A DNA stretch of 64,000 nt from Blautia sp. SC05B48. GTDB lineage: Bacteria; Bacillota; Clostridia; Lachnospirales; Lachnospiraceae. The stretch's first letter is position 1. Each line of letters starts with the position of its first letter. Made by a program: the position numbers and the translations under genes. The notes under the pieces are model-generated. The model did no database searches, was not told where the DNA came from, and saw nothing but the letters and a program-made list of their open reading frames with translations. The DNA lies in assembly GCF_005848555.1 (NCBI RefSeq), contig NZ_CP040518.1, positions 3,053,501 through 3,117,500 on the forward strand, written 5' to 3'. Below are positions 1 to 64,000 of this stretch, in pieces.

Positions 1-498
1 TACCAGGTAGCGCTCCGTGCCGGATGCAGTGAAAAAGAAGCGCTTGATGCTGCTTCCGCATTTTCCAGAGACAATGCCAGAACTCCGGTACAGTGGAGCG
101 CAGAGAAAAATGCGGGATTTTCAAAAGGAGAGCCGTGGCTTGGGGTTAATCCGAATTATAAGGAGATCAATATAGAGTCCCAGTTAACGGACAGTGACTC
201 CCTCCTTTCTTTCTACAAAAAGCTGACTGCACTGAGAAAAGCTCCGGAATATAAAGAAACGCTTGTATACGGAACATTCGCTCCATATCAGGAAGAACAG
301 AAGAATCTGATCGCATATACAAGAAATGGTGAGAAAAATCTTCTGATCCTGGGAAATATGCAGGCACAGTCACAGAAGGTATCTTTGCCGGGAGAAGTGA
401 AAAAGGTGCTTCTGAATAATCAGAAAGCTGTGGAGATCACAGAAAAGGAGATTGTTTTGAAACCGTATCAGTTTATCGTTCTGGAGACAGCTGACTAA
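1..498 (+). CDS. Alpha-glucosidase (GH13, oligo-1,6-glucosidase-like), C-terminal part
   Basis: The frame is open from the first base of the window, so the 5' part lies outside it; 165 residues remain. The segment DNARTPVQW followed by NAGFSKGEPWL and VNPNY is the characteristic stretch of GH13 oligo-1,6-glucosidases, trehalose-6-phosphate hydrolases and related alpha-glucosidases, just downstream of the last catalytic region. The rest is the C-terminal beta-sandwich that ends in a short YQFIVLE strand. Family knowledge says it hydrolyses alpha-glucosidic bonds of short oligosaccharides, probably in the cytoplasm. The exact substrate cannot be told from this fragment. No transcription terminator with a T tract is evident after the stop. 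Confidence 0.85.
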   Translation, partial: YQVALRAGCSEKEALDAASAFSRDNARTPVQWSAEKNAGFSKGEPWLGVNPNYKEINIESQLTDSDSLLSFYKKLTALRKAPEYKETLVYGTFAPYQEEQKNLIAYTRNGEKNLLILGNMQAQSQKVSLPGEVKKVLLNNQKAVEITEKEIVLKPYQFIVLETAD

Positions 499-619
499 TG
501 CGGCGTCAGAACAGCAGAGAAAAAACAATAGCTATTTAGCTGACAGTCTGTTAAAATAAATGTTCGGCTGAAAAAACAGCCGTAAAGAAAGAGAATGAGA
601 ATTCAGAAGGGAATAAAGT
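499..619 (+). promoter_or_regulatory. Leader of the molybdenum hydroxylase operon with a small hairpin
   Basis: The gap between the glucosidase and xdhB holds a perfect 6-bp hairpin (CGGCTG, six A, CAGCCG, 565-582) without a T tract, so it is not a standard terminator. A TAAAAT hexamer lies at 552-557, but no convincing -35 box was seen. A ribosome site AGAAGGGA precedes the ATG at 620. Its role is unassigned. Confidence 0.3.
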
Positions 620-1432
620 ATGCTGAAGATAAAGAATTATGTAAAGGCAGAAAGCCTTGAACAGGCATATGAACTGAACCAGAAAAGAACAGCCTGTGTG
701 CTGGGCGGTATGGTCTGGCTGAAAATGGGAAACCGGAACATCATGACAGCCATTGATCTGTCAGGTCTTGGGCTGGATACTATTACAGAAACAGAAGAAG
801 CATTTGTGATCGGCTGCATGACACCACTTCATGCGCTGGAAACCCATAAAGAGCTGAATGCCTATACAAACGGTGCTATCCGGGAAAGTGTACGGCACAT
901 TGTGGGTGTGCAGTTTCGAAACTGTGCCACAGTGGGCGGAAGTATTTTCGGAAGATTCGGGTTTTCCGATGTACTGACCATGTTTCTGGCACTGGATACC
1001 TGGGTGGAGCTGTATAATGGCGGAACCATTCCGCTGGCACAGTTTGCATCCATGGAAAAGGATAACGATATCCTGGTAAATATCATTGTAAAAAAACAGC
1101 CGCTGAACAGTGTGTACTTAAGTCAGCGGAACAATTCCACAGATTTTCCTGTGCTCACCTGTGCGGCCGCTCTTATTGACGGAAAAGCAAGAACTGTCAT
1201 TGGGGCCAGACCCGGAAAAGCAATGATCGTGGAAGATGAAGAGGGAATTTTAAAAGATTTTGTACAGATGAATGTACAGCAGAAAAAGGATGCAGCAGCT
1301 TCTTTTGCTGCATATGCAGCGGAACATGTTCCTACAGACAAGAACATGCGTGCTTCAAAAGAATACAGGAGTCTTCTTGTGAAAGTCCTCACGAGAAGAG
1401 CCTGGGAAGAGATCGGAGGGAGAGCAGAATGA
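620..1432 (+). CDS. xdhB: Molybdenum hydroxylase (xanthine dehydrogenase family), FAD-binding subunit
   Basis: This 270-residue protein fits the FAD subunit (PCMH fold plus C-terminal CO-dehydrogenase flavoprotein domain) of xanthine dehydrogenase-type enzymes. The GG-turn near residues 29-30 (VLGGMVWLK) and the segment QFRNCATVGGSIFGRF around residues 97-112 are the flavin-binding parts. It passes electrons from the 2Fe-2S subunit to the acceptor. The gene is first of three that overlap by ATGA, giving subunit order FAD, Fe-S, Mo. The start is supported by AGAAGGGA upstream. Whether the substrate is xanthine or another heterocycle is not decidable from sequence; selenium-dependent relatives occur in purinolytic clostridia. 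Confidence 0.85.
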   Translation: MLKIKNYVKAESLEQAYELNQKRTACVLGGMVWLKMGNRNIMTAIDLSGLGLDTITETEEAFVIGCMTPLHALETHKELNAYTNGAIRESVRHIVGVQFRNCATVGGSIFGRFGFSDVLTMFLALDTWVELYNGGTIPLAQFASMEKDNDILVNIIVKKQPLNSVYLSQRNNSTDFPVLTCAAALIDGKARTVIGARPGKAMIVEDEEGILKDFVQMNVQQKKDAAASFAAYAAEHVPTDKNMRASKEYRSLLVKVLTRRAWEEIGGRAE

Positions 1433-1899
1433 ATATCACTTTCTGGCTGAATGGTGTAAAACGGCAGGCAGAGGTACGTCCGGATGAACTGCTTCTGGAT
1501 TTCCTGCGGAAAAACAGCTGTTACAGCGTAAAACGTGGCTGTGAGACTGCAAACTGTGGTCTCTGTACTGTGCTGATGGATGAACGTCCGGTACTGTCCT
1601 GCTCCATGCTGGCTGCCCGCGCAGACGGGAAACGGATCGTGACTCTGGAGGGAATGCAGGAGGAAGCAAAGGAATTCGGAGCTTTTATGGCAAATGAGGG
1701 AGCAGAGCAGTGCGGTTTCTGCAATCCGGGATTTATCATGAATGTATTTGCCATGTTAAAGGAACTGGAAGATCCCACAGAAGAGGATATCCTGGAGTAT
1801 CTTTCCGGAAATCTGTGCCGTTGCTCGGGATTTGTGGGACAGACCAGAAGTATCCTGAAATTTCTTGACTATAAAAAAGGACAGGAGGAAGGAAAATGA
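1429..1899 (+). CDS. xdhC: Molybdenum hydroxylase, 2Fe-2S subunit
   Basis: This 156-residue small subunit carries two 2Fe-2S clusters. The N-terminal plant-ferredoxin-type cluster is held by Cys38, Cys43, Cys46 and Cys58 (GCETANCGLC). The C-terminal four-helix domain has Cys95, Cys98, Cys130 and Cys132 (QCGFC and NLCRCSGF). All eight ligands are present, so the electron path from the Mo site to FAD should be intact. The start overlaps the stop of the FAD subunit as ATGA, and its own stop overlaps the start of the Mo subunit in the same way, which implies translational coupling and equal stoichiometry. Confidence 0.92.
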   Translation: MNITFWLNGVKRQAEVRPDELLLDFLRKNSCYSVKRGCETANCGLCTVLMDERPVLSCSMLAARADGKRIVTLEGMQEEAKEFGAFMANEGAEQCGFCNPGFIMNVFAMLKELEDPTEEDILEYLSGNLCRCSGFVGQTRSILKFLDYKKGQEEGK

Positions 1900-4190
1900 A
1901 ATACGTAAACAAGCCAGTGCCAAAAACAGATGCAATGTCGCTGGTAACCGGAAAACCGGTCTATACCGATGATCTTGCACCTTCTGACTGCCTGATCGTC
2001 AAGATCTTAAGAAGTCCTCATGCAAATGCCTGGGTGGAAGAAATCAAGACAGATGCGGCAAAGAAGATCGAGGGGATTGCCTGTGTTCTGACCTATGAGG
2101 ATGTTTCTCACAAAAGATTTACTCTGGCCGGACAGACAGCGCCTGAGATCAGTCCATGGGATCGTTATATCATAGATAAGCATGTGCGTTTTGTAGGTGA
2201 TCCGGTTGCCATCGTAGCTGGTGAGACAGAAGAGGCAGTAGATAAAGCCCTGAAACGCATTAAGGTAAAATATCGTGTGGAGGAAGCAGTTCTGGATATC
2301 CACACAGCCAAGGATAATCCCATTCTGGTGCACCCGGAGGATGACTGGTATATGCCGATCCCGGCCGGCGGAGATAATAAGCGTAATCTCTGTTCCTCCA
2401 ATGTAGAAGAAGTGGGTGATGTGGATGCTATGCTGGAGAAATGTGCGTATACAGTAGACCAGGTTTACCACACAAAGGCAAATCAGCAGACCATGATGGA
2501 GACCTTCCGCACCTACTGTTATATGGACCATTTTCAGAGACTGACGGTGGTTTCTTCCACCCAGATCCCGTTTCATATCCGAAGGATCGTAGGAAACGCG
2601 CTGAACATTCCTTCTTCCAAAGTTCGTGTGATCAAGCCGCGTATCGGCGGGGGCTTTGGTGCAAAACAGTCTTCTGTCAGTGAGGTTTTCCCGGCATTGG
2701 TAACATGGGTTACCGGGCGTCCGTCCAAAATCGTTTTTTCCAGAAAGGAATCCATGATCGCGTCTTCTCCGCGTCATGAGATGGAAGTCCATATCCGTAT
2801 GGGTGCAGACGAAAGCGGTATTGTAAAGGCAATCGATCTTTATACTCTTTCCAACACCGGTGCCTATGGAGAGCATGGGCCTACAACCGTAGGACTTTCA
2901 GGCCACAAATCCATTGCGCTGTATCGTCATACGGAAGCTTACCGTTTTGCTTATGATGTTGTTTACACCAATATGCAGGCAGCTGGCGCTTATCGTGGCT
3001 ATGGTGCCACACAGGGTATTTTTGCTGTGGAGTCCGCAGCAGATGAGCTGGCTCATAAGATGGGGATGGATCCGGTAAAATTCCGTGAGCTGAACATGCC
3101 TATGGAGGGAGAGGCACTTCCGGGATATCCGGATGTACCGGTCAATGGCAGCTGTACCATGGATAAATGTCTTGCCCGTGCAAAGGAAATGATCGGATGG
3201 GATGAGAAATATCCGTTCCGTGATATGGGTAACGGTAAAGTACGGGGTGTCGGCATTGCTATGGCCATGCAGGGCTCATCTATTGCAGGGATCGATGTCG
3301 GCGGAGCAGACATTAAATTAAATGAGGATGGTTCCTATACCCTGGCACTTGGATGTTCTGATATGGGAACCGGCTGTGATACCATTCTTGCTCAGATGGC
3401 AGCAGACTGTCTGGATACAGATATGAAAAATATCGTGGTATTCAGTGTGGATACAGATATTTCTCCTTATGATTCCGGTTCTTATGCATCTTCCACAACC
3501 TACGCTACCGGAAATGCCGTGATCCAGGCCTGCGGAGAACTCAGAAAGAGAATCCACGCTTTTGGCGCACAGATGCTTGGAGTATCTGCAGAGGATTCTG
3601 ATTTTGACGGAGAAAAAGTCCGCACAGAAGACGGAAAAGAGGTAACGCTGCAGCAGATCGCAGGAAAAGCGACCTGCGGAGTCTGCAGTGAGCTTCAGGT
3701 CGTAAAAGAATATTCTTCTCCGATCTCTCCGCCACCGTTTATGGTAGGTGCCGCTGAAGTGGAGGTCGATAAAGAGACCGGACAGATCGACGTCATTGAT
3801 TATGTGGGCGTGATCGACTGTGGAACCCCGATCAATCCAAATCTTGCCAGAGTGCAGGCAGAAGGCGGTATCGGTCAGGGAATCGGAATGGTTCTGTATG
3901 AGGATGTGCAGTATACAGATAAGGGAAAGATCCGTAATAATTCTTTTATGCAGTATAAGATCCCCAACCGTATGGATATTCCGAAGGTGCGGATCGAGTT
4001 TGAGAGCAGCTACGAGAAGACAGGTCCTTTCGGTGCAAAATCCATTGGTGAGCTTGTGATCGATACACCTTGTCCGGCTATTGCCAATGCAGTTTATAAT
4101 GCAACAGGTGTACGTGTCCGAGAACTTCCGATCACTCCGGAGAAGGTTGCAATGGGAATCCTTGCCAGAGAAACCGGAGAGAAGGTGTGA
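1896..4190 (+). CDS. xdhA: Molybdenum hydroxylase, molybdopterin-binding catalytic subunit
   Basis: The 764-residue catalytic subunit has the usual two parts: the N-terminal aldehyde oxidase a/b hammerhead domain (about residues 15-125) and the molybdopterin-binding domain. Visible motifs are GGGFGAK near residue 251, the GAYRGYGATQ segment near 367 and GAKSIGE near 713-720, whose Glu is the family's catalytic base. The enzyme hydroxylates a carbon of an N-heterocycle with water. The last genes in this window, yqeB and yqeC, belong to the selenium-dependent branch of this family, so this enzyme is a candidate selenium-dependent hydroxylase. That link is inference: the genes are about 59 kb apart. 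Substrate is unknown. Confidence 0.88.
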   Translation: MKYVNKPVPKTDAMSLVTGKPVYTDDLAPSDCLIVKILRSPHANAWVEEIKTDAAKKIEGIACVLTYEDVSHKRFTLAGQTAPEISPWDRYIIDKHVRFVGDPVAIVAGETEEAVDKALKRIKVKYRVEEAVLDIHTAKDNPILVHPEDDWYMPIPAGGDNKRNLCSSNVEEVGDVDAMLEKCAYTVDQVYHTKANQQTMMETFRTYCYMDHFQRLTVVSSTQIPFHIRRIVGNALNIPSSKVRVIKPRIGGGFGAKQSSVSEVFPALVTWVTGRPSKIVFSRKESMIASSPRHEMEVHIRMGADESGIVKAIDLYTLSNTGAYGEHGPTTVGLSGHKSIALYRHTEAYRFAYDVVYTNMQAAGAYRGYGATQGIFAVESAADELAHKMGMDPVKFRELNMPMEGEALPGYPDVPVNGSCTMDKCLARAKEMIGWDEKYPFRDMGNGKVRGVGIAMAMQGSSIAGIDVGGADIKLNEDGSYTLALGCSDMGTGCDTILAQMAADCLDTDMKNIVVFSVDTDISPYDSGSYASSTTYATGNAVIQACGELRKRIHAFGAQMLGVSAEDSDFDGEKVRTEDGKEVTLQQIAGKATCGVCSELQVVKEYSSPISPPPFMVGAAEVEVDKETGQIDVIDYVGVIDCGTPINPNLARVQAEGGIGQGIGMVLYEDVQYTDKGKIRNNSFMQYKIPNRMDIPKVRIEFESSYEKTGPFGAKSIGELVIDTPCPAIANAVYNATGVRVRELPITPEKVAMGILARETGEKV

Positions 4191-4191
4191 A

Positions 4192-5256
4192 ATGCAGGAG
4201 CTGATACTGGCAATTGCCGGACTGATCCTGGAGCTGCTGGTATTTTTCTGTGCAGGAAGTCTGCTGACACGGATACTGAAAATTAAGGCGGAAATAACCA
4301 TGGAACTGGTCCTGGGATATCTTCTGTATTTTGCGGCTTTTGAGATACTTGCAGTTCCTATGACACTGAAATGGGTAAAACTGAGTGCCTTTTCGTATCT
4401 GTGGATGGCGATCATGGCAGCTTGTGTACTGGCTGCATGTCTGTTCGCGCATAAACTTTGGAAGGGACAGCTGGACCGGATAGGAGAAACATTTCGGAAA
4501 CATTCACTGCTGCTGCTTTTGATCGCTGCGGCAGTGATCCTGCAGTGTTTTCTGGTGGCTGCATATCAGGACGTTACTGCAGATGCAACACATTATATTG
4601 GTGCAGTAAGCACTTCTGTGTATACAGACACTCTTGCCCGATACAGTCCGCTTACCGGTGTGATCCAGAGAAATTTTAATCTCCGCTATGATCTTTCTGC
4701 ATATCCGATGAACAATGCGGTGTGGTGTGTCCTTCTGGGCATCCACCCGATCGTTCAGTCCAAGGTCGTGATGTCTGTGATCAACATGCTGATGATCAAT
4801 CTTCTGATCTACCAGATCGGAAAAAGCCTTTTTCGTGGAGATGAAAAAAAAGCAGACCTGATGGTTCTTTTTGTGTGCCTGATGCAACTGTTTTCTTTTT
4901 CTATCTATACAACAGGAACCTTTGCGTTTATGCGGGTTTATGAAGGGAAGGCCCTGCTGGCAAATATTTCCATTCCGGCGGCGCTTCTGGTAAGTATACG
5001 TCTCTGGCTCAACAAAGATGGCAGAAATAAAGAAAGCTGGGTGCTGCTTTTCATTGCGGCCGTCAGTGCGCTGACGTTTTCAGGATCCTCCCTTATTTAT
5101 CCGGCAGTAGTCAGTACGGCGATCCTTCCGGTGATGGTGCTGAAGAAAAAGCTTTCCTACGCAGTTCCCTATGCGCTTTGTATGCTGCCGGGATTTTTGT
5201 ATGCCCTGGTTTATTTTTCGGCAAAGCTTGGATGGATCGCATTTCCGGCATCATAG
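4192..5256 (+). CDS. Multi-pass membrane protein, N-terminal part (DUF6077-like)
   Basis: The frame can be extended upstream into xdhA, but the ATG at 4192 follows the xdhA stop at once and begins a typical membrane segment (MQELILAIAGLILELL), so it is chosen. It gives 354 residues with roughly nine hydrophobic segments. The protein ends abruptly inside a hydrophobic region at a TAG. The next gene, 34 bases on, starts with another membrane region and a soluble tail. Together they would make about 630 residues, close to the size of single-chain membrane proteins of this kind, so the pair may be a split gene. The family name is a tentative recognition; function is unknown, possibly in surface glycan metabolism. 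Confidence 0.6.
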   Translation: MQELILAIAGLILELLVFFCAGSLLTRILKIKAEITMELVLGYLLYFAAFEILAVPMTLKWVKLSAFSYLWMAIMAACVLAACLFAHKLWKGQLDRIGETFRKHSLLLLLIAAAVILQCFLVAAYQDVTADATHYIGAVSTSVYTDTLARYSPLTGVIQRNFNLRYDLSAYPMNNAVWCVLLGIHPIVQSKVVMSVINMLMINLLIYQIGKSLFRGDEKKADLMVLFVCLMQLFSFSIYTTGTFAFMRVYEGKALLANISIPAALLVSIRLWLNKDGRNKESWVLLFIAAVSALTFSGSSLIYPAVVSTAILPVMVLKKKLSYAVPYALCMLPGFLYALVYFSAKLGWIAFPAS

Positions 5257-5290
5257 GAAACTGGGAAGATACCATGGATAGGAGAAGAAA

Positions 5291-6121
5291 ATGACGGGAG
5301 TAACAATCGAAGAACTGGGACTGCGTTTTGTGCAGATCTGTATGGAGAATTACTGGAGTGGCTGTCTGCTGCCTGTATTTTTTCTGGCAGGTGTACTCTG
5401 GGATATTTTTTACCGCAGGAGAAAAGAATCCAGAGTGTTCCTGTATTATCTGGTCTTTCTGGCACTTACGGTATATAATCCGGTTCTTGTAAAATATGTG
5501 ATACCAAAGGTGCATTTTGAAAGTGAATATTATCGTTTTATCTGGATCCTTCCGGTGATCCCGGGTGCTGCCTATTATGTTGTACGGATCGTGGAAGCGG
5601 TAAGGTTTCGATGGCTGAAAGTTGTAACAGCGCTGATCCTTGCGGCAGTGATCGTCACTACGGGGACACCTGTGCCCGGCATTGCAAAAGATTATGTGAT
5701 GGCGGAAAATATCTATAAAGTCCCGAATGAGCTGCGTTCAGTATGCGATGTGATCCATCAGGACTGCGATAAAGAACAACCCAAGGTTGTTTTTGACAAT
5801 GAGCTGAATCTGGTGGCAAGACAGTATGATCCTTCACTGATCCTTGTTCTGGATCGTAATTTTACCCTGTATCGTGCAGGAAGTACTGTGGTAGGAAACT
5901 ACGAAAACAGCAAGGCCTACCAGATCCAGAAAGTGATCATGGATGTGATAAGTTATCAGATGGATGTAGGAATCGATAAGTTCCGGCAGGTATTGAAAAG
6001 AACGGAAACCGATTATCTCGTTCTTCCGGTAAATCTTACAAATCATGACTATATCCGTCAGGCAGGATGTACCCCTGTTGCGCAGACAGAAAAATATGTG
6101 GTATACAGGTTTGAAGGGTGA
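5291..6121 (+). CDS. Membrane protein, C-terminal part of a split DUF6077-like protein
   Basis: The 276-residue product has three to four membrane segments at its N-terminus (CLLPVFFLAGVLW, YYLVFLALTVYN, ILPVIPGAAYYVV, LILAAVIV) and then a soluble domain of about 150 residues with no recognised motif. A ribosome site AGGAGA lies 6-8 bases before the ATG, so it may be translated separately. It continues the topology of the preceding gene in another frame. A single frameshift does not simply join them, because this frame also has a TAG at 5279-5281. It is therefore either a real two-gene arrangement or an older, multiply broken gene. Confidence 0.55.
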   Translation: MTGVTIEELGLRFVQICMENYWSGCLLPVFFLAGVLWDIFYRRRKESRVFLYYLVFLALTVYNPVLVKYVIPKVHFESEYYRFIWILPVIPGAAYYVVRIVEAVRFRWLKVVTALILAAVIVTTGTPVPGIAKDYVMAENIYKVPNELRSVCDVIHQDCDKEQPKVVFDNELNLVARQYDPSLILVLDRNFTLYRAGSTVVGNYENSKAYQIQKVIMDVISYQMDVGIDKFRQVLKRTETDYLVLPVNLTNHDYIRQAGCTPVAQTEKYVVYRFEG

Positions 6122-6136
6122 ATGTGTTCACCCTTC
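6113..6136 (+). terminator. Hairpin over the stop codon of the split membrane protein gene
   Basis: A perfect 10-bp stem (GAAGGGTGAA and TTCACCCTTC, TGTG loop) covers the stop codon. The bases after it are TCTGGCC rather than a T tract, so intrinsic termination would be weak. Confidence 0.4.
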
Positions 6137-6170
6137 TGGCCTGGGAAAATGACTAAAGTGCGTAAAATGA

Positions 6171-6195
6171 TACTGAGAACGGAGTGAACAGCAAC
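6171..6195. repeat. Partial copy of an intergenic repeat (CTGAGAACGGAG core)
   Basis: The 12-base core CTGAGAACGGAG followed by TGAACAGCAAC recurs at 12159-12181 as the same core followed by AGAACAGTAAC. Two copies in otherwise unrelated intergenic regions suggest a dispersed repeat family. The rest of the larger element is not seen here. Confidence 0.4.
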
Positions 6196-6234
6196 CATAA
6201 AATGTGTGATGAATATGTACTGTTTAAAAAAATC

Positions 6235-6263
6235 TTTACAATTTCATGGATTTGTGTTAAAAT
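6235..6263 (+). promoter_or_regulatory. Sigma-A-type promoter for tRNA-Arg
   Basis: TTTACA and TAAAAT are separated by exactly 17 bases, about 66 bases upstream of the tRNA 5' end. It fits a vegetative promoter for the tRNA and possibly for the following gene. Confidence 0.6.
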
Positions 6264-6328
6264 CATAAACAGTGTAAACCTACTTTGATAATTTCATACC
6301 TGAATTTAGAAGTTATGTTTTTCATTAT

Positions 6329-6400
6329 GCACCTGTAGCTCAGTGGATAGAGCAGTGGTTTCCGGTACCATGTGCGGGGGTTCGATTCCCTTCAGGTGTG
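6329..6400 (+). tRNA. tRNA-Arg (anticodon CCG)
   Basis: A full cloverleaf can be drawn. The acceptor stem is GCACCTG with CAGGTGT (first pair G-U), the D arm GCTC/GAGC, the anticodon arm GTGGT/ACCAT with loop TTCCGGT (anticodon CCG at 6362-6364), and the T arm has loop TTCGATT. The discriminator base is G6400. CCA is not encoded. It reads the arginine codon CGG. The T stem uses two G-U pairs, which is slightly weak but acceptable. Confidence 0.88.
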
Positions 6401-6457
6401 TTACCCGGAACAGTGGGAATTGTTCCGGCGTGTTGTTATGATAAGGAGGACAAAAAC

Positions 6458-7378
6458 TTGGATGATTTCAGAGAATGGTTATCAGATAACCTTCGCTATT
6501 TTATGTTAGGCGGAGCCATTCTGGTGATCGTGCTTGTTCTGATCTTTGGCGTCCGCGCCTGTGTTGGAGGTAAGAAGGGGAATTCCAATGAAGATCAGAC
6601 AACAGCCCAAAGTAACCAGGAAAATGATCCTTCTTCTCCGGCAAATGATGGGGAGACAGACGAGAAGAAAGACGCCAGTCCCGCGGCAGATACGGATGCG
6701 GAGACAACCATGGAAAAAGCCAGCACGGAAGTAACCGAGCTGATTCAGAGCTATTATAAAGCTTTTGGGGAAAAAGACATTGCAACACTTAAGACGATCG
6801 AGGACGGATTTACGCCGGCTGACGAATCGCAGGTTAATTCAAGGGATTATATTGATGGGTATGAAGTACAGAATGTTTACGCTAAGAAGGGACTGACGGA
6901 CGATTCGTATGTCGTTTATGTAGTCTTTAATTATATCTGTACTGGAATTGAGACTCCGGTTCCGGCACTGAGCCAGTTTTACGTGGAGACGGGCAGTGAC
7001 GGCAATCTGAAGATCAAAGGTGGTGCTGATGACGATGCAGATATCAGTGCCTATGTGAAAAAACTGGAATCCGAGAAGGATGTGCAGGAGCTTATCACAA
7101 AGGTAAAGGCAGACTATGAAGCTGCGCAGGAGAGTGATTCCTCTCTGGCAGAATTCCTTCAGGGCCTTGGTGAAGATGCCAGTGCTTCCGCAGATGCAGG
7201 GACAATGCTTACAGTTACAGAGGATTGTAATGTTCGTGCTTCCGCAGATTCAGAGGGTGAGGTTATCGGTGGTTTTTCTGCAGGAACGGAAGTTGAAAAG
7301 AAGGGGCAGGAAGGCGACTGGATACAGGTTGATTATGATGGGCAGACCGGTTATGTCTATAGTGGTCTGTTAGAATAA
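6458..7378 (+). CDS. Single-pass membrane protein with C-terminal bacterial SH3 domain
   Basis: A frame begins inside the tRNA, so that start is rejected. The TTG at 6458 has an ideal ribosome site (AAGGAGG, 6443-6449) and gives 306 residues. Residues about 14-34 form a membrane segment (FMLGGAILVIVLVLIFGV), followed by a Ser/Asp/Glu-rich linker. A middle domain (about 75-200, beginning with STEVTELIQSYYKAF) resembles NTF2-like or DUF4878-type folds. The C-terminal 60 residues form an SH3b domain (NVRASADSEGEVIGGF, then GYVYSGLLE). SH3b domains commonly bind peptidoglycan stem peptides, so an extracytoplasmic envelope role is likely. It is monocistronic, ending at a strong terminator. Confidence 0.75.
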   Translation: MDDFREWLSDNLRYFMLGGAILVIVLVLIFGVRACVGGKKGNSNEDQTTAQSNQENDPSSPANDGETDEKKDASPAADTDAETTMEKASTEVTELIQSYYKAFGEKDIATLKTIEDGFTPADESQVNSRDYIDGYEVQNVYAKKGLTDDSYVVYVVFNYICTGIETPVPALSQFYVETGSDGNLKIKGGADDDADISAYVKKLESEKDVQELITKVKADYEAAQESDSSLAEFLQGLGEDASASADAGTMLTVTEDCNVRASADSEGEVIGGFSAGTEVEKKGQEGDWIQVDYDGQTGYVYSGLLE

Positions 7379-7388
7379 TAAGGGTTAA

Positions 7389-7422
7389 CAAAAATGCAGG
7401 TTCCGGAAGAACCTGCATTTTT
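7389..7422. terminator. Bidirectional terminator between convergent genes
   Basis: The stem AATGCAGGTT with AACCTGCATT is flanked by A's on the left and T's on the right, so it can serve both the SH3 gene (+) and the cell-wall-binding-repeat gene (-). Confidence 0.8.
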
Positions 7423-7444
7423 GTTGTTCTGATATAACGAAAGA

Positions 7445-7981
7445 TCATTTTTTGAGTGAACCGTCTGCTGCCAATGTGTATTTTTTTCCATTTACGGTGA
7501 TGGTTCCGGTCTGCATGATTCCGTCTTCGTCCAGATAATAACGTTTTTTGCCCAGGGTGATCCAGCCGGTCTGCATGATCCCATCCTTGTTGAAATAATA
7601 TCGATGAGCATCTGTATCGGTAAGCCATCCGGTATAGGCGGTTCCGTCAACCATAAATTTCCAGTTGGTACCATCCGGTGTCCAGACTCCGTTTTCTGCC
7701 TCCGGCGAAACCTGTTCTGTTTCGGGAATCTCTGTGGGAACAGGAGACGGTGTGGCGGAAGGTGAGGGAGCGCCGGAAGATATAGATGCATCTGTATGGT
7801 GATCGCGATCTGAACCTGGTTCAATAGCCGAAATATCGCTTGTATTTACGGAAATTACGGAAGTACTGCTGTTTTCAAAAGGACCGGCCGATGACTGGGT
7901 AAAGAGAATACCGCAGATCAGACACAGGAAAACAGTGATAAAGATCAGCAGCCGTTTTATACGTGGAGTACGTTCTGACAT
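7445..7981 (-). CDS. Secreted or anchored protein with cell-wall-binding (choline-binding-like) repeats
   Basis: The start is placed at the ATG at 7981 (complement), preceded by AGGAGG, giving 178 residues; a longer frame upstream lacks such a site. Residues about 9-30 are a membrane anchor or uncleaved signal (RLLIFITVFLCLICGILF). A Ser/Pro/Glu-rich linker follows. The C-terminal 80 residues hold about three to four cell-wall-binding repeats of the W-x-x-D-x-x-x-Y-x-F/Y type (TGWLTDTDAHRYYF, TGWITLGKKRYYLDEDG, NGKKYTLAADG). Such repeats bind teichoic-acid choline or other wall glycans in family members. There is no enzymatic domain, so it is probably a small wall-attached protein of unknown role. 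Confidence 0.75.
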   Translation of the reverse strand: MSERTPRIKRLLIFITVFLCLICGILFTQSSAGPFENSSTSVISVNTSDISAIEPGSDRDHHTDASISSGAPSPSATPSPVPTEIPETEQVSPEAENGVWTPDGTNWKFMVDGTAYTGWLTDTDAHRYYFNKDGIMQTGWITLGKKRYYLDEDGIMQTGTITVNGKKYTLAADGSLKK

Positions 7982-8093
7982 GTTTTTCCTCCTGATATTT
8001 AAGTGCATTTCTGTTTATCATACAATAATGAGCAAGAAAATACAAGAAAAATAACCGGTTGCGAACACCTGAGAAAAAATATATAATAGAACA

Positions 8094-9011
8094 ATGGACG
8101 AAAAAATCAGAATCAATAAATATTTAAGCGATATAGGAGTCTGCTCAAGAAGAGAGGCAGACCGACTGACAGAAGCGGGGAGAGTTACTGCCAATGGAGA
8201 ACTGGTTTCCACAGGAATGAAGATCCTCCCGGATGCGGAGATCTGTATTGACGGAAAGCCTGTAAAAAAACAGAAAAAAAAGATCCTGCTTCTTTTTCAT
8301 AAACCAAAAGGGATTGTCTGTAGCACCAGACAACAGCGGAATGAGATGACAGTAACAGAATATCTGGATTATCCGGTGCGGGTTTATCCCATAGGACGGC
8401 TGGATAAAGATTCCGAAGGCCTGCTTCTCCTTACCAATGAAGGAGATCTGGTGAACCGCATCATGAAGGCGGGAAACTATCATGAAAAGGAATATCAGGT
8501 AACCGTGAATAAACCGGTGACAGAAGAATTTATCCGTGGCATGAGTGGCGGGGTGCCGATCCTCGATACGGTCACACGTCCCTGCAAGGTCACAAAAACA
8601 GGTAAGAACAGTTTTTGTATCATCCTTACCCAGGGTCTGAACCGCCAGATCCGTCGTATGTGTGAATATTTCGGATATAAAGTCGTAACACTGAAACGTG
8701 TTCGGATCATGAATCTGCACCTTGATGGCCTGGAAGAGGGGAAATATCGTGAGATCCGGCCGGAAGAACGAAAAGAACTGGAGGAAATGCTTTCCTCCGG
8801 AAAATCAAAAAAAAGGACGGGAGGAAGCCATGAACGAATCATCCATAAAAAAAATGAAAGAGCTGGGAGAAAAACTCCGGGAAGCGTCCAGGGCCTATTA
8901 TCAGGAAGACAGGGAGATCATGTCCAACGTGGAGTACGACGCCCTGTACGACACTCTGAGCGCGCTGGAGAAAGAAACAGGGATCGTTCTGGCAGACAGT
9001 CCAACCGTTAA
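8094..9011 (+). CDS. rluF: Ribosomal large-subunit pseudouridine synthase (RluF/RsuA family), 3' end possibly frameshifted
   Basis: The N-terminal S4 RNA-binding domain (about residues 5-50) is followed by the pseudouridine synthase domain. GRLDKDSEGLLLLTNEGD contains the catalytic Asp104, and GLNRQIRRMCEYFG is the conserved C-terminal motif. It isomerises uridine in 23S rRNA (RluF class) or another rRNA. The annotated frame runs 182 bases into ligA and adds a basic tail of about 60 residues with no family equivalent. Just before this, at 8807-8814, lies an A8 tract. Reading one base back there would end the protein after SKKKDGRKP at the TGA that overlaps the ligA ATG. The natural product may therefore be about 245 residues. 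Confidence 0.85.
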   Translation: MDEKIRINKYLSDIGVCSRREADRLTEAGRVTANGELVSTGMKILPDAEICIDGKPVKKQKKKILLLFHKPKGIVCSTRQQRNEMTVTEYLDYPVRVYPIGRLDKDSEGLLLLTNEGDLVNRIMKAGNYHEKEYQVTVNKPVTEEFIRGMSGGVPILDTVTRPCKVTKTGKNSFCIILTQGLNRQIRRMCEYFGYKVVTLKRVRIMNLHLDGLEEGKYREIRPEERKELEEMLSSGKSKKRTGGSHERIIHKKNERAGRKTPGSVQGLLSGRQGDHVQRGVRRPVRHSERAGERNRDRSGRQSNR

Positions 9012-10791
9012 TGTAGGATATGAGGCAGTGGAACAGCTTCCCAAGGAGGAACATGAGAGACCGATGCTGTCTCTGGACAAGACTAAAGAGAGAGAAGCTT
9101 TGAGAGAGTTTATAGGGGAACATCCTACACTTTTATCCTGGAAGCTGGATGGCTTGACGATCGTGCTTACCTATGAAAACGGAGAGCTTATAAAGGCAGT
9201 TACCAGGGGGAATGGTATTGTGGGAGAGGTTATTACCAATAATGCCAGAGTATTTAAGAACATACCCCTGAAAATTTCTTTTAAAGGGAGACTGGTCCTT
9301 CGCGGAGAAGCCATCATTACCTATTCGGATTTTGAAAAGATCAACGAAACCATCGGAGATGCAGACGCCAAATACAAAAATCCCAGAAATCTCTGCAGTG
9401 GTTCTGTCCGTCAGCTGAATAATGAAATTACAGCGAAGAGAAACGTACGGTTTTATGCTTTTTCTTTAGTGAGTGCGGAAGGTGTGGATTTCCGAAATTC
9501 CAGGGAGGTGCAGTTCCGGTGGCTGAATGAACAGGGCTTTGAGGTTGTGGAATATCGAAAAGTCACAGCAGAAACTCTGGATGAAGCGATGGATTACTTT
9601 GCGGAAGCAGTTACGACCAATGATTTTCCGTCAGATGGGCTTGTGGCATTGTATGATGATATTGCTTACGGAGAATCTCTGGGAACTACGGCCAAGTTTC
9701 CAAGGAATGCCATGGCATTTAAATGGGCCGATGAGATGCGTGATACGAGACTTCTGGAGATTGAGTGGAGCCCGTCCAGGACCGGATTGATCAATCCGGT
9801 AGCAATTTTTGAGCCGGTGGAACTGGAAGGCACCACAGTGAGCAGAGCCAGTGTGCATAACATCAGTATCATGAAAGAACTGAAACTGGGGATCGGAGAT
9901 ACCATTCGTGTATACAAAGCAAATATGATCATTCCTCAGATCGCGGAAAATCTGACCGGAAGCGGCAATGCACCGATCCCGCATAACTGCCCGGCCTGCG
10001 GACAGGAAACGATAGTGAAGAAAGAAAACGATGTGGAATGTCTTTTCTGCGTCAATCCGGGGTGCCCGGCCAAGAAGATCAAGTCCTTTGGGCTTTTTAC
10101 AAGCAGGGATGCCATGAATATCGACGGACTTTCCGAGGCAACACTGGAGAAATTTATTGCCAGGGGATTTATCCATGACTTTGGCGATATTTTTGAGATC
10201 AGCCGGTATAAAGATGAGATTGTGGAAATGGAGGGCTTTGGGCAGAAATCCTATGATAATCTTATGGAAAGTCTGGAACGGGCGAAAGAGACTACACTTC
10301 CAAGGGTGATCTACAGTCTTGGGATCGCAAATATCGGTCTGGCTAATGCAAAAGTGATCTGCCGCCATTTTGACAATGATCTGGACAGGATACGTCATGC
10401 CAGTCTGGAAGAGGTCAGTGATATTGATACCATCGGGCCGGTCATTGCCGGAAATCTGGTAGCTTATTTTAAGGATGAGGATAACAATCGCCGCCTGGAT
10501 CATCTGATGAGCTTTCTTCATATTCAGGAGGACAGTCCCAAACAGGAACAGATCTTTGAAGGAATGAATTTTGTGATCACAGGAAGTCTGGTGCACTTTG
10601 GAAATCGAAGTGAGGCCAAAGAGCTGATCGAATCCCTGGGAGGCAAGGTTACCGGTTCAGTTACCAAAAAGACCAATTATCTGATCAATAACGACATCCA
10701 GTCAAATTCATCCAAAAACAAAAAGGCAAGAGAACTGGGGATTCCGATCCTTTCAGAAGAAGATTTTCGGAAACTTGCCGGAGTACAGTAA
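8830..10791 (+). CDS. ligA: NAD+-dependent DNA ligase LigA
   Basis: The start at 8830 is chosen because GGGAGG lies just upstream and the Ia domain (RAYYQEDREIMSNVEYDALY) begins there; upstream frame extension is meaningless. The 653-residue protein seals nicks in replication and repair using NAD+. Domains in order are the Ia NAD-binding domain (about 1-65), the adenylation domain with catalytic Lys105 in SWKLDGLT, the OB fold, the four-cysteine zinc finger (CPACG ... CLFC ... GCPAKK), helix-hairpin-helix repeats and a C-terminal BRCT domain (MNFVITGSLVHFGNRSEAK). The adenylation motif reads KLDG where most LigA have KIDG or KVDG, a conservative change. It starts inside the 3' end of the pseudouridine synthase frame. 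Confidence 0.93.
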   Translation: MNESSIKKMKELGEKLREASRAYYQEDREIMSNVEYDALYDTLSALEKETGIVLADSPTVNVGYEAVEQLPKEEHERPMLSLDKTKEREALREFIGEHPTLLSWKLDGLTIVLTYENGELIKAVTRGNGIVGEVITNNARVFKNIPLKISFKGRLVLRGEAIITYSDFEKINETIGDADAKYKNPRNLCSGSVRQLNNEITAKRNVRFYAFSLVSAEGVDFRNSREVQFRWLNEQGFEVVEYRKVTAETLDEAMDYFAEAVTTNDFPSDGLVALYDDIAYGESLGTTAKFPRNAMAFKWADEMRDTRLLEIEWSPSRTGLINPVAIFEPVELEGTTVSRASVHNISIMKELKLGIGDTIRVYKANMIIPQIAENLTGSGNAPIPHNCPACGQETIVKKENDVECLFCVNPGCPAKKIKSFGLFTSRDAMNIDGLSEATLEKFIARGFIHDFGDIFEISRYKDEIVEMEGFGQKSYDNLMESLERAKETTLPRVIYSLGIANIGLANAKVICRHFDNDLDRIRHASLEEVSDIDTIGPVIAGNLVAYFKDEDNNRRLDHLMSFLHIQEDSPKQEQIFEGMNFVITGSLVHFGNRSEAKELIESLGGKVTGSVTKKTNYLINNDIQSNSSKNKKARELGIPILSEEDFRKLAGVQ

Positions 10792-10882
10792 AGGCCGTAC
10801 AGACTGGAGATACTTTTTATCTGAAGAAAAAAGCCAAGCGGCTCCTTTATAAGAGACGCTTCATATATAAGGAGGGCAAACA

Positions 10883-11815
10883 ATGCCGATCAAAACACAG
10901 GGGGATCTTCCGGTAAAGGAGATCCTGGAGAGAGAAAATATATTTGTAATGGACGAAAAACGTGCCATGCACCAGGATATCCGTCCGATCCAGATTCTGA
11001 TCCTGAATCTGATGCCGCTGAAAGAAGAAACAGAGCTGCAGCTTCTGCGTTCTCTTTCCAATACACCGCTGCAGGTGGATGTAACATTTATGGCTGTGGA
11101 GAGCCATGAAGCGAAGAATACATCACTCAGCCATCTGAACAAGTTTTATGAAACGTTCACCGATATAAAGAAACGTAAATTTGATGGAATGATCATTACA
11201 GGAGCACCGGTGGAGCAGATGCCTTTTGAGGAAGTGGATTACTGGAATGAGCTGACTGAGATCATGGATTGGACTGAGAAGCATGTGACTTCCACAATCT
11301 TTCTCTGCTGGGCAGCGCAGGCCAGTCTCTATCATTTTTATGGTCTGGAGAAAAAACCTCTGGATAAAAAAATGTTCGGACTTTTCCAGCACAGGGTACT
11401 GAACCGTAAGATCCCGCTGGTCCGGGGCTTTGATGATGTATTTCTTGCGCCGCATTCCAGACACACAGAAGTTCCCATTGCAGATATCCATGCATGCAAA
11501 GACCTTACAGTCCTGGCGGAAAGCGAAGAGGCTGGTCTGTTCCTTGCAATGGCGGAGGGAGGCCGTAAAATCTTTGTTATGGGACATCCGGAATACGACC
11601 GCGTGACTTTGGATGGCGAATATAAGAGAGACCTTGCCAAGGGTCTGCCTATTGAAATCCCAAAAAACTATTACAAAGATGACGATCCAAACAACAAACC
11701 ACTCCTCACCTGGAGAGCCCATGCCAACAATCTGTATACGAACTGGCTGAATTATTACGTATACCAGAGTACTCCGTATGACCTGTACGGGACACCGGAT
11801 TTTAGGGAACTGTAA
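10883..11815 (+). CDS. metA: Homoserine O-acetyltransferase (MetA family)
   Basis: This 310-residue enzyme acylates homoserine in the first step of methionine synthesis. Catalytic residues are visible at the positions known from the family: Cys142 (IFLCWAAQA), His235 and Glu237 (MGHPEYDR). Residue 111 is Glu (GAPVE). Published work on MetA shows that Glu here gives acetyl-CoA specificity while Gly gives succinyl-CoA specificity, so the product should be O-acetylhomoserine. A strong AAGGAGGG site precedes the ATG. It stands alone between ligA and a terminator. The leader is too short for a SAM riboswitch, and none was seen. Confidence 0.93.
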   Translation: MPIKTQGDLPVKEILERENIFVMDEKRAMHQDIRPIQILILNLMPLKEETELQLLRSLSNTPLQVDVTFMAVESHEAKNTSLSHLNKFYETFTDIKKRKFDGMIITGAPVEQMPFEEVDYWNELTEIMDWTEKHVTSTIFLCWAAQASLYHFYGLEKKPLDKKMFGLFQHRVLNRKIPLVRGFDDVFLAPHSRHTEVPIADIHACKDLTVLAESEEAGLFLAMAEGGRKIFVMGHPEYDRVTLDGEYKRDLAKGLPIEIPKNYYKDDDPNNKPLLTWRAHANNLYTNWLNYYVYQSTPYDLYGTPDFREL

Positions 11816-11842
11816 GAAATATGAAATAAGTATTGGCATAAG

Positions 11843-11884
11843 CCCATAAATCGTAGATAAAGCTATGATTTATGGGTTTATTTT
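11843..11884 (+). terminator. metA transcription terminator
   Basis: A 14-bp stem with one wobble pair (left arm 11843-11856, right arm 11863-11876, loop ATAAAG) is followed by TTTATTTT. Confidence 0.85.
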
Positions 11885-12036
11885 AGATTGTCGCTCACGA
11901 ATATCTTCCCTGAAAAATTTTCCTACAAAATGTAGGAATAAATGCAATGTTTATGGTATGAAATGCGGCTGGCTTTTTGCATTTATTTTGATACAATTAT
12001 TACATAAAAGACATGGAACTGAAATAAGAATTTTTG

Positions 12037-12181
12037 GTTACTGTTCATTGGTAATATTCCGCGAGGTGATTTTTGTGAGCAAAGGTCACAGAAAACCCGG
12101 GAAATACCGCGTGAATTTATGAGATTAGCATAAATTTTGTATATCGCGAAGCGCGTTGCTGAGAACGGAGAGAACAGTAAC
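12037..12181. repeat. MITE-like intergenic element with 10-bp inverted ends
   Basis: The gap between metA and the corrinoid genes (11816-12226) holds no convincing gene. GTTACTGTTC at 12037-12046 is the exact reverse complement of GAACAGTAAC at 12172-12181, enclosing about 125 bases. The right part shares the CTGAGAACGGAG core with 6173-6184. Inside is a possible 15-codon peptide from GTG at 12075 (MSKGHRKPGKYRVNL) with GAGGTG upstream; its reality is unproven. The structure resembles small non-autonomous repeats. It could also fold as RNA in the leader of the next operon. Confidence 0.45.
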
Positions 12182-12226
12182 AGTTCTTGATGCAGGCCAG
12201 AATATGTTAACGGGAGGATAAATAAT

Positions 12227-13042
12227 ATGATAATCATAGGTGAAAAGATCAATGGATCTATCCCCTCTGTGGCGGAGGCGATCGCAAACAGAGATGCAGA
12301 ATTCATCAAGCAGCGGGCACTTGCTCAGGCAAACTCAGGAGCAAGCTATATCGATTGCTGCGCATCTGTTCCGGAAGCAGAAGAAGTAGAAACCTTGAAA
12401 TGGATGATCGACTGTATTCAGGAAGTGACAGATCTTCCGATTTCCATAGACAGTCCCAGCGCAGATGTTCTTACAGAAGCTTACAAATTCTGCAGAAAAC
12501 CGGGTATTTTTAACTCTGTATCCGGTGAGGGAGATAAGATCGATAAGATTTTTCCTCTTATGGCACAGCCTGAAAATAAAGGGTGGCAGGTTATCGCACT
12601 TCTAAGCGATGATACAGGTATCCCCAAAAGTGCGGAAGACAGGCTGAAGGTATTTGACAAGATCATGGCAAAAGCAAAAGAGTACGGAATTTCACCGGAT
12701 CGTATCCATATTGATCCATTGGTTGAGATGCTCTGTACATCTGAAGATGGTATTGCGATGAACGTGGAAGTAATTTCAAGTGTTCGTAAACAGTATCCGA
12801 TGATCCACATTACAGCGGCGATCAGCAACATTTCCTTCAATCTGCCGGTACGTAAGCTTATCAATTTCGGATTTGTGGTACTTGCAATGAATGCCGGCCT
12901 TGACAGCGCGATCATGGATCCTACAAACAGAGATATGCTTGGACTTGTATATGCAACAGAGGCATTGCTTGGTCTGGATGATTACTGTATGGAATACATC
13001 GGAGCATACAGAGAAGGTCTGATCGGACCTGTAAAAAAATAA
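12227..13042 (+). CDS. Methyltetrahydrofolate:corrinoid protein methyltransferase
   Basis: The 271-residue protein is a pterin-binding TIM barrel of the AcsE/MeTr type. It carries Asp75 (SIDSPSAD) and Asn96 (FNSVSGEG) at the same positions that bind the pterin in the Moorella MeTr. It moves a methyl group between a corrinoid protein and tetrahydrofolate (methyltransferase II in O-demethylase systems). The next gene encodes the corrinoid partner, 54 bases downstream, and a reductive activator follows. Family and context agree, so the general reaction is secure. The physiological direction (methyl group into folate) is inferred from the UroD-family methyltransferase and transporter nearby. GGGAGG precedes the ATG. 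Confidence 0.88.
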   Translation: MIIIGEKINGSIPSVAEAIANRDAEFIKQRALAQANSGASYIDCCASVPEAEEVETLKWMIDCIQEVTDLPISIDSPSADVLTEAYKFCRKPGIFNSVSGEGDKIDKIFPLMAQPENKGWQVIALLSDDTGIPKSAEDRLKVFDKIMAKAKEYGISPDRIHIDPLVEMLCTSEDGIAMNVEVISSVRKQYPMIHITAAISNISFNLPVRKLINFGFVVLAMNAGLDSAIMDPTNRDMLGLVYATEALLGLDDYCMEYIGAYREGLIGPVKK

Positions 13043-13096
13043 ATAAAACGCATATGCGGAATGCGGATAAAAAATAAAAAGCGGAGGTGTTTGATT

Positions 13097-13729
13097 ATGT
13101 CAAAAATCACAGAAGTAGCAGAATTGGTAGAAAAAGGAAAAGCAAAACTTGTAGGTGCAGCTGTACAGTCAGCTCTTGATGAAGGCTGTGAGGCAACAGA
13201 GATTCTTAACAGCATGATCGATGCAATGGCTGTTGTAGGTGAAAGATTTAAAAACGGAGAAATCTTTGTTCCGGAAATGCTGGTAGCAGCCCGTGCAATG
13301 AAAAAAGGTGTTGAGGTTCTGAAACCGCATCTTGCATCCGGCGCTACAGGAAGTATGGGAAAACTTATCATCGCTACTGTAGCAGGAGATCTTCATGATA
13401 TCGGGAAGAATCTTGTTGCGATGATGATCGAAAGTGCCGGCTTTGAAGTTATTGATCTCGGTGTTGATGTACCTGCATCGAAGGTTATTGAATGTTACAA
13501 AGAAAATCCGGATGTTAAGGTAATTGCACTTTCAGCGCTGCTCACAACTACAATGCCGGCTCTGAAGGATACAGTTGCAGCACTTAATGCGGAAGATTTC
13601 AGAAGCAATGTTAAGATCATGGTTGGAGGAGCACCGATCACGAAGGAATTTGCAGATGAGATCGGCGCAGATGGATATTCAGAAGATGCAGCAAGCGCAG
13701 CAGTTCTTGCAAAAGCTTTGGCAGCATAA
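13097..13729 (+). CDS. Corrinoid (B12-binding) methyl carrier protein
   Basis: The ATG at 13097 with GGAGGTG upstream is preferred over an upstream in-frame start, giving 210 residues, the standard length for MtbC/MttC/MtaC-like carriers. The N-terminal helical cap domain spans about residues 1-85. The Rossmann-like B12 domain has the DxHxxG motif as DLHDIG, with His100 as lower axial ligand of cobalt. SALLTT and the GGAPIT loop follow as usual. It shuttles the methyl group between the substrate-specific methyltransferase and the methyltetrahydrofolate enzyme encoded immediately upstream. Its cobalt needs reductive reactivation, which fits the activator gene downstream. Confidence 0.93.
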   Translation: MSKITEVAELVEKGKAKLVGAAVQSALDEGCEATEILNSMIDAMAVVGERFKNGEIFVPEMLVAARAMKKGVEVLKPHLASGATGSMGKLIIATVAGDLHDIGKNLVAMMIESAGFEVIDLGVDVPASKVIECYKENPDVKVIALSALLTTTMPALKDTVAALNAEDFRSNVKIMVGGAPITKEFADEIGADGYSEDAASAAVLAKALAA

Positions 13730-13744
13730 GGGAAAATAAAACGG

Positions 13745-13795
13745 GCCGCTCTGTATTGTCTGTGCATGGCATAGACGGCAGAGCGGCTTTTGCTT
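13745..13795 (+). terminator. Hairpin terminator between corrinoid protein and activator genes
   Basis: A long stem (GCCGCTCTG with CAGAGCGGC and partial inner pairing) is followed by TTTTGCTTT. It probably lowers, rather than abolishes, expression of the activator relative to the carrier. Confidence 0.7.
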
Positions 13796-13820
13796 TACAG
13801 TGACCATCGGAGGGATAAAA

Positions 13821-15521
13821 ATGTACCGAATAAAATTTATCAGGGAGGAAAAGGAGATCCTGGTGGAACCGGGTACCAGGATCCTTGAGGCGGAAAGAAA
13901 AGCAAAGCTGGTTCCTGATGCACCTTGCGGAGGCCGGGGAAAGTGCGGGAAATGTCGTGTTAAAATAGAGGATCACATGGTGCTTGCATGTCAGACGGAA
14001 ATCCACAGTGACCTTGAAGTAGATACATTGTCCGGATGCCGGGAAGAGGAGATCCTTACAGAAGGAATGCAGAGACCGGTTGCGTTCAGGCCTGATCTGA
14101 AACAGAAAAAAGTTATTCTTGAGAAACCGGAGACAGGAGATAACCGCTCTGAATGGCAGCGGCTGACAGAGCAGCTGGATGTGGAAAAACCTGTTCTGCC
14201 TGATACTGAAATTGCATCGAAGCTTTACGGCTGCAGAAAAGAAGCAGAAGAATGGTATGTGATCTGTGCAGGAAATGAAATCTTGGATATCAGCAGAGAA
14301 GAGAAAAAAATCTGTTTTGCGGCTTTTGATATAGGTACAACGACGGTGGTCGGCTATCTTATGGATGCATTAACCGGGAAGCAGCTGGCTCTGAAGAGCA
14401 GAATGAACCCACAGACTCAGTATGGCGCAGATGTGATCATGCGTGCGGATCATGCTCTGGAGCATGGCGTAGAGCAGCTGTCCGGTTGCATACGAAATGC
14501 GGTTGATGAAATGCTCCAGGAACTGGCAGAGGAAGCAGGAAGAAGCAGATCAGATATCTGTCAGGTATCAGTGGTAGGAAATACCTGCATGCATCATCTT
14601 TTTCTTGGGATTTCTCCGGCATCGCTGGTCCATGCGCCGTATAATCCGGCGATCAGTCAGGGACTTACACTGAATGCAGAGCAATATGGGCTCCATATCC
14701 ACAGAAAGGGGCAACTGCTTATACTGCCTGATATAGCCGGGTATGTAGGGGCAGATACCTGTGGCTGCATTTTGACGCTCAGACAGGATCAGCAGAACGA
14801 GATCAGCCTTATGATCGATATTGGAACGAACGGGGAGATGGTCCTCGGAAATAAAACGAGATTAGCCTGCTGTTCAACAGCTGCCGGTCCGGCATTTGAA
14901 GGTGCGAAGATCGAGTGCGGGATGCGCGGAGGAGCAGGAGCAGTAGATCATGTAGTATACAAAGATGGAAAATGGGAATACACAACCATAGGAAATAAGG
15001 CTCCGGCAGGCTTATGCGGCTCAGGTCTGATCGATCTTGTGGCACAGCTGTACCTGGCTGGTTTTATTGATGAAAGTGGCCATCTGGAAAGCGGCCAGGA
15101 AAAGGCAGGAGTGTTTGTGCTAGTACCTCCGGAAAAGTCGGGGAATGACAGGGGCGTTTATCTGACACAGAAGGATATCGGAGAGGTGCAGCTGGCAAAA
15201 GCGGCTATCGCAGCGGGAATTTTTCTCCTTATGAAAAGACTGGAGATCACGGAAAAGGATATTAAACGGGTCTATCTTGCCGGTGCATTCGGCAATTACA
15301 TGAATCCGGAAAGTGCGGCGGTGATCGGGATGTTCCCGGCCGGGCTGCTGCCCAGGATACAGCCGGTGGGAAATGCAGCCGGAGAAGGTGCCAGGATCGC
15401 GCTTCTGAATGAAGAGGAAAGAAAAGAAATGGATCGGATTGTCAAAAATATGGATTTTGTGGAGCTGGCAGCTTCGCCGGAGTTCCAGGACTGTTTTGTG
15501 GATGGCTTATGCTTTCCGTAA
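13821..15521 (+). CDS. Reductive activator of corrinoid protein (RACo-like, DUF4445)
   Basis: The ATG at 13821 has GGAGGG just upstream and is preferred to a GTG 21 bases earlier; the product has 566 residues. The N-terminal 2Fe-2S ferredoxin domain has Cys36, Cys42, Cys45 and Cys58 (CGGRGKCGKC then CQTE). After a linker, an ASKHA ATPase domain begins with AFDIGTTTVVGYL and contains IDIGTNGEM and LAGAFGNYM phosphate-binding turns. Family members reduce inactive Co(II) corrinoid to Co(I) in an ATP-dependent step. All parts are present. It lies directly behind the carrier it should activate. Confidence 0.9.
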   Translation: MYRIKFIREEKEILVEPGTRILEAERKAKLVPDAPCGGRGKCGKCRVKIEDHMVLACQTEIHSDLEVDTLSGCREEEILTEGMQRPVAFRPDLKQKKVILEKPETGDNRSEWQRLTEQLDVEKPVLPDTEIASKLYGCRKEAEEWYVICAGNEILDISREEKKICFAAFDIGTTTVVGYLMDALTGKQLALKSRMNPQTQYGADVIMRADHALEHGVEQLSGCIRNAVDEMLQELAEEAGRSRSDICQVSVVGNTCMHHLFLGISPASLVHAPYNPAISQGLTLNAEQYGLHIHRKGQLLILPDIAGYVGADTCGCILTLRQDQQNEISLMIDIGTNGEMVLGNKTRLACCSTAAGPAFEGAKIECGMRGGAGAVDHVVYKDGKWEYTTIGNKAPAGLCGSGLIDLVAQLYLAGFIDESGHLESGQEKAGVFVLVPPEKSGNDRGVYLTQKDIGEVQLAKAAIAAGIFLLMKRLEITEKDIKRVYLAGAFGNYMNPESAAVIGMFPAGLLPRIQPVGNAAGEGARIALLNEEERKEMDRIVKNMDFVELAASPEFQDCFVDGLCFP

Positions 15522-15537
15522 TGCGAGGAGAATGGAT

Positions 15538-16077
15538 ATGCTAAATATAAAAGAACTGGAAGAAATGGGAAAAAAGGCAGGATTTTCCCATGTAGCGCTT
15601 CTGAAGAGCGATTCGATCGAGCTTATGCCGGAAGTAAGGGAAATGTGCAAAAATAATACCTGCCATATGTATGCAAAACGCTGGAGCTGTCCTCCTGGAT
15701 GCGGAGATCTTGAAGTATGTAGAAAAAATATAGAAAAGTACAGGGAAGGCATTATTGTCCAGACAGTGGGGAAACTGGAGGATCCTCTGGACGGAGAGAC
15801 GATGATGGAGACAGAAGCGGTTCATAAACAGAATTTTTATGAATTTGAAAAAGTGCTCAGAGAAAGATGGCCGGGCATGCTCCCCATAGGGGCCGGGTGC
15901 TGTACAAAATGTAAAACGTGTACATATCCGGATGCTCCATGCCGTTTCCCCGAACAGGCATTTTCTTCGATGGAAGCCTATGGAATGCTGGTAACACAGG
16001 TATGCCAGGCAAATGGTCTGGAATACTATTATGGTCCCTGCACGATCGCCTATACCAGCTGCTATCTTCTTGAATAG
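15538..16077 (+). CDS. DUF2284 cysteine-rich metal-binding protein
   Basis: Two in-frame ATGs are close together. The GAGGAG at 15525-15530 is properly spaced only for 15538, giving 179 residues. Cysteines cluster as RWSCPPGCG and GCCTKCKTC, then APC, the pattern of DUF2284 proteins, which are predicted to bind a metal or Fe-S cluster. DUF2284 genes are often found beside corrinoid methyltransferase genes, but I know of no firm biochemical role. Here it lies between the activator and an N-acetyltransferase in one likely transcript. A role in electron supply or metal handling for the corrinoid system is a guess. Confidence 0.75.
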   Translation: MLNIKELEEMGKKAGFSHVALLKSDSIELMPEVREMCKNNTCHMYAKRWSCPPGCGDLEVCRKNIEKYREGIIVQTVGKLEDPLDGETMMETEAVHKQNFYEFEKVLRERWPGMLPIGAGCCTKCKTCTYPDAPCRFPEQAFSSMEAYGMLVTQVCQANGLEYYYGPCTIAYTSCYLLE

Positions 16078-16092
16078 AACAGGAGTGAAAAA

Positions 16093-16875
16093 ATGAATGA
16101 CAGAGAACGGGAGGCATATCTGAACAGGATCGGATATGAGGGGGAATTAAGAACAGATAAAAAATGTCTGGAAAAGATAATGGAACTTCATCTATGCAGT
16201 ATTCCCTTTGAAAATCTGGAAGTTTTTGACGATGGAAGGGTTCCTTCTCTGAGGTCGGAAGATATTTATGAGAAGATCATTGTCAGAAAACGAGGCGGAT
16301 ATTGCTTTGAGCTGAATAAATTGTTTTATGAGCTTCTGAAAGCTTTGGATTTCCGTGTGATCCCTGTGGCGGTAAGGATATTGTGGAACCGGGAAGAGCT
16401 TCCGCCGGTCCTGCACCGGGCAACGCTTGTTATTTTTGAGGAAGGAAGCTATTACTGTGATGTAGGATACGGAGGCCCCGGACCCAAGAAGCCGGTTCTT
16501 ATGAAGGATGGTATCCACAGAGAAAAAAACGGATGGTACCGTGTTAACATGAAACCGGGAAATACAAACGGAGAGATTCTTGTTGAACGAAAGAAAGAAG
16601 AAAAATATCTGCCAATACTCAGATTTTCACAGATTCCTGCAGTAGAAGCAGATTTTGAACTGTTGAATTTCTATTGTGCAAAATCTCCGGATGTATTGTT
16701 TACCAGAAAAAGAGTGGTGAGCATTTGCAGACCGGAAGGAAGTGTTGCGCTGACCGGGGATGTTCTTACGATCCAGAAGGAAGATGGATCCATTGAAACG
16801 AAAATAAGCGATTCGGAAGAAACCATCAGGCTATGGATGGAACATTATTTCGGATTGGAGTTTTTACAGATATAA
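16093..16875 (+). CDS. Arylamine N-acetyltransferase family protein
   Basis: The 260-residue protein shows the NAT catalytic triad: Cys71 in RGGYCFELN, His108 in LHRATLV and Asp123 in YCDVGYGG. NATs transfer acetyl from acetyl-CoA to aromatic amines, hydrazines or, in some bacteria, to biosynthetic intermediates. Fifteen bases separate it from the DUF2284 gene, so it belongs to the corrinoid transcript. This suggests that the imported methylated substrate, or a product of demethylation, may be an aromatic compound, but a secondary detoxification role is equally possible. A terminator follows at once. Confidence 0.85.
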   Translation: MNDREREAYLNRIGYEGELRTDKKCLEKIMELHLCSIPFENLEVFDDGRVPSLRSEDIYEKIIVRKRGGYCFELNKLFYELLKALDFRVIPVAVRILWNREELPPVLHRATLVIFEEGSYYCDVGYGGPGPKKPVLMKDGIHREKNGWYRVNMKPGNTNGEILVERKKEEKYLPILRFSQIPAVEADFELLNFYCAKSPDVLFTRKRVVSICRPEGSVALTGDVLTIQKEDGSIETKISDSEETIRLWMEHYFGLEFLQI

Positions 16876-16880
16876 ACAGA

Positions 16881-16920
16881 AAAAAGGACCAGGTTGTCAG
16901 GTGACAGTCTGGTCCTTTTC
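16881..16920. terminator. Bidirectional terminator between NAT and pucR-type regulator genes
   Basis: A near-perfect stem built from AAAAGGACCAG and CTGGTCCTTTT, with A's on the left and T's on the right, closes both convergent transcripts. The regulator's stop codon lies within it. Confidence 0.8.
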
Positions 16921-18477
16921 CTGCAGAAGAAAGCAGAGCTGCAGAAGAAGCCGGTCTTTCGGATCATCCAGATCAATCTTTGTGAGCTTCCGGATGCGCT
17001 CCAGGCGGTAGGTCAGGGAGCTTCTGTGTATAAAAAGCTCACGGGCTGTCTGAAGAGAATTGCGTTCGTGCTCCAGATAGACCTTGAGTGTGTGATACAG
17101 TTCAGTATTGTTTTTTCGGTCATAATTCTGCAGTGCATCCAGCCGTGAAGAGACCAGAAGCTCGGGACTGATCTGATGGCTGATCTGGGAAAGCATATAT
17201 TCCAGAAGATAAGCATCAAAATGATAGCACCAGACCATGCTCTGGCTTTTTTTGCCCAGGCGCAAGGCGGAAACAGCCTGAATATAGCCCTGAGGGATCA
17301 GGAAAAAATCACGAAATTCAGAGCTTACTCCCATTTTAAAAAGCCCTTCGCGCATGATGATCGCAAGTGAACTGATAACATCGGAAGATACAGAGTGCTT
17401 AAAGGACAGATTAACGATCACAACGATTCCCTGCTGATAGGTAAAGGCCAGACCTTCCGGGATCTGGGCTTCAATGTGTCCAAGTGTGGCGATGGAAGAG
17501 TGCATACGGTCATCTTGCTGCTGGGTTTCCAGACGAAGTACAAGATACCGGTCATGACGGTTCCAGTTCAGATACTGAATCTGATCGGTAACTGCCTGTA
17601 GCTCTGTGAGCTTTCCGGAAAGATACTCCGTGAAAAACTGCCGGGAGTCATTTCCCATTGAGATCTGGAACAGATTGTGCCGACGGATACACAGTTCGAT
17701 AAAGGAGCCAAGATACTCAAGAGCAGAAAAATGCCCGGGCTGTATCTCCGTCTGAAGCTCATCCACACAAATCCGACCCTGATAATTGCCGCTGACCCAG
17801 AGATTCATGTAGAGGATACGGTAACCGCGGAGCTCTTCGGAATAAATATTGGTGCCGTGGGTGATAAGTGTGCGCTGGTATTCGGCGTCAAGCTTGAAAT
17901 CCTGAATCAGGCTTAAAGGTGCGATGAGTCTTCCTGTACGCTGGTCATGGACCCATTCGGACATACCGGTTACGTGCCGGGGAGAAGAAAGGATATAGAA
18001 GTTGGTGTCGTGGGCAAAAACCGGATTATGAAATATATCCAGACTGGCTTCCAGCATCTCATTCAGCGGATCGATACTTCCAAGTGCAAGCTGGAGTTTG
18101 CTGTCCCAGTCAGAATATCTGTCAAAGGTCTGCTGTATCTGGTTGAAGATCTCAGAAAAAGAAAGGGTGCCCTTTATGTGAAGGATCCTGCAGCTTTCGG
18201 AAAAACAGGAAAGATCACCGGAACCCACCACTACAAATGCGATGTTCTGGTATCGCAGGAAACTTTCGGAAAGAGAATTGCCGAAGACAAGATAAAGGTA
18301 GCATGGCTTCAGCAGGGCTCCTGCCTGATATATGCGAAGACCATCCAGCGTCAGGGGGTCTTCACGGCAGAGGATGGAAACATCCTCTTTTTTCTCCGCA
18401 AAATCGTCAGCAATGATCTGGAGATTAAGATGGAAGCCGGTATGCGGGCTATTCACGAAATGCTCTCTTTTATTCAA
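16897..18477 (-). CDS. PucR-family transcriptional regulator
   Basis: The 526-residue protein has a C-terminal PucR helix-turn-helix (TARELFIHRSSLTYRLERI, about residues 475-495) followed by DPKDRLLLQLCFLL, as in the PucR/CdaR group. The long N-terminal part has no recognisable catalytic motif and probably senses a small molecule. The start is TTG at 18477 (complement) with GGAGG seven bases upstream. It is divergent from the transporter and methyltransferase genes and convergent with the corrinoid genes. PucR-type proteins typically activate adjacent genes in response to the pathway substrate, so this is the best candidate regulator of the methyl-transfer island. Confidence 0.85.
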   Translation of the reverse strand: MNKREHFVNSPHTGFHLNLQIIADDFAEKKEDVSILCREDPLTLDGLRIYQAGALLKPCYLYLVFGNSLSESFLRYQNIAFVVVGSGDLSCFSESCRILHIKGTLSFSEIFNQIQQTFDRYSDWDSKLQLALGSIDPLNEMLEASLDIFHNPVFAHDTNFYILSSPRHVTGMSEWVHDQRTGRLIAPLSLIQDFKLDAEYQRTLITHGTNIYSEELRGYRILYMNLWVSGNYQGRICVDELQTEIQPGHFSALEYLGSFIELCIRRHNLFQISMGNDSRQFFTEYLSGKLTELQAVTDQIQYLNWNRHDRYLVLRLETQQQDDRMHSSIATLGHIEAQIPEGLAFTYQQGIVVIVNLSFKHSVSSDVISSLAIIMREGLFKMGVSSEFRDFFLIPQGYIQAVSALRLGKKSQSMVWCYHFDAYLLEYMLSQISHQISPELLVSSRLDALQNYDRKNNTELYHTLKVYLEHERNSLQTARELFIHRSSLTYRLERIRKLTKIDLDDPKDRLLLQLCFLLQEKDQTVT

Positions 18478-18518
18478 AATATTTCCTCCAATTCATAAAA
18501 GCCTTGTATTTATAGGAA

Positions 18519-18524
18519 ATTATA
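18519..18524 (-). promoter_or_regulatory. Probable -10 box of the PucR-family gene
   Basis: On the complement, a perfect TATAAT lies about 42 bases upstream of the TTG start. The -35 region (TTTTTA at 17-base spacing) is weak, as expected for an activated or autoregulated promoter. Confidence 0.45.
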
Positions 18525-18638
18525 ACATATTAGACGGAAAATAAAAAGAAAACGGAGAGAAAATTATTTGTGCATATTTACAATAATAACTGTACAAAAA
18601 GTATGAAGCATTGGAGAAAGAATGAAGAAGTGTGCGGA

Positions 18639-18667
18639 TTTACGAACAGGAAAAAAACAACTATACT
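18639..18667 (+). promoter_or_regulatory. Probable promoter of the transporter-methyltransferase operon
   Basis: TTTACG and TATACT are separated by 17 bases, 72 bases before the transporter start, in the divergent region shared with the PucR-family gene. A regulator site is expected between the two promoters, but I could not define one. Confidence 0.5.
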
Positions 18668-18738
18668 ATAACCATCAAAGGTAACGTGAAGTTGTGGAAA
18701 TGGCCGGCCCCACAAAAAACAGCGAAGGGGGAAAGAAA

Positions 18739-20139
18739 ATGAGTAAAAATGAAATACCGAAACAAGATCCGAAACAGAAAAAGGGTCTTACAAATGCCCT
18801 GAAATATTTCTTTGGTGTTGGTGATGCCGGATTTGTTCTTATGAGTAACATCGAGACATTTTACTTTATGACATTTCTGACGGATCTGGCAGGCTTTGCA
18901 GCTGGTGTAGCTGGTGTGATCAATTCCGTATTTACCATTGTTGATGCCTGTCTGTCCTGGCTTTACGGAGGAATCATCAACGGCACAAAAGCAAAGAAAT
19001 GGGGGCGTTATCGTTCCTGGCTGATCATGGTTCCGTGGATGGTGCCGTTTCTGTATGCATTCATGTTCATACGTGTCAGCGATAATGAATGGGTTTCGGC
19101 AGTGGTGATCATTGTCGCATCCATCGCATCTCATGTGGCATGGAATTTCAGCTATGTTGCCAACGCAACCCTGATCAGTGTTGTTGGTAAAACACCGGAA
19201 GACAAAGCAACGCTTGCATCCTCCAGGGCAACCTGGAATAACATAGGCGGTCTGTTGTTTTCCTATATGGGTCTTCCATTTGCAACACTTCTTGCCGGAT
19301 ATGTCGGTGAGAAAAATAAATTTGCAGCAGCAGCTTTCTGCCTGGGTATTCTGATGGTCGTAACCTATTTTGCCCATTTCAAGATGACGGAAGGCTATGA
19401 AGAGATTGAAACGGAAACAGCAGGAAAGAAAAATGACAAAACAAAGATCACGATCAGAGAGATGTTTGCTTCCCTGTTTCAGAATCCGCCTCTTATGGTC
19501 CTGATGCTGGCAGACCTTGCAAAATGGTGTGTGAAATTTGTAACAGCAGCATCAGCTATTTACTATTTCAGGGATGCAATGGGAAATCCGGGACTGATGA
19601 CCACTTATCTTCTCTGGGTTGCCATCGGTGCCATCATCGGAGCTTTTTCCATGAGATACATTGCAAAAGCAATATCGTCCCGTACAACTATGATCATTGC
19701 TTATGCAGGAATGGCAGTATCACTGTTCCTTGTATATATTTTCTATGGAAATGCAATGACAGTGATCGCTCTTATGACACTTGCCCAGTTTTTTTATGGC
19801 ATGGCTTTTGCAGCTTCACCTGCACTTTATGCTGACACTGTAGTGTATGCAACATGGAAGAGCGGAAAAGATGCATCCGGATGGATCATGGGATTACAGA
19901 ATCTTCCGCTGAAGATTGCCGTGTTCTTAAGAGGAACGATCCTCAGCGCCTGTCTTGTGGCGGTAGGCTGGAAATCCGGAGTTGTTCTTGAGGGGACGGC
20001 TCGTCAGGGAATGACGATTTCCTTTGCGCTTGTTCCGGCTATTTTCTGTCTGGCAGGTCTTCTGCTTCTGGTGTTTGGATTTAAGATCACAAAGGAAAAG
20101 GTTCTTCAGTATCAGGCTGAGATTGACGCAAGATCATAA
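18739..20139 (+). CDS. GPH-type (MelB-like) MFS cation symporter
   Basis: The ATG at 18739, after a GGGGGAAAG site, gives 466 residues with about 12 hydrophobic segments. The N-terminal segment GVGDAGFVLMSNIETFYFMTFLTD and the GRYRSWL loop between helices 2 and 3 are typical of the glycoside-pentoside-hexuronide:cation symporter family. Such proteins import sugars or glycosides with Na+ or H+. It is followed by a UroD-family methyltransferase with only about 54 bases between them, which suggests that it imports the methylated substrate, for example a methoxylated or glycosylated plant compound or a methylamine-like solute. The substrate is not predictable from sequence. Confidence 0.85.
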   Translation: MSKNEIPKQDPKQKKGLTNALKYFFGVGDAGFVLMSNIETFYFMTFLTDLAGFAAGVAGVINSVFTIVDACLSWLYGGIINGTKAKKWGRYRSWLIMVPWMVPFLYAFMFIRVSDNEWVSAVVIIVASIASHVAWNFSYVANATLISVVGKTPEDKATLASSRATWNNIGGLLFSYMGLPFATLLAGYVGEKNKFAAAAFCLGILMVVTYFAHFKMTEGYEEIETETAGKKNDKTKITIREMFASLFQNPPLMVLMLADLAKWCVKFVTAASAIYYFRDAMGNPGLMTTYLLWVAIGAIIGAFSMRYIAKAISSRTTMIIAYAGMAVSLFLVYIFYGNAMTVIALMTLAQFFYGMAFAASPALYADTVVYATWKSGKDASGWIMGLQNLPLKIAVFLRGTILSACLVAVGWKSGVVLEGTARQGMTISFALVPAIFCLAGLLLLVFGFKITKEKVLQYQAEIDARS

Positions 20140-20193
20140 AGATAAGTAATAGAGTATTTTGAAAGATCACAGGATAATAAAGGAGGAAGCATT

Positions 20194-21204
20194 ATGTTGA
20201 AAGCATCGGAGATTTTACTTGAAACGATAAAAAAGGACGGCAGGCCGGAAAGACTTCTGAGACAGTATGAGGGTGCGACCTTTTACCCGCCTAACCCGGC
20301 AAATAATTATGTGCGTGGAAACCGTCACCGTGGTATGGAGCCTATGAAGGATCTTTTCGGAACTGAGATCCTCTGGCCCCAGGAACAGCTGGCTGCAATG
20401 CCACATGTAACAGAGGACAACAAAGTCATTGATGATATCACAGAATGGAAAGAGCAGCTGGTGATCCCGGATATTGTCGGTCAGTGCTCGGATCCGGCTT
20501 TATGGGAACCATTTAAACAGAAGGCACAGGAGATAAAGGATTCAGGAAGCCTTTTCATGGCATTTATGCCTACAGGTGTTTTTGAGAGGCTTCACTTCCT
20601 GATGGGATTTGAGGATATGCTGGTGAACTTCCTTCTTGAGCCGGAGGATATGATGGATCTCTGCAATGCCATTGGGGAGTACCGTTTTCAGCTTACAAAG
20701 CTGATCGTTGATAATCTCCACCCGGATATCATCCTTTCCCACGATGACTGGGGTTCCAAGCAGTCCCTGTTCATCAGTCCGGACACATGGAGAGAATTTA
20801 TCAAACCACAGTATGAAAGATCCTATAAATATATGAAAGACCATGGAGTGATCATCATGCATCACGCAGATTCCTTCATGGAACCGATCATAGAGGATAT
20901 GGTTGATCTTGGGATTGACATCTGGCAGGGAACACTTCCGCAGAATGATATTCCGAAGCTCCAGAAACAGCTGAACGGAAGAATGACACTTATGGGTGGA
21001 ATCGATGCTTCTATTGTAGACCGTGTGGATTCCACAGAAGAAGAGATCCGCAAGGAGGTCAGAAGAGCATGTGAGGAGTATGCACCACACGGACATTTCA
21101 TTCCATGTATTACCTATGGAGGTCCCGGTTGTCTGTTCCCTCATGTAGATTCAATTATTGATGACGAGATTGAAAAATATAATAAAGAGGTGTATGGAAT
21201 TTAA
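20194..21204 (+). CDS. UroD-family corrinoid methyltransferase (candidate substrate-specific methyltransferase I)
   Basis: The 336-residue protein belongs to the uroporphyrinogen decarboxylase superfamily, whose MtaA, MtbA and O-demethylase branches transfer methyl groups to corrinoid proteins. Candidate metal or substrate residues are His183 (SHDDWG), His223-His224 (MHHADS), Cys305 and Cys313 (CITYGGPGC). The usual His-x-Cys zinc motif of MtaA reads His-Ala-Asp here, so zinc binding would differ. It is unlikely to be a haem enzyme because no haem genes are near and the carrier, activator and folate methyltransferase are all within 9 kb. AAAGGAGG precedes the start. It should demethylate the substrate brought in by the upstream transporter. 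Confidence 0.75.
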   Translation: MLKASEILLETIKKDGRPERLLRQYEGATFYPPNPANNYVRGNRHRGMEPMKDLFGTEILWPQEQLAAMPHVTEDNKVIDDITEWKEQLVIPDIVGQCSDPALWEPFKQKAQEIKDSGSLFMAFMPTGVFERLHFLMGFEDMLVNFLLEPEDMMDLCNAIGEYRFQLTKLIVDNLHPDIILSHDDWGSKQSLFISPDTWREFIKPQYERSYKYMKDHGVIIMHHADSFMEPIIEDMVDLGIDIWQGTLPQNDIPKLQKQLNGRMTLMGGIDASIVDRVDSTEEEIRKEVRRACEEYAPHGHFIPCITYGGPGCLFPHVDSIIDDEIEKYNKEVYGI

Positions 21205-21240
21205 CCGAATGCGGGATTCGGATATCCGCTTGAACTGAAA

Positions 21241-21287
21241 AAACTGTTCTGCAATTTAATACAATATTGCAGAACAGTTTTTTGCTT
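21241..21287 (+). terminator. Terminator of the transporter-methyltransferase operon
   Basis: A perfect 15-bp stem (21241-21255 with 21266-21280, 10-base loop) is followed by TTTTGCTTG. The group II intron begins 10 bases beyond the stem. Confidence 0.9.
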
Positions 21288-21290
21288 GTA

Positions 21291-23191
21291 GTGCGCCCGG
21301 CGGCGCACGTTTCTAACGGGTTAAAGTCCCGAATCCGCCCGGTAGTGGGAAGGATATAGCCGAAGGCAAGGGTGTCCATCGTGAGACGGAATCCGAAGGA
21401 AGCCGGATGTGGGAACAGACTAACCACGGGCAAATCTCTGGTCTGACGAACAGAAATCTCATATAAGGTTATGCATGAGGGTAAGGCTGCTATCCAAGTC
21501 AAAGCCCAATAACTACACGGAATCATGCGTGATAAATAAGGCAGATGGATGGAGAGGAAGAAACGTGTGGTACCCGGGGAGGTCTGTGCGGTATGCTCCG
21601 AAAGGAGTAACCACTGTACAAAGCAGTGCTGAACGCACAGAAGTCAGCAGAGGTCATAGTAGCCGAAAGGTGAAGGACCGAATCAGTAGGAGTCTTGAGT
21701 ATGACTGGGAAAGGAGGAATGACTGATGATGACAGAAAACACAAAAAGTGGCTGTTCGCAAAGAGATAGTGCGGAACATGAAGGGTATGCGAAAGCGTCA
21801 AGGTCATTCAATCGGATATGGAAAGAAAGAGACAGTGCACAGCCGAAACTCTTGGAAGCGATACTGTACAAAGATAATCTAAACAGAGCGTATAAAAGAG
21901 TGAAGGCGAATAAAGGAGCGGCAGGTATTGATGGAATGAGTATCGAAGAAACCCTGCCATATCTAAAGGAACATCAACAGGAACTGAAAAACCGGATACT
22001 CAGAGGAAAATATACTCCATCTCCGGTAAGGCGGGTTGAAATTCCAAAACCAGACGGTGGTGTGCGAAAGCTTGGCATACCAACGGTGATAGACCGTACC
22101 ATCCAACAGGCAATAACCCAACAGTTAGTGCCAATCTATGAACCGCTGTTTGCAGATGGTAGCTTTGGCTATCGTCCGGGCAGAAGCGCCAAAGACGCAA
22201 TACTTAAAGTGAAGGAGTATGCAGAAAAAGGATACACTTATGCAGTATCCTTAGATTTATCGAAATACTTTGATACACTTAACCATGAAATCCTTATTAA
22301 CTTACTGCGCAAGACCGTAAAGGACGAACGGGTGGTACAGTTGATTAAGCGTTATCTGAAAAGTGGGGTAATGGAGAATGGAGTGGTGATGGAAACAGAG
22401 GAAGGTTCGCCACAAGGAGGAAACCTATCCCCATTACTGGCGAATATCTACCTTAATGAGTTTGACCAGGAGTTTGTAAAGAGAGGAGTCCCATGTATCC
22501 GATATGCAGATGACATTGTGCTCCTTGCGAAGAGCAAACGGGCATCGGAGAGACTTCTGGAAAGCAGTACGAAATATCTGGAAGAGAAGCTGAAACTTAC
22601 AGTCAACAGAGAGAAAAGCCGTACTGTCAGCGTGTTTGCAATCCGAAATTTTAAGTTTCTTGGCTTTGCATTGGGAAGGAATGGGAACGGTATCTACGTT
22701 CGCGTTCATCCAAAGTCATGGAAGAAGTTTAAGTCGAGACTGAAAGAGTTATCTTCCCGTAAGTCTGTACAGTCAATCAAACCAAGCCTTGAGAAAATCA
22801 AGGTATATGCAAGAGGATGGCTGAACTATTACGGAATAGCAAGCATGAAAAACAATATTGAAGACATCAACGGATGGCTCTATCACAGAATACGCATGTG
22901 TATATGGAAACAGTGGAAACTTCCAAGAACAAAGAAAAGAAATCTGATAAAGATGGGAGTACACGAATACTATGCGAACATGGCAGCAAACTGCCGGAGA
23001 GGACACTGGTATTGTGCGAATCTGACAACAGTTAAGAAAGCCATGACAAAAGAAAGACTGATAAACGGTGGCTTTTATGATTTAGCCACAGCCTATCAGT
23101 CTGTGCACATCAACTATTGAAACCGCCGTGTACCGAACGGTACGCACGGTGGTGTGAGAGGACGGGAGCTAATCACTCCCTCCTACTCGAT
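21291..23191 (+). mobile_element. Group II intron with intron-encoded reverse transcriptase, inserted after a terminator
   Basis: The 5' end reads GTGCGCCCGG, matching the group II GUGYG consensus. The 3' region has a domain V-like hairpin at about 23123-23152 (outer stem CCGCCGTG/CACGGTGG, inner TACC/GGTA), with CGC in the triad position rather than AGC. A domain VI-like stem GGGAG/CTCCC follows, and the element ends near CTACTCGAT. A CGC triad, insertion directly behind a terminator stem and an intron protein without a visible HNH endonuclease are all known traits of class IIC introns. Both boundaries are inferred and may be off by a few bases. The intron separates the methyltransferase terminator from the pilus operon promoter region. 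Confidence 0.85.
21726..23120 (+). CDS. ltrA: Group II intron reverse transcriptase/maturase
   Basis: The 464-residue intron-encoded protein contains the reverse transcriptase palm with RYADDIVLL (catalytic YADD), the upstream KPDGGVRKLGIPTV and GSPQGGNLSPLLANIYL blocks, and a C-terminal GIIM/maturase domain (ARGWLNYYGIA). A zinc-finger HNH endonuclease with paired CxxC motifs is not visible at the end, so second-strand cleavage would not use that domain. AGGAGG lies about nine bases before the first of two adjacent ATGs. The frame is intact, so the element may still be mobile and splice-competent. It sits in the domain IV position, between the 5' ribozyme half and domain V. Confidence 0.92.
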   Translation: MMTENTKSGCSQRDSAEHEGYAKASRSFNRIWKERDSAQPKLLEAILYKDNLNRAYKRVKANKGAAGIDGMSIEETLPYLKEHQQELKNRILRGKYTPSPVRRVEIPKPDGGVRKLGIPTVIDRTIQQAITQQLVPIYEPLFADGSFGYRPGRSAKDAILKVKEYAEKGYTYAVSLDLSKYFDTLNHEILINLLRKTVKDERVVQLIKRYLKSGVMENGVVMETEEGSPQGGNLSPLLANIYLNEFDQEFVKRGVPCIRYADDIVLLAKSKRASERLLESSTKYLEEKLKLTVNREKSRTVSVFAIRNFKFLGFALGRNGNGIYVRVHPKSWKKFKSRLKELSSRKSVQSIKPSLEKIKVYARGWLNYYGIASMKNNIEDINGWLYHRIRMCIWKQWKLPRTKKRNLIKMGVHEYYANMAANCRRGHWYCANLTTVKKAMTKERLINGGFYDLATAYQSVHINY

Positions 23192-23337
23192 TTTTTCTGA
23201 TGTTTTTTGCTAAAATCTGCTATATGTGTTATTTTTTGTAAAAAACAAATAATTGCGCTGATTGTGTTGAATGTGTACGAATTAAGTGAAAATAAGGTGG
23301 ACGTCAGGTTTGCCCTGTATGCGGAGATGAAAGAAAA

Positions 23338-25029
23338 ATGGCGATTAGAAGAGAACGGATGAGACTGGGAGATCTTTTGATCAAACAGAATGTTCTGACT
23401 GAGGAAGAACTGAAAAAGGCTTTGGAGCTGCAGAAGGGCAGCGGCAAAAAGATCGGAGAGGTTCTGGTCGATAATGGTTTTATCACGGAAGAGATGATCG
23501 TACGGGCACTGCAGATGCAGCTTGGCCTTAAGGTTGTCCAGCTGGCGGGGGTAACGATCCCGAAGGAAGTGCGGGGGCTGGTCAGTGTCGATCTTTTGAA
23601 AAAGTATACCTGTATTCCCTTTGAACTGGATCCTTATAATGCAAATATCCTGCATCTGGCTATGGCGGATCCGATGGATATGATGGCTATTGATGATATT
23701 TCCATTGTGACCAATCTTCAGGTGGAGCCTTATATCGCAACTACCCGAGATATCCGTACAGCCATCGACCGCTGGTATGGTGCGTCGGAAACGCTGGATG
23801 CAGCCAGACGTTTTACAAAAGAACGGGAGCAGCTTCGGGCTAATACCGGAGAAGAGACAGGAGCAGATGTCAGTGACGCACCTATCGTTCAGCTGGTACG
23901 GTCTCTGCTGGAACAGGCAATCCGCCAGAGAGCCAGTGATGTCCATATTGAAGCATTGGAAAGTAAAGTGCGTGTCCGTTACCGGATCGATGGTACTCTT
24001 TATGAAAAAATGGTTTACGACAACAGCCTTCTTCCTGCAATTTCCACCAGGATCAAGATCATGGGAGGAATGGATATTTCCGAAAAGAGAAAACCACAGG
24101 ATGGACGCCTGACGATCATGGTGGATCGTCAGGAATACGATATCCGAATCTCCTCGGTACCTACAGTACATGGAGAGAAGATTGTTATGCGTATTTCCTC
24201 CAAGCTGAGCCTTACCAAAAACAAAAAAGAGCTGGGGCTTGCACCGGATGAGCTGAAACGCTTTGACCATATGCTGTCTGCACCCTATGGTATTATTTTT
24301 GTTACAGGACCTACCGGAAGCGGAAAGTCTACTACATTATATACGGCGCTGAGCGAACTTAATAAAGAGGCGGTCAACATTGTGACTGTTGAAGATCCTG
24401 TGGAAGCAGATATTGAAGGGATCAATCAGATCCAGGTGAATAATAAGGTGAATCTGACCTTTGCATCTGCACTGCGTTCGATCCTCCGACAGGATCCGGA
24501 TATCATTATGATCGGTGAGATCCGCGACAGGGAAACTGCGGGAATCGCAGTACAGGCTTCGATCACCGGACATCTGGTAGTATCCACCTTACACACGAAT
24601 AATGCAGCAGGCACCCTGAACCGTATGGCGGATATGGGAGTGGAGCGTTATCTCATTGCGGATTCCGTTGTAGGCGTTATCGCACAGCGTCTTGTGCGTA
24701 AATTATGTCCGCACTGCCGCAAAAAACGCCTGGCTACAGAAGAGGAAAAACGTCTGTTGAAACAGGATACCTATAAGGAAATGGAAATATATGAGCCAAC
24801 TGGCTGTGATCTCTGCAATCATACCGGATATTTTGGGAGAACCGGTGTGTTTGAGATCATGGAAGTGAACGAGGAGATCCGTGATCTTATCGCAGAAGGC
24901 GGAAGTTCAGAGGAACTGGAAAATGCAGCCAGACGGGCAGGAATGTGTACACTGCATGACAATGGTATCCGTTATGTTCTGGAAGGAATCACATCCATTG
25001 AGGAAATGCTGAAAGTTTCCTACGAATGA
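23338..25029 (+). CDS. pilB: Type IV pilus extension ATPase (PilB/GspE family) with MshEN-type N-terminus
   Basis: The 563-residue ATPase powers pilin polymerisation. The N-terminal region has two MshEN-like segments, RLGDLLIKQNVLTEEELKKA (about residues 8-27) and KIGEVLVDNGFITEEMIVRA (about 39-58), similar to the c-di-GMP-binding motif of MshE. The AAA core shows Walker A GPTGSGKSTT, the Asp box, Walker B near IIMIGEIRD, and a His box. The C-terminus carries the CPHC and CDLC zinc pairs typical of PilB. A start seven codons later (MRLGDLL) is also possible; GGAG at 23323 favours 23338. It is the first gene of the pilus operon. Confidence 0.92.
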   Translation: MAIRRERMRLGDLLIKQNVLTEEELKKALELQKGSGKKIGEVLVDNGFITEEMIVRALQMQLGLKVVQLAGVTIPKEVRGLVSVDLLKKYTCIPFELDPYNANILHLAMADPMDMMAIDDISIVTNLQVEPYIATTRDIRTAIDRWYGASETLDAARRFTKEREQLRANTGEETGADVSDAPIVQLVRSLLEQAIRQRASDVHIEALESKVRVRYRIDGTLYEKMVYDNSLLPAISTRIKIMGGMDISEKRKPQDGRLTIMVDRQEYDIRISSVPTVHGEKIVMRISSKLSLTKNKKELGLAPDELKRFDHMLSAPYGIIFVTGPTGSGKSTTLYTALSELNKEAVNIVTVEDPVEADIEGINQIQVNNKVNLTFASALRSILRQDPDIIMIGEIRDRETAGIAVQASITGHLVVSTLHTNNAAGTLNRMADMGVERYLIADSVVGVIAQRLVRKLCPHCRKKRLATEEEKRLLKQDTYKEMEIYEPTGCDLCNHTGYFGRTGVFEIMEVNEEIRDLIAEGGSSEELENAARRAGMCTLHDNGIRYVLEGITSIEEMLKVSYE

Positions 25030-25053
25030 GGGATCAGCAACAAGAGGTAAAAA

Positions 25054-26127
25054 ATGTACATATTAGATGAAGTATTATCAGGGTCGGTCCGTGTGAAGGC
25101 ATCGGATGTCCACTTTACTGTGGGCAGGCCGCCGGTGTATCGTGTGGATGGACAGCTGGATCCCATAGAAGGAGAAGCACTGTCACCTGAAATGATGGAA
25201 AAGCTACTCATGCCTCTGATCGATGTAAGACACAGAGCGCAGCTGCAGGAAAACGGGCAGACTGATTTCGCATACGCCATATCCGGGGTAGGCCGTTTTC
25301 GAGTGAATGTGTTTAAGCAGAGAGGAACGCTGGCAGCAGCCATGCGGTGTCTGCCTTTTGGTATCCCGGAACCGGGATCACTGGGGATCCCACCGGAAGT
25401 GGTAGAAATGACTACAAGGAAAAGAGGCCTTGTACTTGTTACAGGACCCACAGGAAGCGGTAAATCCACAACGCTGGCATCACTGATCCATGAGATCAAC
25501 AAAAAGTATTGTTATCATATCATTACGCTGGAGGATCCCATTGAGTATCTGCACAGGCATGACCGGTCCATTGTAAATCAGAGAGAGATCGGAAGTGATT
25601 CCATGGATTACGCACAGGCTCTCCGTGCGGCACTACGCGAAGATCCGGACGTGATCCTGGTGGGCGAGATGCGTGATCTGGAAACGATCTCTACAGCTAT
25701 CACTGCGGCGGAGACCGGGCATCTGGTGTTTTCCACGCTGCATACCACAGGAGCAGATCAGACCCTTGACCGGATCATCGATGTTTTTCCGCCGGATCAG
25801 CAACAGCAGATCCGTATCCAGCTTGCGGCTGTACTGGAATGCATTGTATCCCAGCAGCTTTTGAAGCGGGCAGACGGACAGGGGCGTGTGGCTGCCCTTG
25901 AGGTGCTGTTTGCAAACAATGCCATCCGGAATCTGATCCGCGAGGGCAAAACATATCAGATCCCATCGGTCATGCAGACCAGCAAAAGACTGGGAATGCA
26001 GACCATGGATGATGCGTTGTATGATCTCTATATGAGAAAAATCATCGATGCAGATGAAGCCGTTACCTATGCACAGGATCCGGTATCCATGAACAAAAAA
26101 GTAACCTTTGATCTGCCTGATTTCTGA
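25054..26127 (+). CDS. pilT: Type IV pilus retraction ATPase PilT
   Basis: The 357-residue protein has Walker A GPTGSGKSTT, Walker B with LVGEMRD, and the PilT signature AIRNLIREGK near the C-terminus, which in PilT is required for retraction. This distinguishes it from extension ATPases and from type II secretion ATPases. Its presence predicts retractable pili and thus twitching motility, surface sensing or DNA uptake. It lies 24 bases after pilB with AGAGG upstream. Retraction in a gut clostridial species fits attachment to fibre, mucus or other cells, but the sequence does not say which. Confidence 0.93.
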   Translation: MYILDEVLSGSVRVKASDVHFTVGRPPVYRVDGQLDPIEGEALSPEMMEKLLMPLIDVRHRAQLQENGQTDFAYAISGVGRFRVNVFKQRGTLAAAMRCLPFGIPEPGSLGIPPEVVEMTTRKRGLVLVTGPTGSGKSTTLASLIHEINKKYCYHIITLEDPIEYLHRHDRSIVNQREIGSDSMDYAQALRAALREDPDVILVGEMRDLETISTAITAAETGHLVFSTLHTTGADQTLDRIIDVFPPDQQQQIRIQLAAVLECIVSQQLLKRADGQGRVAALEVLFANNAIRNLIREGKTYQIPSVMQTSKRLGMQTMDDALYDLYMRKIIDADEAVTYAQDPVSMNKKVTFDLPDF

Positions 26128-26140
26128 GAGGAGTGAACCT

Positions 26141-27355
26141 ATGCCGGGTTATTCATATATTGCCGTTGATCGAAACGGAAAAGAGAAGAGAGGCAGTCTG
26201 GAGGCTGATACCCGGGAAAAAGCCCTCGATTCTCTGAAAAATGCAGGAATGATCCCGGTTTCCGTGAGGGAGCAGGGAATTCTGAATAAAGATATTGATC
26301 TTTCTATAGGAAAAAAAGTAAAGTCGAGAGACTTAAGTGTATTCTGCAGGCAGTTTGTCAGTATTCTGCAGGCCGGTGTCCCGATGAAAGAGGCACTGCA
26401 GATGATGGAAGAGCAGACAGAAAACAAAACGCTGAAAAAATCCATCAGTGAGGTGCTTTCCGGGCTGGAGAAGGGCAATACTCTTGCGGATTCCATGAGG
26501 GCACAGCCGGAGAGCTTTCCGCCGATGCTTGTAAATATGGTGGAGGCAGGAGAATCCGCCGGCAGTCTGGATACTTCCTTCTCCCGCATGGCAGTACACT
26601 TTGAAAAAGAAGCAAAGCTGAGAGCAACGGTAATGAAAGCAACCATTTATCCCATTATCCTCATCGTGGTATCCATCGCTGTTATTGCGGTGATGCTGCT
26701 TTATGTGATCCCGATCTTTATCAGCATGTTTGACGGAATGGATATTGAGATGCCGGCTATTACCATGTTTGTAATGAATGCCAGTCGTTGGACCTCGTCG
26801 CACTGGTATGTGCTGCTGGCGGTTATCATTGCGCTGGCAGCCGGGTACCGTGCAGCATACAGAAGTGAACAGGGCCGGCTGGTCATTGATCGTATCAAAA
26901 TGAAAATGCCGCTGTTTGGCAAGCTTACCGTCAAAACAGCCTGTGCTGAATTTTCCAGAACAGTAAGTACTCTTCTGTCAGCTGGGATTTCTACGATCAA
27001 CTGCCTGGAAACAGCAGCAAAGGTTGTCCGGAACATCTATTATACCAATGCGCTGATGGATGTGAGAGAAGCTGTGATGAAGGGTATTCCCATGTCGGAG
27101 CCGCTGCGGGCATCCGGGATCTTTCCGCCGATGGTCTGTCAGATGACCGGGATCGGTGAGGAAACCGGAAACCTGGAGGCTATGCTGGAAAAGCTGGCGG
27201 ATTATTATGATGAAGAGGTAGAAATGACTACACAGAGTGTGCTGGCAGCCATGGAGCCTCTGATCATCGTGTTTATGGCACTGGTCATCGGAATCATCGT
27301 CATTTCGGTTATTTCGCCTATTGCAGCGATGTATTCAGGACTTGATAATCTGTAA
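26141..27355 (+). CDS. pilC: Type IV pilus inner-membrane platform protein PilC
   Basis: The frame overlaps pilT if extended, but GAGGAG lies just before the ATG at 26141, giving 404 residues. It starts with the conserved PGYSYIAVDRNGKEKRG strand. Two T2SF domains follow, each ending in membrane segments: one helix near residues 168-195 (PIILIVVSIAVIAVMLL), one near 220-250 and a last one at the C-terminus (PLIIVFMALVIGIIVISVI). It anchors the ATPases and couples their rotation to pilin insertion. Length and motif order are normal for the family. Confidence 0.93.
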   Translation: MPGYSYIAVDRNGKEKRGSLEADTREKALDSLKNAGMIPVSVREQGILNKDIDLSIGKKVKSRDLSVFCRQFVSILQAGVPMKEALQMMEEQTENKTLKKSISEVLSGLEKGNTLADSMRAQPESFPPMLVNMVEAGESAGSLDTSFSRMAVHFEKEAKLRATVMKATIYPIILIVVSIAVIAVMLLYVIPIFISMFDGMDIEMPAITMFVMNASRWTSSHWYVLLAVIIALAAGYRAAYRSEQGRLVIDRIKMKMPLFGKLTVKTACAEFSRTVSTLLSAGISTINCLETAAKVVRNIYYTNALMDVREAVMKGIPMSEPLRASGIFPPMVCQMTGIGEETGNLEAMLEKLADYYDEEVEMTTQSVLAAMEPLIIVFMALVIGIIVISVISPIAAMYSGLDNL

Positions 27356-27486
27356 AGATAAGAGCCAGGGCAGGACCGGACCGGAAAAGCTTCTGCGGGA
27401 ACTGCCCGAAACAGATTAAGGATGTGCTGCAGTTAAGCATAGGGAGCTGCATTCATCATAGATTTATGAAAAAGGAGAGATACAAT

Positions 27487-28002
27487 ATGTTTAGGCTTTT
27501 AAACAAAAAGAAAAAAGATAACAAAGGCTTTTCACTGGTAGAGCTTGTTATCGTAATTGCAATCATGGCGATCCTTGGCGGGATCCTTGCACCACAGTAC
27601 ACAAAGTATGTTGAGAAGTCCAGAAAAGCTGCTGATGCTTCCAATATGGATGAGATGGTAAAGGTTGTTAAGGTATATGCTGCTGATCCGGCTAATGAGC
27701 TTGCTACAGACACATATACTATTACAATTACACATAATGCTGGAACTACTGTTTCTAAGAATTGTCCGGATGGGCTGAAAGCAGAATTAGAGGCATCTAT
27801 TCCTAAATGGGATACCACCACAACAAAATCCAAAAAGTGGGGTGTTGATGGAAACCCTACTAGTATTGTAGCTATGGTAGCTGTTAATTCTGAGGGTGGT
27901 ACAAGTGTAACTTATACTACTGGGGATGCTGAGGGAACAGAGTCAAAAAATAATAAATTTGCACAGTATATGAGTTCTGGTGAGGCTAAAGCTAAAAAGT
28001 AA
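27487..28002 (+). CDS. pilA: Major type IV pilin (prepilin)
   Basis: The ATG at 27487 follows AAGGAGAG; the upstream in-frame start is rejected. The 171-residue prepilin has a basic leader (MFRLLNKKKKDNKG) cleaved before FSLVELVIVIAIMAIL, with Glu5 of the mature helix present. The remaining C-terminal domain of about 120 residues is Thr/Lys/Ala-rich, with no cysteine pair apart from one Cys in NCPDG. Codons such as GCT, GTT and ACT are clearly more common than in the neighbouring pilus genes, resembling nifJ in this window, which suits a highly expressed structural subunit. It is followed by the prepilin peptidase gene. Confidence 0.9.
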   Translation: MFRLLNKKKKDNKGFSLVELVIVIAIMAILGGILAPQYTKYVEKSRKAADASNMDEMVKVVKVYAADPANELATDTYTITITHNAGTTVSKNCPDGLKAELEASIPKWDTTTTKSKKWGVDGNPTSIVAMVAVNSEGGTSVTYTTGDAEGTESKNNKFAQYMSSGEAKAKK

Positions 28003-28035
28003 TCACGCATAATTTCTACAGAAAGGAATACCCCT

Positions 28036-28794
28036 ATGCTCCTTTTACTTGAAATAGTTCCTTACATAGTCATTTTTATATTCGGGATCACCATAGGCAG
28101 CTTTTTAAATGTCTGCATTTATCGGATTCCGCTTCATCAGTCCATTGTGACGGTTTCCTCCCATTGTATGACCTGTGGGAGGAAATTGAAGTGGTATGAT
28201 ATGGTCCCGGTATTCAGCTGGCTGCTGTTAGGTGGAAAATGTCGTAGCTGTAAATCAAAGATATCCTTCCAGTATCCTGTCATAGAGTCACTGAACGGGA
28301 TTCTCTACGTAGTGATCTGTCTGGTAAACGGGATGGATCTGTTCAGTCTGATCTACTGTCTGATGACATCAGCACTTTTGACCTTAAGTCTGATCGACTG
28401 GCGCACCTATGAGATCCCGCCGGGGATCAATGGGTTTCTGTTTATCCTTGGTGTGGCCGCAGCTGTTCTGGACAGAGGAAATCTTCTTTCTCATCTGGCT
28501 GGTATGGTCTGTGTCAGCGGTTTTTTAGGTATCCTATATCTGATAAGCAGGGGCAGAGCCATCGGTGGCGGAGATATCAAGCTGATGTTTGCCTGCGGTC
28601 TGATCCTCGGGTGGAAGCAGATCATTCTGGCATTTCTGCTGGGATGCATCATCGGCTCTGTGATCCATCTGATCCGTATCCGGGTTCAGGGTGAGGGACA
28701 TGTGCTGGCCATGGGCCCATATCTGTCAGCAGGTATTTTTCTGGCTGCCCTGTGGGGAAATGCGTGGATCAGCTGGTATATATCGTTATTGTGA
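28036..28794 (+). CDS. pilD: Prepilin peptidase / N-methyltransferase (A24 family)
   Basis: The 252-residue polytopic membrane enzyme cleaves prepilin leaders and methylates the new N-terminus. The N-terminal cytoplasmic loop has two zinc-type CxxC pairs (CMTCGRK and CRSCKSK), which belong to the bifunctional form. The two catalytic aspartates are in IDWRTYEIP and in GGGDIKLM. About eight hydrophobic segments are present. It should process the major pilin and the four minor pilins encoded here, all of which carry class III leaders. AAAGGAAT upstream is a moderate ribosome site. Confidence 0.93.
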   Translation: MLLLLEIVPYIVIFIFGITIGSFLNVCIYRIPLHQSIVTVSSHCMTCGRKLKWYDMVPVFSWLLLGGKCRSCKSKISFQYPVIESLNGILYVVICLVNGMDLFSLIYCLMTSALLTLSLIDWRTYEIPPGINGFLFILGVAAAVLDRGNLLSHLAGMVCVSGFLGILYLISRGRAIGGGDIKLMFACGLILGWKQIILAFLLGCIIGSVIHLIRIRVQGEGHVLAMGPYLSAGIFLAALWGNAWISWYISLL

Positions 28795-28811
28795 AATCAG
28801 GAAAGTGTCAT

Positions 28812-28917
28812 GCTGTATACAGAAGGTATTTCTGTAAACAGCAGCAGCCACTTTTCTGTTGCAAAAGTACATCCGCACAGAGGAAAATACAGCAGGTGTA
28901 TTTTTGCAACGGAAAAG
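28812..28917 (+). ncRNA. Tandem strong hairpins between pilD and pilM (structured intercistronic RNA)
   Basis: Two stable stems lie in the 153-base gap. The first pairs 28812-28824 with 28830-28842 (13 bp, one mismatch, 5-base loop). The second pairs 28851-28866 with 28902-28917 (16 bp, one T-G wobble, 35-base loop). Neither is followed by a T tract, so they are not ordinary terminators. They may set the ratio of upstream structural genes to downstream assembly genes by RNA processing or stabilisation. The type label is provisional, since this may be only an mRNA structure. Confidence 0.45.
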
Positions 28918-28947
28918 ACCATGTAAAAGTATTTGGAGGAACCGGAA

Positions 28948-30588
28948 ATGGCGAAATTTTTAAGCATAGAGGCAGAGGCCTCACAGCTCCGTGTGGCAGA
29001 GATAGAAGAAAACGGACGGAAGAACAGGATACGGCACTGCTTCTGTATTCAGGTACCAAAGGGAAGTGTGGAGGACGGACAGCTTCGGGATACCAGGAAT
29101 CTGGCAGGTATTTTAAGAAAGGAACTGTCAGAAAGAGGAATCCGGATAAAAAAAGTATTTTTTGTAGTAGGCTCCACCAGGATCGCAAGCAGGGAAGTAC
29201 GGATCCCTCTTGTAAAGAAGAACCGGATACAAAGTATTATCGAGGCCAATGTCATGGATTATTTTCCAATCGATATCTCAAAGTATGTGCTTTCCTACAG
29301 TATCATCGATATCGAGGAGGTGCAGGAGCAGCCTCCACAATATCATTTGATGGTTTATGCGGCCCCACGGTCCATTTCCAGGGCTTACGGAGAATTTGCG
29401 GAGAATGCAGGCCTTACCATGACCGGCATCAATTATACAGGAGACAGCATCTACCATTCTGTAAAGGGCGCTTTTTCGAAGGGCGTTCATATGCTGGTGA
29501 AGATCGAACTGGAATTTACCGGTATTACGATCATACGTGATGGAGAACTGGCTCTGCAGAGAAATATAAATTATGGTATGGATTCTGCTGTGGAGGCAGT
29601 ACGTGCATTTCCGGTACTGGGAGACAGGCTGGATACAGACGGAGCTCTGAAGCTTCTTTTTGAGAAAAACTGCTTCTACGAGGCACTGGATGTTAATGAA
29701 TCAGAAGAATACAGGAAAGACAGCCAGAGGGCGGATGAAGAGGGAAGGCAGCTGGCGGATGCAAAGGCGGAGGTAACGGAGAGTCTCCGTTATATGATCG
29801 GAAATATATCCAGGATCATGGATTATTACATATCCCGAAATCCGGGAGCTGTTTTTGACTCTATTTATTGCTGCGGGATCGGCGGACAGATCCGTGGAGT
29901 GATGGCACTTCTCGGGCATGAGCTTGGACAGGAGGTACACCGCATCCGGCAGCTTGAGAATTATCAGCTTCCGGATAAAAAGGAAAATGAGGATCTTTTT
30001 CTGTATGTGGCGATCCTGGCGCCGGGCAGATCCGGTGTGAACCTTATGGAAGAGAAGTCCTCCGGTAAAAAGAATAATGAGCAGGAATCTCTGAGAGGTG
30101 CGGTCGTGGTGTTTGCGATCGGTGCAGTGGCCGGGCTTGCTCTTACGGGAGCAGGCTTTGCAAACAGGATCCATCAGCAGAAAAATTACGAATATCTGAA
30201 CCGGCGGGTAACGGAAGAAAGCCCCGTTGAGGACATCTACAATGCCTATACCGAAGCAAAATCGGAATATAAGAAATACAAAAAAATATATGAGCTTACC
30301 AATACCCCCAACGAAAAGCTGAAAAGCTTTCTTGAGGAAATGGAGCAGAAAATGCCGTCAGATATTACTATTGAAAATTTCAGTTCCACAGGAACAGAGG
30401 TCAGTTTTTCCATGCGAGTTACCGGAAAACCGGAGGCAGCGGATACTCTGATGCAGCTGCGGACCTTTGAAAGTCTGGCAACGGTAACTACAACAGGCAT
30501 CGATCAGTCTGACGATGGAACGGTTACTATGACCGTTACCTGTACCTATGAGAAACCGGCAGCTGCTGATGAGAACAGCGAACAGTAA
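28948..30588 (+). CDS. pilM: PilM-PilN fusion, type IV pilus assembly protein
   Basis: The ATG at 28948 has GGAGG close upstream. The 546-residue protein begins with an actin-like PilM domain (about residues 1-370: FLSIEAEASQLRVAEIEENG; later YCCGIGGQIRGVMALL). A membrane helix near 388-410 (GAVVVFAIGAVAGLALTGAGF), then a coiled region and a ferredoxin-like fold follow, as in PilN. In Gram-negative systems PilM is cytoplasmic and binds the N-terminus of membrane protein PilN. Here they are one polypeptide, so the cytoplasm-to-membrane link is covalent. PilO follows 11 bases later. Relative to PilM the PilN part has no separate gene elsewhere in the locus. Confidence 0.8.
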   Translation: MAKFLSIEAEASQLRVAEIEENGRKNRIRHCFCIQVPKGSVEDGQLRDTRNLAGILRKELSERGIRIKKVFFVVGSTRIASREVRIPLVKKNRIQSIIEANVMDYFPIDISKYVLSYSIIDIEEVQEQPPQYHLMVYAAPRSISRAYGEFAENAGLTMTGINYTGDSIYHSVKGAFSKGVHMLVKIELEFTGITIIRDGELALQRNINYGMDSAVEAVRAFPVLGDRLDTDGALKLLFEKNCFYEALDVNESEEYRKDSQRADEEGRQLADAKAEVTESLRYMIGNISRIMDYYISRNPGAVFDSIYCCGIGGQIRGVMALLGHELGQEVHRIRQLENYQLPDKKENEDLFLYVAILAPGRSGVNLMEEKSSGKKNNEQESLRGAVVVFAIGAVAGLALTGAGFANRIHQQKNYEYLNRRVTEESPVEDIYNAYTEAKSEYKKYKKIYELTNTPNEKLKSFLEEMEQKMPSDITIENFSSTGTEVSFSMRVTGKPEAADTLMQLRTFESLATVTTTGIDQSDDGTVTMTVTCTYEKPAAADENSEQ

Positions 30589-30599
30589 GGAGGCAGAGG

Positions 30600-31319
30600 A
30601 TGAAACTTAAGATATCCATGCATGATAAAATAATATTGCTGATGTTTTTCGGTATTGCGTTCTTTGCGGCGGGATATGTGTTCGGATATCGTCCGCAGAT
30701 GGAGAAGGCAGAGACCTTTCAGGCAGAGAGTGTGTCTGTCCGCGAACATCTGGACAGGCTTCTGAAAATGGCAGAAAAAAAGGAATACTACGTGAAGGAA
30801 ACCTCCTCCATGCAGAAGAAGATCGAGGATTATGTGGCACAGTTTCCGGCAGATATAAAGGAAGAAGACGGGATCCTTCTTGCCAGTGCCATGGAAAATT
30901 CCCTGGATATGAAGGCTTCCAGCGTAGGCCTTGGAACGAAGGAATTCGTGGCTACTATGGACGGAAGATCCCAGTCGGATATTGAGGAACAGCAGGAAGC
31001 AGCGGATGCGTCAGAAAACCAGGAGGATACCGCAACACCGGTTTTGTACCGGACTCAGGATGACCTGCAGATTTCCATCACCTATGCAAGCCTGAAGGAG
31101 CTGGCAGAATATCTGGCATCACAGAATGGAAGGATGACCATTGATTCGGTAAATGCATCCTTTGATCCGACTACAGGAAATCTTACAGGTACGCTGACCG
31201 TGGATCTGTTTTCCATGACAGGGACCTCCAACAGCTATACAAAACCGGATGCAGGCAGTGTGGCACATGGAACCGGTAATCTTTTCGGTACGATAGAGAA
31301 TGCAGAGGCAGGCAAATAG
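30600..31319 (+). CDS. pilO: PilO-like type IV pilus assembly protein
   Basis: This 239-residue protein has one N-terminal membrane segment (IILLMFFGIAFFAAGYVFGY, about residues 11-30), a coiled-coil stretch (KAETFQAESVSVREHLDRLLK) and a C-terminal ferredoxin-like domain (DLQISITYASLKELAEYL). That layout is PilO and it pairs with the PilN part encoded just upstream. Sequence identity in this family is low, so assignment rests on layout and position. AAGGAGG precedes the ATG. An alignment complex of PilM, PilN and PilO connects the platform to the pilus in other bacteria. Confidence 0.75.
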   Translation: MKLKISMHDKIILLMFFGIAFFAAGYVFGYRPQMEKAETFQAESVSVREHLDRLLKMAEKKEYYVKETSSMQKKIEDYVAQFPADIKEEDGILLASAMENSLDMKASSVGLGTKEFVATMDGRSQSDIEEQQEAADASENQEDTATPVLYRTQDDLQISITYASLKELAEYLASQNGRMTIDSVNASFDPTTGNLTGTLTVDLFSMTGTSNSYTKPDAGSVAHGTGNLFGTIENAEAGK

Positions 31320-31383
31320 AAGGAGACAGTTAGAGGGGAGAAAAAGAGGCCCCTCTATCTGTATTTTCGGGAACAGGTGAAAA

Positions 31384-32976
31384 ATGACGGAAAATAAAAA
31401 GAATTCAGGTATGACACTGATCGAAGTGATCGTTGCAGTGAGTATTTTTTCCATTGCTGCAGTGGTACTGTTCCGGGGATTTGTCACATCGGGACTGATC
31501 AACAGAAAATCCGCCCTCTATATGGAAGCAACAGCAATGGCGGAAAATATCATGGAGGAGGTCAGGGCGAAGGATTTCGGAGATCTTTCTCTGGCATTTA
31601 ATTATCCGATCGACAAATCATCCTCCGGAAAAGAAAAAACAAGACTTTCTTTTCTGGATTCCCAGATCGACCAGGTCAGGGATGGAAGTCTTGGAGTGAG
31701 AGAAGTACTGAAGGACCATGAGGGCTATAGTGGGGTACGGCTTTACCAGGCTGCAGATGGGGAAGATACATCCAGAGTCACGGCATCTGTGATCTCTGAG
31801 GACAATGGCAGGACCTACACATTTAATCCGAGAGAAAACGGAGAAAATGCATCGAAATATTATTTCCAGCTTACCAATGTGAAAAATGATGTCGAAAGCT
31901 TTGACGCTTTGCTGGAGTTTGACGGAAGTAAGGATTCCGGCTACAGCAAGAAAACAGCCTCCAACAATGAATACGGCAAAAATGATTACCTTATGCCGAA
32001 TATCTCAAAGCTGGATACCAGGACCAATGCGTTCCTTATCATGGATAAAAAATGGGATGATAATGCAATGAGGGAGATTGTGTCCGGACAGCTGGAATAT
32101 GCAAAAAAAAAGTATGCAGAGGATAAAACAGAGGGCAGCGGGGAGGATGAACCGAAAAAGCTTTCTGAGGATGAGGTTTATGCAGGAACCAGGCGGACCC
32201 TTTATATCCGTGTGACAGAAAGCGGCGGAACCGTTAAGGCAGAGGCCCGCTATACCTTAAGTGCATATAATTATGTGAAAAAGAACGGAAACAGATATGA
32301 GCGGATGGATATCTGCCCCTGCGGCGGGGAATCCTTCCGTACAGGAACAAAGACAACCAGTGACTGCTTCTGTACTTACGAAAGTGCATATGTTCCATTT
32401 TACAGCGCGGAAGCAGATGCAAACCTGAAAAGCTTGTATGTTTTTTATTATCCCAATTATGAATCTGACAGCAGCGTGACACCTCTGGATGAGATCGTTC
32501 TGGATAATACTGCCAATTATCCTTTGCAGCTTTATATCACAAAGCAGAGGGACGAAGAAAACGGTACACCAACCTCCGTTCAGGAAAATGCCTACAGGAT
32601 GTCCCTGACAGTAAAGGAAAGTCCTTCCCTGCTTGGAAAGAGCAACTGGAACACCAATCCCGGCCTTTACAAAGCACAGACAAAGCTTCGTACCAATCTT
32701 GACTATAATATCAGTGATCTGAATAAGATCCTGTCAAGACCAAAGATCAGCCAGATGAAGCTGACCTATCAGGCTGTCAGCGCATCAGGTGCCAATGAAC
32801 GAAAGCTTACAGGGAGCGCTGCAAAGAAGGTCCTGGATCATAACGGCCTTGATGACCGGAAGCAGAGTGACAGGATCTATACTGCAAAGGTGAGTATATA
32901 TAAAGCCGGTGCAGCAGAGAAAGGCTTTCCGGAAAGCGACCGGATCGCTGTTCTGGACAGTGCGAAGGAAGATTGA
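31384..32976 (+). CDS. Large minor pilin, PilV/GspI-like N-terminus, 530 aa
   Basis: The N-terminus MTENKKNSG followed by MTLIEVIVAVSIFSIAAVVLF is a class III prepilin leader and helix with Glu5, and the NIMEEVRAK stretch further on resembles PilV/GspI. Such minor pilins usually have 120-200 residues; this one has 530, so it bears a large exported domain of about 450 residues. A cysteine-rich patch (CPCGGE then CFC) lies around residues 310-330. It is followed by a second giant pilin. The domain is not recognised. It may be an adhesive or assembly module at the pilus tip, carried by the pilin helix. Confidence 0.75.
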   Translation: MTENKKNSGMTLIEVIVAVSIFSIAAVVLFRGFVTSGLINRKSALYMEATAMAENIMEEVRAKDFGDLSLAFNYPIDKSSSGKEKTRLSFLDSQIDQVRDGSLGVREVLKDHEGYSGVRLYQAADGEDTSRVTASVISEDNGRTYTFNPRENGENASKYYFQLTNVKNDVESFDALLEFDGSKDSGYSKKTASNNEYGKNDYLMPNISKLDTRTNAFLIMDKKWDDNAMREIVSGQLEYAKKKYAEDKTEGSGEDEPKKLSEDEVYAGTRRTLYIRVTESGGTVKAEARYTLSAYNYVKKNGNRYERMDICPCGGESFRTGTKTTSDCFCTYESAYVPFYSAEADANLKSLYVFYYPNYESDSSVTPLDEIVLDNTANYPLQLYITKQRDEENGTPTSVQENAYRMSLTVKESPSLLGKSNWNTNPGLYKAQTKLRTNLDYNISDLNKILSRPKISQMKLTYQAVSASGANERKLTGSAAKKVLDHNGLDDRKQSDRIYTAKVSIYKAGAAEKGFPESDRIAVLDSAKED

Positions 32977-32992
32977 GTTTCTGGAGAAAAGA

Positions 32993-35449
32993 ATGAACAA
33001 AATGAACAGTAAGACAAAACAAAAAAAGAACCAGGGTTTTTCCCTGATCACCGTGATCCTGGCGGTGTCCTTTATCGGCATTTTAAGCATGCTGATGCTG
33101 TATCTGGCAGTAAGCAATTTCTTTATGAAAACTACAGATCTGAAGGGGAAGAACAGCTTTTATACGGCTGAGCGTGCACTGGAGGAAATAAAGACAGGGC
33201 TGCAGCAGGATATAGGAGATGCCATGTCAAAGGCCTACATTCATGTACTGGAGACATACGATAAAAACAGTGCTTCCAAGGATGTAGTACAGGATGAAGA
33301 GCGTCAGAAGGAATTTCAGAATGATTTTATTGAAAAGCTTGCCGAAAGCCTTCAAAAAAGTGGCGGCTCCGGATCAGAATACAGTCTGGAGCATCTCAAG
33401 AGCTATCTGGATCTTACAGACAGCAATAAATACGATCCGGATAAAGAGACACTGATCGTGACCACACCTGCAGGAAGTGATCCGATACTGAAAAAAAGCC
33501 GGAAGGACGGGATCCTCCTGGAAAACCTGAAGGTAATTTATGTGGACGCCAAAGGGCTGGCATCTGTGATCGAAACCGACATCCGTCTGGGTATTCCGGA
33601 GGTACAGTTTCCCACCCCATCCACACTTCCGGATCTGATGAACATGATCGTTGTGGCAGAGGGAGGTATCATATGTGATGCAGATGTGACAAAAGCATCC
33701 ACGATCCAGGGCAGTATTTATGCAGGGCTCTTAAAAGGCAAAGATAATCCGGACGGGGATTCCCGCACAAGTATTCTGCTGAAGCCGGGCGCTTCCCTGG
33801 AGATCACCCGGGGAGACAAGGTTGTGGGAGCAGGTGAGATCAAGGTGGAGGAAGGAGGAACCTTTACCAGTGATGCCGGTGTGACCCTTTGGGCACAGGG
33901 GGCGAGACTTTCCTCTGCGACTGTTAATCTTCTGGGAACTACATATTTTGCAGACGATCTGACTGTGGAATCCGGAAAAAACAGCAATGTGACTATCCGG
34001 GGGAATTATTATGGCTACGGCTCAGCAGGATCGGCAAGAGCAGACAGTTGCAGAAATGCGGGAACCTTGTATACAAACTGGACGGATGCGGCTATCAGCA
34101 GTGCCATCGTGATCAATGGAAAAAATACGACCATGGATCTTTCCGGAGTGGAGAAGCTCATGCTTGCCGGAAAAAATTATATAGGCACCTCCAGGATCGC
34201 ATCAGGAAACAGCAGTGCCGGAAACAGTGATGTGATGACCGGTGAGAGCCTGACAGTAAAGGGAACACAGCTTGCCTATCTGTTTCCTGTGGAACTTTTT
34301 GATCTGGAATCCGGTGTGCTTGGCGGAAATCCGGTGTCCTACGATGAATATAGCCAGTCCGGGCTGATGGGGCAGACAGAGCTTCCGGTGAAATGGGATG
34401 AACCGGTGGAAAGCTGGGGAGGCAAAACTCTCCGCCAGATCGGAGTGGATCAGAACCAGCCGGTACAGGAGGTCTTTTATAATGACAATTCCGGAGGAGG
34501 CTCGGTTTATTTTTACCTGAATTTTTCAGATCCCTCCAGTGCGGCGGCATTTATGGACAGCTATTACAGCAGCAATCCACGGATAAAGTCAAATATGGAT
34601 CAGTATCTGTCGTTCTATTTTGCCGGCGAGAACTCCGGGATCCGCATGGGAGAAACAGATAATTATCTCCGCTATGTGACAAACGGAAATATTCTGACCT
34701 ATGATGGAAATACGGCTTCTGGTGATCTTATGGACGCAACGGATGCGGAGGCCTCCGGAAAGCTGGTCCAGGAGCAGATCAACTATCAGAATACCTGGTA
34801 TGCCCTGAACCGTAAAATGATCACAAGCGTGGATCTTCTCAATACGAAGATGGAGGACTCCGAGGGGATCATACATGATGAGACAGACAGCGGAAGAAGC
34901 GTTTTTGACAATCTGGTCAATGAAAAAGAAATGGTCCGATATCTGTATGAAAAACATCCAAATGATCTGAGCTGCGAATTTACGGCCGGTGAGGAGGATG
35001 ACGGATTGACTGCGATCATCTGCCATAATGGTGTGAGCAGTACCTATGAGGAGAAAGCTTCTGACGGCAGTACCAAAAAGACCACGGTTCCGGGAACAGG
35101 AAGGACACTGGAGATCACACAGGCTATGGCTGACAAGCTTCGTCTTGTGCTTTGCACCGGAGACGTGAAGATCGATGAAGGAGTACAGTTCCGTGGGATC
35201 ATCATGGCAAAGGGAAAGCTGACACTGGAGCCGGGAGCAAAGCTGGAAGCAGCATCCCTTGAGGCTGCCAGGGTGTTCCAGAGCGTTACTGTCAATGAGG
35301 ATATCGCACCTCAGCAGTTTTTCTGGGAGGGAGATAAATACGTCCTTGGAAATACGTCCGCAGAGGATGCCGGAAACGGAACCGGAAAGCTTTCCGACAG
35401 CTATGATCTTTCAGAGTATGTAACTTATGAAAACTGGAAAAAAGAGTAG
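32993..35449 (+). CDS. Giant minor pilin, PilX/GspK-like, lacking Glu5, 818 aa
   Basis: Start 32993 is favoured by GGAG upstream; an ATG three codons later is possible. The prepilin leader (KKNQG) is followed by FSLITVILAVSFIGILSML, where mature position 5 is Thr instead of Glu. Loss of Glu5 is known in GspK-type pseudopilins, which cap the filament tip. SFYTAERALEEIK resembles PilX. The 750-residue exported part contains long stretches of short beta strands (EGGIICDADVTKASTIQGSIYAG and VQFRGIIMAKGKLTLEPGAKLEA) that suggest a beta-solenoid. It is far larger than ordinary PilX. A role at the tip, with the coupled 1828-aa protein, is inferred. Confidence 0.72.
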   Translation: MNKMNSKTKQKKNQGFSLITVILAVSFIGILSMLMLYLAVSNFFMKTTDLKGKNSFYTAERALEEIKTGLQQDIGDAMSKAYIHVLETYDKNSASKDVVQDEERQKEFQNDFIEKLAESLQKSGGSGSEYSLEHLKSYLDLTDSNKYDPDKETLIVTTPAGSDPILKKSRKDGILLENLKVIYVDAKGLASVIETDIRLGIPEVQFPTPSTLPDLMNMIVVAEGGIICDADVTKASTIQGSIYAGLLKGKDNPDGDSRTSILLKPGASLEITRGDKVVGAGEIKVEEGGTFTSDAGVTLWAQGARLSSATVNLLGTTYFADDLTVESGKNSNVTIRGNYYGYGSAGSARADSCRNAGTLYTNWTDAAISSAIVINGKNTTMDLSGVEKLMLAGKNYIGTSRIASGNSSAGNSDVMTGESLTVKGTQLAYLFPVELFDLESGVLGGNPVSYDEYSQSGLMGQTELPVKWDEPVESWGGKTLRQIGVDQNQPVQEVFYNDNSGGGSVYFYLNFSDPSSAAAFMDSYYSSNPRIKSNMDQYLSFYFAGENSGIRMGETDNYLRYVTNGNILTYDGNTASGDLMDATDAEASGKLVQEQINYQNTWYALNRKMITSVDLLNTKMEDSEGIIHDETDSGRSVFDNLVNEKEMVRYLYEKHPNDLSCEFTAGEEDDGLTAIICHNGVSSTYEEKASDGSTKKTTVPGTGRTLEITQAMADKLRLVLCTGDVKIDEGVQFRGIIMAKGKLTLEPGAKLEAASLEAARVFQSVTVNEDIAPQQFFWEGDKYVLGNTSAEDAGNGTGKLSDSYDLSEYVTYENWKKE

Positions 35450-35459
35450 GGATAAGGAT

Positions 35460-36080
35460 ATGAAGCAATTACCGGAAAAGAAAAACAGAGGATTTACATT
35501 GATAGAAATGACAGTAATCCTGGCGATCTTTGCCATTCTTCTTGCGGTTCTGGTTCCGTCTCTGGATCCGGTAGCCGGGTTTCGGGCAAACAGGGCAGCC
35601 ATTTCCATCGGAGCAGCCCTGGACCGGACAAAAACAGAGGCTATGGACCGGCTTGTAGGTGAAATGAGGCTTTCCTGGACTTCAGACGGATATTATATCA
35701 GTTATTATCTGGATCGGGGAAAAACAGGTGTAAGGGAAGAACAGTCGGAAAAGATCACTTCAGGGAGAATGAAGATCAGCTACACAGACAGTAATGGCAC
35801 AACGGTAAATCTCTGGGAAGACGGCACAAACGAGCTGATCCTTACATATGACCGGAGCACAGGAGGGTTTTTGCCCATCCAGAGCCGGGTGTGGGAGCAG
35901 AAGGATATCCTGAAAATGCTCTCTGACGGAGAGGACATCCCTCTTGACCGTCCGGAAAACAGCACGCAGCCCTATTGTGAAAAGATCACGGTTCATGGCG
36001 GAGGACAGAGAACAAGGATCATTACATTGTTTCAGGATACAGGAAAATATACGATTTCTGCAGGAAAGGACGCTTCATGA
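35460..36080 (+). CDS. FimT/GspH-like minor pilin
   Basis: The ATG at 35460 follows a GGATAAGGAT purine-rich site and lies 10 bases after the previous stop; an overlapping upstream ATG lacks a ribosome site. The 206-residue prepilin has leader MKQLPEKKNRG, then FTLIEMTVILAIFAILLAVLVP with Glu5. The ALDRTKTEAMDR helix after the N-terminal segment is typical of FimT/GspH. Its C-terminal domain is short and of normal size. It ends in an ATGA overlap with the next minor pilin gene, which implies translational coupling and a joint role in filament priming. Confidence 0.8.
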   Translation: MKQLPEKKNRGFTLIEMTVILAIFAILLAVLVPSLDPVAGFRANRAAISIGAALDRTKTEAMDRLVGEMRLSWTSDGYYISYYLDRGKTGVREEQSEKITSGRMKISYTDSNGTTVNLWEDGTNELILTYDRSTGGFLPIQSRVWEQKDILKMLSDGEDIPLDRPENSTQPYCEKITVHGGGQRTRIITLFQDTGKYTISAGKDAS

Positions 36081-36727
36081 GAACAGAACAGGAGAGACAG
36101 CAGAAAAACGGAGGCTTCACCCTGGTGGAAATGATCGTTGCCGTTGCGATCACAGCTGTTTTTTCAGCTGTGGTGCTGACGGCGGTTGCAGCAGGCTCAA
36201 GATTATACAGGAGTATTTCAGGCAGCACCAGAGTGCAGATGGACACCCAGGAGCTTACAGACAGTGTGGAGAAGCTTATCGTCAATGCCGGTGAGAGCAT
36301 TTATTACGCATACGGATCCGGAAAATCTCCGGGAGCTCCGATCTCTGATGATATCGATGGCAGTACGGATGGTGACAGGACTCTTCTTCTGTGTTCCATA
36401 CAGAAAAACAAAGGTGGAGCTGGCATCCGTGTGGTGGATGTTCTGGACTGGAGAGAAAGCGAACAGAAGCTTTATTACAGCAGACAGGAAATCACAGCAG
36501 CCGGGACAAGTATGCTGACAGAGCCTTCAGTCTATGGAGAAGGTATCATGGAATTTCATGTGGATGTCAGCCGGGCAGACAGTGACGGCATCATCCGTTT
36601 CCAGCTGATCACAGAAAACCTTGGAAAAAAGCTCCGGACGCTGCATACCGTGGATCTGCGTAATCCGGTTAAGATAATACTGCCGGGCTCACAACAGCAG
36701 GAAGAAGGAGGTCAGCCACAGACATGA
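36077..36727 (+). CDS. PilW/GspJ-like minor pilin
   Basis: This 216-residue prepilin has leader MRTEQERQQKNGG, then FTLVEMIVAVAITAVFSAVVLTAVAAG with Glu5, and an LYRSISGSTRVQMDTQELTDSVEKLI region as in GspJ/PilW. It overlaps by ATGA both with the gene before and with the 1828-aa secreted protein after it. In GspIJK-type tips, the J-like subunit binds I- and K-like subunits. The set encoded here (I-like, K-like, H-like, J-like) therefore matches a complete minor-pilin tip complex, by analogy only. Confidence 0.8.
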   Translation: MRTEQERQQKNGGFTLVEMIVAVAITAVFSAVVLTAVAAGSRLYRSISGSTRVQMDTQELTDSVEKLIVNAGESIYYAYGSGKSPGAPISDDIDGSTDGDRTLLLCSIQKNKGGAGIRVVDVLDWRESEQKLYYSRQEITAAGTSMLTEPSVYGEGIMEFHVDVSRADSDGIIRFQLITENLGKKLRTLHTVDLRNPVKIILPGSQQQEEGGQPQT

Positions 36728-39700
36728 AGATCAAACATAAAAAGCTGCTGCTATCCGGGATAGCAGTGATCACAGCAGGTGTCCTTGGTGCAGGCGCACT
36801 GTTTGAGAGCAGTGTTTCCGTACAGGCTTCGGCGGCAATGATGCCCGGGATCGAAACCATTGTAAAAAATTCCACGGAAAAGAAGCCCTTCCGCATCCTG
36901 GAGCTTGTAGATGACAGTGAAGATGCAGAGATCGGTTATTATGTGTCCGGACAGGAGCCGAGTCTGAAGCTTTATGAATACCAGTACCAGGATGAGGATA
37001 ATGTTACCCGGACCATACGGTTCTCCACTTTGGAGGAAGGGCTTGAAAAGCTTCCGGAAAAGCAGCGGAAGGAATTTGCAATGAATGTAAAGCTCGCGGA
37101 AGACGGATCTGTTGATGAAAACGCAGACACCGGGATCCGTAAGATCCGTGATATTGCAGGTGCTGCCGGAGTGGACAGTGAAAAGAGCAGTCCTCTGACA
37201 TATTCAGACTATCAGGAAAAATATTTTCCTGACGCCGGAGAAGGTGAGGAGGATGGCTGGAAGAAGCTGGAGCTCAGGAATTTTGACGGATCATCCAGGA
37301 CAGATACGGTTACGCTTAACGGAAATTATGTCGAAGATGATGCCGGGGATTATACAAAACAGCAGCAGGAATATTATCCGATCCGAAAGGACGTGGAGCA
37401 GGATAATGAGCGGCCGGAAAAATACCGTGAGAATATCAGGAACTTTTATTTTTCAGAGGGAGATGATGTACGCGGGAGCTATTTCCTGCAGTTTGAGGAG
37501 GTAGATAACGCCACAGTAAACAATGCTCTGAAGGATGAAAATGACAGAGGGCAGAAAACCATACTTCCGGAATACGATTATCCCAATGGAAAATACGGAT
37601 ATTACGAGAATGTGTATACGGATCTGACAGATGAGATCGTAAATAATATCGGAGAAGGGAAGTATACATTCCCCGGCGAACAGCCTGAAGATGCTTCAGT
37701 GGCTTTGGATGGGGTACTTGTACAGGATAACTCTAGCCCTGTGACAGAACAGGAAAGCAGTGATTTTGATGATGGAACTGCAAAGAGCCGGCAGCCCTCA
37801 GAGGAATTTCAGGAGAACCAGCCGGAAGTGGAAAGCAGTGAAATCCAGGATGGGCTTTCGGATGATGAGAATGGCTCTGGTGCCGGTGAGAGTGGGGAGT
37901 TTTCCGATGATACAACCGATATACAAAGTGATGAGGAAAATCCGGAGATCCAGGACTCAGAGCAGCCGGATAGCGGAGCGCCTGACGAAGACGAACTGGA
38001 AATTCAGGATGTTAATGAAGATACTATCACACAGAGCCGTATCCTTGGAGCACTGAAAAACCCGGCATCAGCCGGCAGCCAGACAGATCCGTACATTTAT
38101 CTGGGAGAAAGTATAGAGCAGTATCCTTTCTATAAATATACACTGATCGGTGATCTGGATTACATCAGAGATCAGGTACAGTATGCGCAGGAAGAGGATC
38201 AGAAGCTGGCAGACCAGGGGCAGGAGGCTGTCCGCAAAGAGGGGGATATCACCCTTGCAGATGGTCAGTACTGGTACTGGAAGGATGACGGGACCGGAAA
38301 TGTGGAGCGTGTGGCTGTTTCCATTGTTACGGGAAAACAGCCGGTTGAATACGAGGATATCCAGAGCATTCCGGAGGATTTTTTATATAATTACTACTAT
38401 AAGGTTGAGAAGGTCTGGTTCTGTTGCCGGAGATCTGCAGACGGAAGTGATACAGATCCTTCTGCTTTTGCAAATTTTGGCTGGTATTATCCCTCTTATC
38501 CGGAAAATGAGGACCCTTACCTGAAGGTGGAGGAAGGTGATGGAAAAGCTGCAACGCATTATACTTCAGATGCAGAGTACAAGCTGACACCTGGAAATGG
38601 AAATTACAGCTTTGTTCAGGGAGATGGCTCTGCATGCCAGGTTGAGGTGGATCATTTTTACTATCAGGGAGGCTATGTCAACAACGACTGGTTGAAGAGA
38701 TATGTATTCCATCTTTCTCCCGAGGACGAAGAATTTAAAAACCTGAATATCCAGGTCGATACAAAAAAAGCTTCTGATTTCAGCGAGATATGTGCAGTAC
38801 AGACAGACGCGGATACAAAAGACCTTGCACTGGAGGATGCTCCTGCCAAAGACAGCGAAACGTTATCTGCAGCGGCGGAAAATTCCGATACCGGAATTCT
38901 GGCGGATTATGATCTGATCTATATCAATGGAACGCTTTCCGATACAACGGCAGCCTTTTTCAGAAACTCGACAGTTCCATGCATCATCAATTCCTTCAGA
39001 CTGACCGGCGGTTCTGCCTTGCAGGAAGCATTTAACGCTTTTATAAAGGATGATGATGCAGACGGCAGCTATGTAAACCATTACGTATACGTTTTCAGAA
39101 ATACTCAGCAGTCAGGCGCGGAACACTGCCTTGTGAACACAGCGTTCCATACAAATTTTAATCCGGATGCGGATAAAGACAGCACAGATACCTTTCCGGA
39201 TGCCGTTGCCGGCTTTGAAGAGATCCTGAACTACGTTGAAAGTGAAAATAAATACCGTTCGCTTGGAGTGCTAGGGGCAGACAGCACAGATTCTTCCGAT
39301 CAGGAAGATACATTTTCAGATGGAAGCAGAGAAGCTCTGGAGCCTCTCACAAAAGAAATCTCTCAGGCTCGTGCCCTGGAATATATTATCAACTATCAGT
39401 ATAAACGGCAGGTGACTACAAAAGCAGAGATCAATGTTCTGGAGATCGAACCGGATAAGTGCAGTCCGGAGCTTACCGCTGATGAAGTAAGAAAATGGCT
39501 GGGCGACGATAAATCTGCAGACACCTCCGAAATCGATGCTATAACAGACGGTTCTCAGAATATCAATATCAAAACAATGACAGCTTCGGAATTTGTGGGC
39601 CATGTTGACGATATCCTTTCGGATTATGATATGTTCTATATCGGCGGAACAAAAAACAGAGACAGCGATCCTCTGATCACAGGAGACGGAAGCCTCCGGT

Positions 39701-42210
39701 ATGTGCATATAGGCTCCGGTGTACAGATCCAGAGCAATAGAAAGGAACTTCTGAAGCTTTTGGGACAGCTGGATAATGAGTATGACCAGAGCTACAGCGG
39801 CAGTAACGGAGTAAAACGCTTTGCGCCCTTAAATACCTACGGACCGGACGGCGGCGGATATCTGCGGGGGTCCGGCAATGATATGACAAAGCAGCAAAGC
39901 CAGGAGCTGCTGGATTTTGTCAAAAGCGGCTATCCAGTCGTGATCAGTTCCGAACTGCTTACCGGTGAACGGAAAGCAGACAGCTCAAAGGTTGACACCT
40001 CTTCCTATTATTACAGCTTTATCCAGCAGGCGCTGGAATACGATAATGTTTTTGAAAGCTCCAAGCTTGGCAGTGGGAAAAAAGATATCCGGTTTTTCTC
40101 GGAGCTTGCGAAGCCGGTGATAAATTTTGATGAAAATGGTGGAAGACCGGCGGAGGCAGCAGGTGTGGATGATTTCAGTGACGAAAGCAGCGGAACGATC
40201 CAGGATGAACTGAGATTTACGTTCACTGTTGAAAATGATTCTGACGCTGCTCCTGCCATTTCCACTTATAACTGCAATCTGTATATTGATCTGAACTTTG
40301 ACGGTGTATTTTCCGAGAGGGAAAAGCAGGATAAATATATGGTTGTGCAGGATGAAAGCGGAAATGTGTTAACACAGGTGAAGTATGGAGAGGATGATTA
40401 CCGTTATGAGCTGAAGATGGGGCAGAAATATACGGTGATCCGGAAAATTCCATCGGATTATTTTAAGCTGATCACATGGAAGCTGGAAGCGGTAAGCAAT
40501 CGTAATTCTTATGTCCATACTTCAGAGACAGGGTATTCCAGACAGCAGAATACATCCGGTCAGAAGCAGACGATCCGGGTTCTTCAGCTGATCCCGACAA
40601 ATTGCACATGGACCTTAAGCAGCAGCCGGAGATTTAATGAGCTGCTGTCCGGGGTTCAGGATTTCAATATTGTCATGGAATCAAAAACAGTCACGGAGAT
40701 CAATCAGTATACACAGGCCCAGATGCGAGAGCTTCTCCGGGACAAGCAGATGCTGATCATTGGATTTGCAGATGTATATCAGGATATTTCAAATGCGAAC
40801 CATCAGGCAGACGAGATCCTGGATTTTGTGAAGTCCGGAAAAAGCACTTTGTTTGCGCATGATACCACATCGTATATTAATTATGATTATAATAAGCTGT
40901 ACAGAAAAATAGCATCAACACAGTACGGAGTGGATGAAAACACAGATGTATACTACGATGCGTATCTGCACAGAGCCAACATCAATAATGTGACATGGGG
41001 ACTTTCGCTGAATACTATACTTCGTTCTGTAACGGGAATGGATCGTTATGGGATCGTTTCCGATAAGCAGCTTTCCAACGGAATGACAGTTTCGCAGCTT
41101 TTGAAACAGGGAAGGGGCCTGACGGACGGTTCCTCCGTTACATTTAAGGAGCTGATGGAAAAAGCCGGTGACATAGCATATAAAACCGGAGATCAGGGTG
41201 AAAGCTACGCACAGACCCAGGCATACACCAATAATCTGCTGAATCAGTATCAGCTGGGATCAAATGGAACGACCACAACCAGTATCAGCCGGATCAACGA
41301 AGGTGCGATCACCAAATATCCTTACAAAATGGGAGACATGCTGAACATAGCTGTTACTCACGGGCAGTATTATCAGCTGGGGCTGGAGCAGGACTGTGAT
41401 ATCAACGGGAACAGTGACGGCAAAACGGACATTGTTGTCTGGTATGCATTATCCGGAAGTATTTATGATAAATCTCCTAATGATGCGAGAAATAATTATT
41501 ATCTGTACAGCAAGGGCAATGTGATCTATACAGGAGCCGGGCATTCTGCAGTGACCGGCGACGATGAGATCAGGCTTTTTATCAATGCGATCGTGGCAGC
41601 GGCTAATGTCACAGCCGTACAGCCGGAGGTAAGCTTTGTAAATACTCTTGATCCTTCTGCCCGGACGGAATCGGTTCATTATTATATGACAGACCAGAGT
41701 ACCTGGGCAACCGGGGAGGCAAATACGCTTGAGACAAATGCAGATCTGAACATCAATGTAAAGGATTATAATATGGTCAGCGCAGATCTGGATCAGGATG
41801 ATCTGAAGGATCAGGAGATGGTCCTGAAATTTTATATCGAAGATGAAAACGGACAGCTTCCGGATAACAGTATCCAGAATACCCTTCCGTCTGAACTCAG
41901 GAACAGGAAGCTTACAGATATCACAGAAAAAATCGGAAGCCTGATCCCCTATGGGAAAGAGAATGAGCCGTTATATTGCAGTGCAGATGGAAAATTCCAT
42001 AATGTTCAGAACAATGCCTACAGTCTTACAGTTCCGGGGATCGAGACATATCTGAGAAAGACGGAGGAGGACGGTACACAGGATTACCGCAAAAGCTGCA
42101 AAGTCTGGGCTCAGGTTTCCAGCACGGTTTATCTTTACGGAGAACCAAAGACAAGTACCGTCTGGGCAGCTATTGACCTGAAGCAGCGGCAACTTTTTGA
42201 TCTGGATTAA
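36724..42210 (+). CDS. Giant secreted DUF5057-type protein, candidate pilus-tip adhesin, 1828 aa
   Basis: A Sec signal (MKIKHKKLLLSGIAVITAG, cleavage near VQASA) starts an 1828-residue protein coupled by ATGA to the PilW-like gene. It has no prepilin leader and no LPxTG anchor. Residues about 322-432 are an Asp/Glu/Ser-rich linker. Three copies of a module are visible, each opening with a hydrophobic strand (RILELVDD near 56, NVLEIEPDK near 902, RVLQLIPTN near 1284) and later a strand such as DLIYINGT (730), DMFYIGGT (970) or QMLIIGF (1342). LDFVKSG recurs near 1060 and 1365. An EF-hand-like loop (DLNFDGVFSERE, 1189-1200) and an FG-GAP-like loop (DINGNSDGKTD, 1559-1569) suggest calcium binding. 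The adhesin role is inference. Confidence 0.7.
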   Translation: MKIKHKKLLLSGIAVITAGVLGAGALFESSVSVQASAAMMPGIETIVKNSTEKKPFRILELVDDSEDAEIGYYVSGQEPSLKLYEYQYQDEDNVTRTIRFSTLEEGLEKLPEKQRKEFAMNVKLAEDGSVDENADTGIRKIRDIAGAAGVDSEKSSPLTYSDYQEKYFPDAGEGEEDGWKKLELRNFDGSSRTDTVTLNGNYVEDDAGDYTKQQQEYYPIRKDVEQDNERPEKYRENIRNFYFSEGDDVRGSYFLQFEEVDNATVNNALKDENDRGQKTILPEYDYPNGKYGYYENVYTDLTDEIVNNIGEGKYTFPGEQPEDASVALDGVLVQDNSSPVTEQESSDFDDGTAKSRQPSEEFQENQPEVESSEIQDGLSDDENGSGAGESGEFSDDTTDIQSDEENPEIQDSEQPDSGAPDEDELEIQDVNEDTITQSRILGALKNPASAGSQTDPYIYLGESIEQYPFYKYTLIGDLDYIRDQVQYAQEEDQKLADQGQEAVRKEGDITLADGQYWYWKDDGTGNVERVAVSIVTGKQPVEYEDIQSIPEDFLYNYYYKVEKVWFCCRRSADGSDTDPSAFANFGWYYPSYPENEDPYLKVEEGDGKAATHYTSDAEYKLTPGNGNYSFVQGDGSACQVEVDHFYYQGGYVNNDWLKRYVFHLSPEDEEFKNLNIQVDTKKASDFSEICAVQTDADTKDLALEDAPAKDSETLSAAAENSDTGILADYDLIYINGTLSDTTAAFFRNSTVPCIINSFRLTGGSALQEAFNAFIKDDDADGSYVNHYVYVFRNTQQSGAEHCLVNTAFHTNFNPDADKDSTDTFPDAVAGFEEILNYVESENKYRSLGVLGADSTDSSDQEDTFSDGSREALEPLTKEISQARALEYIINYQYKRQVTTKAEINVLEIEPDKCSPELTADEVRKWLGDDKSADTSEIDAITDGSQNINIKTMTASEFVGHVDDILSDYDMFYIGGTKNRDSDPLITGDGSLRYVHIGSGVQIQSNRKELLKLLGQLDNEYDQSYSGSNGVKRFAPLNTYGPDGGGYLRGSGNDMTKQQSQELLDFVKSGYPVVISSELLTGERKADSSKVDTSSYYYSFIQQALEYDNVFESSKLGSGKKDIRFFSELAKPVINFDENGGRPAEAAGVDDFSDESSGTIQDELRFTFTVENDSDAAPAISTYNCNLYIDLNFDGVFSEREKQDKYMVVQDESGNVLTQVKYGEDDYRYELKMGQKYTVIRKIPSDYFKLITWKLEAVSNRNSYVHTSETGYSRQQNTSGQKQTIRVLQLIPTNCTWTLSSSRRFNELLSGVQDFNIVMESKTVTEINQYTQAQMRELLRDKQMLIIGFADVYQDISNANHQADEILDFVKSGKSTLFAHDTTSYINYDYNKLYRKIASTQYGVDENTDVYYDAYLHRANINNVTWGLSLNTILRSVTGMDRYGIVSDKQLSNGMTVSQLLKQGRGLTDGSSVTFKELMEKAGDIAYKTGDQGESYAQTQAYTNNLLNQYQLGSNGTTTTSISRINEGAITKYPYKMGDMLNIAVTHGQYYQLGLEQDCDINGNSDGKTDIVVWYALSGSIYDKSPNDARNNYYLYSKGNVIYTGAGHSAVTGDDEIRLFINAIVAAANVTAVQPEVSFVNTLDPSARTESVHYYMTDQSTWATGEANTLETNADLNINVKDYNMVSADLDQDDLKDQEMVLKFYIEDENGQLPDNSIQNTLPSELRNRKLTDITEKIGSLIPYGKENEPLYCSADGKFHNVQNNAYSLTVPGIETYLRKTEEDGTQDYRKSCKVWAQVSSTVYLYGEPKTSTVWAAIDLKQRQLFDLD

Positions 42211-42281
42211 AAATTTAACCGAATCAGGGAAGTACTCTGTGGAGGTGCGAATATCCGCATGACATTTTACATAATCTTTAT

Positions 42282-42310
42282 TTGATTATTTGAAAAAACA
42301 GTGCTATAGT
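42282..42310 (+). promoter_or_regulatory. Promoter of the zinc phospholipase C-like gene
   Basis: TTGATT and TATAGT are separated by exactly 17 bases, about 110 bases upstream of the gene. It starts a new transcript after the pilus operon. No clear terminator was found directly after 42210. Confidence 0.65.
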
Positions 42311-42422
42311 AGAGTTGGTTCCGGAAAACGGATGATTTATGGATACCAGAAGAGGACCGGGCGGAACCAATTACTGTTGACCGGTCAGAATCTGGATCAG
42401 GAAAGAAGGAAGAGGGAAAAAA

Positions 42423-43019
42423 TTGCGTAAAAAATCACATATACTGTTAGGCAGATACCTGGCTGACCAGATGTCTGAGGTGTACAGTCTTCAGCAGCAC
42501 AGAAAAGCGTTTTGCCTGGGCAATATCATGCCTGATCTGAAACCATCATTTCTCACCACCAGACATGAGTTTTTCGGAACATTTGATCATCTCCAGAATA
42601 AGATGAGGGCGCTTGTCGAGAAGAACCCGGAGGAAGAGAATGCCAGAGTATACTGGAGAAGATTCGGTGAGGTCATGCATTATATGGCTGATTATTTTAC
42701 TTTTCCTCATAACAAAACATACGAAGGAAATCTTGCAGCACATAATTCTTATGAAGCTGAGCTGAAGAACCGCCTGAGAGAATGTATCCTCAGCGGCGCA
42801 GCAGACAGCCAGCTGGAAGAAGCAAAGCAGTTTGAAAGCTTTGAGGAACTTGTGGAATATATCCGTGAGCGTCATGCATATTATCTGGAAAGCCCGCGGT
42901 GCATTGCCGATGACATTCGTTTTATCCTTCGGGTGTGCTATCAGGTTGTACAGGGGATTTTTCAGCTCTGTGTCAGAAAACAGTTTCATATGGGCGGACA
43001 GCCGGCAGTGACTGTCTGA
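42423..43019 (+). CDS. Zinc-dependent phospholipase C-like protein
   Basis: The start is a TTG at 42423 with GAGGGA at good spacing. The 198-residue protein has the His/Asp pattern of the zinc-dependent phospholipase C/S1-P1 nuclease-like fold: KSHILLGRYLAD (His5), FGTFDHLQNKM, GEVMHYMADYFTFPHNKTY and AHNSYEAEL. These residues bind the trinuclear zinc site in the family. There is no signal peptide, so it is likely cytoplasmic, and its real substrate in Firmicutes is not established. It is a single-gene transcript with its own promoter and terminator. Confidence 0.75.
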   Translation: MRKKSHILLGRYLADQMSEVYSLQQHRKAFCLGNIMPDLKPSFLTTRHEFFGTFDHLQNKMRALVEKNPEEENARVYWRRFGEVMHYMADYFTFPHNKTYEGNLAAHNSYEAELKNRLRECILSGAADSQLEEAKQFESFEELVEYIRERHAYYLESPRCIADDIRFILRVCYQVVQGIFQLCVRKQFHMGGQPAVTV

Positions 43020-43027
43020 CAGTATAC

Positions 43028-43064
43028 AAAAAGCCGCAGTGTGTGAGAGCACTGTGGCTTTTTT
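43028..43064 (+). terminator. Terminator after the phospholipase C-like gene
   Basis: Stem AAGCCGCAGTG with CACTGTGGCTT and an eight-base loop, followed by a T tract. Confidence 0.85.
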
Positions 43065-43152
43065 ATGTTATGGTAAACCAAAAAGAATCTTACAAAAATA
43101 TGAATAAAAAGTGAAAAAAAGATGAATTGGAAGAGATATCCTACCAGAACGG

Positions 43153-43181
43153 TTGATTTCACAATTTTCGTATGCTAAAAT
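43153..43181 (+). promoter_or_regulatory. Promoter of the NlpC/P60 protein gene
   Basis: TTGATT and TAAAAT are separated by 17 bases, about 100 bases before the start codon. The untranslated leader of about 95 bases contains no recognised riboswitch. Confidence 0.6.
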
Positions 43182-43282
43182 AAATTGAATTAAACTTTAA
43201 GTTATCAAATGGTTTAAGGCAGACCTTTATTATAGGGGAAGTAAAGGGATGTTCAAGGAAAGAAGGGAGCATCTTAATAAAT

Positions 43283-45265
43283 ATGAAGAACAAGTACCTG
43301 AATAAGTTTTTTTGCATCACGATGTTATCAGCTATGGTACTGGCAGTTCCAACCGGAGTAAAAGCCGCCGAGGAAGCAGATAATATTGTTGCTGAGGAAG
43401 GTGTTTCGGGAGACGGGAGTGAGGTAAGTGAACCGGAAGTTCCGGCAGATCCGGTGCCGACAGCTGCGCCGCAACCGGAAATAACTGCTGCACCTGAACC
43501 GGAACCAACTACTGCACCGGAACCAACGGAAACACCGGCGCCTGCACCGACTGCAACACCGGCGCCAACCGCAACACCTGCACCGACTGCAACACCGGAG
43601 CCTACAGCGACACCTGCACCAACGGCGACACCGGAACCGACAGCGACACCTGCACCAACGGCAACGCCGGAACCAACCGCAACACCTGCACCGACTGCAA
43701 CACCGGCCAGGGATGATTCTGCAAAGGTACAGGCGGTGATCCGGAAGATCAAAGCACTGGCAGGCAGAACGATCACAGCAGCAGATAAAGCTGAGATAGA
43801 GAGCGCACGTGCAGCTTATGAGGCGCTGTCTAAGACAGAAAAGGCCAAAGTTACGAATTATAAGATCCTGACGGAGGCAGAAGCCAAGCTTGCAGCTGCT
43901 GACAAGAACGATAGTAACAACAAAAAAGATAACAAAAATACAGAGATCACAGATGGAAATAACGCCACAGCAACACAGATCGGAGATCCTGTTTATGTGA
44001 CAAATATGGTTTCCAATCTCCATGCAGGCAAGGATTTTTATCTGGATAGTCTTAAGAACAATTATCATCTGTCCTTCTCCGATGATTTTGCTTCTGTAAT
44101 GGAAGAGATTGAAAGAGAATATAAAGAGAAGAACAAGCTTACCGATACGGAGAATACACTTCTGGTAAGAAACTGGCAGGATATCCTTGCTGTTTATATT
44201 TATGAAAAGAGCAAAGCAGGAGTAACGTCATTTACATTGGATGCATCCTGTAAGGATGATCTGGCAAGGATCTTTGCGGAGATGAACCCGATCGTCAGGG
44301 ACAAACAGGATATTACCAAGATATCCTACGGAAATCGCAAGATCAACTACTACATCAAGAAGAACAATATTGCGAAGGAAGACAGAAGCGTCCTTAAGAA
44401 ATATGTGGAAACAGACTGTAAGCTTCTCTGTGCGGTAGTTACCGCATCCAAAGGCTTTGTCCGTGAAAGTGTGGGAGACGATGTTTCTGAGGATCGTGTA
44501 GATGTTATCACTGCAGCGTATTCACTGGTTGGTAAGGTTGGGTATTTCTGGGGCGGTAAATCTACGGTGATCGGAGAAGACCCAAGCTGGGGTTCCGTTG
44601 AGAAGGTATCTGCAGACGGCAGCAGAAGCTCCGGTACGCTCCGTGCATATGGTCTGGACTGCAGCGGCTTTGTTACCTGGGCAGTGATCAATGGATATAA
44701 GAATCAGGGAATGCAGGCAGCAGTTGGAGACGGAACCTCTGACCAGTGGGAGAAGGCCGGTGTTGTCAGCGAAGCAGATGCACAGCCAGGAGATCTGGTA
44801 TTCCAGAGAGGACCGGAATCAGGAAGCAACAACCACGTTGGTATCCTGTGCGGAAAGACGGATTCCGGCGACTGGATCGCAGTACATTGTTCCTCAAGCA
44901 AGAATGGTGTAACGGTTGGTGAGGCATACAGTGCAAGCTTCCGTTATATCAGAAAACCATCCTTCTATCAGAATACAACAGCGGAGGAAACAGTTGATAA
45001 GACTACAGCTACAGAGAATGATGTTCTGACAGAGGAGAGTGCAGAAAAGCTCCTTACGGATGTGGTTAGATCCGATGCACTGAAGGATGCATTGGCATCC
45101 AGTGATACTGTTTCCAGTGACCTTCTTGCAGATTTTAAGAATACGGCTCTGCAGGAGGACGAGGAAGAAGATGAAGTTGAGACGCTGACTCTGGATCAGG
45201 AGACCATGGACGATGCAGTGGATACATTTGATGATGATGTAGAAACACTGGAAATGGAAAACTAA
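43283..45265 (+). CDS. Secreted NlpC/P60 peptidoglycan hydrolase with Pro-Thr repeat linker
   Basis: A signal peptide (YLNKFFCITMLSAMVLAVPTG, cleavage near VKAAE) begins this 660-residue exported protein. Residues about 70-141 form a rigid linker of PxPTAT repeats. A helical segment (about 150-210) and an unknown middle domain follow. The NlpC/P60 domain has Cys460 in GLDCSGFV and His518 in NNHVGIL, plus a second His in AVHCSS, the expected cysteine-peptidase triad for cutting gamma-D-Glu-diamino acid bonds. The C-terminal tail is strongly acidic. It may act in cell separation or wall turnover. A secreted transglutaminase-like protein follows. Confidence 0.87.
   Translation: MKNKYLNKFFCITMLSAMVLAVPTGVKAAEEADNIVAEEGVSGDGSEVSEPEVPADPVPTAAPQPEITAAPEPEPTTAPEPTETPAPAPTATPAPTATPAPTATPEPTATPAPTATPEPTATPAPTATPEPTATPAPTATPARDDSAKVQAVIRKIKALAGRTITAADKAEIESARAAYEALSKTEKAKVTNYKILTEAEAKLAAADKNDSNNKKDNKNTEITDGNNATATQIGDPVYVTNMVSNLHAGKDFYLDSLKNNYHLSFSDDFASVMEEIEREYKEKNKLTDTENTLLVRNWQDILAVYIYEKSKAGVTSFTLDASCKDDLARIFAEMNPIVRDKQDITKISYGNRKINYYIKKNNIAKEDRSVLKKYVETDCKLLCAVVTASKGFVRESVGDDVSEDRVDVITAAYSLVGKVGYFWGGKSTVIGEDPSWGSVEKVSADGSRSSGTLRAYGLDCSGFVTWAVINGYKNQGMQAAVGDGTSDQWEKAGVVSEADAQPGDLVFQRGPESGSNNHVGILCGKTDSGDWIAVHCSSSKNGVTVGEAYSASFRYIRKPSFYQNTTAEETVDKTTATENDVLTEESAEKLLTDVVRSDALKDALASSDTVSSDLLADFKNTALQEDEEEDEVETLTLDQETMDDAVDTFDDDVETLEMEN
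43541..43702 (+). repeat. Tandem 18-bp coding repeat (nine PxPTAT units)
   Basis: Nine consecutive 18-base units encode P-A-P-T-A-T or P-E-P-T-A-T; in the second half the A and E forms alternate, making a 36-base higher-order repeat. Unit number may vary between strains through slippage without changing frame. Confidence 0.9.
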
Positions 45266-45285
45266 GGGACAGCGATTGAAGATAA

Positions 45286-45318
45286 GGGCAGTCTCCCACG
45301 GGAGGCTGCCCTTTCTTA
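45286..45318 (+). terminator. Terminator after the NlpC/P60 gene
   Basis: An 11-bp perfect stem GGGCAGTCTCC with GGAGGCTGCCC, loop CACG, then TTTCTT. Confidence 0.85.
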
Positions 45319-45350
45319 CAATCGCTGCTTCAGACAGAGGACATGATATT

Positions 45351-46559
45351 ATGAAAAAAAGAAATTTCTGCCCCATGGCAGCCGCAGTACTTGCAGCCGC
45401 AGTGATCCTTCAGCCCTTTAGCGCTTCGGCAGGGGCACTGGATCAGATCCGATCCATAGCAAAGAGCGTTATTTCAGGGGAGCCAAAGGAAGTAGAGGAA
45501 CTGCGTCAGATGGAGGTTGCCCAGAGCGAAGAAGGACATCAGGAATATTATTTCAAACAGCTTACGGAAGAAGAGCAGAGAGTATATCGGGAGCTGCTGA
45601 AAGGAATCCGTGCCCGGGAAAAGGAGTTTTATCTGACAATTTCCGATGATGACAGTATTGACAGAAGCTATCATGCAGTATTGAAAGACCACCCGGAGAT
45701 ATTCTGGGTCCACAATCGTGAAAAAATCTACAAAACTACGTATTCAGACAGTGATTACTGCGTTTTTACTCCGGGCTATACTTATACAGACAGCGAGATC
45801 GATGAGATACAGACGGCCATGGAGCAGAGCTTTCAGGAGGTCAGAGCCCTGATCCCGGAGGATGCCGGTGACTACGAGAAGGTACGCATTGTTTATACGT
45901 ATGTTATTGACCATACCCAGTATCAGACCGGGGAGGATGATCAGAGCATAGCAGGTGTTTTCTGGAAAAAATCCGCAGTCTGTGCCGGATATGCAGGAGC
46001 TGTCCAGTATCTTCTGGAAAGGCTGGATATTCCCTGTATTTATGTGGACGGAAGCACAAAAGGAAGTACAGAGGGTCATGCATGGGATATTGTAAAAATA
46101 GGCCAGGAGTATTATTATGTAGATGCTACCAATGGGGATCAGCCGGATTTTTTAAATGGAGATGCCGCACAGCTGGAAGAACATAAGACGATCATTTACG
46201 ATTATCTCTGCCCTTTCCCGGAAGAATATGAAAAAACCTATACACCATCGGAAGAACTGACAGTTCCGGCATGTACTGCGAAGGATCTGGATTTTTATGT
46301 GCTGAACCAGGGGTACTTTGAAGATTACAGCTGGCAGGACATATATGATTATTGTAAGATGAGAATGGATAATGGTGCGGCTGTAGTGCGTTTCAAGTTT
46401 GGCAGTCAGGAAGCTTTTTCCGAAGCCTGTCAGGAATTGCTGGATGATGGCGTGGTACAGAATGTGGCACAGTATTATATGAAGCTTCACGGACTTGGTC
46501 AGGTGGAGTATCATTATGGAGTGATGGATAATTTTTATACCATATATTTTATTTTCTGA
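45351..46559 (+). CDS. Secreted transglutaminase-like domain protein
   Basis: The ATG at 45351 after GAGG is chosen; earlier starts would run through the terminator. A signal peptide (FCPMAAAVLAAAVILQPFSASAG) leads a 402-residue protein. The transglutaminase-like core shows Cys211 (SAVCAGYAG), His243 (EGHAWDIV) and Asp258 (YYVDATNGD), an intact papain-like triad. Bacterial members act as proteases or crosslinking enzymes on surface proteins or wall peptides; the substrate is unknown. Its position directly after an NlpC/P60 hydrolase suggests an envelope role. The C-terminal 100 residues have no recognised motif. Confidence 0.85.
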   Translation: MKKRNFCPMAAAVLAAAVILQPFSASAGALDQIRSIAKSVISGEPKEVEELRQMEVAQSEEGHQEYYFKQLTEEEQRVYRELLKGIRAREKEFYLTISDDDSIDRSYHAVLKDHPEIFWVHNREKIYKTTYSDSDYCVFTPGYTYTDSEIDEIQTAMEQSFQEVRALIPEDAGDYEKVRIVYTYVIDHTQYQTGEDDQSIAGVFWKKSAVCAGYAGAVQYLLERLDIPCIYVDGSTKGSTEGHAWDIVKIGQEYYYVDATNGDQPDFLNGDAAQLEEHKTIIYDYLCPFPEEYEKTYTPSEELTVPACTAKDLDFYVLNQGYFEDYSWQDIYDYCKMRMDNGAAVVRFKFGSQEAFSEACQELLDDGVVQNVAQYYMKLHGLGQVEYHYGVMDNFYTIYFIF

Positions 46560-46608
46560 AACATCTTCGGGAAGATTTCCGAAGGTTTTGGAAAGAGAGG
46601 AGTAAGTT

Positions 46609-47868
46609 ATGAATATGGATATGTTGTCAAGAGGATTTGACATACTGCAGAGAGCAGGAGGTATGGAACAGATCAGCCAGCTGATGGTGATCGTATATGG
46701 AGTGCTCTGCGTTTTCGGGCTTTTGAACTGTATCCTGGGATATCGTATCCTCCGGTTCTGGATGATGATCTTTGGATTTATCATCGGAGCAGGCGCCGGC
46801 TTTGGTGTAACCTATATGTCCGGTGTTCAGGATAAAATGGTGATCGCAGGTGCCATGGCGGGACTGGGGATCGTACTGGCTGTTGTTTCGTTTCTGATCT
46901 ACAGGGCAGGAATCTTTGTACTGGGATTTGGTATCGGAATAACATTGAGTATCTATCTGATTCATCCGACCAGTTCTTTTTCCTTTTTCCTGTGCATCCT
47001 TATCGGCGTGGGACTGGGAATACTTGCTATGCGTTATGCGAAAGGAGTGATCATTGTCGGAACCAGTATACTGGGTGGTGTTCTGGCAGGATTATCCATT
47101 GCAAAGATCGCAGGGCTGGCGCAGTTTCCATATGGCGTCGGTATGGCAGCGGGAATTGCGATCCTTGGTATGCTGATCCAGTTCGCCATCAACAAAGACC
47201 GATACGATGAGGAAGATGACGAAGAAGAGGATGACGACGATGGAACTCTGCCGGAGGAGACCAGGAAGCCGGCAGGAAGGGACCGTAGAGGAAACAGCCG
47301 TGAATACACCTCTGACCGTAACAGGGACGATCACAGATATACATACGAAAACCGGGCAAACGATGACCGGGAAAGCCGGGGTGAAAGACGTTCCCGCAGA
47401 CCATCTGACAGAGAAGGACGCAACTCTGACAGACGAGAAAGAAATTATGCAGACAGCCGAAAAAGATCCGGAAGCGAAAGAAACAGCAAAGGCAGTTCCA
47501 CTGAAAGAAGAAGCACTTCCGGAACATCCGGCAGAAACAGAACCTCCGACAGAAATTATGCTTCGGATGACAGAAGAGGCCGCAGATACAGCCAGAGCAG
47601 CAGCACCAGGGAACGAAGGAATGCAGGAACGGGAAGCAGATCCCGCTATGCAGATCCGGAGGATCATGAAGACTATGATCGTTTTGATGAGTCGGAAAAC
47701 AGGGACAGCTATGAAGATTTTGAAAAACTGCAGCAGAAAAGACGCCGGATGGATATTGAAAATATGGCGGATTTTTATGAGCAGGAAGAATATGGAAATT
47801 ACAGGAATGACCCGGATCTGATGAATGATGAGGATCTGGATGAGCTTGATGAGTGGAAAGACAACTGA
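46609..47868 (+). CDS. TM198-like (DUF4203) membrane protein with long charged tail
   Basis: GAGGAG precedes the ATG. The first 200 of 419 residues form about seven hydrophobic segments rich in Gly (FWMMIFGFIIGAGAGFGVTY; GVLAGLSIAKIAGLAQF), as in DUF4203/TM198-type proteins. The second half is strongly charged and probably disordered: an acidic run (DEEDDEEEDDDDG), then Arg/Ser/Asp/Asn-rich sequence with many RR and SDR motifs, then an acidic end. An open frame of about 200 codons also exists in another frame over this low-complexity region but lacks a ribosome site. Function is unknown; the tail could bind nucleic acid or acidic or basic partners. Confidence 0.75.
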   Translation: MNMDMLSRGFDILQRAGGMEQISQLMVIVYGVLCVFGLLNCILGYRILRFWMMIFGFIIGAGAGFGVTYMSGVQDKMVIAGAMAGLGIVLAVVSFLIYRAGIFVLGFGIGITLSIYLIHPTSSFSFFLCILIGVGLGILAMRYAKGVIIVGTSILGGVLAGLSIAKIAGLAQFPYGVGMAAGIAILGMLIQFAINKDRYDEEDDEEEDDDDGTLPEETRKPAGRDRRGNSREYTSDRNRDDHRYTYENRANDDRESRGERRSRRPSDREGRNSDRRERNYADSRKRSGSERNSKGSSTERRSTSGTSGRNRTSDRNYASDDRRGRRYSQSSSTRERRNAGTGSRSRYADPEDHEDYDRFDESENRDSYEDFEKLQQKRRRMDIENMADFYEQEEYGNYRNDPDLMNDEDLDELDEWKDN

Positions 47869-47891
47869 GAAAAATCCGAGGAGTGACAGAA

Positions 47892-48371
47892 ATGGGAAAA
47901 GAAGCCAAAACAAACGCGATGAGAATGCTGGATCGAAAAAAAGTAAAATATGAAGCAATCGCATATGACTGTGGAGAGTTCATAGATGGGATCCACTGTG
48001 CAGACATCACAGGAGCCCCTCATGATCAGTCCTTTAAGACCCTGGTCATGGAAGGGAAAAGCGGCGGCTACTATGTGTTTGTAGTTCCGATCGAGAAAGA
48101 GGTGGACCGTAAGGCAGCCGCAAAGTCTGTAGGCGAAAAAACAGTAGATATGATCCATGTAAAGGATCTTACAAAGATCACGGGCTATATCCGCGGAGGC
48201 TGCAGCCCTCTTGGAATGAAGAAAAATTATCCGGTGGTGTTTGACCAGTCTGCCGAAAACTTTGATGAGATCTATGTAAGTGGTGGAAGAGTAGGCCTTA
48301 CCCTGAAGGTACCGCTTAAAGATCTTCTGGATGTAACACAGGGCAAGCTTGCTCCGATCACCATGGAGTAA
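47892..48371 (+). CDS. ybaK: Cys-tRNA(Pro) deacylase YbaK/EbsC
   Basis: The ATG at 47892 follows GAGGAG, giving 159 residues, the normal size. The YbaK/ProRS-editing fold is recognised by KTLVMEGKSGGYYVFVVP, the conserved KDLTKITGYIRGGCSPLGMKKN segment and the final GRVGLTLKVPLKDLLDV. YbaK hydrolyses Cys-tRNA(Pro) formed by mischarging of prolyl-tRNA synthetase. The Lys needed for catalysis lies in one of these segments. It is 24 bases after the TM198-like gene, but no functional link is apparent. Confidence 0.9.
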   Translation: MGKEAKTNAMRMLDRKKVKYEAIAYDCGEFIDGIHCADITGAPHDQSFKTLVMEGKSGGYYVFVVPIEKEVDRKAAAKSVGEKTVDMIHVKDLTKITGYIRGGCSPLGMKKNYPVVFDQSAENFDEIYVSGGRVGLTLKVPLKDLLDVTQGKLAPITME

Positions 48372-48389
48372 GCGCATATAAAACAGATA

Positions 48390-48438
48390 AAAAAACTCCC
48401 CTGACTGCCTGTAAAGGCGGAAACAGGGGAGATTTTTT
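48390..48438. terminator. Bidirectional terminator between ybaK and the ABC-F gene
   Basis: CTCCCCTG (48396-48403) pairs with CAGGGGAG (48424-48431), with a smaller inner stem, A's on the left and six T's on the right, serving both convergent genes. Confidence 0.9.
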
Positions 48439-48456
48439 GTTACAGAAGCATGGGAT

Positions 48457-50097
48457 TTAGTTATCCTGTGCGTCCTCTTCGTTAACCTGGAATACGTGAC
48501 GCTTCTTGGCCATTTCGTCGCTGGCAAGATACTCGTCGTAAGTGGTGATCTTGTCTACCAGCTTGCCGTTAGGAAGGATCTCCATGATGCGGTTTGCAGT
48601 TGTCTGTACAAACTGGTGATCGTGTGAGGTGAAAAGGATCACTCCCGGGAATTTGATCAGTCCGTTGTTCAGTGCTGTGATAGACTCCATATCCAGATGG
48701 TTGGTTGGCTCATCTAGGATCAGGATATTGGCACCGGAGATCATCATCTTGGAAAGAAGACAGCGAACTTTTTCACCACCGGAAAGAACACGGACACGTT
48801 TTACACCATCCTCACCAGGGAAAAGCATACGGCCAAGGAATCCACGGACGTAGGTTGCGTCCTTGATCTCGGAGTACTGTGTCAGCCAGTCGGTGATAGT
48901 AAGGTCGTTATCGAATTCCTGTGTGTTATCCTTCGGGAAATATGCCTGGGAAGTGGTAACGCCCCATTTGTAATTTCCTTCATCCGGCTCCATTTCACCT
49001 GTAAGGATCTTGAAGAAGGTTGTGATGGCCTGCTCGTTGGCGCCCACAAAGGCAACCTTATCTTCACGACCAAGAGTGAAGGAAATGTTGTCCAGAACCT
49101 TTACTCCATCAATGGTCTTGGACAGATTTTCCACCATGAGGACCTCGTTTCCGATCTCGCGGTTCGGGCGGAAGTCGATGTATGGATATTTACGGCTGGA
49201 AGGACGCATGTCATCCAGCTGGATCTTTTCCAGGGCACGTTTTCTGGAAGTCGCCTGCTTGGATTTGGAAGCATTGGCGCTGAAACGGGAGATGAACTCC
49301 TGGAGCTCTTTGATCTTCTCCTCTTTCTTTTTGTTGGCCTCTTTCATCTGCTTGATCAGAAGCTGGCTGGATTCAAACCAGAAGTCGTAGTTTCCGGCAT
49401 AAAGCTGGATCTTGCCATAATCGATATCAGCAGTATGTGTGCAGACCTTGTTCAGGAAATAACGGTCATGGGATACTACGATAACCGTATTGTCAAAATT
49501 GATCAGGAACTCCTCCAGCCATTCGATAGCAGGAAGATCCAAGTGGTTGGTCGGCTCATCAAGAAGAAGGATATCAGGATTTCCGAAAAGAGCCTGTGCA
49601 AGAAGAACCTTGACCTTCATACTACCGGTAAGGTCTGCCATCTGTGTATAGTGGAACTCGGTGTCGACGCCGAGACCGTTGAGAAGAGTAGCAGCATCGG
49701 ACTCTGCTTCCCATCCGTTCATTTCTGCAAACTCACCCTCAAGCTCGCTGGCACGGATGCCATCTTCGTCTGTGAAATCTTCCTTTGCGTAAATGGCTTC
49801 TTTCTCTTTCATGATCTGATAGAGTCTTTCATTACCCATGATGACAGTATCCAGAACCGGATAAGCATCATATTTGAAGTGATCCTGCTGCAGGAAAGAA
49901 AGTCTCTGACCGGGGGTGATCACAATGTCGCCCTTGGTAGGCTCAAGCTGACCGGAAAGGATTTTGAGGAATGTAGATTTTCCTGCGCCGTTGGCGCCGA
50001 TCAATCCATAACAGTTACCCTCTGTAAATTTGATGTTAACGTCTTCAAACAGCGCTTTTTTTCCAACGCGCAGTGTGATGTTATTTGCTGAAATCAT
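48457..50097 (-). CDS. ABC-F family ATPase with one degenerate ATP site
   Basis: The 546-residue soluble protein has two ABC domains and no membrane part, as in ribosome-associated ABC-F factors (YkpA/YbiT type). NBD1 has a perfect Walker A (GANGAGKST, Lys40) and Walker B with DEPTNHLD, but its signature is LTGSM. NBD2 has GANEQAITT near residue 350 instead of GxxGxGKS/T, but its signature LSGGEK and DEPTNHLD are intact. In the closed dimer NBD1 Walker A meets NBD2 signature, so one complete and one degenerate site are predicted. A charged linker (KQMKEANKKKEEKIKELQEF) separates them. It probably acts in translation; antibiotic resistance is not implied. Confidence 0.88.
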   Translation of the reverse strand: MISANNITLRVGKKALFEDVNIKFTEGNCYGLIGANGAGKSTFLKILSGQLEPTKGDIVITPGQRLSFLQQDHFKYDAYPVLDTVIMGNERLYQIMKEKEAIYAKEDFTDEDGIRASELEGEFAEMNGWEAESDAATLLNGLGVDTEFHYTQMADLTGSMKVKVLLAQALFGNPDILLLDEPTNHLDLPAIEWLEEFLINFDNTVIVVSHDRYFLNKVCTHTADIDYGKIQLYAGNYDFWFESSQLLIKQMKEANKKKEEKIKELQEFISRFSANASKSKQATSRKRALEKIQLDDMRPSSRKYPYIDFRPNREIGNEVLMVENLSKTIDGVKVLDNISFTLGREDKVAFVGANEQAITTFFKILTGEMEPDEGNYKWGVTTSQAYFPKDNTQEFDNDLTITDWLTQYSEIKDATYVRGFLGRMLFPGEDGVKRVRVLSGGEKVRCLLSKMMISGANILILDEPTNHLDMESITALNNGLIKFPGVILFTSHDHQFVQTTANRIMEILPNGKLVDKITTYDEYLASDEMAKKRHVFQVNEEDAQDN

Positions 50098-50149
50098 ATC
50101 ATACCTCTTTTTTCATTAAATAAATATCGTTTCAATTACATACGAAAGC

Positions 50150-50178
50150 ATTACAATCGTTTCCTATTGTACCGTAAA
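50150..50178 (-). promoter_or_regulatory. Promoter of the ABC-F gene
   Basis: On the complement, TTTACG and TGTAAT are 17 bases apart, about 50 bases before the ABC-F start. The 340-base gap to the Rrf2 gene otherwise contains only the next site; a 78-codon frame at 50167-50403 is not supported. Confidence 0.55.
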
Positions 50179-50260
50179 CTGAAAAATTTGCAAGCTGTAT
50201 TTTCCTTTTTTCGGCTAAATAAAGGAAAAACAGGGGATTACTATGAATCACAGGAAAATA

Positions 50261-50295
50261 ATAACCTTTTATTATATAAAAAAATGGGTTATACT
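50261..50295 (+). promoter_or_regulatory. Rrf2-gene promoter with inverted ATAACC/GGTTAT arms
   Basis: A TATACT -10 box (50290-50295) has a weak TTTTAT -35 box at 17 bases. ATAACC (50261-50266) and GGTTAT (50287-50292) are inverted copies across the promoter. This position would allow autorepression by the Rrf2 protein, but the palindrome is short and AT-rich. Confidence 0.35.
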
Positions 50296-50438
50296 GTCGT
50301 ATGTGGTAATGAAGTATTCCGGGGATATGGATATCCGGCTCTCTGGCACATCAGAAACACCCAGGAACGTGGCAGATCGGATGGAATGCGGAAACTATCA
50401 TAAATCAGCAGCTTAGTTGAACAGAAGAGAGGTTAAAA

Positions 50439-50852
50439 ATGTTTATCACCAGAGAAAGCGATTATGCGATGCGGGTTATCCGCGCATTGATGTGGGAGCC
50501 GCGTTTGAGCGTCAGCGAGATCTGTGAGAGGGAATCGATCACAGCACCCTTTGCATACAAGATACTGAAGAAGCTTCAGAATGCAGGGCTCGTGGAAGGA
50601 TACCGCGGAGTTCATGGCGGTTACGCGCTGAAGAGAGATCCGGAAGAACTGTCATTATATGAGATATACAGTGCGATCGATCCGGATATGTCCATCATTG
50701 AGTGCCTGAACGGCACATATCAGTGTCCAAGGAACGGACAGGACGGAGTTCCCTGCCATGCACATGATGAGCTTCAGGAGATCCAGGATCAGCTGTGGAC
50801 AATGCTCCGTCGGAAATCCATGAAGGATCTTTTCGGAAAAGAGGAGAAGTGA
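50439..50852 (+). CDS. Rrf2-family regulator with cysteine cluster
   Basis: The 137-residue protein has the Rrf2 winged helix (MFITRESDYAMRVIRAL; SVSEICERESI; PFAYKILKKLQNAGLVEGYRG) and three cysteines after it: Cys89, Cys96 and Cys106, followed by His107 and His109. IscR and other Rrf2 proteins hold a 2Fe-2S cluster with a comparable Cys3-His set, so a redox or Fe-S sensor is likely. The gene is next to nifJ, whose product carries three 4Fe-4S clusters, so control of that enzyme is a reasonable guess. A terminator-like hairpin lies between them. Confidence 0.85.
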   Translation: MFITRESDYAMRVIRALMWEPRLSVSEICERESITAPFAYKILKKLQNAGLVEGYRGVHGGYALKRDPEELSLYEIYSAIDPDMSIIECLNGTYQCPRNGQDGVPCHAHDELQEIQDQLWTMLRRKSMKDLFGKEEK

Positions 50853-50892
50853 TTCCCGGATGTGAGTTGGGATAAGCGTATGAGATGATAAG

Positions 50893-50937
50893 GAGAGCAG
50901 TTTGGAGAGGAAAAATTCCGAACAGCTCTTTTTTATT
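50893..50937 (+). terminator. Terminator after the Rrf2 gene
   Basis: An imperfect stem with outer GAGC/GCTC pairs and inner TTTGGA/TCCGAA pairs is followed by six T's, so nifJ is likely transcribed from its own promoter. Confidence 0.65.
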
Positions 50938-50994
50938 TGTGAAAAAGATAACGGCGTTTGTACAGGATAATATACAAAAAACAATGAAAGAAAA

Positions 50995-51057
50995 TGGACA
51001 TAACTGGGAATCTATGATATAATAACCAATGGAATTTTAGGCCTTCATAAGCCTAAA
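50995..51057 (+). promoter_or_regulatory. nifJ promoter and leader palindrome
   Basis: TGGACA (50995-51000) and TATAAT (51018-51023) have 17-base spacing. Thirteen bases further, TTTAGGC (51036-51042) and GCCTAAA (51051-51057) form a perfect 7-bp inverted repeat with an eight-base loop, at or just after the transcription start. It may be an operator for the adjacent Rrf2 regulator or a 5' stabilising hairpin. Confidence 0.6.
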
Positions 51058-51096
51058 TAATATATTTTTTAACAAACCTTTAAGGAGGAAAAAACA

Positions 51097-54000
51097 ATGG
51101 CAAGAAAGATGAAAACCATGGATGGTAACCATGCAGCCGCTCATGCATCATATGCTTTTTCTGATGTAGCTGCTATTTACCCGATTACCCCTTCATCTGT
51201 AATGGCTGAGGCTACAGACGAGTGGGCAACTCAGGGAAGAAAGAACATCTTTGGACAGGAAGTACAGGTTACAGAGATGCAGTCTGAGGCAGGTGCAGCA
51301 GGTGCCGTTCACGGTTCTCTGGCAGCAGGTGCCCTGACTACAACTTACACAGCTTCCCAGGGTCTTCTGCTTATGATCCCGAACCTTTACAAGATCGCTG
51401 GTGAGCAGCTTCCGGGAGTTATCAACGTATCTGCCCGTGCACTTGCTTCCCACGCACTTTGTATTTTCGGTGACCATTCCGACGTTATGGCCTGTCGTCA
51501 GACTGGATGTGCAATGCTTTGTGAGTCTTCTGTACAGGAGGTTATGGACCTTACACCGGTTGCTCATCTTGCAGCAATCAAAGGAAAAGTTCCATTCATC
51601 AACTTCTTCGACGGATTCCGTACATCTCATGAGATCCAGAAGATCGAGACATGGGACTATGAAGATCTGAAAGATATGGCAGATATGGACGCAATCGCAG
51701 AGTTCCGTAACCGTGCTCTGAACCCGAACCATCCATGTCAGAGAGGTTCCGCTCAGAACCCGGATATCTTCTTCCAGGCAAGAGAGGCATGTAATCCATA
51801 TTATGACGCTCTTCCGGCAGTTGTTCAGGAGTACATGGACAAAGTTAACGAGAAGATCGGAACAGACTACAAACTGTTCAACTACTACGGAGCTGCTGAC
51901 GCTGAGCACATCATCGTAGCTATGGGTTCCGTAAACGATACCATCGAGGAGACCATCGATTACCTTATGGCAGCTGGCAAGAAAGTCGGTGTTGTTAAAG
52001 TTCGTCTTTACAGACCATTCTGTGCACAGGCTCTTATCGATGCAATTCCGGATACAGTTAAGCAGATCTCTGTTCTTGACAGAACAAAAGAGCCAGGAGC
52101 TCTTGGCGAGCCTCTGTATCTTGATGTTGTTGCAGCTCTTCGCGACAGCAAGTTCAGCGATGTTAAGATCTTTACAGGACGTTATGGACTTGGTTCCAAA
52201 GATACAACACCTGCACAGATCGTAGCAGTATATGAGAACACTGAGAAAGAGAAATTCACAATCGGTATCGTTGATGATGTTACAAACCTTTCTCTTGAGA
52301 CAGGCGCACCACTTGTTACAACACCAGAGGGAACAACAAACTGCAAGTTCTGGGGACTTGGAGCTGATGGTACTGTAGGTGCTAACAAGAACTCCATCAA
52401 GATCATCGGTGACAACACAGACATGTACGCTCAGGCTTACTTCGATTATGACTCCAAGAAGTCCGGCGGTGTTACAATGTCTCACCTTCGTTTCGGTAAG
52501 AAACCGATCAAATCCACATACCTGATCCACAAAGCAAACTTCGTTGCATGTCATAATCCGTCCTATGTTAATAAATATAACATGGTACAGGAGCTTGTTG
52601 ACGGAGGTACATTCCTTCTGAACTGTGCTTGGGATATGGAAGGACTTGAGAAACATCTTCCAGGACAGGTTAAAGCTTTCATCGCTAACCACAATATCAA
52701 ATTCTACACCATCGATGGTGTTAAGATTGGTATTGAGACTGGCATGGGACCAACACGTATCAACACGATCCTTCAGTCCGCATTCTTCAAACTTACAGGA
52801 ATCATTCCTGAGGAGCAGGCTATCGAGCTTATGAAAGCTGCTGCTAAAGCTACTTACGGACGTAAAGGTGATGACGTTGTTAAGAAGAACTGGGCAGCTA
52901 TCGATGCCGGTGCTAAACAGATCGTAGAGGTTCAGGTTCCGGAGAGCTGGAAGAACGCTGAGGACGAGGGACTCTTCATGTCTCACGCATCCCACGGTGC
53001 TCAGGAAGCTCAGGACTTCGTAAACAACATCCAGTGCAAGATCAATGCTCAGGAAGGTAACAGCCTCCCAGTATCTGCATTCAAGGATTATGTAGATGGT
53101 ACAACACCATCCGGAACAGCTGCATATGAGAAGCGTGGTATCGCAGTTAACGTTCCTGTATGGGTTCCGGACAACTGTATCCAGTGTAACCGCTGTGCAT
53201 ACGTCTGCCCGCATGCTGCAATCCGTCCGGTTGCTATGACAGCAGATGAGACAGCTAACGCTCCAGAGGGAATCAAGACACTTCCTCTTACAGGAATGAA
53301 AGACTATACATTCACAATGACTGTATCCGCTCTTGACTGTACAGGATGTGGTTCCTGCGCAAATGTCTGCCCAGGAAAGAAAGGCAACAAAGCTCTTGAG
53401 ATGGCTCCGCTTGAAGCTAACACAGAAGAGCAGAAATTCTTCGATTACGGTGTAACACTTCCTCAGAAGGAAGACGTTATCGCTAAATATAAAGAGACAA
53501 CTGTAAAAGGCAGCCAGTTCAAACAGCCGCTCCTTGAGTTCTCCGGCGCTTGTGCAGGTTGTGGTGAGACACCATACGCTAAGCTGATCACACAGCTCTT
53601 TGGTGACAGAATGTACATTGCAAATGCTACAGGATGTTCCTCTATCTGGGGTAACTCTTCACCATCTACACCATACACAACAAACGCTAAGGGACAGGGA
53701 CCTGCATGGTCAAACTCTCTGTTCGAGGATAACGCAGAGTTCGGTTATGGTATGCTTCTTGCACAGCGTGCGATCCGTGGCGGTCTGAAAGAGAAGATCG
53801 AAGACCTTGTAGCTAACGGAACAAACGAGGATGTTAAGGCAGCTGGTCAGGAATGGCTGGATACTTATGCTGTAGGCGCAACAAATGGTGCAGCTACAGA
53901 GAAACTCGTTGCAGCTCTTGAGGCTTGCGGATGTGACAAGGCTAACGAGATCCTTGCACAGAAAGACTTCCTCTCCAAGAAATCCCAGTGGATCTTCGGT

Positions 54001-54642
54001 GGTGACGGATGGGCTTACGATATCGGATTCGGTGGTGTTGACCACGTTCTTGCAAGCGGACGTGACATCAACGTTATGGTATTCGATACAGAGGTTTACT
54101 CCAACACAGGCGGACAGTCTTCCAAATCTACACCGACAGGTGCGATCGCTCAGTTCGCAGCAGGCGGAAAAGAGACTAAGAAGAAAGATATGGCATCTAT
54201 CGCAATGAGCTATGGCTATGTATATGTAGCACAGATTTCCATGGGCGCTGACTTCAACCAGACTGTAAAAGCAATCGCAGAGGCAGAGGCATATCCGGGA
54301 CCATCCCTGATCATCGCTTACGCTCCATGTATCAACCATGGTATCAAGAAAGGTATGAGCAAAGCTCAGACAGAGGAAGAGCTGGCAGTTAAGTGCGGAT
54401 ACTGGCACAACTTCAGATTCAACCCGGCTGCTGAGAACAAGTTCAGCCTTGATTCCAAGACACCGGATATGGAGAACTATATGGACTTCCTGAACGGTGA
54501 GGTTCGTTACAATTCTCTGCAGCGTCAGAATCCTGAGAAAGCTGCAAGACTGTTTGCTAAGAACGAGTCTGAGGCTCAGGCTAGATATGAGTATCTGCAG
54601 AAACTTATCACTCTTTACGGAGCAGATAAGAAAGAAGACTAA
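51097..54642 (+). CDS. nifJ: Pyruvate:ferredoxin (flavodoxin) oxidoreductase
   Basis: The single-chain 1181-residue enzyme converts pyruvate and CoA to acetyl-CoA, CO2 and reduced ferredoxin, the central fermentative step. The N-terminal domain has YPITPSSVMAE, the middle ferredoxin domain has two 4Fe-4S sites (CIQCNRCAYVCP and CTGCGSCANVCP), and a further CAGCGE with ATGCSS plus later Cys bind the proximal cluster. GDGWAYDIGFGG with NTGGQSSKSTP binds thiamine diphosphate. Length and motifs are normal. Codons are biased to GCT, GTT and ATC, as expected for a very highly expressed gene; this bias also creates a long meaningless antisense frame. TAAGGAGG precedes the ATG. Confidence 0.97.
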   Translation: MARKMKTMDGNHAAAHASYAFSDVAAIYPITPSSVMAEATDEWATQGRKNIFGQEVQVTEMQSEAGAAGAVHGSLAAGALTTTYTASQGLLLMIPNLYKIAGEQLPGVINVSARALASHALCIFGDHSDVMACRQTGCAMLCESSVQEVMDLTPVAHLAAIKGKVPFINFFDGFRTSHEIQKIETWDYEDLKDMADMDAIAEFRNRALNPNHPCQRGSAQNPDIFFQAREACNPYYDALPAVVQEYMDKVNEKIGTDYKLFNYYGAADAEHIIVAMGSVNDTIEETIDYLMAAGKKVGVVKVRLYRPFCAQALIDAIPDTVKQISVLDRTKEPGALGEPLYLDVVAALRDSKFSDVKIFTGRYGLGSKDTTPAQIVAVYENTEKEKFTIGIVDDVTNLSLETGAPLVTTPEGTTNCKFWGLGADGTVGANKNSIKIIGDNTDMYAQAYFDYDSKKSGGVTMSHLRFGKKPIKSTYLIHKANFVACHNPSYVNKYNMVQELVDGGTFLLNCAWDMEGLEKHLPGQVKAFIANHNIKFYTIDGVKIGIETGMGPTRINTILQSAFFKLTGIIPEEQAIELMKAAAKATYGRKGDDVVKKNWAAIDAGAKQIVEVQVPESWKNAEDEGLFMSHASHGAQEAQDFVNNIQCKINAQEGNSLPVSAFKDYVDGTTPSGTAAYEKRGIAVNVPVWVPDNCIQCNRCAYVCPHAAIRPVAMTADETANAPEGIKTLPLTGMKDYTFTMTVSALDCTGCGSCANVCPGKKGNKALEMAPLEANTEEQKFFDYGVTLPQKEDVIAKYKETTVKGSQFKQPLLEFSGACAGCGETPYAKLITQLFGDRMYIANATGCSSIWGNSSPSTPYTTNAKGQGPAWSNSLFEDNAEFGYGMLLAQRAIRGGLKEKIEDLVANGTNEDVKAAGQEWLDTYAVGATNGAATEKLVAALEACGCDKANEILAQKDFLSKKSQWIFGGDGWAYDIGFGGVDHVLASGRDINVMVFDTEVYSNTGGQSSKSTPTGAIAQFAAGGKETKKKDMASIAMSYGYVYVAQISMGADFNQTVKAIAEAEAYPGPSLIIAYAPCINHGIKKGMSKAQTEEELAVKCGYWHNFRFNPAAENKFSLDSKTPDMENYMDFLNGEVRYNSLQRQNPEKAARLFAKNESEAQARYEYLQKLITLYGADKKED

Positions 54643-54700
54643 TTATTGATCAATAGTTACTGTTTATACAGTGTGCTTGCTGATTAAGCATTAGGTGACA

Positions 54701-54736
54701 GGCCTGCGGTGTTTAGCGCACCGCAGGCCTTTTTTC
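54701..54736 (+). terminator. nifJ terminator
   Basis: An 11-bp perfect stem GGCCTGCGGTG with CACCGCAGGCC is followed by six T's. Confidence 0.92.
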
Positions 54737-54755
54737 ATATACAGGAGAGATATAC

Positions 54756-57530
54756 ATGAAGAGAATTTTTTCGAAGGAGAAATCCCGGAAAGAGAAAAAA
54801 GCAGATTTTTATATTCTGTATACGATTGTTTTTGCGGCGATCTCGCTGTTTATTTACAGTTGTTTTTATTTTAATGGAAAATCCCTGATCTGGAGTCATG
54901 ACGGTGTTCCGCAGCACATCAATGCATTGGCCTATTATGGAAAATATCTGCGGAATATTCTGCAGACGCTGGTGACGGAGCATAAGCTTTCCCTTCCTAT
55001 GTGGGATATGCATATCGGATACGGTTCCGATATCCTTACAACACTTCATTATTATGTGATCGGTGATCCGCTGACCTTACTGTCCGTTTTTGTACCGGAA
55101 AAAGACACAGAGATCTTATATGAGCTTCTGATCTTTCTCCGCATTTATCTGGCGGGTATTACATTCAGCATTTACTGCTTTTACCGCAAGAATCCCAAAC
55201 AGGCTACATTTCTTGGAAGCCTTGTTTATATTTTTGCAGGATGGACCATTTATGCGTCCATGAAGCATCCATATTTTTCCAATCCCATGATCTATCTGCC
55301 GCTGGTCCTTATGGGAATTGAAAAGATTTACAAAAAAGAAAAGCCATACCTTTTTATCTGTGCGACGGCTGTAGCGGCAATGTCTAATTTTTATTTCTTT
55401 TATATGATCAGTATCTTTATGGTACTGTATGCAGCTTTCCGGTATTTTGGAATATTCCGCAAGCGTTCAGTAAAAGATGTATTTCAGTGGTTCCTGAAAT
55501 TTGCTGGCTTTTATCTGGTCGCACTTATGATCGCTGCACTGATCTTTTTACCTGTGGTCATGACTCTGTTTGGAACAGAGCGCTTTCAGGCGCAGAATTA
55601 TGTGCCACTGTTATATGACCGCATTTACTACGAAAAATATCTCGGCTGCCTGATCGGCGAAAATATGATCCAGTGGGGCGTTGCTGGATATTCCGCAGTC
55701 GCAATGGCAGGCGTGTTTGTGATCTTTTCCAAAAAGAAAAAATATACGGGACTGAAGCTGGGCTTTGTGCTTCTGAACCTGTTTTTGCTGATCCCCTTTA
55801 CAGGTCATGTACTGAACGGATTTTCATACGTGTCCAATCGATGGATCTGGGCATATGGAATGCTGATCGCATATATCCTGGTACAGGCATATCCTGAACT
55901 GTTTACTCTGGGTATCAGGGAAAAACGACGGATATTTGTGATGCTGCTGATATATGGCGGGTTGGCACTATTTTCGGAATCTGCCCGCACGGAACGCAAT
56001 ATTATGGCACTGATGATGCTGGTCCTGGCTGTGTTTACAGTGGTTTCCTACGGAAACGTATTTACACAGGGAAAATATCTCTGCGGAATGATCGTCGCAG
56101 TGCTTGTGACCAGCATCTTTCTGAATGTTTCATACCAGTATTCTTACGAAAAAGATTACCTGTCAGAATTTGAGGAAAAGAATCAGGCGCTGGAAAAGCT
56201 TCAGGCCGGACCGGACAAAGCAATCCGGTCAATGGATGATTCAGCGGTTACCAGATATGACCAGTACAAAACGGGCTCTTACGTAAACACTGCCATGTAT
56301 ATGGGAACCAATAGTACCTCCTATTATTTCAGTGTGGCCAATGGAAATATCAGCCGTTTCTTTGATGAGATGTATCTGAATACCCCCTGGGATTATCATT
56401 ACAGCAGCCTGGACGGACGGAGTATCCTGGATCGTCTTGCCTCCGTGAAATATTTTGCCATCAAAAAAAGCGGATATGGGTATCTGCCATACGGCTATGA
56501 CAGTGAAGCAGCAGTCACAAAAAAATACAGGATCTACGAAGACGAGGATTCCCTTCCTCTTGGTTATACCTATGATTCCTGGATCCCCAGAGAAAAGTAT
56601 GAAAAGCTTTCCGTGACCGAAAAGCAGCAGGCGCTCCTGCAGGGGGCAGTCCTTGAGGACAGCAGTCTTTCTGAGACAGATCTAACCTTTGATGATAAGA
56701 AAGCAGATTTTACACTGGAAGCAGGAAAAGGCTGTAAGATCAAAGACGGAAAGATCATTGTGACCAAAGAAGGAGCGACCGTACAGATCGGATATCAGGG
56801 AGAACCGGAGGCAGAGGTTTATCTTGTGGCAAAAAATCTGGATTTTAATGCCTATTCTCCACGTGCAGTGGTCAGTGATAAAAAATGGGATTCCATGACA
56901 GAATATGAGAAGAATACAGTACGTTATGAAGATAATAACTGGCGCTACTGGAAAGAAAGCAAGGAATCAGCAGTGGATGTTTCGCTGGGATCCGTGGACA
57001 AGACTATCCGGATCTTTACAGATAAATACAACGGCTACAGCGGAAGACATAATTTTCTTCTGAATATGGGATATAAAAACTATTCTGCAGGAACTATGAC
57101 ACTGACATTCTCCATGCCGGGAGAATATACCTTTGATGATCTGTATGTGGTATGTCAGCCTATGTCTTCTGTCGAAGAACAGACAGAGGAGCTTGGAAAA
57201 GAAGCTCTTCAGAATATCAAAATGGAGACAAATTGCATTCATGGAGATATCACAACCACTTCCGATAAGATCCTGGTATTTTCCATTCCCTACAGCGCAG
57301 GCTTTACCGCCTATGTAGATGGAGAAAAAACAGAACTTGTAAAGGCAAACAGTATGTATATGGGACTGGAATTAAAAAAAGGCAGGCATACGGTCACGCT
57401 CAGATACTGTACACCGTATATTGTGCCCGGAATGATACTGACGGTGATCGGCCTTATCCTGTTTGTCGGGATCGTAATATCTTACCGGCGCCGGGGAAAA
57501 CAAAAAGAAAGGGGAAAACAGGAGAAATGA
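54756..57530 (+). CDS. YfhO-family membrane protein (envelope glycosylation)
   Basis: The 924-residue protein has about 12-13 membrane segments in its first 470 residues (IVFAAISLFIYSCFYF; then SHDGVPQHINALAYYGKYLR with the conserved acidic loop), then an extracellular domain and a last helix (IVPGMILTVIGLILFVGIVI). The SHDG-x-x-Q loop after helix 1 is typical of YfhO/DUF6044-type GT-C glycosyltransferases, which use a lipid-linked sugar. In Bacillus and Listeria relatives YfhO glycosylates lipoteichoic acid. It overlaps by ATGA with a GT2 gene and a GtrA gene, which form the lipid-sugar and flippase part of such a system. The sugar and target are unknown. Confidence 0.85.
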   Translation: MKRIFSKEKSRKEKKADFYILYTIVFAAISLFIYSCFYFNGKSLIWSHDGVPQHINALAYYGKYLRNILQTLVTEHKLSLPMWDMHIGYGSDILTTLHYYVIGDPLTLLSVFVPEKDTEILYELLIFLRIYLAGITFSIYCFYRKNPKQATFLGSLVYIFAGWTIYASMKHPYFSNPMIYLPLVLMGIEKIYKKEKPYLFICATAVAAMSNFYFFYMISIFMVLYAAFRYFGIFRKRSVKDVFQWFLKFAGFYLVALMIAALIFLPVVMTLFGTERFQAQNYVPLLYDRIYYEKYLGCLIGENMIQWGVAGYSAVAMAGVFVIFSKKKKYTGLKLGFVLLNLFLLIPFTGHVLNGFSYVSNRWIWAYGMLIAYILVQAYPELFTLGIREKRRIFVMLLIYGGLALFSESARTERNIMALMMLVLAVFTVVSYGNVFTQGKYLCGMIVAVLVTSIFLNVSYQYSYEKDYLSEFEEKNQALEKLQAGPDKAIRSMDDSAVTRYDQYKTGSYVNTAMYMGTNSTSYYFSVANGNISRFFDEMYLNTPWDYHYSSLDGRSILDRLASVKYFAIKKSGYGYLPYGYDSEAAVTKKYRIYEDEDSLPLGYTYDSWIPREKYEKLSVTEKQQALLQGAVLEDSSLSETDLTFDDKKADFTLEAGKGCKIKDGKIIVTKEGATVQIGYQGEPEAEVYLVAKNLDFNAYSPRAVVSDKKWDSMTEYEKNTVRYEDNNWRYWKESKESAVDVSLGSVDKTIRIFTDKYNGYSGRHNFLLNMGYKNYSAGTMTLTFSMPGEYTFDDLYVVCQPMSSVEEQTEELGKEALQNIKMETNCIHGDITTTSDKILVFSIPYSAGFTAYVDGEKTELVKANSMYMGLELKKGRHTVTLRYCTPYIVPGMILTVIGLILFVGIVISYRRRGKQKERGKQEK

Positions 57531-58474
57531 GCCGATTATCGGTAGTTTTGCCTGCCTGTAACGAGGAACCGATGCTGGAGAAAACCTGCCGGACTCTCAG
57601 AGAGCTCCTGGGGCAGGCCGGGATCCTTTATGAACTGGTCCTGGTAGATGACGGTTCCTCTGACGGAACCTGGGCAGCGATAGAAAAAGTATCCGGAGAA
57701 GATAAAAATGTGACAGGTGTGCATTTTTCCAGAAATTTCGGGAAAGAAGCAGCAATTATGGCCGGCCTTGCACAGGCATGCGGAGATGCGGTGGCTGTGA
57801 TGGACTGTGACCTGCAGCATCCGCCGGAGATCCTCCTGGAAATGTACCGGCTCTGGAAGCAGGGCTACGAGGTTGTGGAGGGTATCAAGAAAAAACGTGG
57901 AAAAGAAACTCTTTTTCACAGAAAAAGTGCCGGATTTTTCTATCGGATCATGTCCCGTGCCACCGGCTTTGATATGGAAAATGCTTCTGATTTCAAGTTG
58001 CTGGACAGGAAAGCGGTGGAGAGTGTTCTCGCCATGCCTGAACGGAGCATGTTTTTCCGGGCGGCATCGTCCTGGATAGGCTTCAAAAGCATCTCCGTAC
58101 CTTTTGAGGTGCAGGAGCGTGAGGCAGGAGAATCCAAATGGTCTGCAGGAACGCTGATCAGCTACGCGTTTCGGAATATCGTGGCATTTACAACACTTCC
58201 GCTGCAGTTTGTAACAGCCGGTGCTGTGGGCTGCTTTGGGTGCTCCCTGCTCCTTCTGGTCTATTCTCTGGTCCGGTATTTTTCCGGGCATGCGGTGGAA
58301 GGCTATACCACACTTCTGATCGTAATGCTCTTTATCGGAAGTGCCGTGATGATGAGCCTTGGGATCATCGGATATTATATCGCCAGGATCTATGAGGAAG
58401 TAAAACGCCGTCCGAGATATATCGTGTCAAAGATCATACGAGGAGGAGATACCAATGAAAAAGTGGATCCTTAA
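57527..58474 (+). CDS. GT2 family polyprenyl-phosphate glycosyltransferase (GtrB/DPM-like)
   Basis: The 315-residue protein has a GT-A domain with LVDDGSSDGTW and the DxD-type metal motif in VMDCDLQHPPE, then QEREAGESKW and two C-terminal membrane helices (FVTAGAVGCFGCSLLLLVYSLV; TTLLIVMLFIGSAVMMSLGI). That layout is the GtrB/ArnC-like group, which attaches a sugar to undecaprenyl phosphate. It overlaps the YfhO gene upstream by ATGA and the GtrA gene downstream by 20 bases. The lipid-linked sugar is probably flipped by GtrA and used by the YfhO protein. Confidence 0.9.
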   Translation: MSRLSVVLPACNEEPMLEKTCRTLRELLGQAGILYELVLVDDGSSDGTWAAIEKVSGEDKNVTGVHFSRNFGKEAAIMAGLAQACGDAVAVMDCDLQHPPEILLEMYRLWKQGYEVVEGIKKKRGKETLFHRKSAGFFYRIMSRATGFDMENASDFKLLDRKAVESVLAMPERSMFFRAASSWIGFKSISVPFEVQEREAGESKWSAGTLISYAFRNIVAFTTLPLQFVTAGAVGCFGCSLLLLVYSLVRYFSGHAVEGYTTLLIVMLFIGSAVMMSLGIIGYYIARIYEEVKRRPRYIVSKIIRGGDTNEKVDP

Positions 58475-58883
58475 ATTCTATGAAAATGATGTGATCCGTT
58501 ATATTTTCTGGGGTGGTTGTACGACTCTTGTAAATCTGTTAAGCTTTTATATCATGAGGGCAGTGAAAATCCCGCTGATGAGTGCCAACATCATATCGAT
58601 CATCCTGGCGATCCTGTTTGCCTATGTTGTGAATTCCAGATTTGTATTTCATGACCGCTGTGAAACATGGAGGGATCATATACAGCCCTTTCTGAAATTT
58701 ATAAGTGCCCGTCTGGTGACCATGGTCATTGAGGTAGGCGGTGTATGGCTTCTGGCGGAGATCCTGGGATTGCAGGATATGTTTGCAAAATTCTGCACAC
58801 AATTTATCGTGCTGGCGTTGAATTATATTTTTAGTAAATTTATTATTTTTACCACAGGTAAAAGGATTGGAGGTAGCAAATGA
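58455..58883 (+). CDS. GtrA-like flippase/membrane protein
   Basis: A small 142-residue protein with four membrane helices (YIFWGGCTTLVNLLSFYI; IISIILAILFAYVVNSRFVF; VTMVIEVGGVWLLAEILG; FIVLALNYIFSKFIIF) matches the GtrA/DPMS family. The ANSRFVF-like sequence and final NYIFSKFIIF are characteristic. It is thought to help translocate undecaprenyl-phosphate sugar. AGGAGG precedes its start inside the GT2 gene. Its stop overlaps cobT by ATGA although the functions differ, so the cobalamin genes are probably transcribed along with the glycosylation genes. Confidence 0.87.
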   Translation: MKKWILKFYENDVIRYIFWGGCTTLVNLLSFYIMRAVKIPLMSANIISIILAILFAYVVNSRFVFHDRCETWRDHIQPFLKFISARLVTMVIEVGGVWLLAEILGLQDMFAKFCTQFIVLALNYIFSKFIIFTTGKRIGGSK

Positions 58884-59935
58884 TGACTTTGGATGAGGCA
58901 GTGAAGAAAGTCCGCCCTCTGGATGAAAAGGCTATGGAGAGGGCGAGAAAGAGATGGGACAGTATTGCAAAGCCACTGCATTCTCTGGGAGAACTGGAGA
59001 ATATGCTGACACAGATCGCCGGCATCACAGGTACGCCGGAGATACGTGTGGAGAAAAAAGCGGTGGTTGTCATGTGCGCGGATAACGGAGTTGTAGAAGA
59101 GGGCGTGACCCAGACCGGACAGGAAGTGACGGCTGTCGTGGCTGAGAATTTTCTGGAAGGGACTACTACCTGCTGTGTGATGTGCCGTCAGTGTGGAGCA
59201 GAGCTTTTTCCTGTAGATGTGGGAATGGTCACAGATACAAAGGTCCGTACAGATCTTAAGGTTGCCTATGGGACCAGAAATATGACCAGGGAGCCGGCAA
59301 TGACAAGAGATCAGGCGATTCGTGGCATCGAAGCCGGAATTGCCATGGCAGAGGAGCTGAAGGATAAAGGATATCAGGTCCTTGCAACCGGTGAAATGGG
59401 CATTGGAAATACCACCACCAGCAGTGCAGTAGCAGCTGTGCTTCTCGGAAAACCGGTGGAAGATATGACCGGACGTGGTGCCGGATTAACCAGTGAAGGG
59501 CTTGTTAGGAAGATCAATGCGATCAAAAAGGCGATTGCGCTAAATAATCCGGATCGTTCAGATGCCATTGATGTCCTGGCAAAGGTAGGCGGACTGGATA
59601 TTGCAGGAATGGCAGGAGTATTCATTGGAGGAGCAGCACTTGGAATGCCGGTTGTCATGGACGGATTTATTTCCTGCGTATCTGCACTGATCGCAATAAA
59701 GATCTGCCCGCAGGTAAGTGATCATATCATTGCGTCTCATGTATCCAAAGAGCCTGCAGCACATCTGATCCTGAAGGAGCTTGGCAAGGAAGCGATCATC
59801 CACGCAGGCATGTGCCTGGGCGAGGGAACCGGAGCTGTGGCACTGTTTCCTATGATGGATCTGTCCTGTGCAGTATATAATTCCATGAGTACCTTTGGTG
59901 ATATCAATGTAGAACAGTACGAGGAGCTGAAATAA
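58880..59935 (+). CDS. cobT: Nicotinate-nucleotide:dimethylbenzimidazole phosphoribosyltransferase
   Basis: The 351-residue CobT activates the lower-ligand base (dimethylbenzimidazole or a similar base) as alpha-ribotide. Key segments are MCADNGVVEEGVTQTG, ATGEMGIGNTTTSSAV, GRGAGLTSEG and the C-terminal CLGEGTGAVALFP, whose Glu is the catalytic base. Length and motifs are normal. It begins a five-gene lower-ligand assembly set (cobT, cobU, cobS, a short CobU-like gene, cobC). An ATG one codon later is also possible. No cobalamin riboswitch was seen upstream; the gene overlaps its predecessor, so expression depends on a distant promoter. Confidence 0.95.
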   Translation: MMTLDEAVKKVRPLDEKAMERARKRWDSIAKPLHSLGELENMLTQIAGITGTPEIRVEKKAVVVMCADNGVVEEGVTQTGQEVTAVVAENFLEGTTTCCVMCRQCGAELFPVDVGMVTDTKVRTDLKVAYGTRNMTREPAMTRDQAIRGIEAGIAMAEELKDKGYQVLATGEMGIGNTTTSSAVAAVLLGKPVEDMTGRGAGLTSEGLVRKINAIKKAIALNNPDRSDAIDVLAKVGGLDIAGMAGVFIGGAALGMPVVMDGFISCVSALIAIKICPQVSDHIIASHVSKEPAAHLILKELGKEAIIHAGMCLGEGTGAVALFPMMDLSCAVYNSMSTFGDINVEQYEELK

Positions 59936-59936
59936 T

Positions 59937-60464
59937 ATGCTGGTTGTTGTAACAGGAGGCAGCGGAAGCGGAAAATCTGCTTTTGCGGAAGAAACCATAC
60001 TTTCCCTTGGCGAAGCCAGAAGGATCTATATCGCTACCATGCAGGCTTTTGACGAAGAAAGCCACAGGCGCATCCGCAGACACCGGCACATGCGTGCAGG
60101 AAAAGGCTTCGAGACAATAGAAAGATATACAGAACTTGATGAGCTGCTCATTCCGAAGGACTGTGTGGTTCTTCTGGAGTGCATGTCCAATCTGGTTGCA
60201 AATGAGATGTTCCGGGAAGACGGCTTCCACCCGGAGGTGGCGGAAAAGATCACAGAAGGAGTGAAAAATCTTCTTTCCCAGGCAAAGCATGTGGTGATCG
60301 TCACCAACGAGATCTTTTCAGACGGGATCCTCTACGAGAAAGAATCAGAACAGTACAAAAAAGAGCTGGGACAGATCAACCAGAAACTGGCAAAGATGGC
60401 GGAAGAGGTTGTGGAAGTCGTGTACGGGATCCCTGTATGGCATAAAGGAGGAAAGGAAGCATGA
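59937..60464 (+). CDS. cobU: Adenosylcobinamide kinase / guanylyltransferase CobU
   Basis: The 175-residue protein starts with Walker A GGSGSGKSAF. The RIRRHRHMRAGKGFETIE segment contains the His that becomes guanylylated in the family. It phosphorylates adenosylcobinamide and adds GMP. The C-terminal block, usually NEVGxGIVP, reads TNEIFSDGILYE here, so part of the canonical motif has diverged; a separate short CobU-like protein 27 bases after cobS retains NEVG-like and GIVP motifs. The start is one base after the cobT stop. Confidence 0.88.
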   Translation: MLVVVTGGSGSGKSAFAEETILSLGEARRIYIATMQAFDEESHRRIRRHRHMRAGKGFETIERYTELDELLIPKDCVVLLECMSNLVANEMFREDGFHPEVAEKITEGVKNLLSQAKHVVIVTNEIFSDGILYEKESEQYKKELGQINQKLAKMAEEVVEVVYGIPVWHKGGKEA

Positions 60465-61237
60465 AAAGCTTGTGGAACAGTTTTAAGGCAGCCTTTGCCA
60501 TGTTTTCAAAGATCCCCATGCCCATGGTGGACTGGAAGAAGGAAAACATAAAATATATGATGTGCTTTTTTCCTTTTGTGGGGACTGTCATCGGTATTCT
60601 GACATGGCTTGCAGGAGGAATCCTCGGAATGCATGCAGCTCTGGAACCATTTTTTCTCGCTGTGATCCTTACTGTGATCCCGGTATTTATTACCGGCGGC
60701 ATTCATGTAGACGGGCTTCTGGACACATCGGATGCATTAAGCTCCTGGCAGGAACGCACAAGGAGGCTGGAGATCCTGAAGGATTCCCATGCAGGTGCAT
60801 TTGCCATTATCACAGCCTGCGTATATTTTATCCTCTGGCTGGGAGCATGGGATCAGCTCCTTGGAAATTATAATGGGATCTGTATCATGAGCCTGGGCTT
60901 TATGATGTCCAGATGTCTTTCCGGGATCGGTGTGATCACATTTCCCAAGGCAAGGACAGACGGGACTGTGGCAGAATTTTCCAGAAATGCGTCGGAGATC
61001 GCAGTGCGAAATGTTCTTATCACGATGTTTGTGATCCTTGCAGCGCTGATGATATGGGTGGATCCGATCCTGGGTGTTCTGGCAGCTGTCAGCGCACTTC
61101 TGGTATTCTGGTGGTATCACCATATGGCTTTGAAATATTTTGGAGGGACCACAGGTGATCTTTCCGGATTTTTCCTCTGCATCTGCGAGGTCGTGATGGC
61201 ACTGGTGCTTGCTTTTTGTGGCGCATTTCACCTGTAA
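60461..61237 (+). CDS. cobS: Adenosylcobinamide-GDP ribazoletransferase CobS
   Basis: The 258-residue membrane enzyme joins adenosylcobinamide-GDP with alpha-ribazole (phosphate) to complete cobalamin. The motif GGIHVDGLLDTSDAL with conserved aspartates and RLEILKDSHAGAFAI mark the active site. About six hydrophobic segments are present. It overlaps cobU by ATGA. In other bacteria CobU, CobT and CobS work at the membrane together. Confidence 0.93.
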   Translation: MKSLWNSFKAAFAMFSKIPMPMVDWKKENIKYMMCFFPFVGTVIGILTWLAGGILGMHAALEPFFLAVILTVIPVFITGGIHVDGLLDTSDALSSWQERTRRLEILKDSHAGAFAIITACVYFILWLGAWDQLLGNYNGICIMSLGFMMSRCLSGIGVITFPKARTDGTVAEFSRNASEIAVRNVLITMFVILAALMIWVDPILGVLAAVSALLVFWWYHHMALKYFGGTTGDLSGFFLCICEVVMALVLAFCGAFHL

Positions 61238-61264
61238 TAAAGATTTGGATGAGGTAAAAAAGAT

Positions 61265-61645
61265 ATGGAAATGATAATCGGAGGTGCATATCAGGGAAAA
61301 GCTGCCTATGCAAAAGCGCAGTTCCCGGATGTGGACTGGAAATTCGGAGGAGAGATCACAGAAGAGGAACTTCTGAAGGCAGAGGGCATTCTGGGATTTC
61401 AGGAATACATAAGAAAAGCTCTGAAGGCAGGAGAAGATCTCACCGGCCTGGCAGAAAAGCTGGCACAGCAGGATACGGATGTGATCCTTGTCAGTGAGGA
61501 GGTAGGCTACGGGATCGTTCCGGCGGATGCTTTTGAGCGGCAGTACCGTGAAGCTGTTGGCCGGGTGTGCACTGCACTGGCTGCAAAAAGCAGAAGGGTC
61601 ACAAGAGTGGTATGCGGGATTGGGACGGTGCTGAAGGATGATTAG
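61265..61645 (+). CDS. Short CobU-like protein (second, truncated homologue)
   Basis: This 126-residue protein has the CobU ends but lacks the middle with the guanylylated His: IIGGAYQGKAAYAK is a Walker A-like loop, and ILVSEEVGYGIVPADAFERQYREAVGRV matches the C-terminal NEVGxGIVP helix of CobU, with VVCGIGTVLK as the final strand. It may be a regulatory or complementary subunit for the full-length CobU two genes earlier, which has diverged exactly in the GIVP region, or a relic. It overlaps the phosphatase gene by eight bases. Annotation tools often call it a bifunctional enzyme, which is doubtful. Confidence 0.6.
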   Translation: MEMIIGGAYQGKAAYAKAQFPDVDWKFGGEITEEELLKAEGILGFQEYIRKALKAGEDLTGLAEKLAQQDTDVILVSEEVGYGIVPADAFERQYREAVGRVCTALAAKSRRVTRVVCGIGTVLKDD

Positions 61646-62237
61646 ATTATATCTGATACGACATGGACAGACACCCGGAAATAAGCTTCAGCGTTATATC
61701 GGAACAACGGATGAACCACTGAGCATGGAAGGAAAGGAATTCTTGGAAAACCTGACCTATCCCATGCCGGAGGCCCTTTACGTAAGTCCGCTCTGCCGTT
61801 GTGTGGAAACTGCGGGGATCCTTTTTCCGGGAAAAAGCTTTCATATTATCGAAGAGCTTTCCGAGTGTGATTTTGGAGAGTTTGAGAATAAAAATTATAA
61901 AGAGCTTTCCGGAAATCAGGATTATCAGAGGTGGATCGACAGCAATGGAACGCTTCCTTTTCCGGGAGGAGAAAGTCGAGAAGCTTTTAAGCACCGAAGC
62001 CTTACAGGATTTCAGAAGGCCGTCACACAGTGTATCCGTAACAACATAAAGACAGCGGCTCTTGTGATACATGGCGGTACGATCATGAACATTATGGAAG
62101 AATATGCGGACAGACCCAGGGCTTTTTATGAATGGCATGTAAAAAACGGCGGTGGTTATCTGGCAGAGCTGGAGCCTGCGCTGTGGCAGAAGGGCCGGAG
62201 AGAGCTCTGTGTCCGTGAAGCATATATGGAGGGTTAA
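61638..62237 (+). CDS. cobC: Histidine phosphatase, alpha-ribazole phosphatase CobC-like
   Basis: The 199-residue protein starts with LYLIRHGQTPGN, the phosphohistidine RHG motif (His9), and has the second catalytic His in VIHGGTIMNIM. YVSPLCRCVETA and the ECDFGEFENKNYKEL segment are typical of CobC. It would remove the phosphate of alpha-ribazole phosphate, or of adenosylcobalamin phosphate, in the last steps of cobalamin assembly. The assignment as CobC rather than another phosphoglycerate-mutase-like phosphatase rests on the neighbouring cob genes. Confidence 0.82.
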   Translation: MIRLYLIRHGQTPGNKLQRYIGTTDEPLSMEGKEFLENLTYPMPEALYVSPLCRCVETAGILFPGKSFHIIEELSECDFGEFENKNYKELSGNQDYQRWIDSNGTLPFPGGESREAFKHRSLTGFQKAVTQCIRNNIKTAALVIHGGTIMNIMEEYADRPRAFYEWHVKNGGGYLAELEPALWQKGRRELCVREAYMEG

Positions 62238-62240
62238 GTT

Positions 62241-63056
62241 ATGAATGAGCAGAAGATCAGCTGGAAACGCAGTGACTTGAAATGGCGTGGAAAACAGGCA
62301 TTCAAAAAAAATTACTGGTCAGCAGTGCTGGTAAGTCTGGTGCTGGCTATTGTGCTGGCAACCGGCGGAAGCGGTGCGGCCACAGGCAGTGCCGGAAATG
62401 TGGCAAGTCCGGATTGCGGTGTTACAACGTATCGTTTGGGTACGGATATCAATGGTGTTACTTCTTATGTCAGCCATGTATTTCGCTCCCCACTGGCAGT
62501 GCTTTTTGCGCTTCTGAGTGCCAGTGCCGTGGTAGCTGTGGCTCTGATCGGAATCCTTTTCCATTTTTTTGTGGGAAATGTTCTGGAGGTAGGCGGAAGA
62601 GATTTTTACATTGAGAACCTTTATTCTGTACCCGGGCCCGGAAAGCTCCTCAGTGTATTTCGTTCAGGGAATTACGGTAATATCGTAAAAACCATGTTTT
62701 TACGGGACCTGTATCTTGTATTGTGGACACTGCTTTTCATTATTCCCGGAGTGGTAAAATCCTACGAATATAAGATGATACCTTATCTTCTTGCGGAATA
62801 TCCGGATATGAGCACAAAGGAAGTATTTGCAAAAAGCCGTGAGATGATGGACGGACAGAAGATGGATACCTTTATCCTGGATCTTTCCTTTATTCCCTGG
62901 TCTGTCCTTTCGGCAATCACGGCAGGGATCGTGGGACTCTTTTATGTATCCCCGTATAAGGATGCAACCTATGCGGAACTTTATGATACTCTTGCGGCAG
63001 GAATGCCGGGAAACGGACAGCAGGTGTATGAAGATGAAAACAGCGGTATTTACTGA
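62241..63056 (+). CDS. DUF975 family membrane protein
   Basis: The 271-residue protein opens with SWKRSDLKWRGKQAFKKNYW, the conserved DUF975 N-terminus, then several membrane segments (SAVLVSLVLAIVLATGG; LFALLSASAVVAVALIGILFHFF; LVLWTLLFIIPGVVKSYEYKMIPYLL; SVLSAITAGIVGLFYVSPY). The family is common in Firmicutes and has no firm function. It starts four bases after the phosphatase stop and overlaps the yqeB gene, so it is co-transcribed with both, but no functional link is known. Confidence 0.85.
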   Translation: MNEQKISWKRSDLKWRGKQAFKKNYWSAVLVSLVLAIVLATGGSGAATGSAGNVASPDCGVTTYRLGTDINGVTSYVSHVFRSPLAVLFALLSASAVVAVALIGILFHFFVGNVLEVGGRDFYIENLYSVPGPGKLLSVFRSGNYGNIVKTMFLRDLYLVLWTLLFIIPGVVKSYEYKMIPYLLAEYPDMSTKEVFAKSREMMDGQKMDTFILDLSFIPWSVLSAITAGIVGLFYVSPYKDATYAELYDTLAAGMPGNGQQVYEDENSGIY

Positions 63057-63891
63057 TAAAATGATTCTTGTGCGCGGTGGCGGAGACCTGGCCACCGGAG
63101 TGATCCACAAGCTTCATCAGAGTGGTTATCAGATCCTGATCCTGGAATGTGACCGTCCAAGTGCCATCCGCCGTCATGTGGCTTTCTGTGAAGCCGTTTA
63201 TGACGGAACTGCAGAGGTAGAAGGCGTTGTGTGCAGGAGGGTCACGGAGGACGATATCCGGACCCAGTGCAGGAAATGCTGGGCCCAGGGAGAGATCCCC
63301 CTTCTGACAGATACCGATGGAAAACATATCCGCGAACTGGAGCCGGAGGCAGTGATCGATGCCATCCTTGCAAAAAAGAATCTTGGGACCAGCAGGGACA
63401 TGGCTCCACTGACTGTGGGACTTGGCCCGGGCTTTACCGCAGGGGAGGATGTGGATTATGTGATCGAGACCATGCGTGGACATAACTTGGGAAGGATCAT
63501 AAAAAAAGGCAGTGCTCTGCCGAATACCGGAGTGCCGGGACTGATCGCGGGGATAGGAAAGGAACGTGTGATCCATTCACCGGCAGCCGGTAACATGAAA
63601 AACATCTGTCAGATCGCAGATCTTGTTGAAAAAGACCAGGTGATCGCCATGGTAGGTGATACGCCGGTGAAGGCTACTATTTCCGGCGTGATCCGTGGGC
63701 TGATCCGGGACGGTTATCCTGTTTTTGCGGGAATGAAGATCGCGGACATTGACCCAAGGGCAGAACAGAAGAAAAACTGTTTTACGATCTCAGACAAGGC
63801 AAGGTGTATCGCAGGGGGAGTACTGGAGGTGCTGCTTTCCTGCGGAGTGCTTCCGGGAAAAGAGAAAGCTGTAAAGAATGAGGAACTGTGA
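63034..63891 (+). CDS. yqeB: Selenium-dependent molybdenum hydroxylase maturation protein YqeB
   Basis: Several starts are possible. The ATG at 63034, with AGGTG about eight bases upstream, is preferred and gives 285 residues; starts at 63028 or 63061 cannot be excluded. The N-terminal ILVRGGGDLATGVIHKLHQSGY is the Rossmann loop of YqeB (EF2563 family), and SAIRRHVAFCEAVYDG follows. Comparative genomics links this family with YqeC and selenium-dependent molybdenum hydroxylases. It is thought to help build or install the selenium-containing cofactor. The three-subunit molybdenum hydroxylase at the left end of this window is a likely client. Confidence 0.88.
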   Translation: MKTAVFTDKMILVRGGGDLATGVIHKLHQSGYQILILECDRPSAIRRHVAFCEAVYDGTAEVEGVVCRRVTEDDIRTQCRKCWAQGEIPLLTDTDGKHIRELEPEAVIDAILAKKNLGTSRDMAPLTVGLGPGFTAGEDVDYVIETMRGHNLGRIIKKGSALPNTGVPGLIAGIGKERVIHSPAAGNMKNICQIADLVEKDQVIAMVGDTPVKATISGVIRGLIRDGYPVFAGMKIADIDPRAEQKKNCFTISDKARCIAGGVLEVLLSCGVLPGKEKAVKNEEL

Positions 63892-63944
63892 CCGATACAG
63901 AGCTTTTTTCCTCTGAAGAAGTACGAGAATAAATGGAGTGTGTC

Positions 63945-64000
63945 ATGAAGAAAAATGAAAAAGCGCTTACTGTGGCATTCACAGGAGGAGGCGGAAAGAC
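63945..64000 (+). CDS. yqeC: YqeC (selenium cofactor maturation), N-terminal fragment
   Basis: An ATG at 63945 with GGAGTG upstream starts MKKNEKALTVAFTGGGGKT, cut by the window end. The GGGGKT nucleotide-binding loop near the N-terminus and the position next to yqeB match YqeC. Only 18 complete codons are visible, so the call rests on the loop and on context. Confidence 0.7.
   Translation, partial: MKKNEKALTVAFTGGGGK

Follow-up and report, generated by a model that had tools for sequence, protein, structure and literature searches.

A DUF5057 protein encoded behind the minor pilins of a Blautia type IV pilus operon as a candidate tip effector with a conserved C-terminal tail

The window analyzed here, a stretch of 64 kb from Blautia sp. 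SC05B48, contains between positions 23338 and 42210 a type IV pilus (pil) operon together with the gene for a very large secreted protein, referred to as the giant protein in the following. The initial annotation had described a pil operon running in one direction and ending in this gene, and all pil genes as well as the giant gene were confirmed on the + strand in the order given there, including the ATGA overlaps. The genes are:

23338..25029, + strand: pilB, extension ATPase (MshEN and T2SSE domains)
25054..26127, + strand: pilT, retraction ATPase (named by gene order and T2SSE domain)
26141..27355, + strand: pilC, platform protein (T2SSF; start moved from 26108 by eye)
27487..28002, + strand: major pilin (N_methyl; GFSLVELVIV; start moved from 27424 by eye)
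28036..28794, + strand: prepilin peptidase (A24_N and A24)
28933..30588, + strand: PilM-PilN fusion, 551 aa (PilM_2 above cut-off)
30600..31319, + strand: PilO-like protein (named by position and one N-terminal hydrophobic segment)
31384..32976, + strand: I-like minor pilin, 530 aa (gspI is the best NCBIfam match, 4.4e-6, below the curated cut-off)
32990..35449, + strand: K-like minor pilin, 819 aa (+5 is Thr; the predicted model shows a tapirin-fold beta-solenoid on a long pilin helix)
35427..36080, + strand: H-like minor pilin, 217 aa (gspH is the best NCBIfam match, 3.1e-6, below the curated cut-off)
36077..36727, + strand: J-like minor pilin, 216 aa ("J" by position; ATGA-coupled to the giant gene)
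36724..42210, + strand: giant secreted tip-protein candidate, 1828 aa (signal peptide, DUF5057)

Several starts in the list of open reading frames lay too early and were revised. For the K-like pilin, a start at 32990 is more likely, with which the overlap with the I-like gene disappears. The last two genes are each preceded by an ATGA overlap, read directly in the sequence at 36077-36080 and 36724-36727. With both ATPases, the platform protein, the peptidase, class III prepilins and PilM, the operon is of a type IVa-like kind. Residues 12-346 of the PilM-PilN fusion matched TIGR01175 (PilM) with 82.6 bits, below the cut-off of 133, and we infer that the C-terminal half is PilN. The PilO-like protein yielded no family match above cut-off in Pfam or NCBIfam. 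A search of the host genome (contig of 3,731,576 bases) with the giant protein returned the self-match only.

On the upstream side, a group II intron with an LtrA-type open reading frame (window positions 21375-23120) adjoins pilB, so that any pilB promoter has to be located in the short stretch after the intron or the intron must splice. No c-di-GMP riboswitch was detected in the 64-kb window at gathering thresholds, where only one match to a tRNA and two to group II introns were obtained. The region 3′ of the operon (42423-46559) encodes a zinc-dependent phospholipase C-like protein, an NlpC/P60 protein that contains a PTATP repeat, and a transglutaminase-like protein whose N-terminus is signal-like.

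Within the giant protein, the following parts were distinguished:

36724..36831, + strand: signal peptide region, the only transmembrane-like segment of the protein
36994..38703, + strand: hypervariable insert (aa ~91-660) inside the first alpha/beta domain; blocks of 30 have a column occupancy of 0.13-0.52
39421..40113, + strand: alpha/beta domain (aa ~900-1130)
39877..40863, + strand: Pfam DUF5057 (PF16480; aa 1052-1380), a match that cuts across domains
40111..40557, + strand: Ig-like domain (aa ~1130-1278)
40540..41625, + strand: ThuA/GATase-like domain (aa ~1273-1634)
41614..42189, + strand: C-terminal Ig-like domain (aa ~1631-1822)
42193..42207, + strand: C-terminal tail LFDLD, a proposed docking signal

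The protein belongs to PF16480 with 163.3 bits against a gathering score of 27.9. A scan up to an E-value of 1 of Pfam, which contains a PilC/PilY1 model, returned PF16480 and nothing else, and hence no match to the PilY1 family. The best conserved region, aa 1526-1625, lies past the PF16480 match; mean conservation of aa 31-60 was 0.32. Foldseek without VIA-align found no match for the whole model, with TM-scores normalized to the query of about 0.1 at best, and PilY1 beta-propellers were absent among the 50 VIA-align matches listed, an absence that excludes nothing. An N-terminal hydrophobic segment was present in 153 of 156 complete homologues, none of which had a C-terminal transmembrane segment or an LPXTG motif. 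The 140 distinct complete proteins range from 652 aa (from a shortened operon) to 2847 aa, and no relatives were found among viral contigs. The hypervariable insert is a candidate for a ligand-binding head.

The linkage of DUF5057 to pilus genes was surveyed in 398 genomes of the phylum and 397 genomes of the family, of which 7 and 80, respectively, contained PF16480; the 14 control genomes of each survey contained none. The 89 neighborhoods examined from these surveys comprised 88 tip-like proteins, 84 of them with at least 700 bases of upstream sequence, and 72 of these 84 giant genes lie directly behind a prepilin gene on the same strand. A second set from GTDB genomes, with 218 confirmed relatives and 80 loci, gave the same position for 64 of the 70 loci with sufficient room, although both sets overlap and their counts are not additive. 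The GTDB loci are mostly from Lachnospiraceae, including Blautia, Roseburia faecis, Anaerocolumna, Kineothrix and Lachnotalea. Recurring at more than 70 loci, the gene order is not due to chance, and this adjacency supports the earlier claim that the I-, K-, H- and J-like set is coupled with a large secreted protein. A profile of the K-like pilin was used to divide the family at a cut of E 1e-10, which reduces the 109 genomes found at 1e-3 to 100: PF16480 occurred in 75 of the 100 K-positive versus 5 of the 297 other genomes (Fisher p 2e-52). Together with the positions behind prepilin genes, this speaks against DUF5057 being located mostly outside pilus loci, the outcome that the initial annotation had named as contrary to its reading. 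PilM_2 (PF11104) was dropped as a pilus marker because 311 of the 397 genomes match it, many at profile positions 183-303 only, and such partial matches were taken for actin-like proteins.

The expectation that DUF5057 genes always follow pilW-like genes was too strong, as 12 of the 84 survey loci and 6 of the 70 GTDB loci deviate from it. The 12 survey exceptions comprise three Bacilli-like loci with a divergent order (L041-L043, see below), three loci with pilins farther upstream (L040, L045, L094), two with less than 1.5 kb of upstream sequence (L065, L073), a weak match (L127), the second gene of a tandem (L097), a shortened operon (L075) and an orphan gene (L067). At L097, tandem giant genes (1633 and 1661 aa), both ending in L-R, follow one minor-pilin set. 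The shortened operon (L075/L157, one record, Coprococcus catus VPIC661) runs from pilB-pilT-pilC into a 652-aa C-terminal part, its middle missing through either deletion or misassembly. The orphan DUF5057 gene has an LFNLD tail and lies away from any pil genes, with PilM- and PilO-like genes of this genome being located on a different contig. In a pil locus without a recognized K-like gene, one protein of 2475 aa with a prepilin signal is encoded (L139:8271-15698).

Among the 25 K-positive genomes without PF16480, 10 have this slot occupied by a large protein, truncated in two cases by contig ends, one locus is itself cut at a contig end and in another an LPXTG-type protein is encoded close to the slot. 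The remaining 13 are without a recognized slot protein, which implies that K does not require a partner; in one of them (G513), a 679-aa lipoprotein-like reading frame without the tail follows. The notion that every long K comes with a partner was likewise rejected, no partner being found at L238 (K of 885 aa) and L242 (K of 784 aa). A J-like pilin of at least 400 aa is present in 10 of these 13 genomes, and also in 29 of the 89 loci that have a giant protein. A locus can thus have a separate tip protein or a module on a pilin, and in some cases both are present.

All 89 K-like pilins of the 89 loci lack Glu at +5, the window copy having Thr, and the K-like protein gave no N_methyl match. For the I-, H- and J-like pilins, the presence of Glu5 in 89 of 89 is no test, since these were selected by a motif that includes Glu5. 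HIJK tip complexes are described as capped by a subunit without Glu5 (PMC10191384), and the loss of Glu5 would mark the K-like pilin as tip-capping subunit, as expected of an apex pilin. Like GspK/PilK, the K-like pilin is without Glu5 and has a large extra domain; unlike them, this domain is modeled as a beta-solenoid and no match to the GspK family was obtained up to E 0.1 in Pfam or NCBIfam. Both databases contain GspK models. The only Pfam match up to 0.1 was a weak pectate-lyase-like one below cut-off. In the predicted model, the large domain adopts the tapirin C-terminal beta-helix fold, with 7-10% identity to Caldicellulosiruptor tapirins (4wa0, 6n2b, 6n2c); among solved structures, no tapirin was matched by a profile search up to E 1. 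The C-terminus of the K-like pilins is likewise conserved, around Asn-Trp (YENWKKE in the window), and this stretch is modeled as a confident last strand.

Across the 89 loci, the rank correlation of divergence with the giant protein was highest for K (0.53), followed by I (0.47), J (0.38) and H (0.30), and after removing PilM and PilO it amounted to 0.43, 0.39, 0.30 and 0.21, respectively. K and I are partners in the GspK-GspI-GspJ complex, and their own co-divergence with the same correction was 0.42. Since operon history is shared, co-divergence is weak evidence for a partner.

A new finding is an L-F-x-L-[DN] tail that ends exactly at the stop codon; like the Glu5-less K, its tapirin fold and the hypervariable insert, this tail goes beyond the initial annotation. 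Among 140 distinct complete homologues, with L127 left out, L(-2) is present in 130, F(-4) in 106, L(-5) in 105 and D/E/N(-1) in 110, and the same counts apply to 137 proteins once three Bacilli-like ones are removed. A loose tail pattern was found in 73 of 85 giant proteins (leaving out L127 and the Bacilli-like L041-L043) versus 16 of 1178 other reading frames of the same loci. Conservation of the five tail columns was 0.84, 0.90, 0.48, 0.94 and 0.71, with the ~160 residues before the tail being poorly conserved (0.18-0.36 in blocks of 20). When the whole genome was searched with a degenerate DNA pattern of tail and stop, in which Phe may replace Leu and TGG the stop, the giant gene gave the only match, compared to five matches for the control pattern read backwards. 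In the model of the giant protein, the last beta-strand extends as far as the Leu of LFDLD, and mean pLDDT over the final three residues is 63; the tail could also simply complete the last Ig strand.

The complete slot proteins of PF16480-negative genomes share this ending, with L(-2) in 8/8 and F(-4) in 7/8. Those of L136, L148, L152, L237 and L241 match the tip profile, which was derived from the survey loci themselves, four of them mainly in its N-terminal part; those of L146 and L239 have no match to the profile but match L136 and L152. Only the L147 protein, ending in IKDLD, is without a detected relation to the giant family. The idea that the tail is carried by unrelated cargo is weakened by this, as seven of the eight are related. 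Enlarged J-like pilins do not have the tail, two of them ending vaguely alike (L150 YIKLN, L151 YIRLH).

PF16480 was also found in 32 of 98 genomes (mostly 5-8 Mb) of a second, Bacilli-like family, perhaps Paenibacillaceae. Of these 32 loci, 20 were examined in addition to the three earlier ones, and the protein was recognized in 21 of the resulting 23 loci (none in L257 and L264). In all 18 of the 21 loci with a recognized pilB, the giant gene is divergent from pilB; prepilin-like genes are located on its other side in 16 of 21, and 20 of the 21 loci contain pilus genes at some position. The C-terminus here follows [DEN]xY, with a final Tyr in 21/21, Asp(-3) in 19/21 and Arg/Lys(-2) in 19/21. 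Two families with two fixed C-termini fit a docking signal that changed along with its partner, as has been described for TcpF and CofJ (see below).

Several known systems can be compared to this arrangement. PilC/PilY1 of diderm type IVa pili is likewise large, modular, secreted, encoded with minor pilins and proposed to cap an H-I-J-K-like crown. The giant protein differs by its lack of a PilY1 family match, by its alpha/beta, ThuA-like and Ig-like domains and by a variable part that is an internal insert. In PMC9934059 (2023), PilC/PilY1 is called absent in monoderms. TcpF and CofJ of type IVb systems hook onto a minor pilin with a segment that is short and terminal and in which an aromatic residue is critical (PMC9565799), and the tail of the giant protein is likewise a short, terminal, lineage-specific segment with an aromatic residue and a proposed role in minor-pilin docking. 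Their segment is N-terminal whereas the one of the giant protein is C-terminal, and the partner there is a TcpB/CofB trimer, compared to a K-type crown and PilT at the Blautia locus. According to the same paper, the signals of TcpF and CofJ have no obvious shared sequence and neither protein binds the minor pilin of the other (PMC9565799). The modular pilins PilB and PilC of Streptococcus sanguinis are large modules of a monoderm pilus, likely located at the tip (PMC8179133; also described in PMC6916266), but are fused to pilins, whereas Blautia has a separate secreted protein besides enlarged pilins. In searches whose scope excluded most subscription journals and all bioRxiv preprints, no literature on DUF5057 was found, and among the matches listed for Lachnospiraceae pili, monoderm PilY1 and tapirin/Caldicellulosiruptor pili, titles and the first parts of abstracts mention no such protein.

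Display of the giant protein at the pilus tip is strongly suggested by the genome evidence, and the reading that we consider rather probable is a complete, retractable type IV pilus of a monoderm gut bacterium with a non-pilin tip effector docked by its C-terminus, i.e., a non-homologous analogue of PilY1. By analogy to HIJK systems, the I-, H- and J-like pilins would form a priming crown with the Glu5-less K, the latter bearing the large tapirin-fold beta-solenoid predicted by modeling. The giant protein is presumably exported by Sec and, judged from its sequence, free of any anchor. LFDLD with its free carboxylate would then protrude from the last strand of the C-terminal Ig-like domain and insert into the crown, with K as the likeliest site; we infer this docking from the conserved tail as well as from synteny and co-divergence. 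A stalk may be formed by the ThuA-like and Ig-like domains, the hypervariable insert in the first domain may bind a substrate or a neighbor, and retraction by PilT, as known for its family, would pull the bound target. Points against this reading are the loci without a prepilin gene directly before the giant gene, the 13 K-positive genomes without a recognized slot protein, and the different gene order and tail of the Bacilli-like family.

A short, terminal, aromatic and family-specific tail, as in the hook segments of TcpF and CofJ, might also be a transient signal for pilus-dependent release, with the protein riding on minor pilins and being freed as a soluble factor; TcpF indeed dissociates readily (PMC9565799). 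We regard this as unlikely for the giant protein, as a monoderm with Sec needs no pilus for secretion, and both PilT in the operon and the large multidomain stalk argue against it. That diderm pilC/pilY1 mutants regain pili once pilT is also lost (PMC10191384) would be in line with an assembly or retraction factor, i.e., a cap that mainly controls priming and stops full retraction without binding a substrate. An insert of several hundred hypervariable residues and sizes from 652 to 2847 aa rather suggest a variable ligand, which makes a role confined to assembly quite improbable. Operon linkage as such also fits a co-expressed secreted protein, for example an enzyme whose ThuA-like fold acts on carbohydrate and whose link to the pilus is regulatory or ecological. 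The conserved adjacency to minor pilins and the existence of slot proteins without a PF16480 match speak against such an enzyme, which would moreover leave the conserved extreme C-terminus unexplained, so that little probability is assigned to it.

Going beyond the tip effector docked by its C-terminus, it may tentatively be speculated, with doubts prevailing, that a free C-terminal peptide (LFxL[DN] or [DEN]xY) is a general signal for display on monoderm pili that is read by the cognate apex pilin, and that in Lachnospiraceae the tapirin-fold K and the giant protein form a two-part polysaccharide-gripping head reeled in by PilT. The locus shows a possible replacement of PilC/PilY1 in about a fifth of the sampled Lachnospiraceae genomes (80/397), and PF16480, a family without described function, gains a concrete candidate role, with the question being narrowed to five deletable residues. 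Judged by the predicted model of the K-like pilin, an apex pilin and the cellulose-binding tapirin adhesins may furthermore be linked, which would bear on how gut and rumen bacteria grip plant fiber or mucin.
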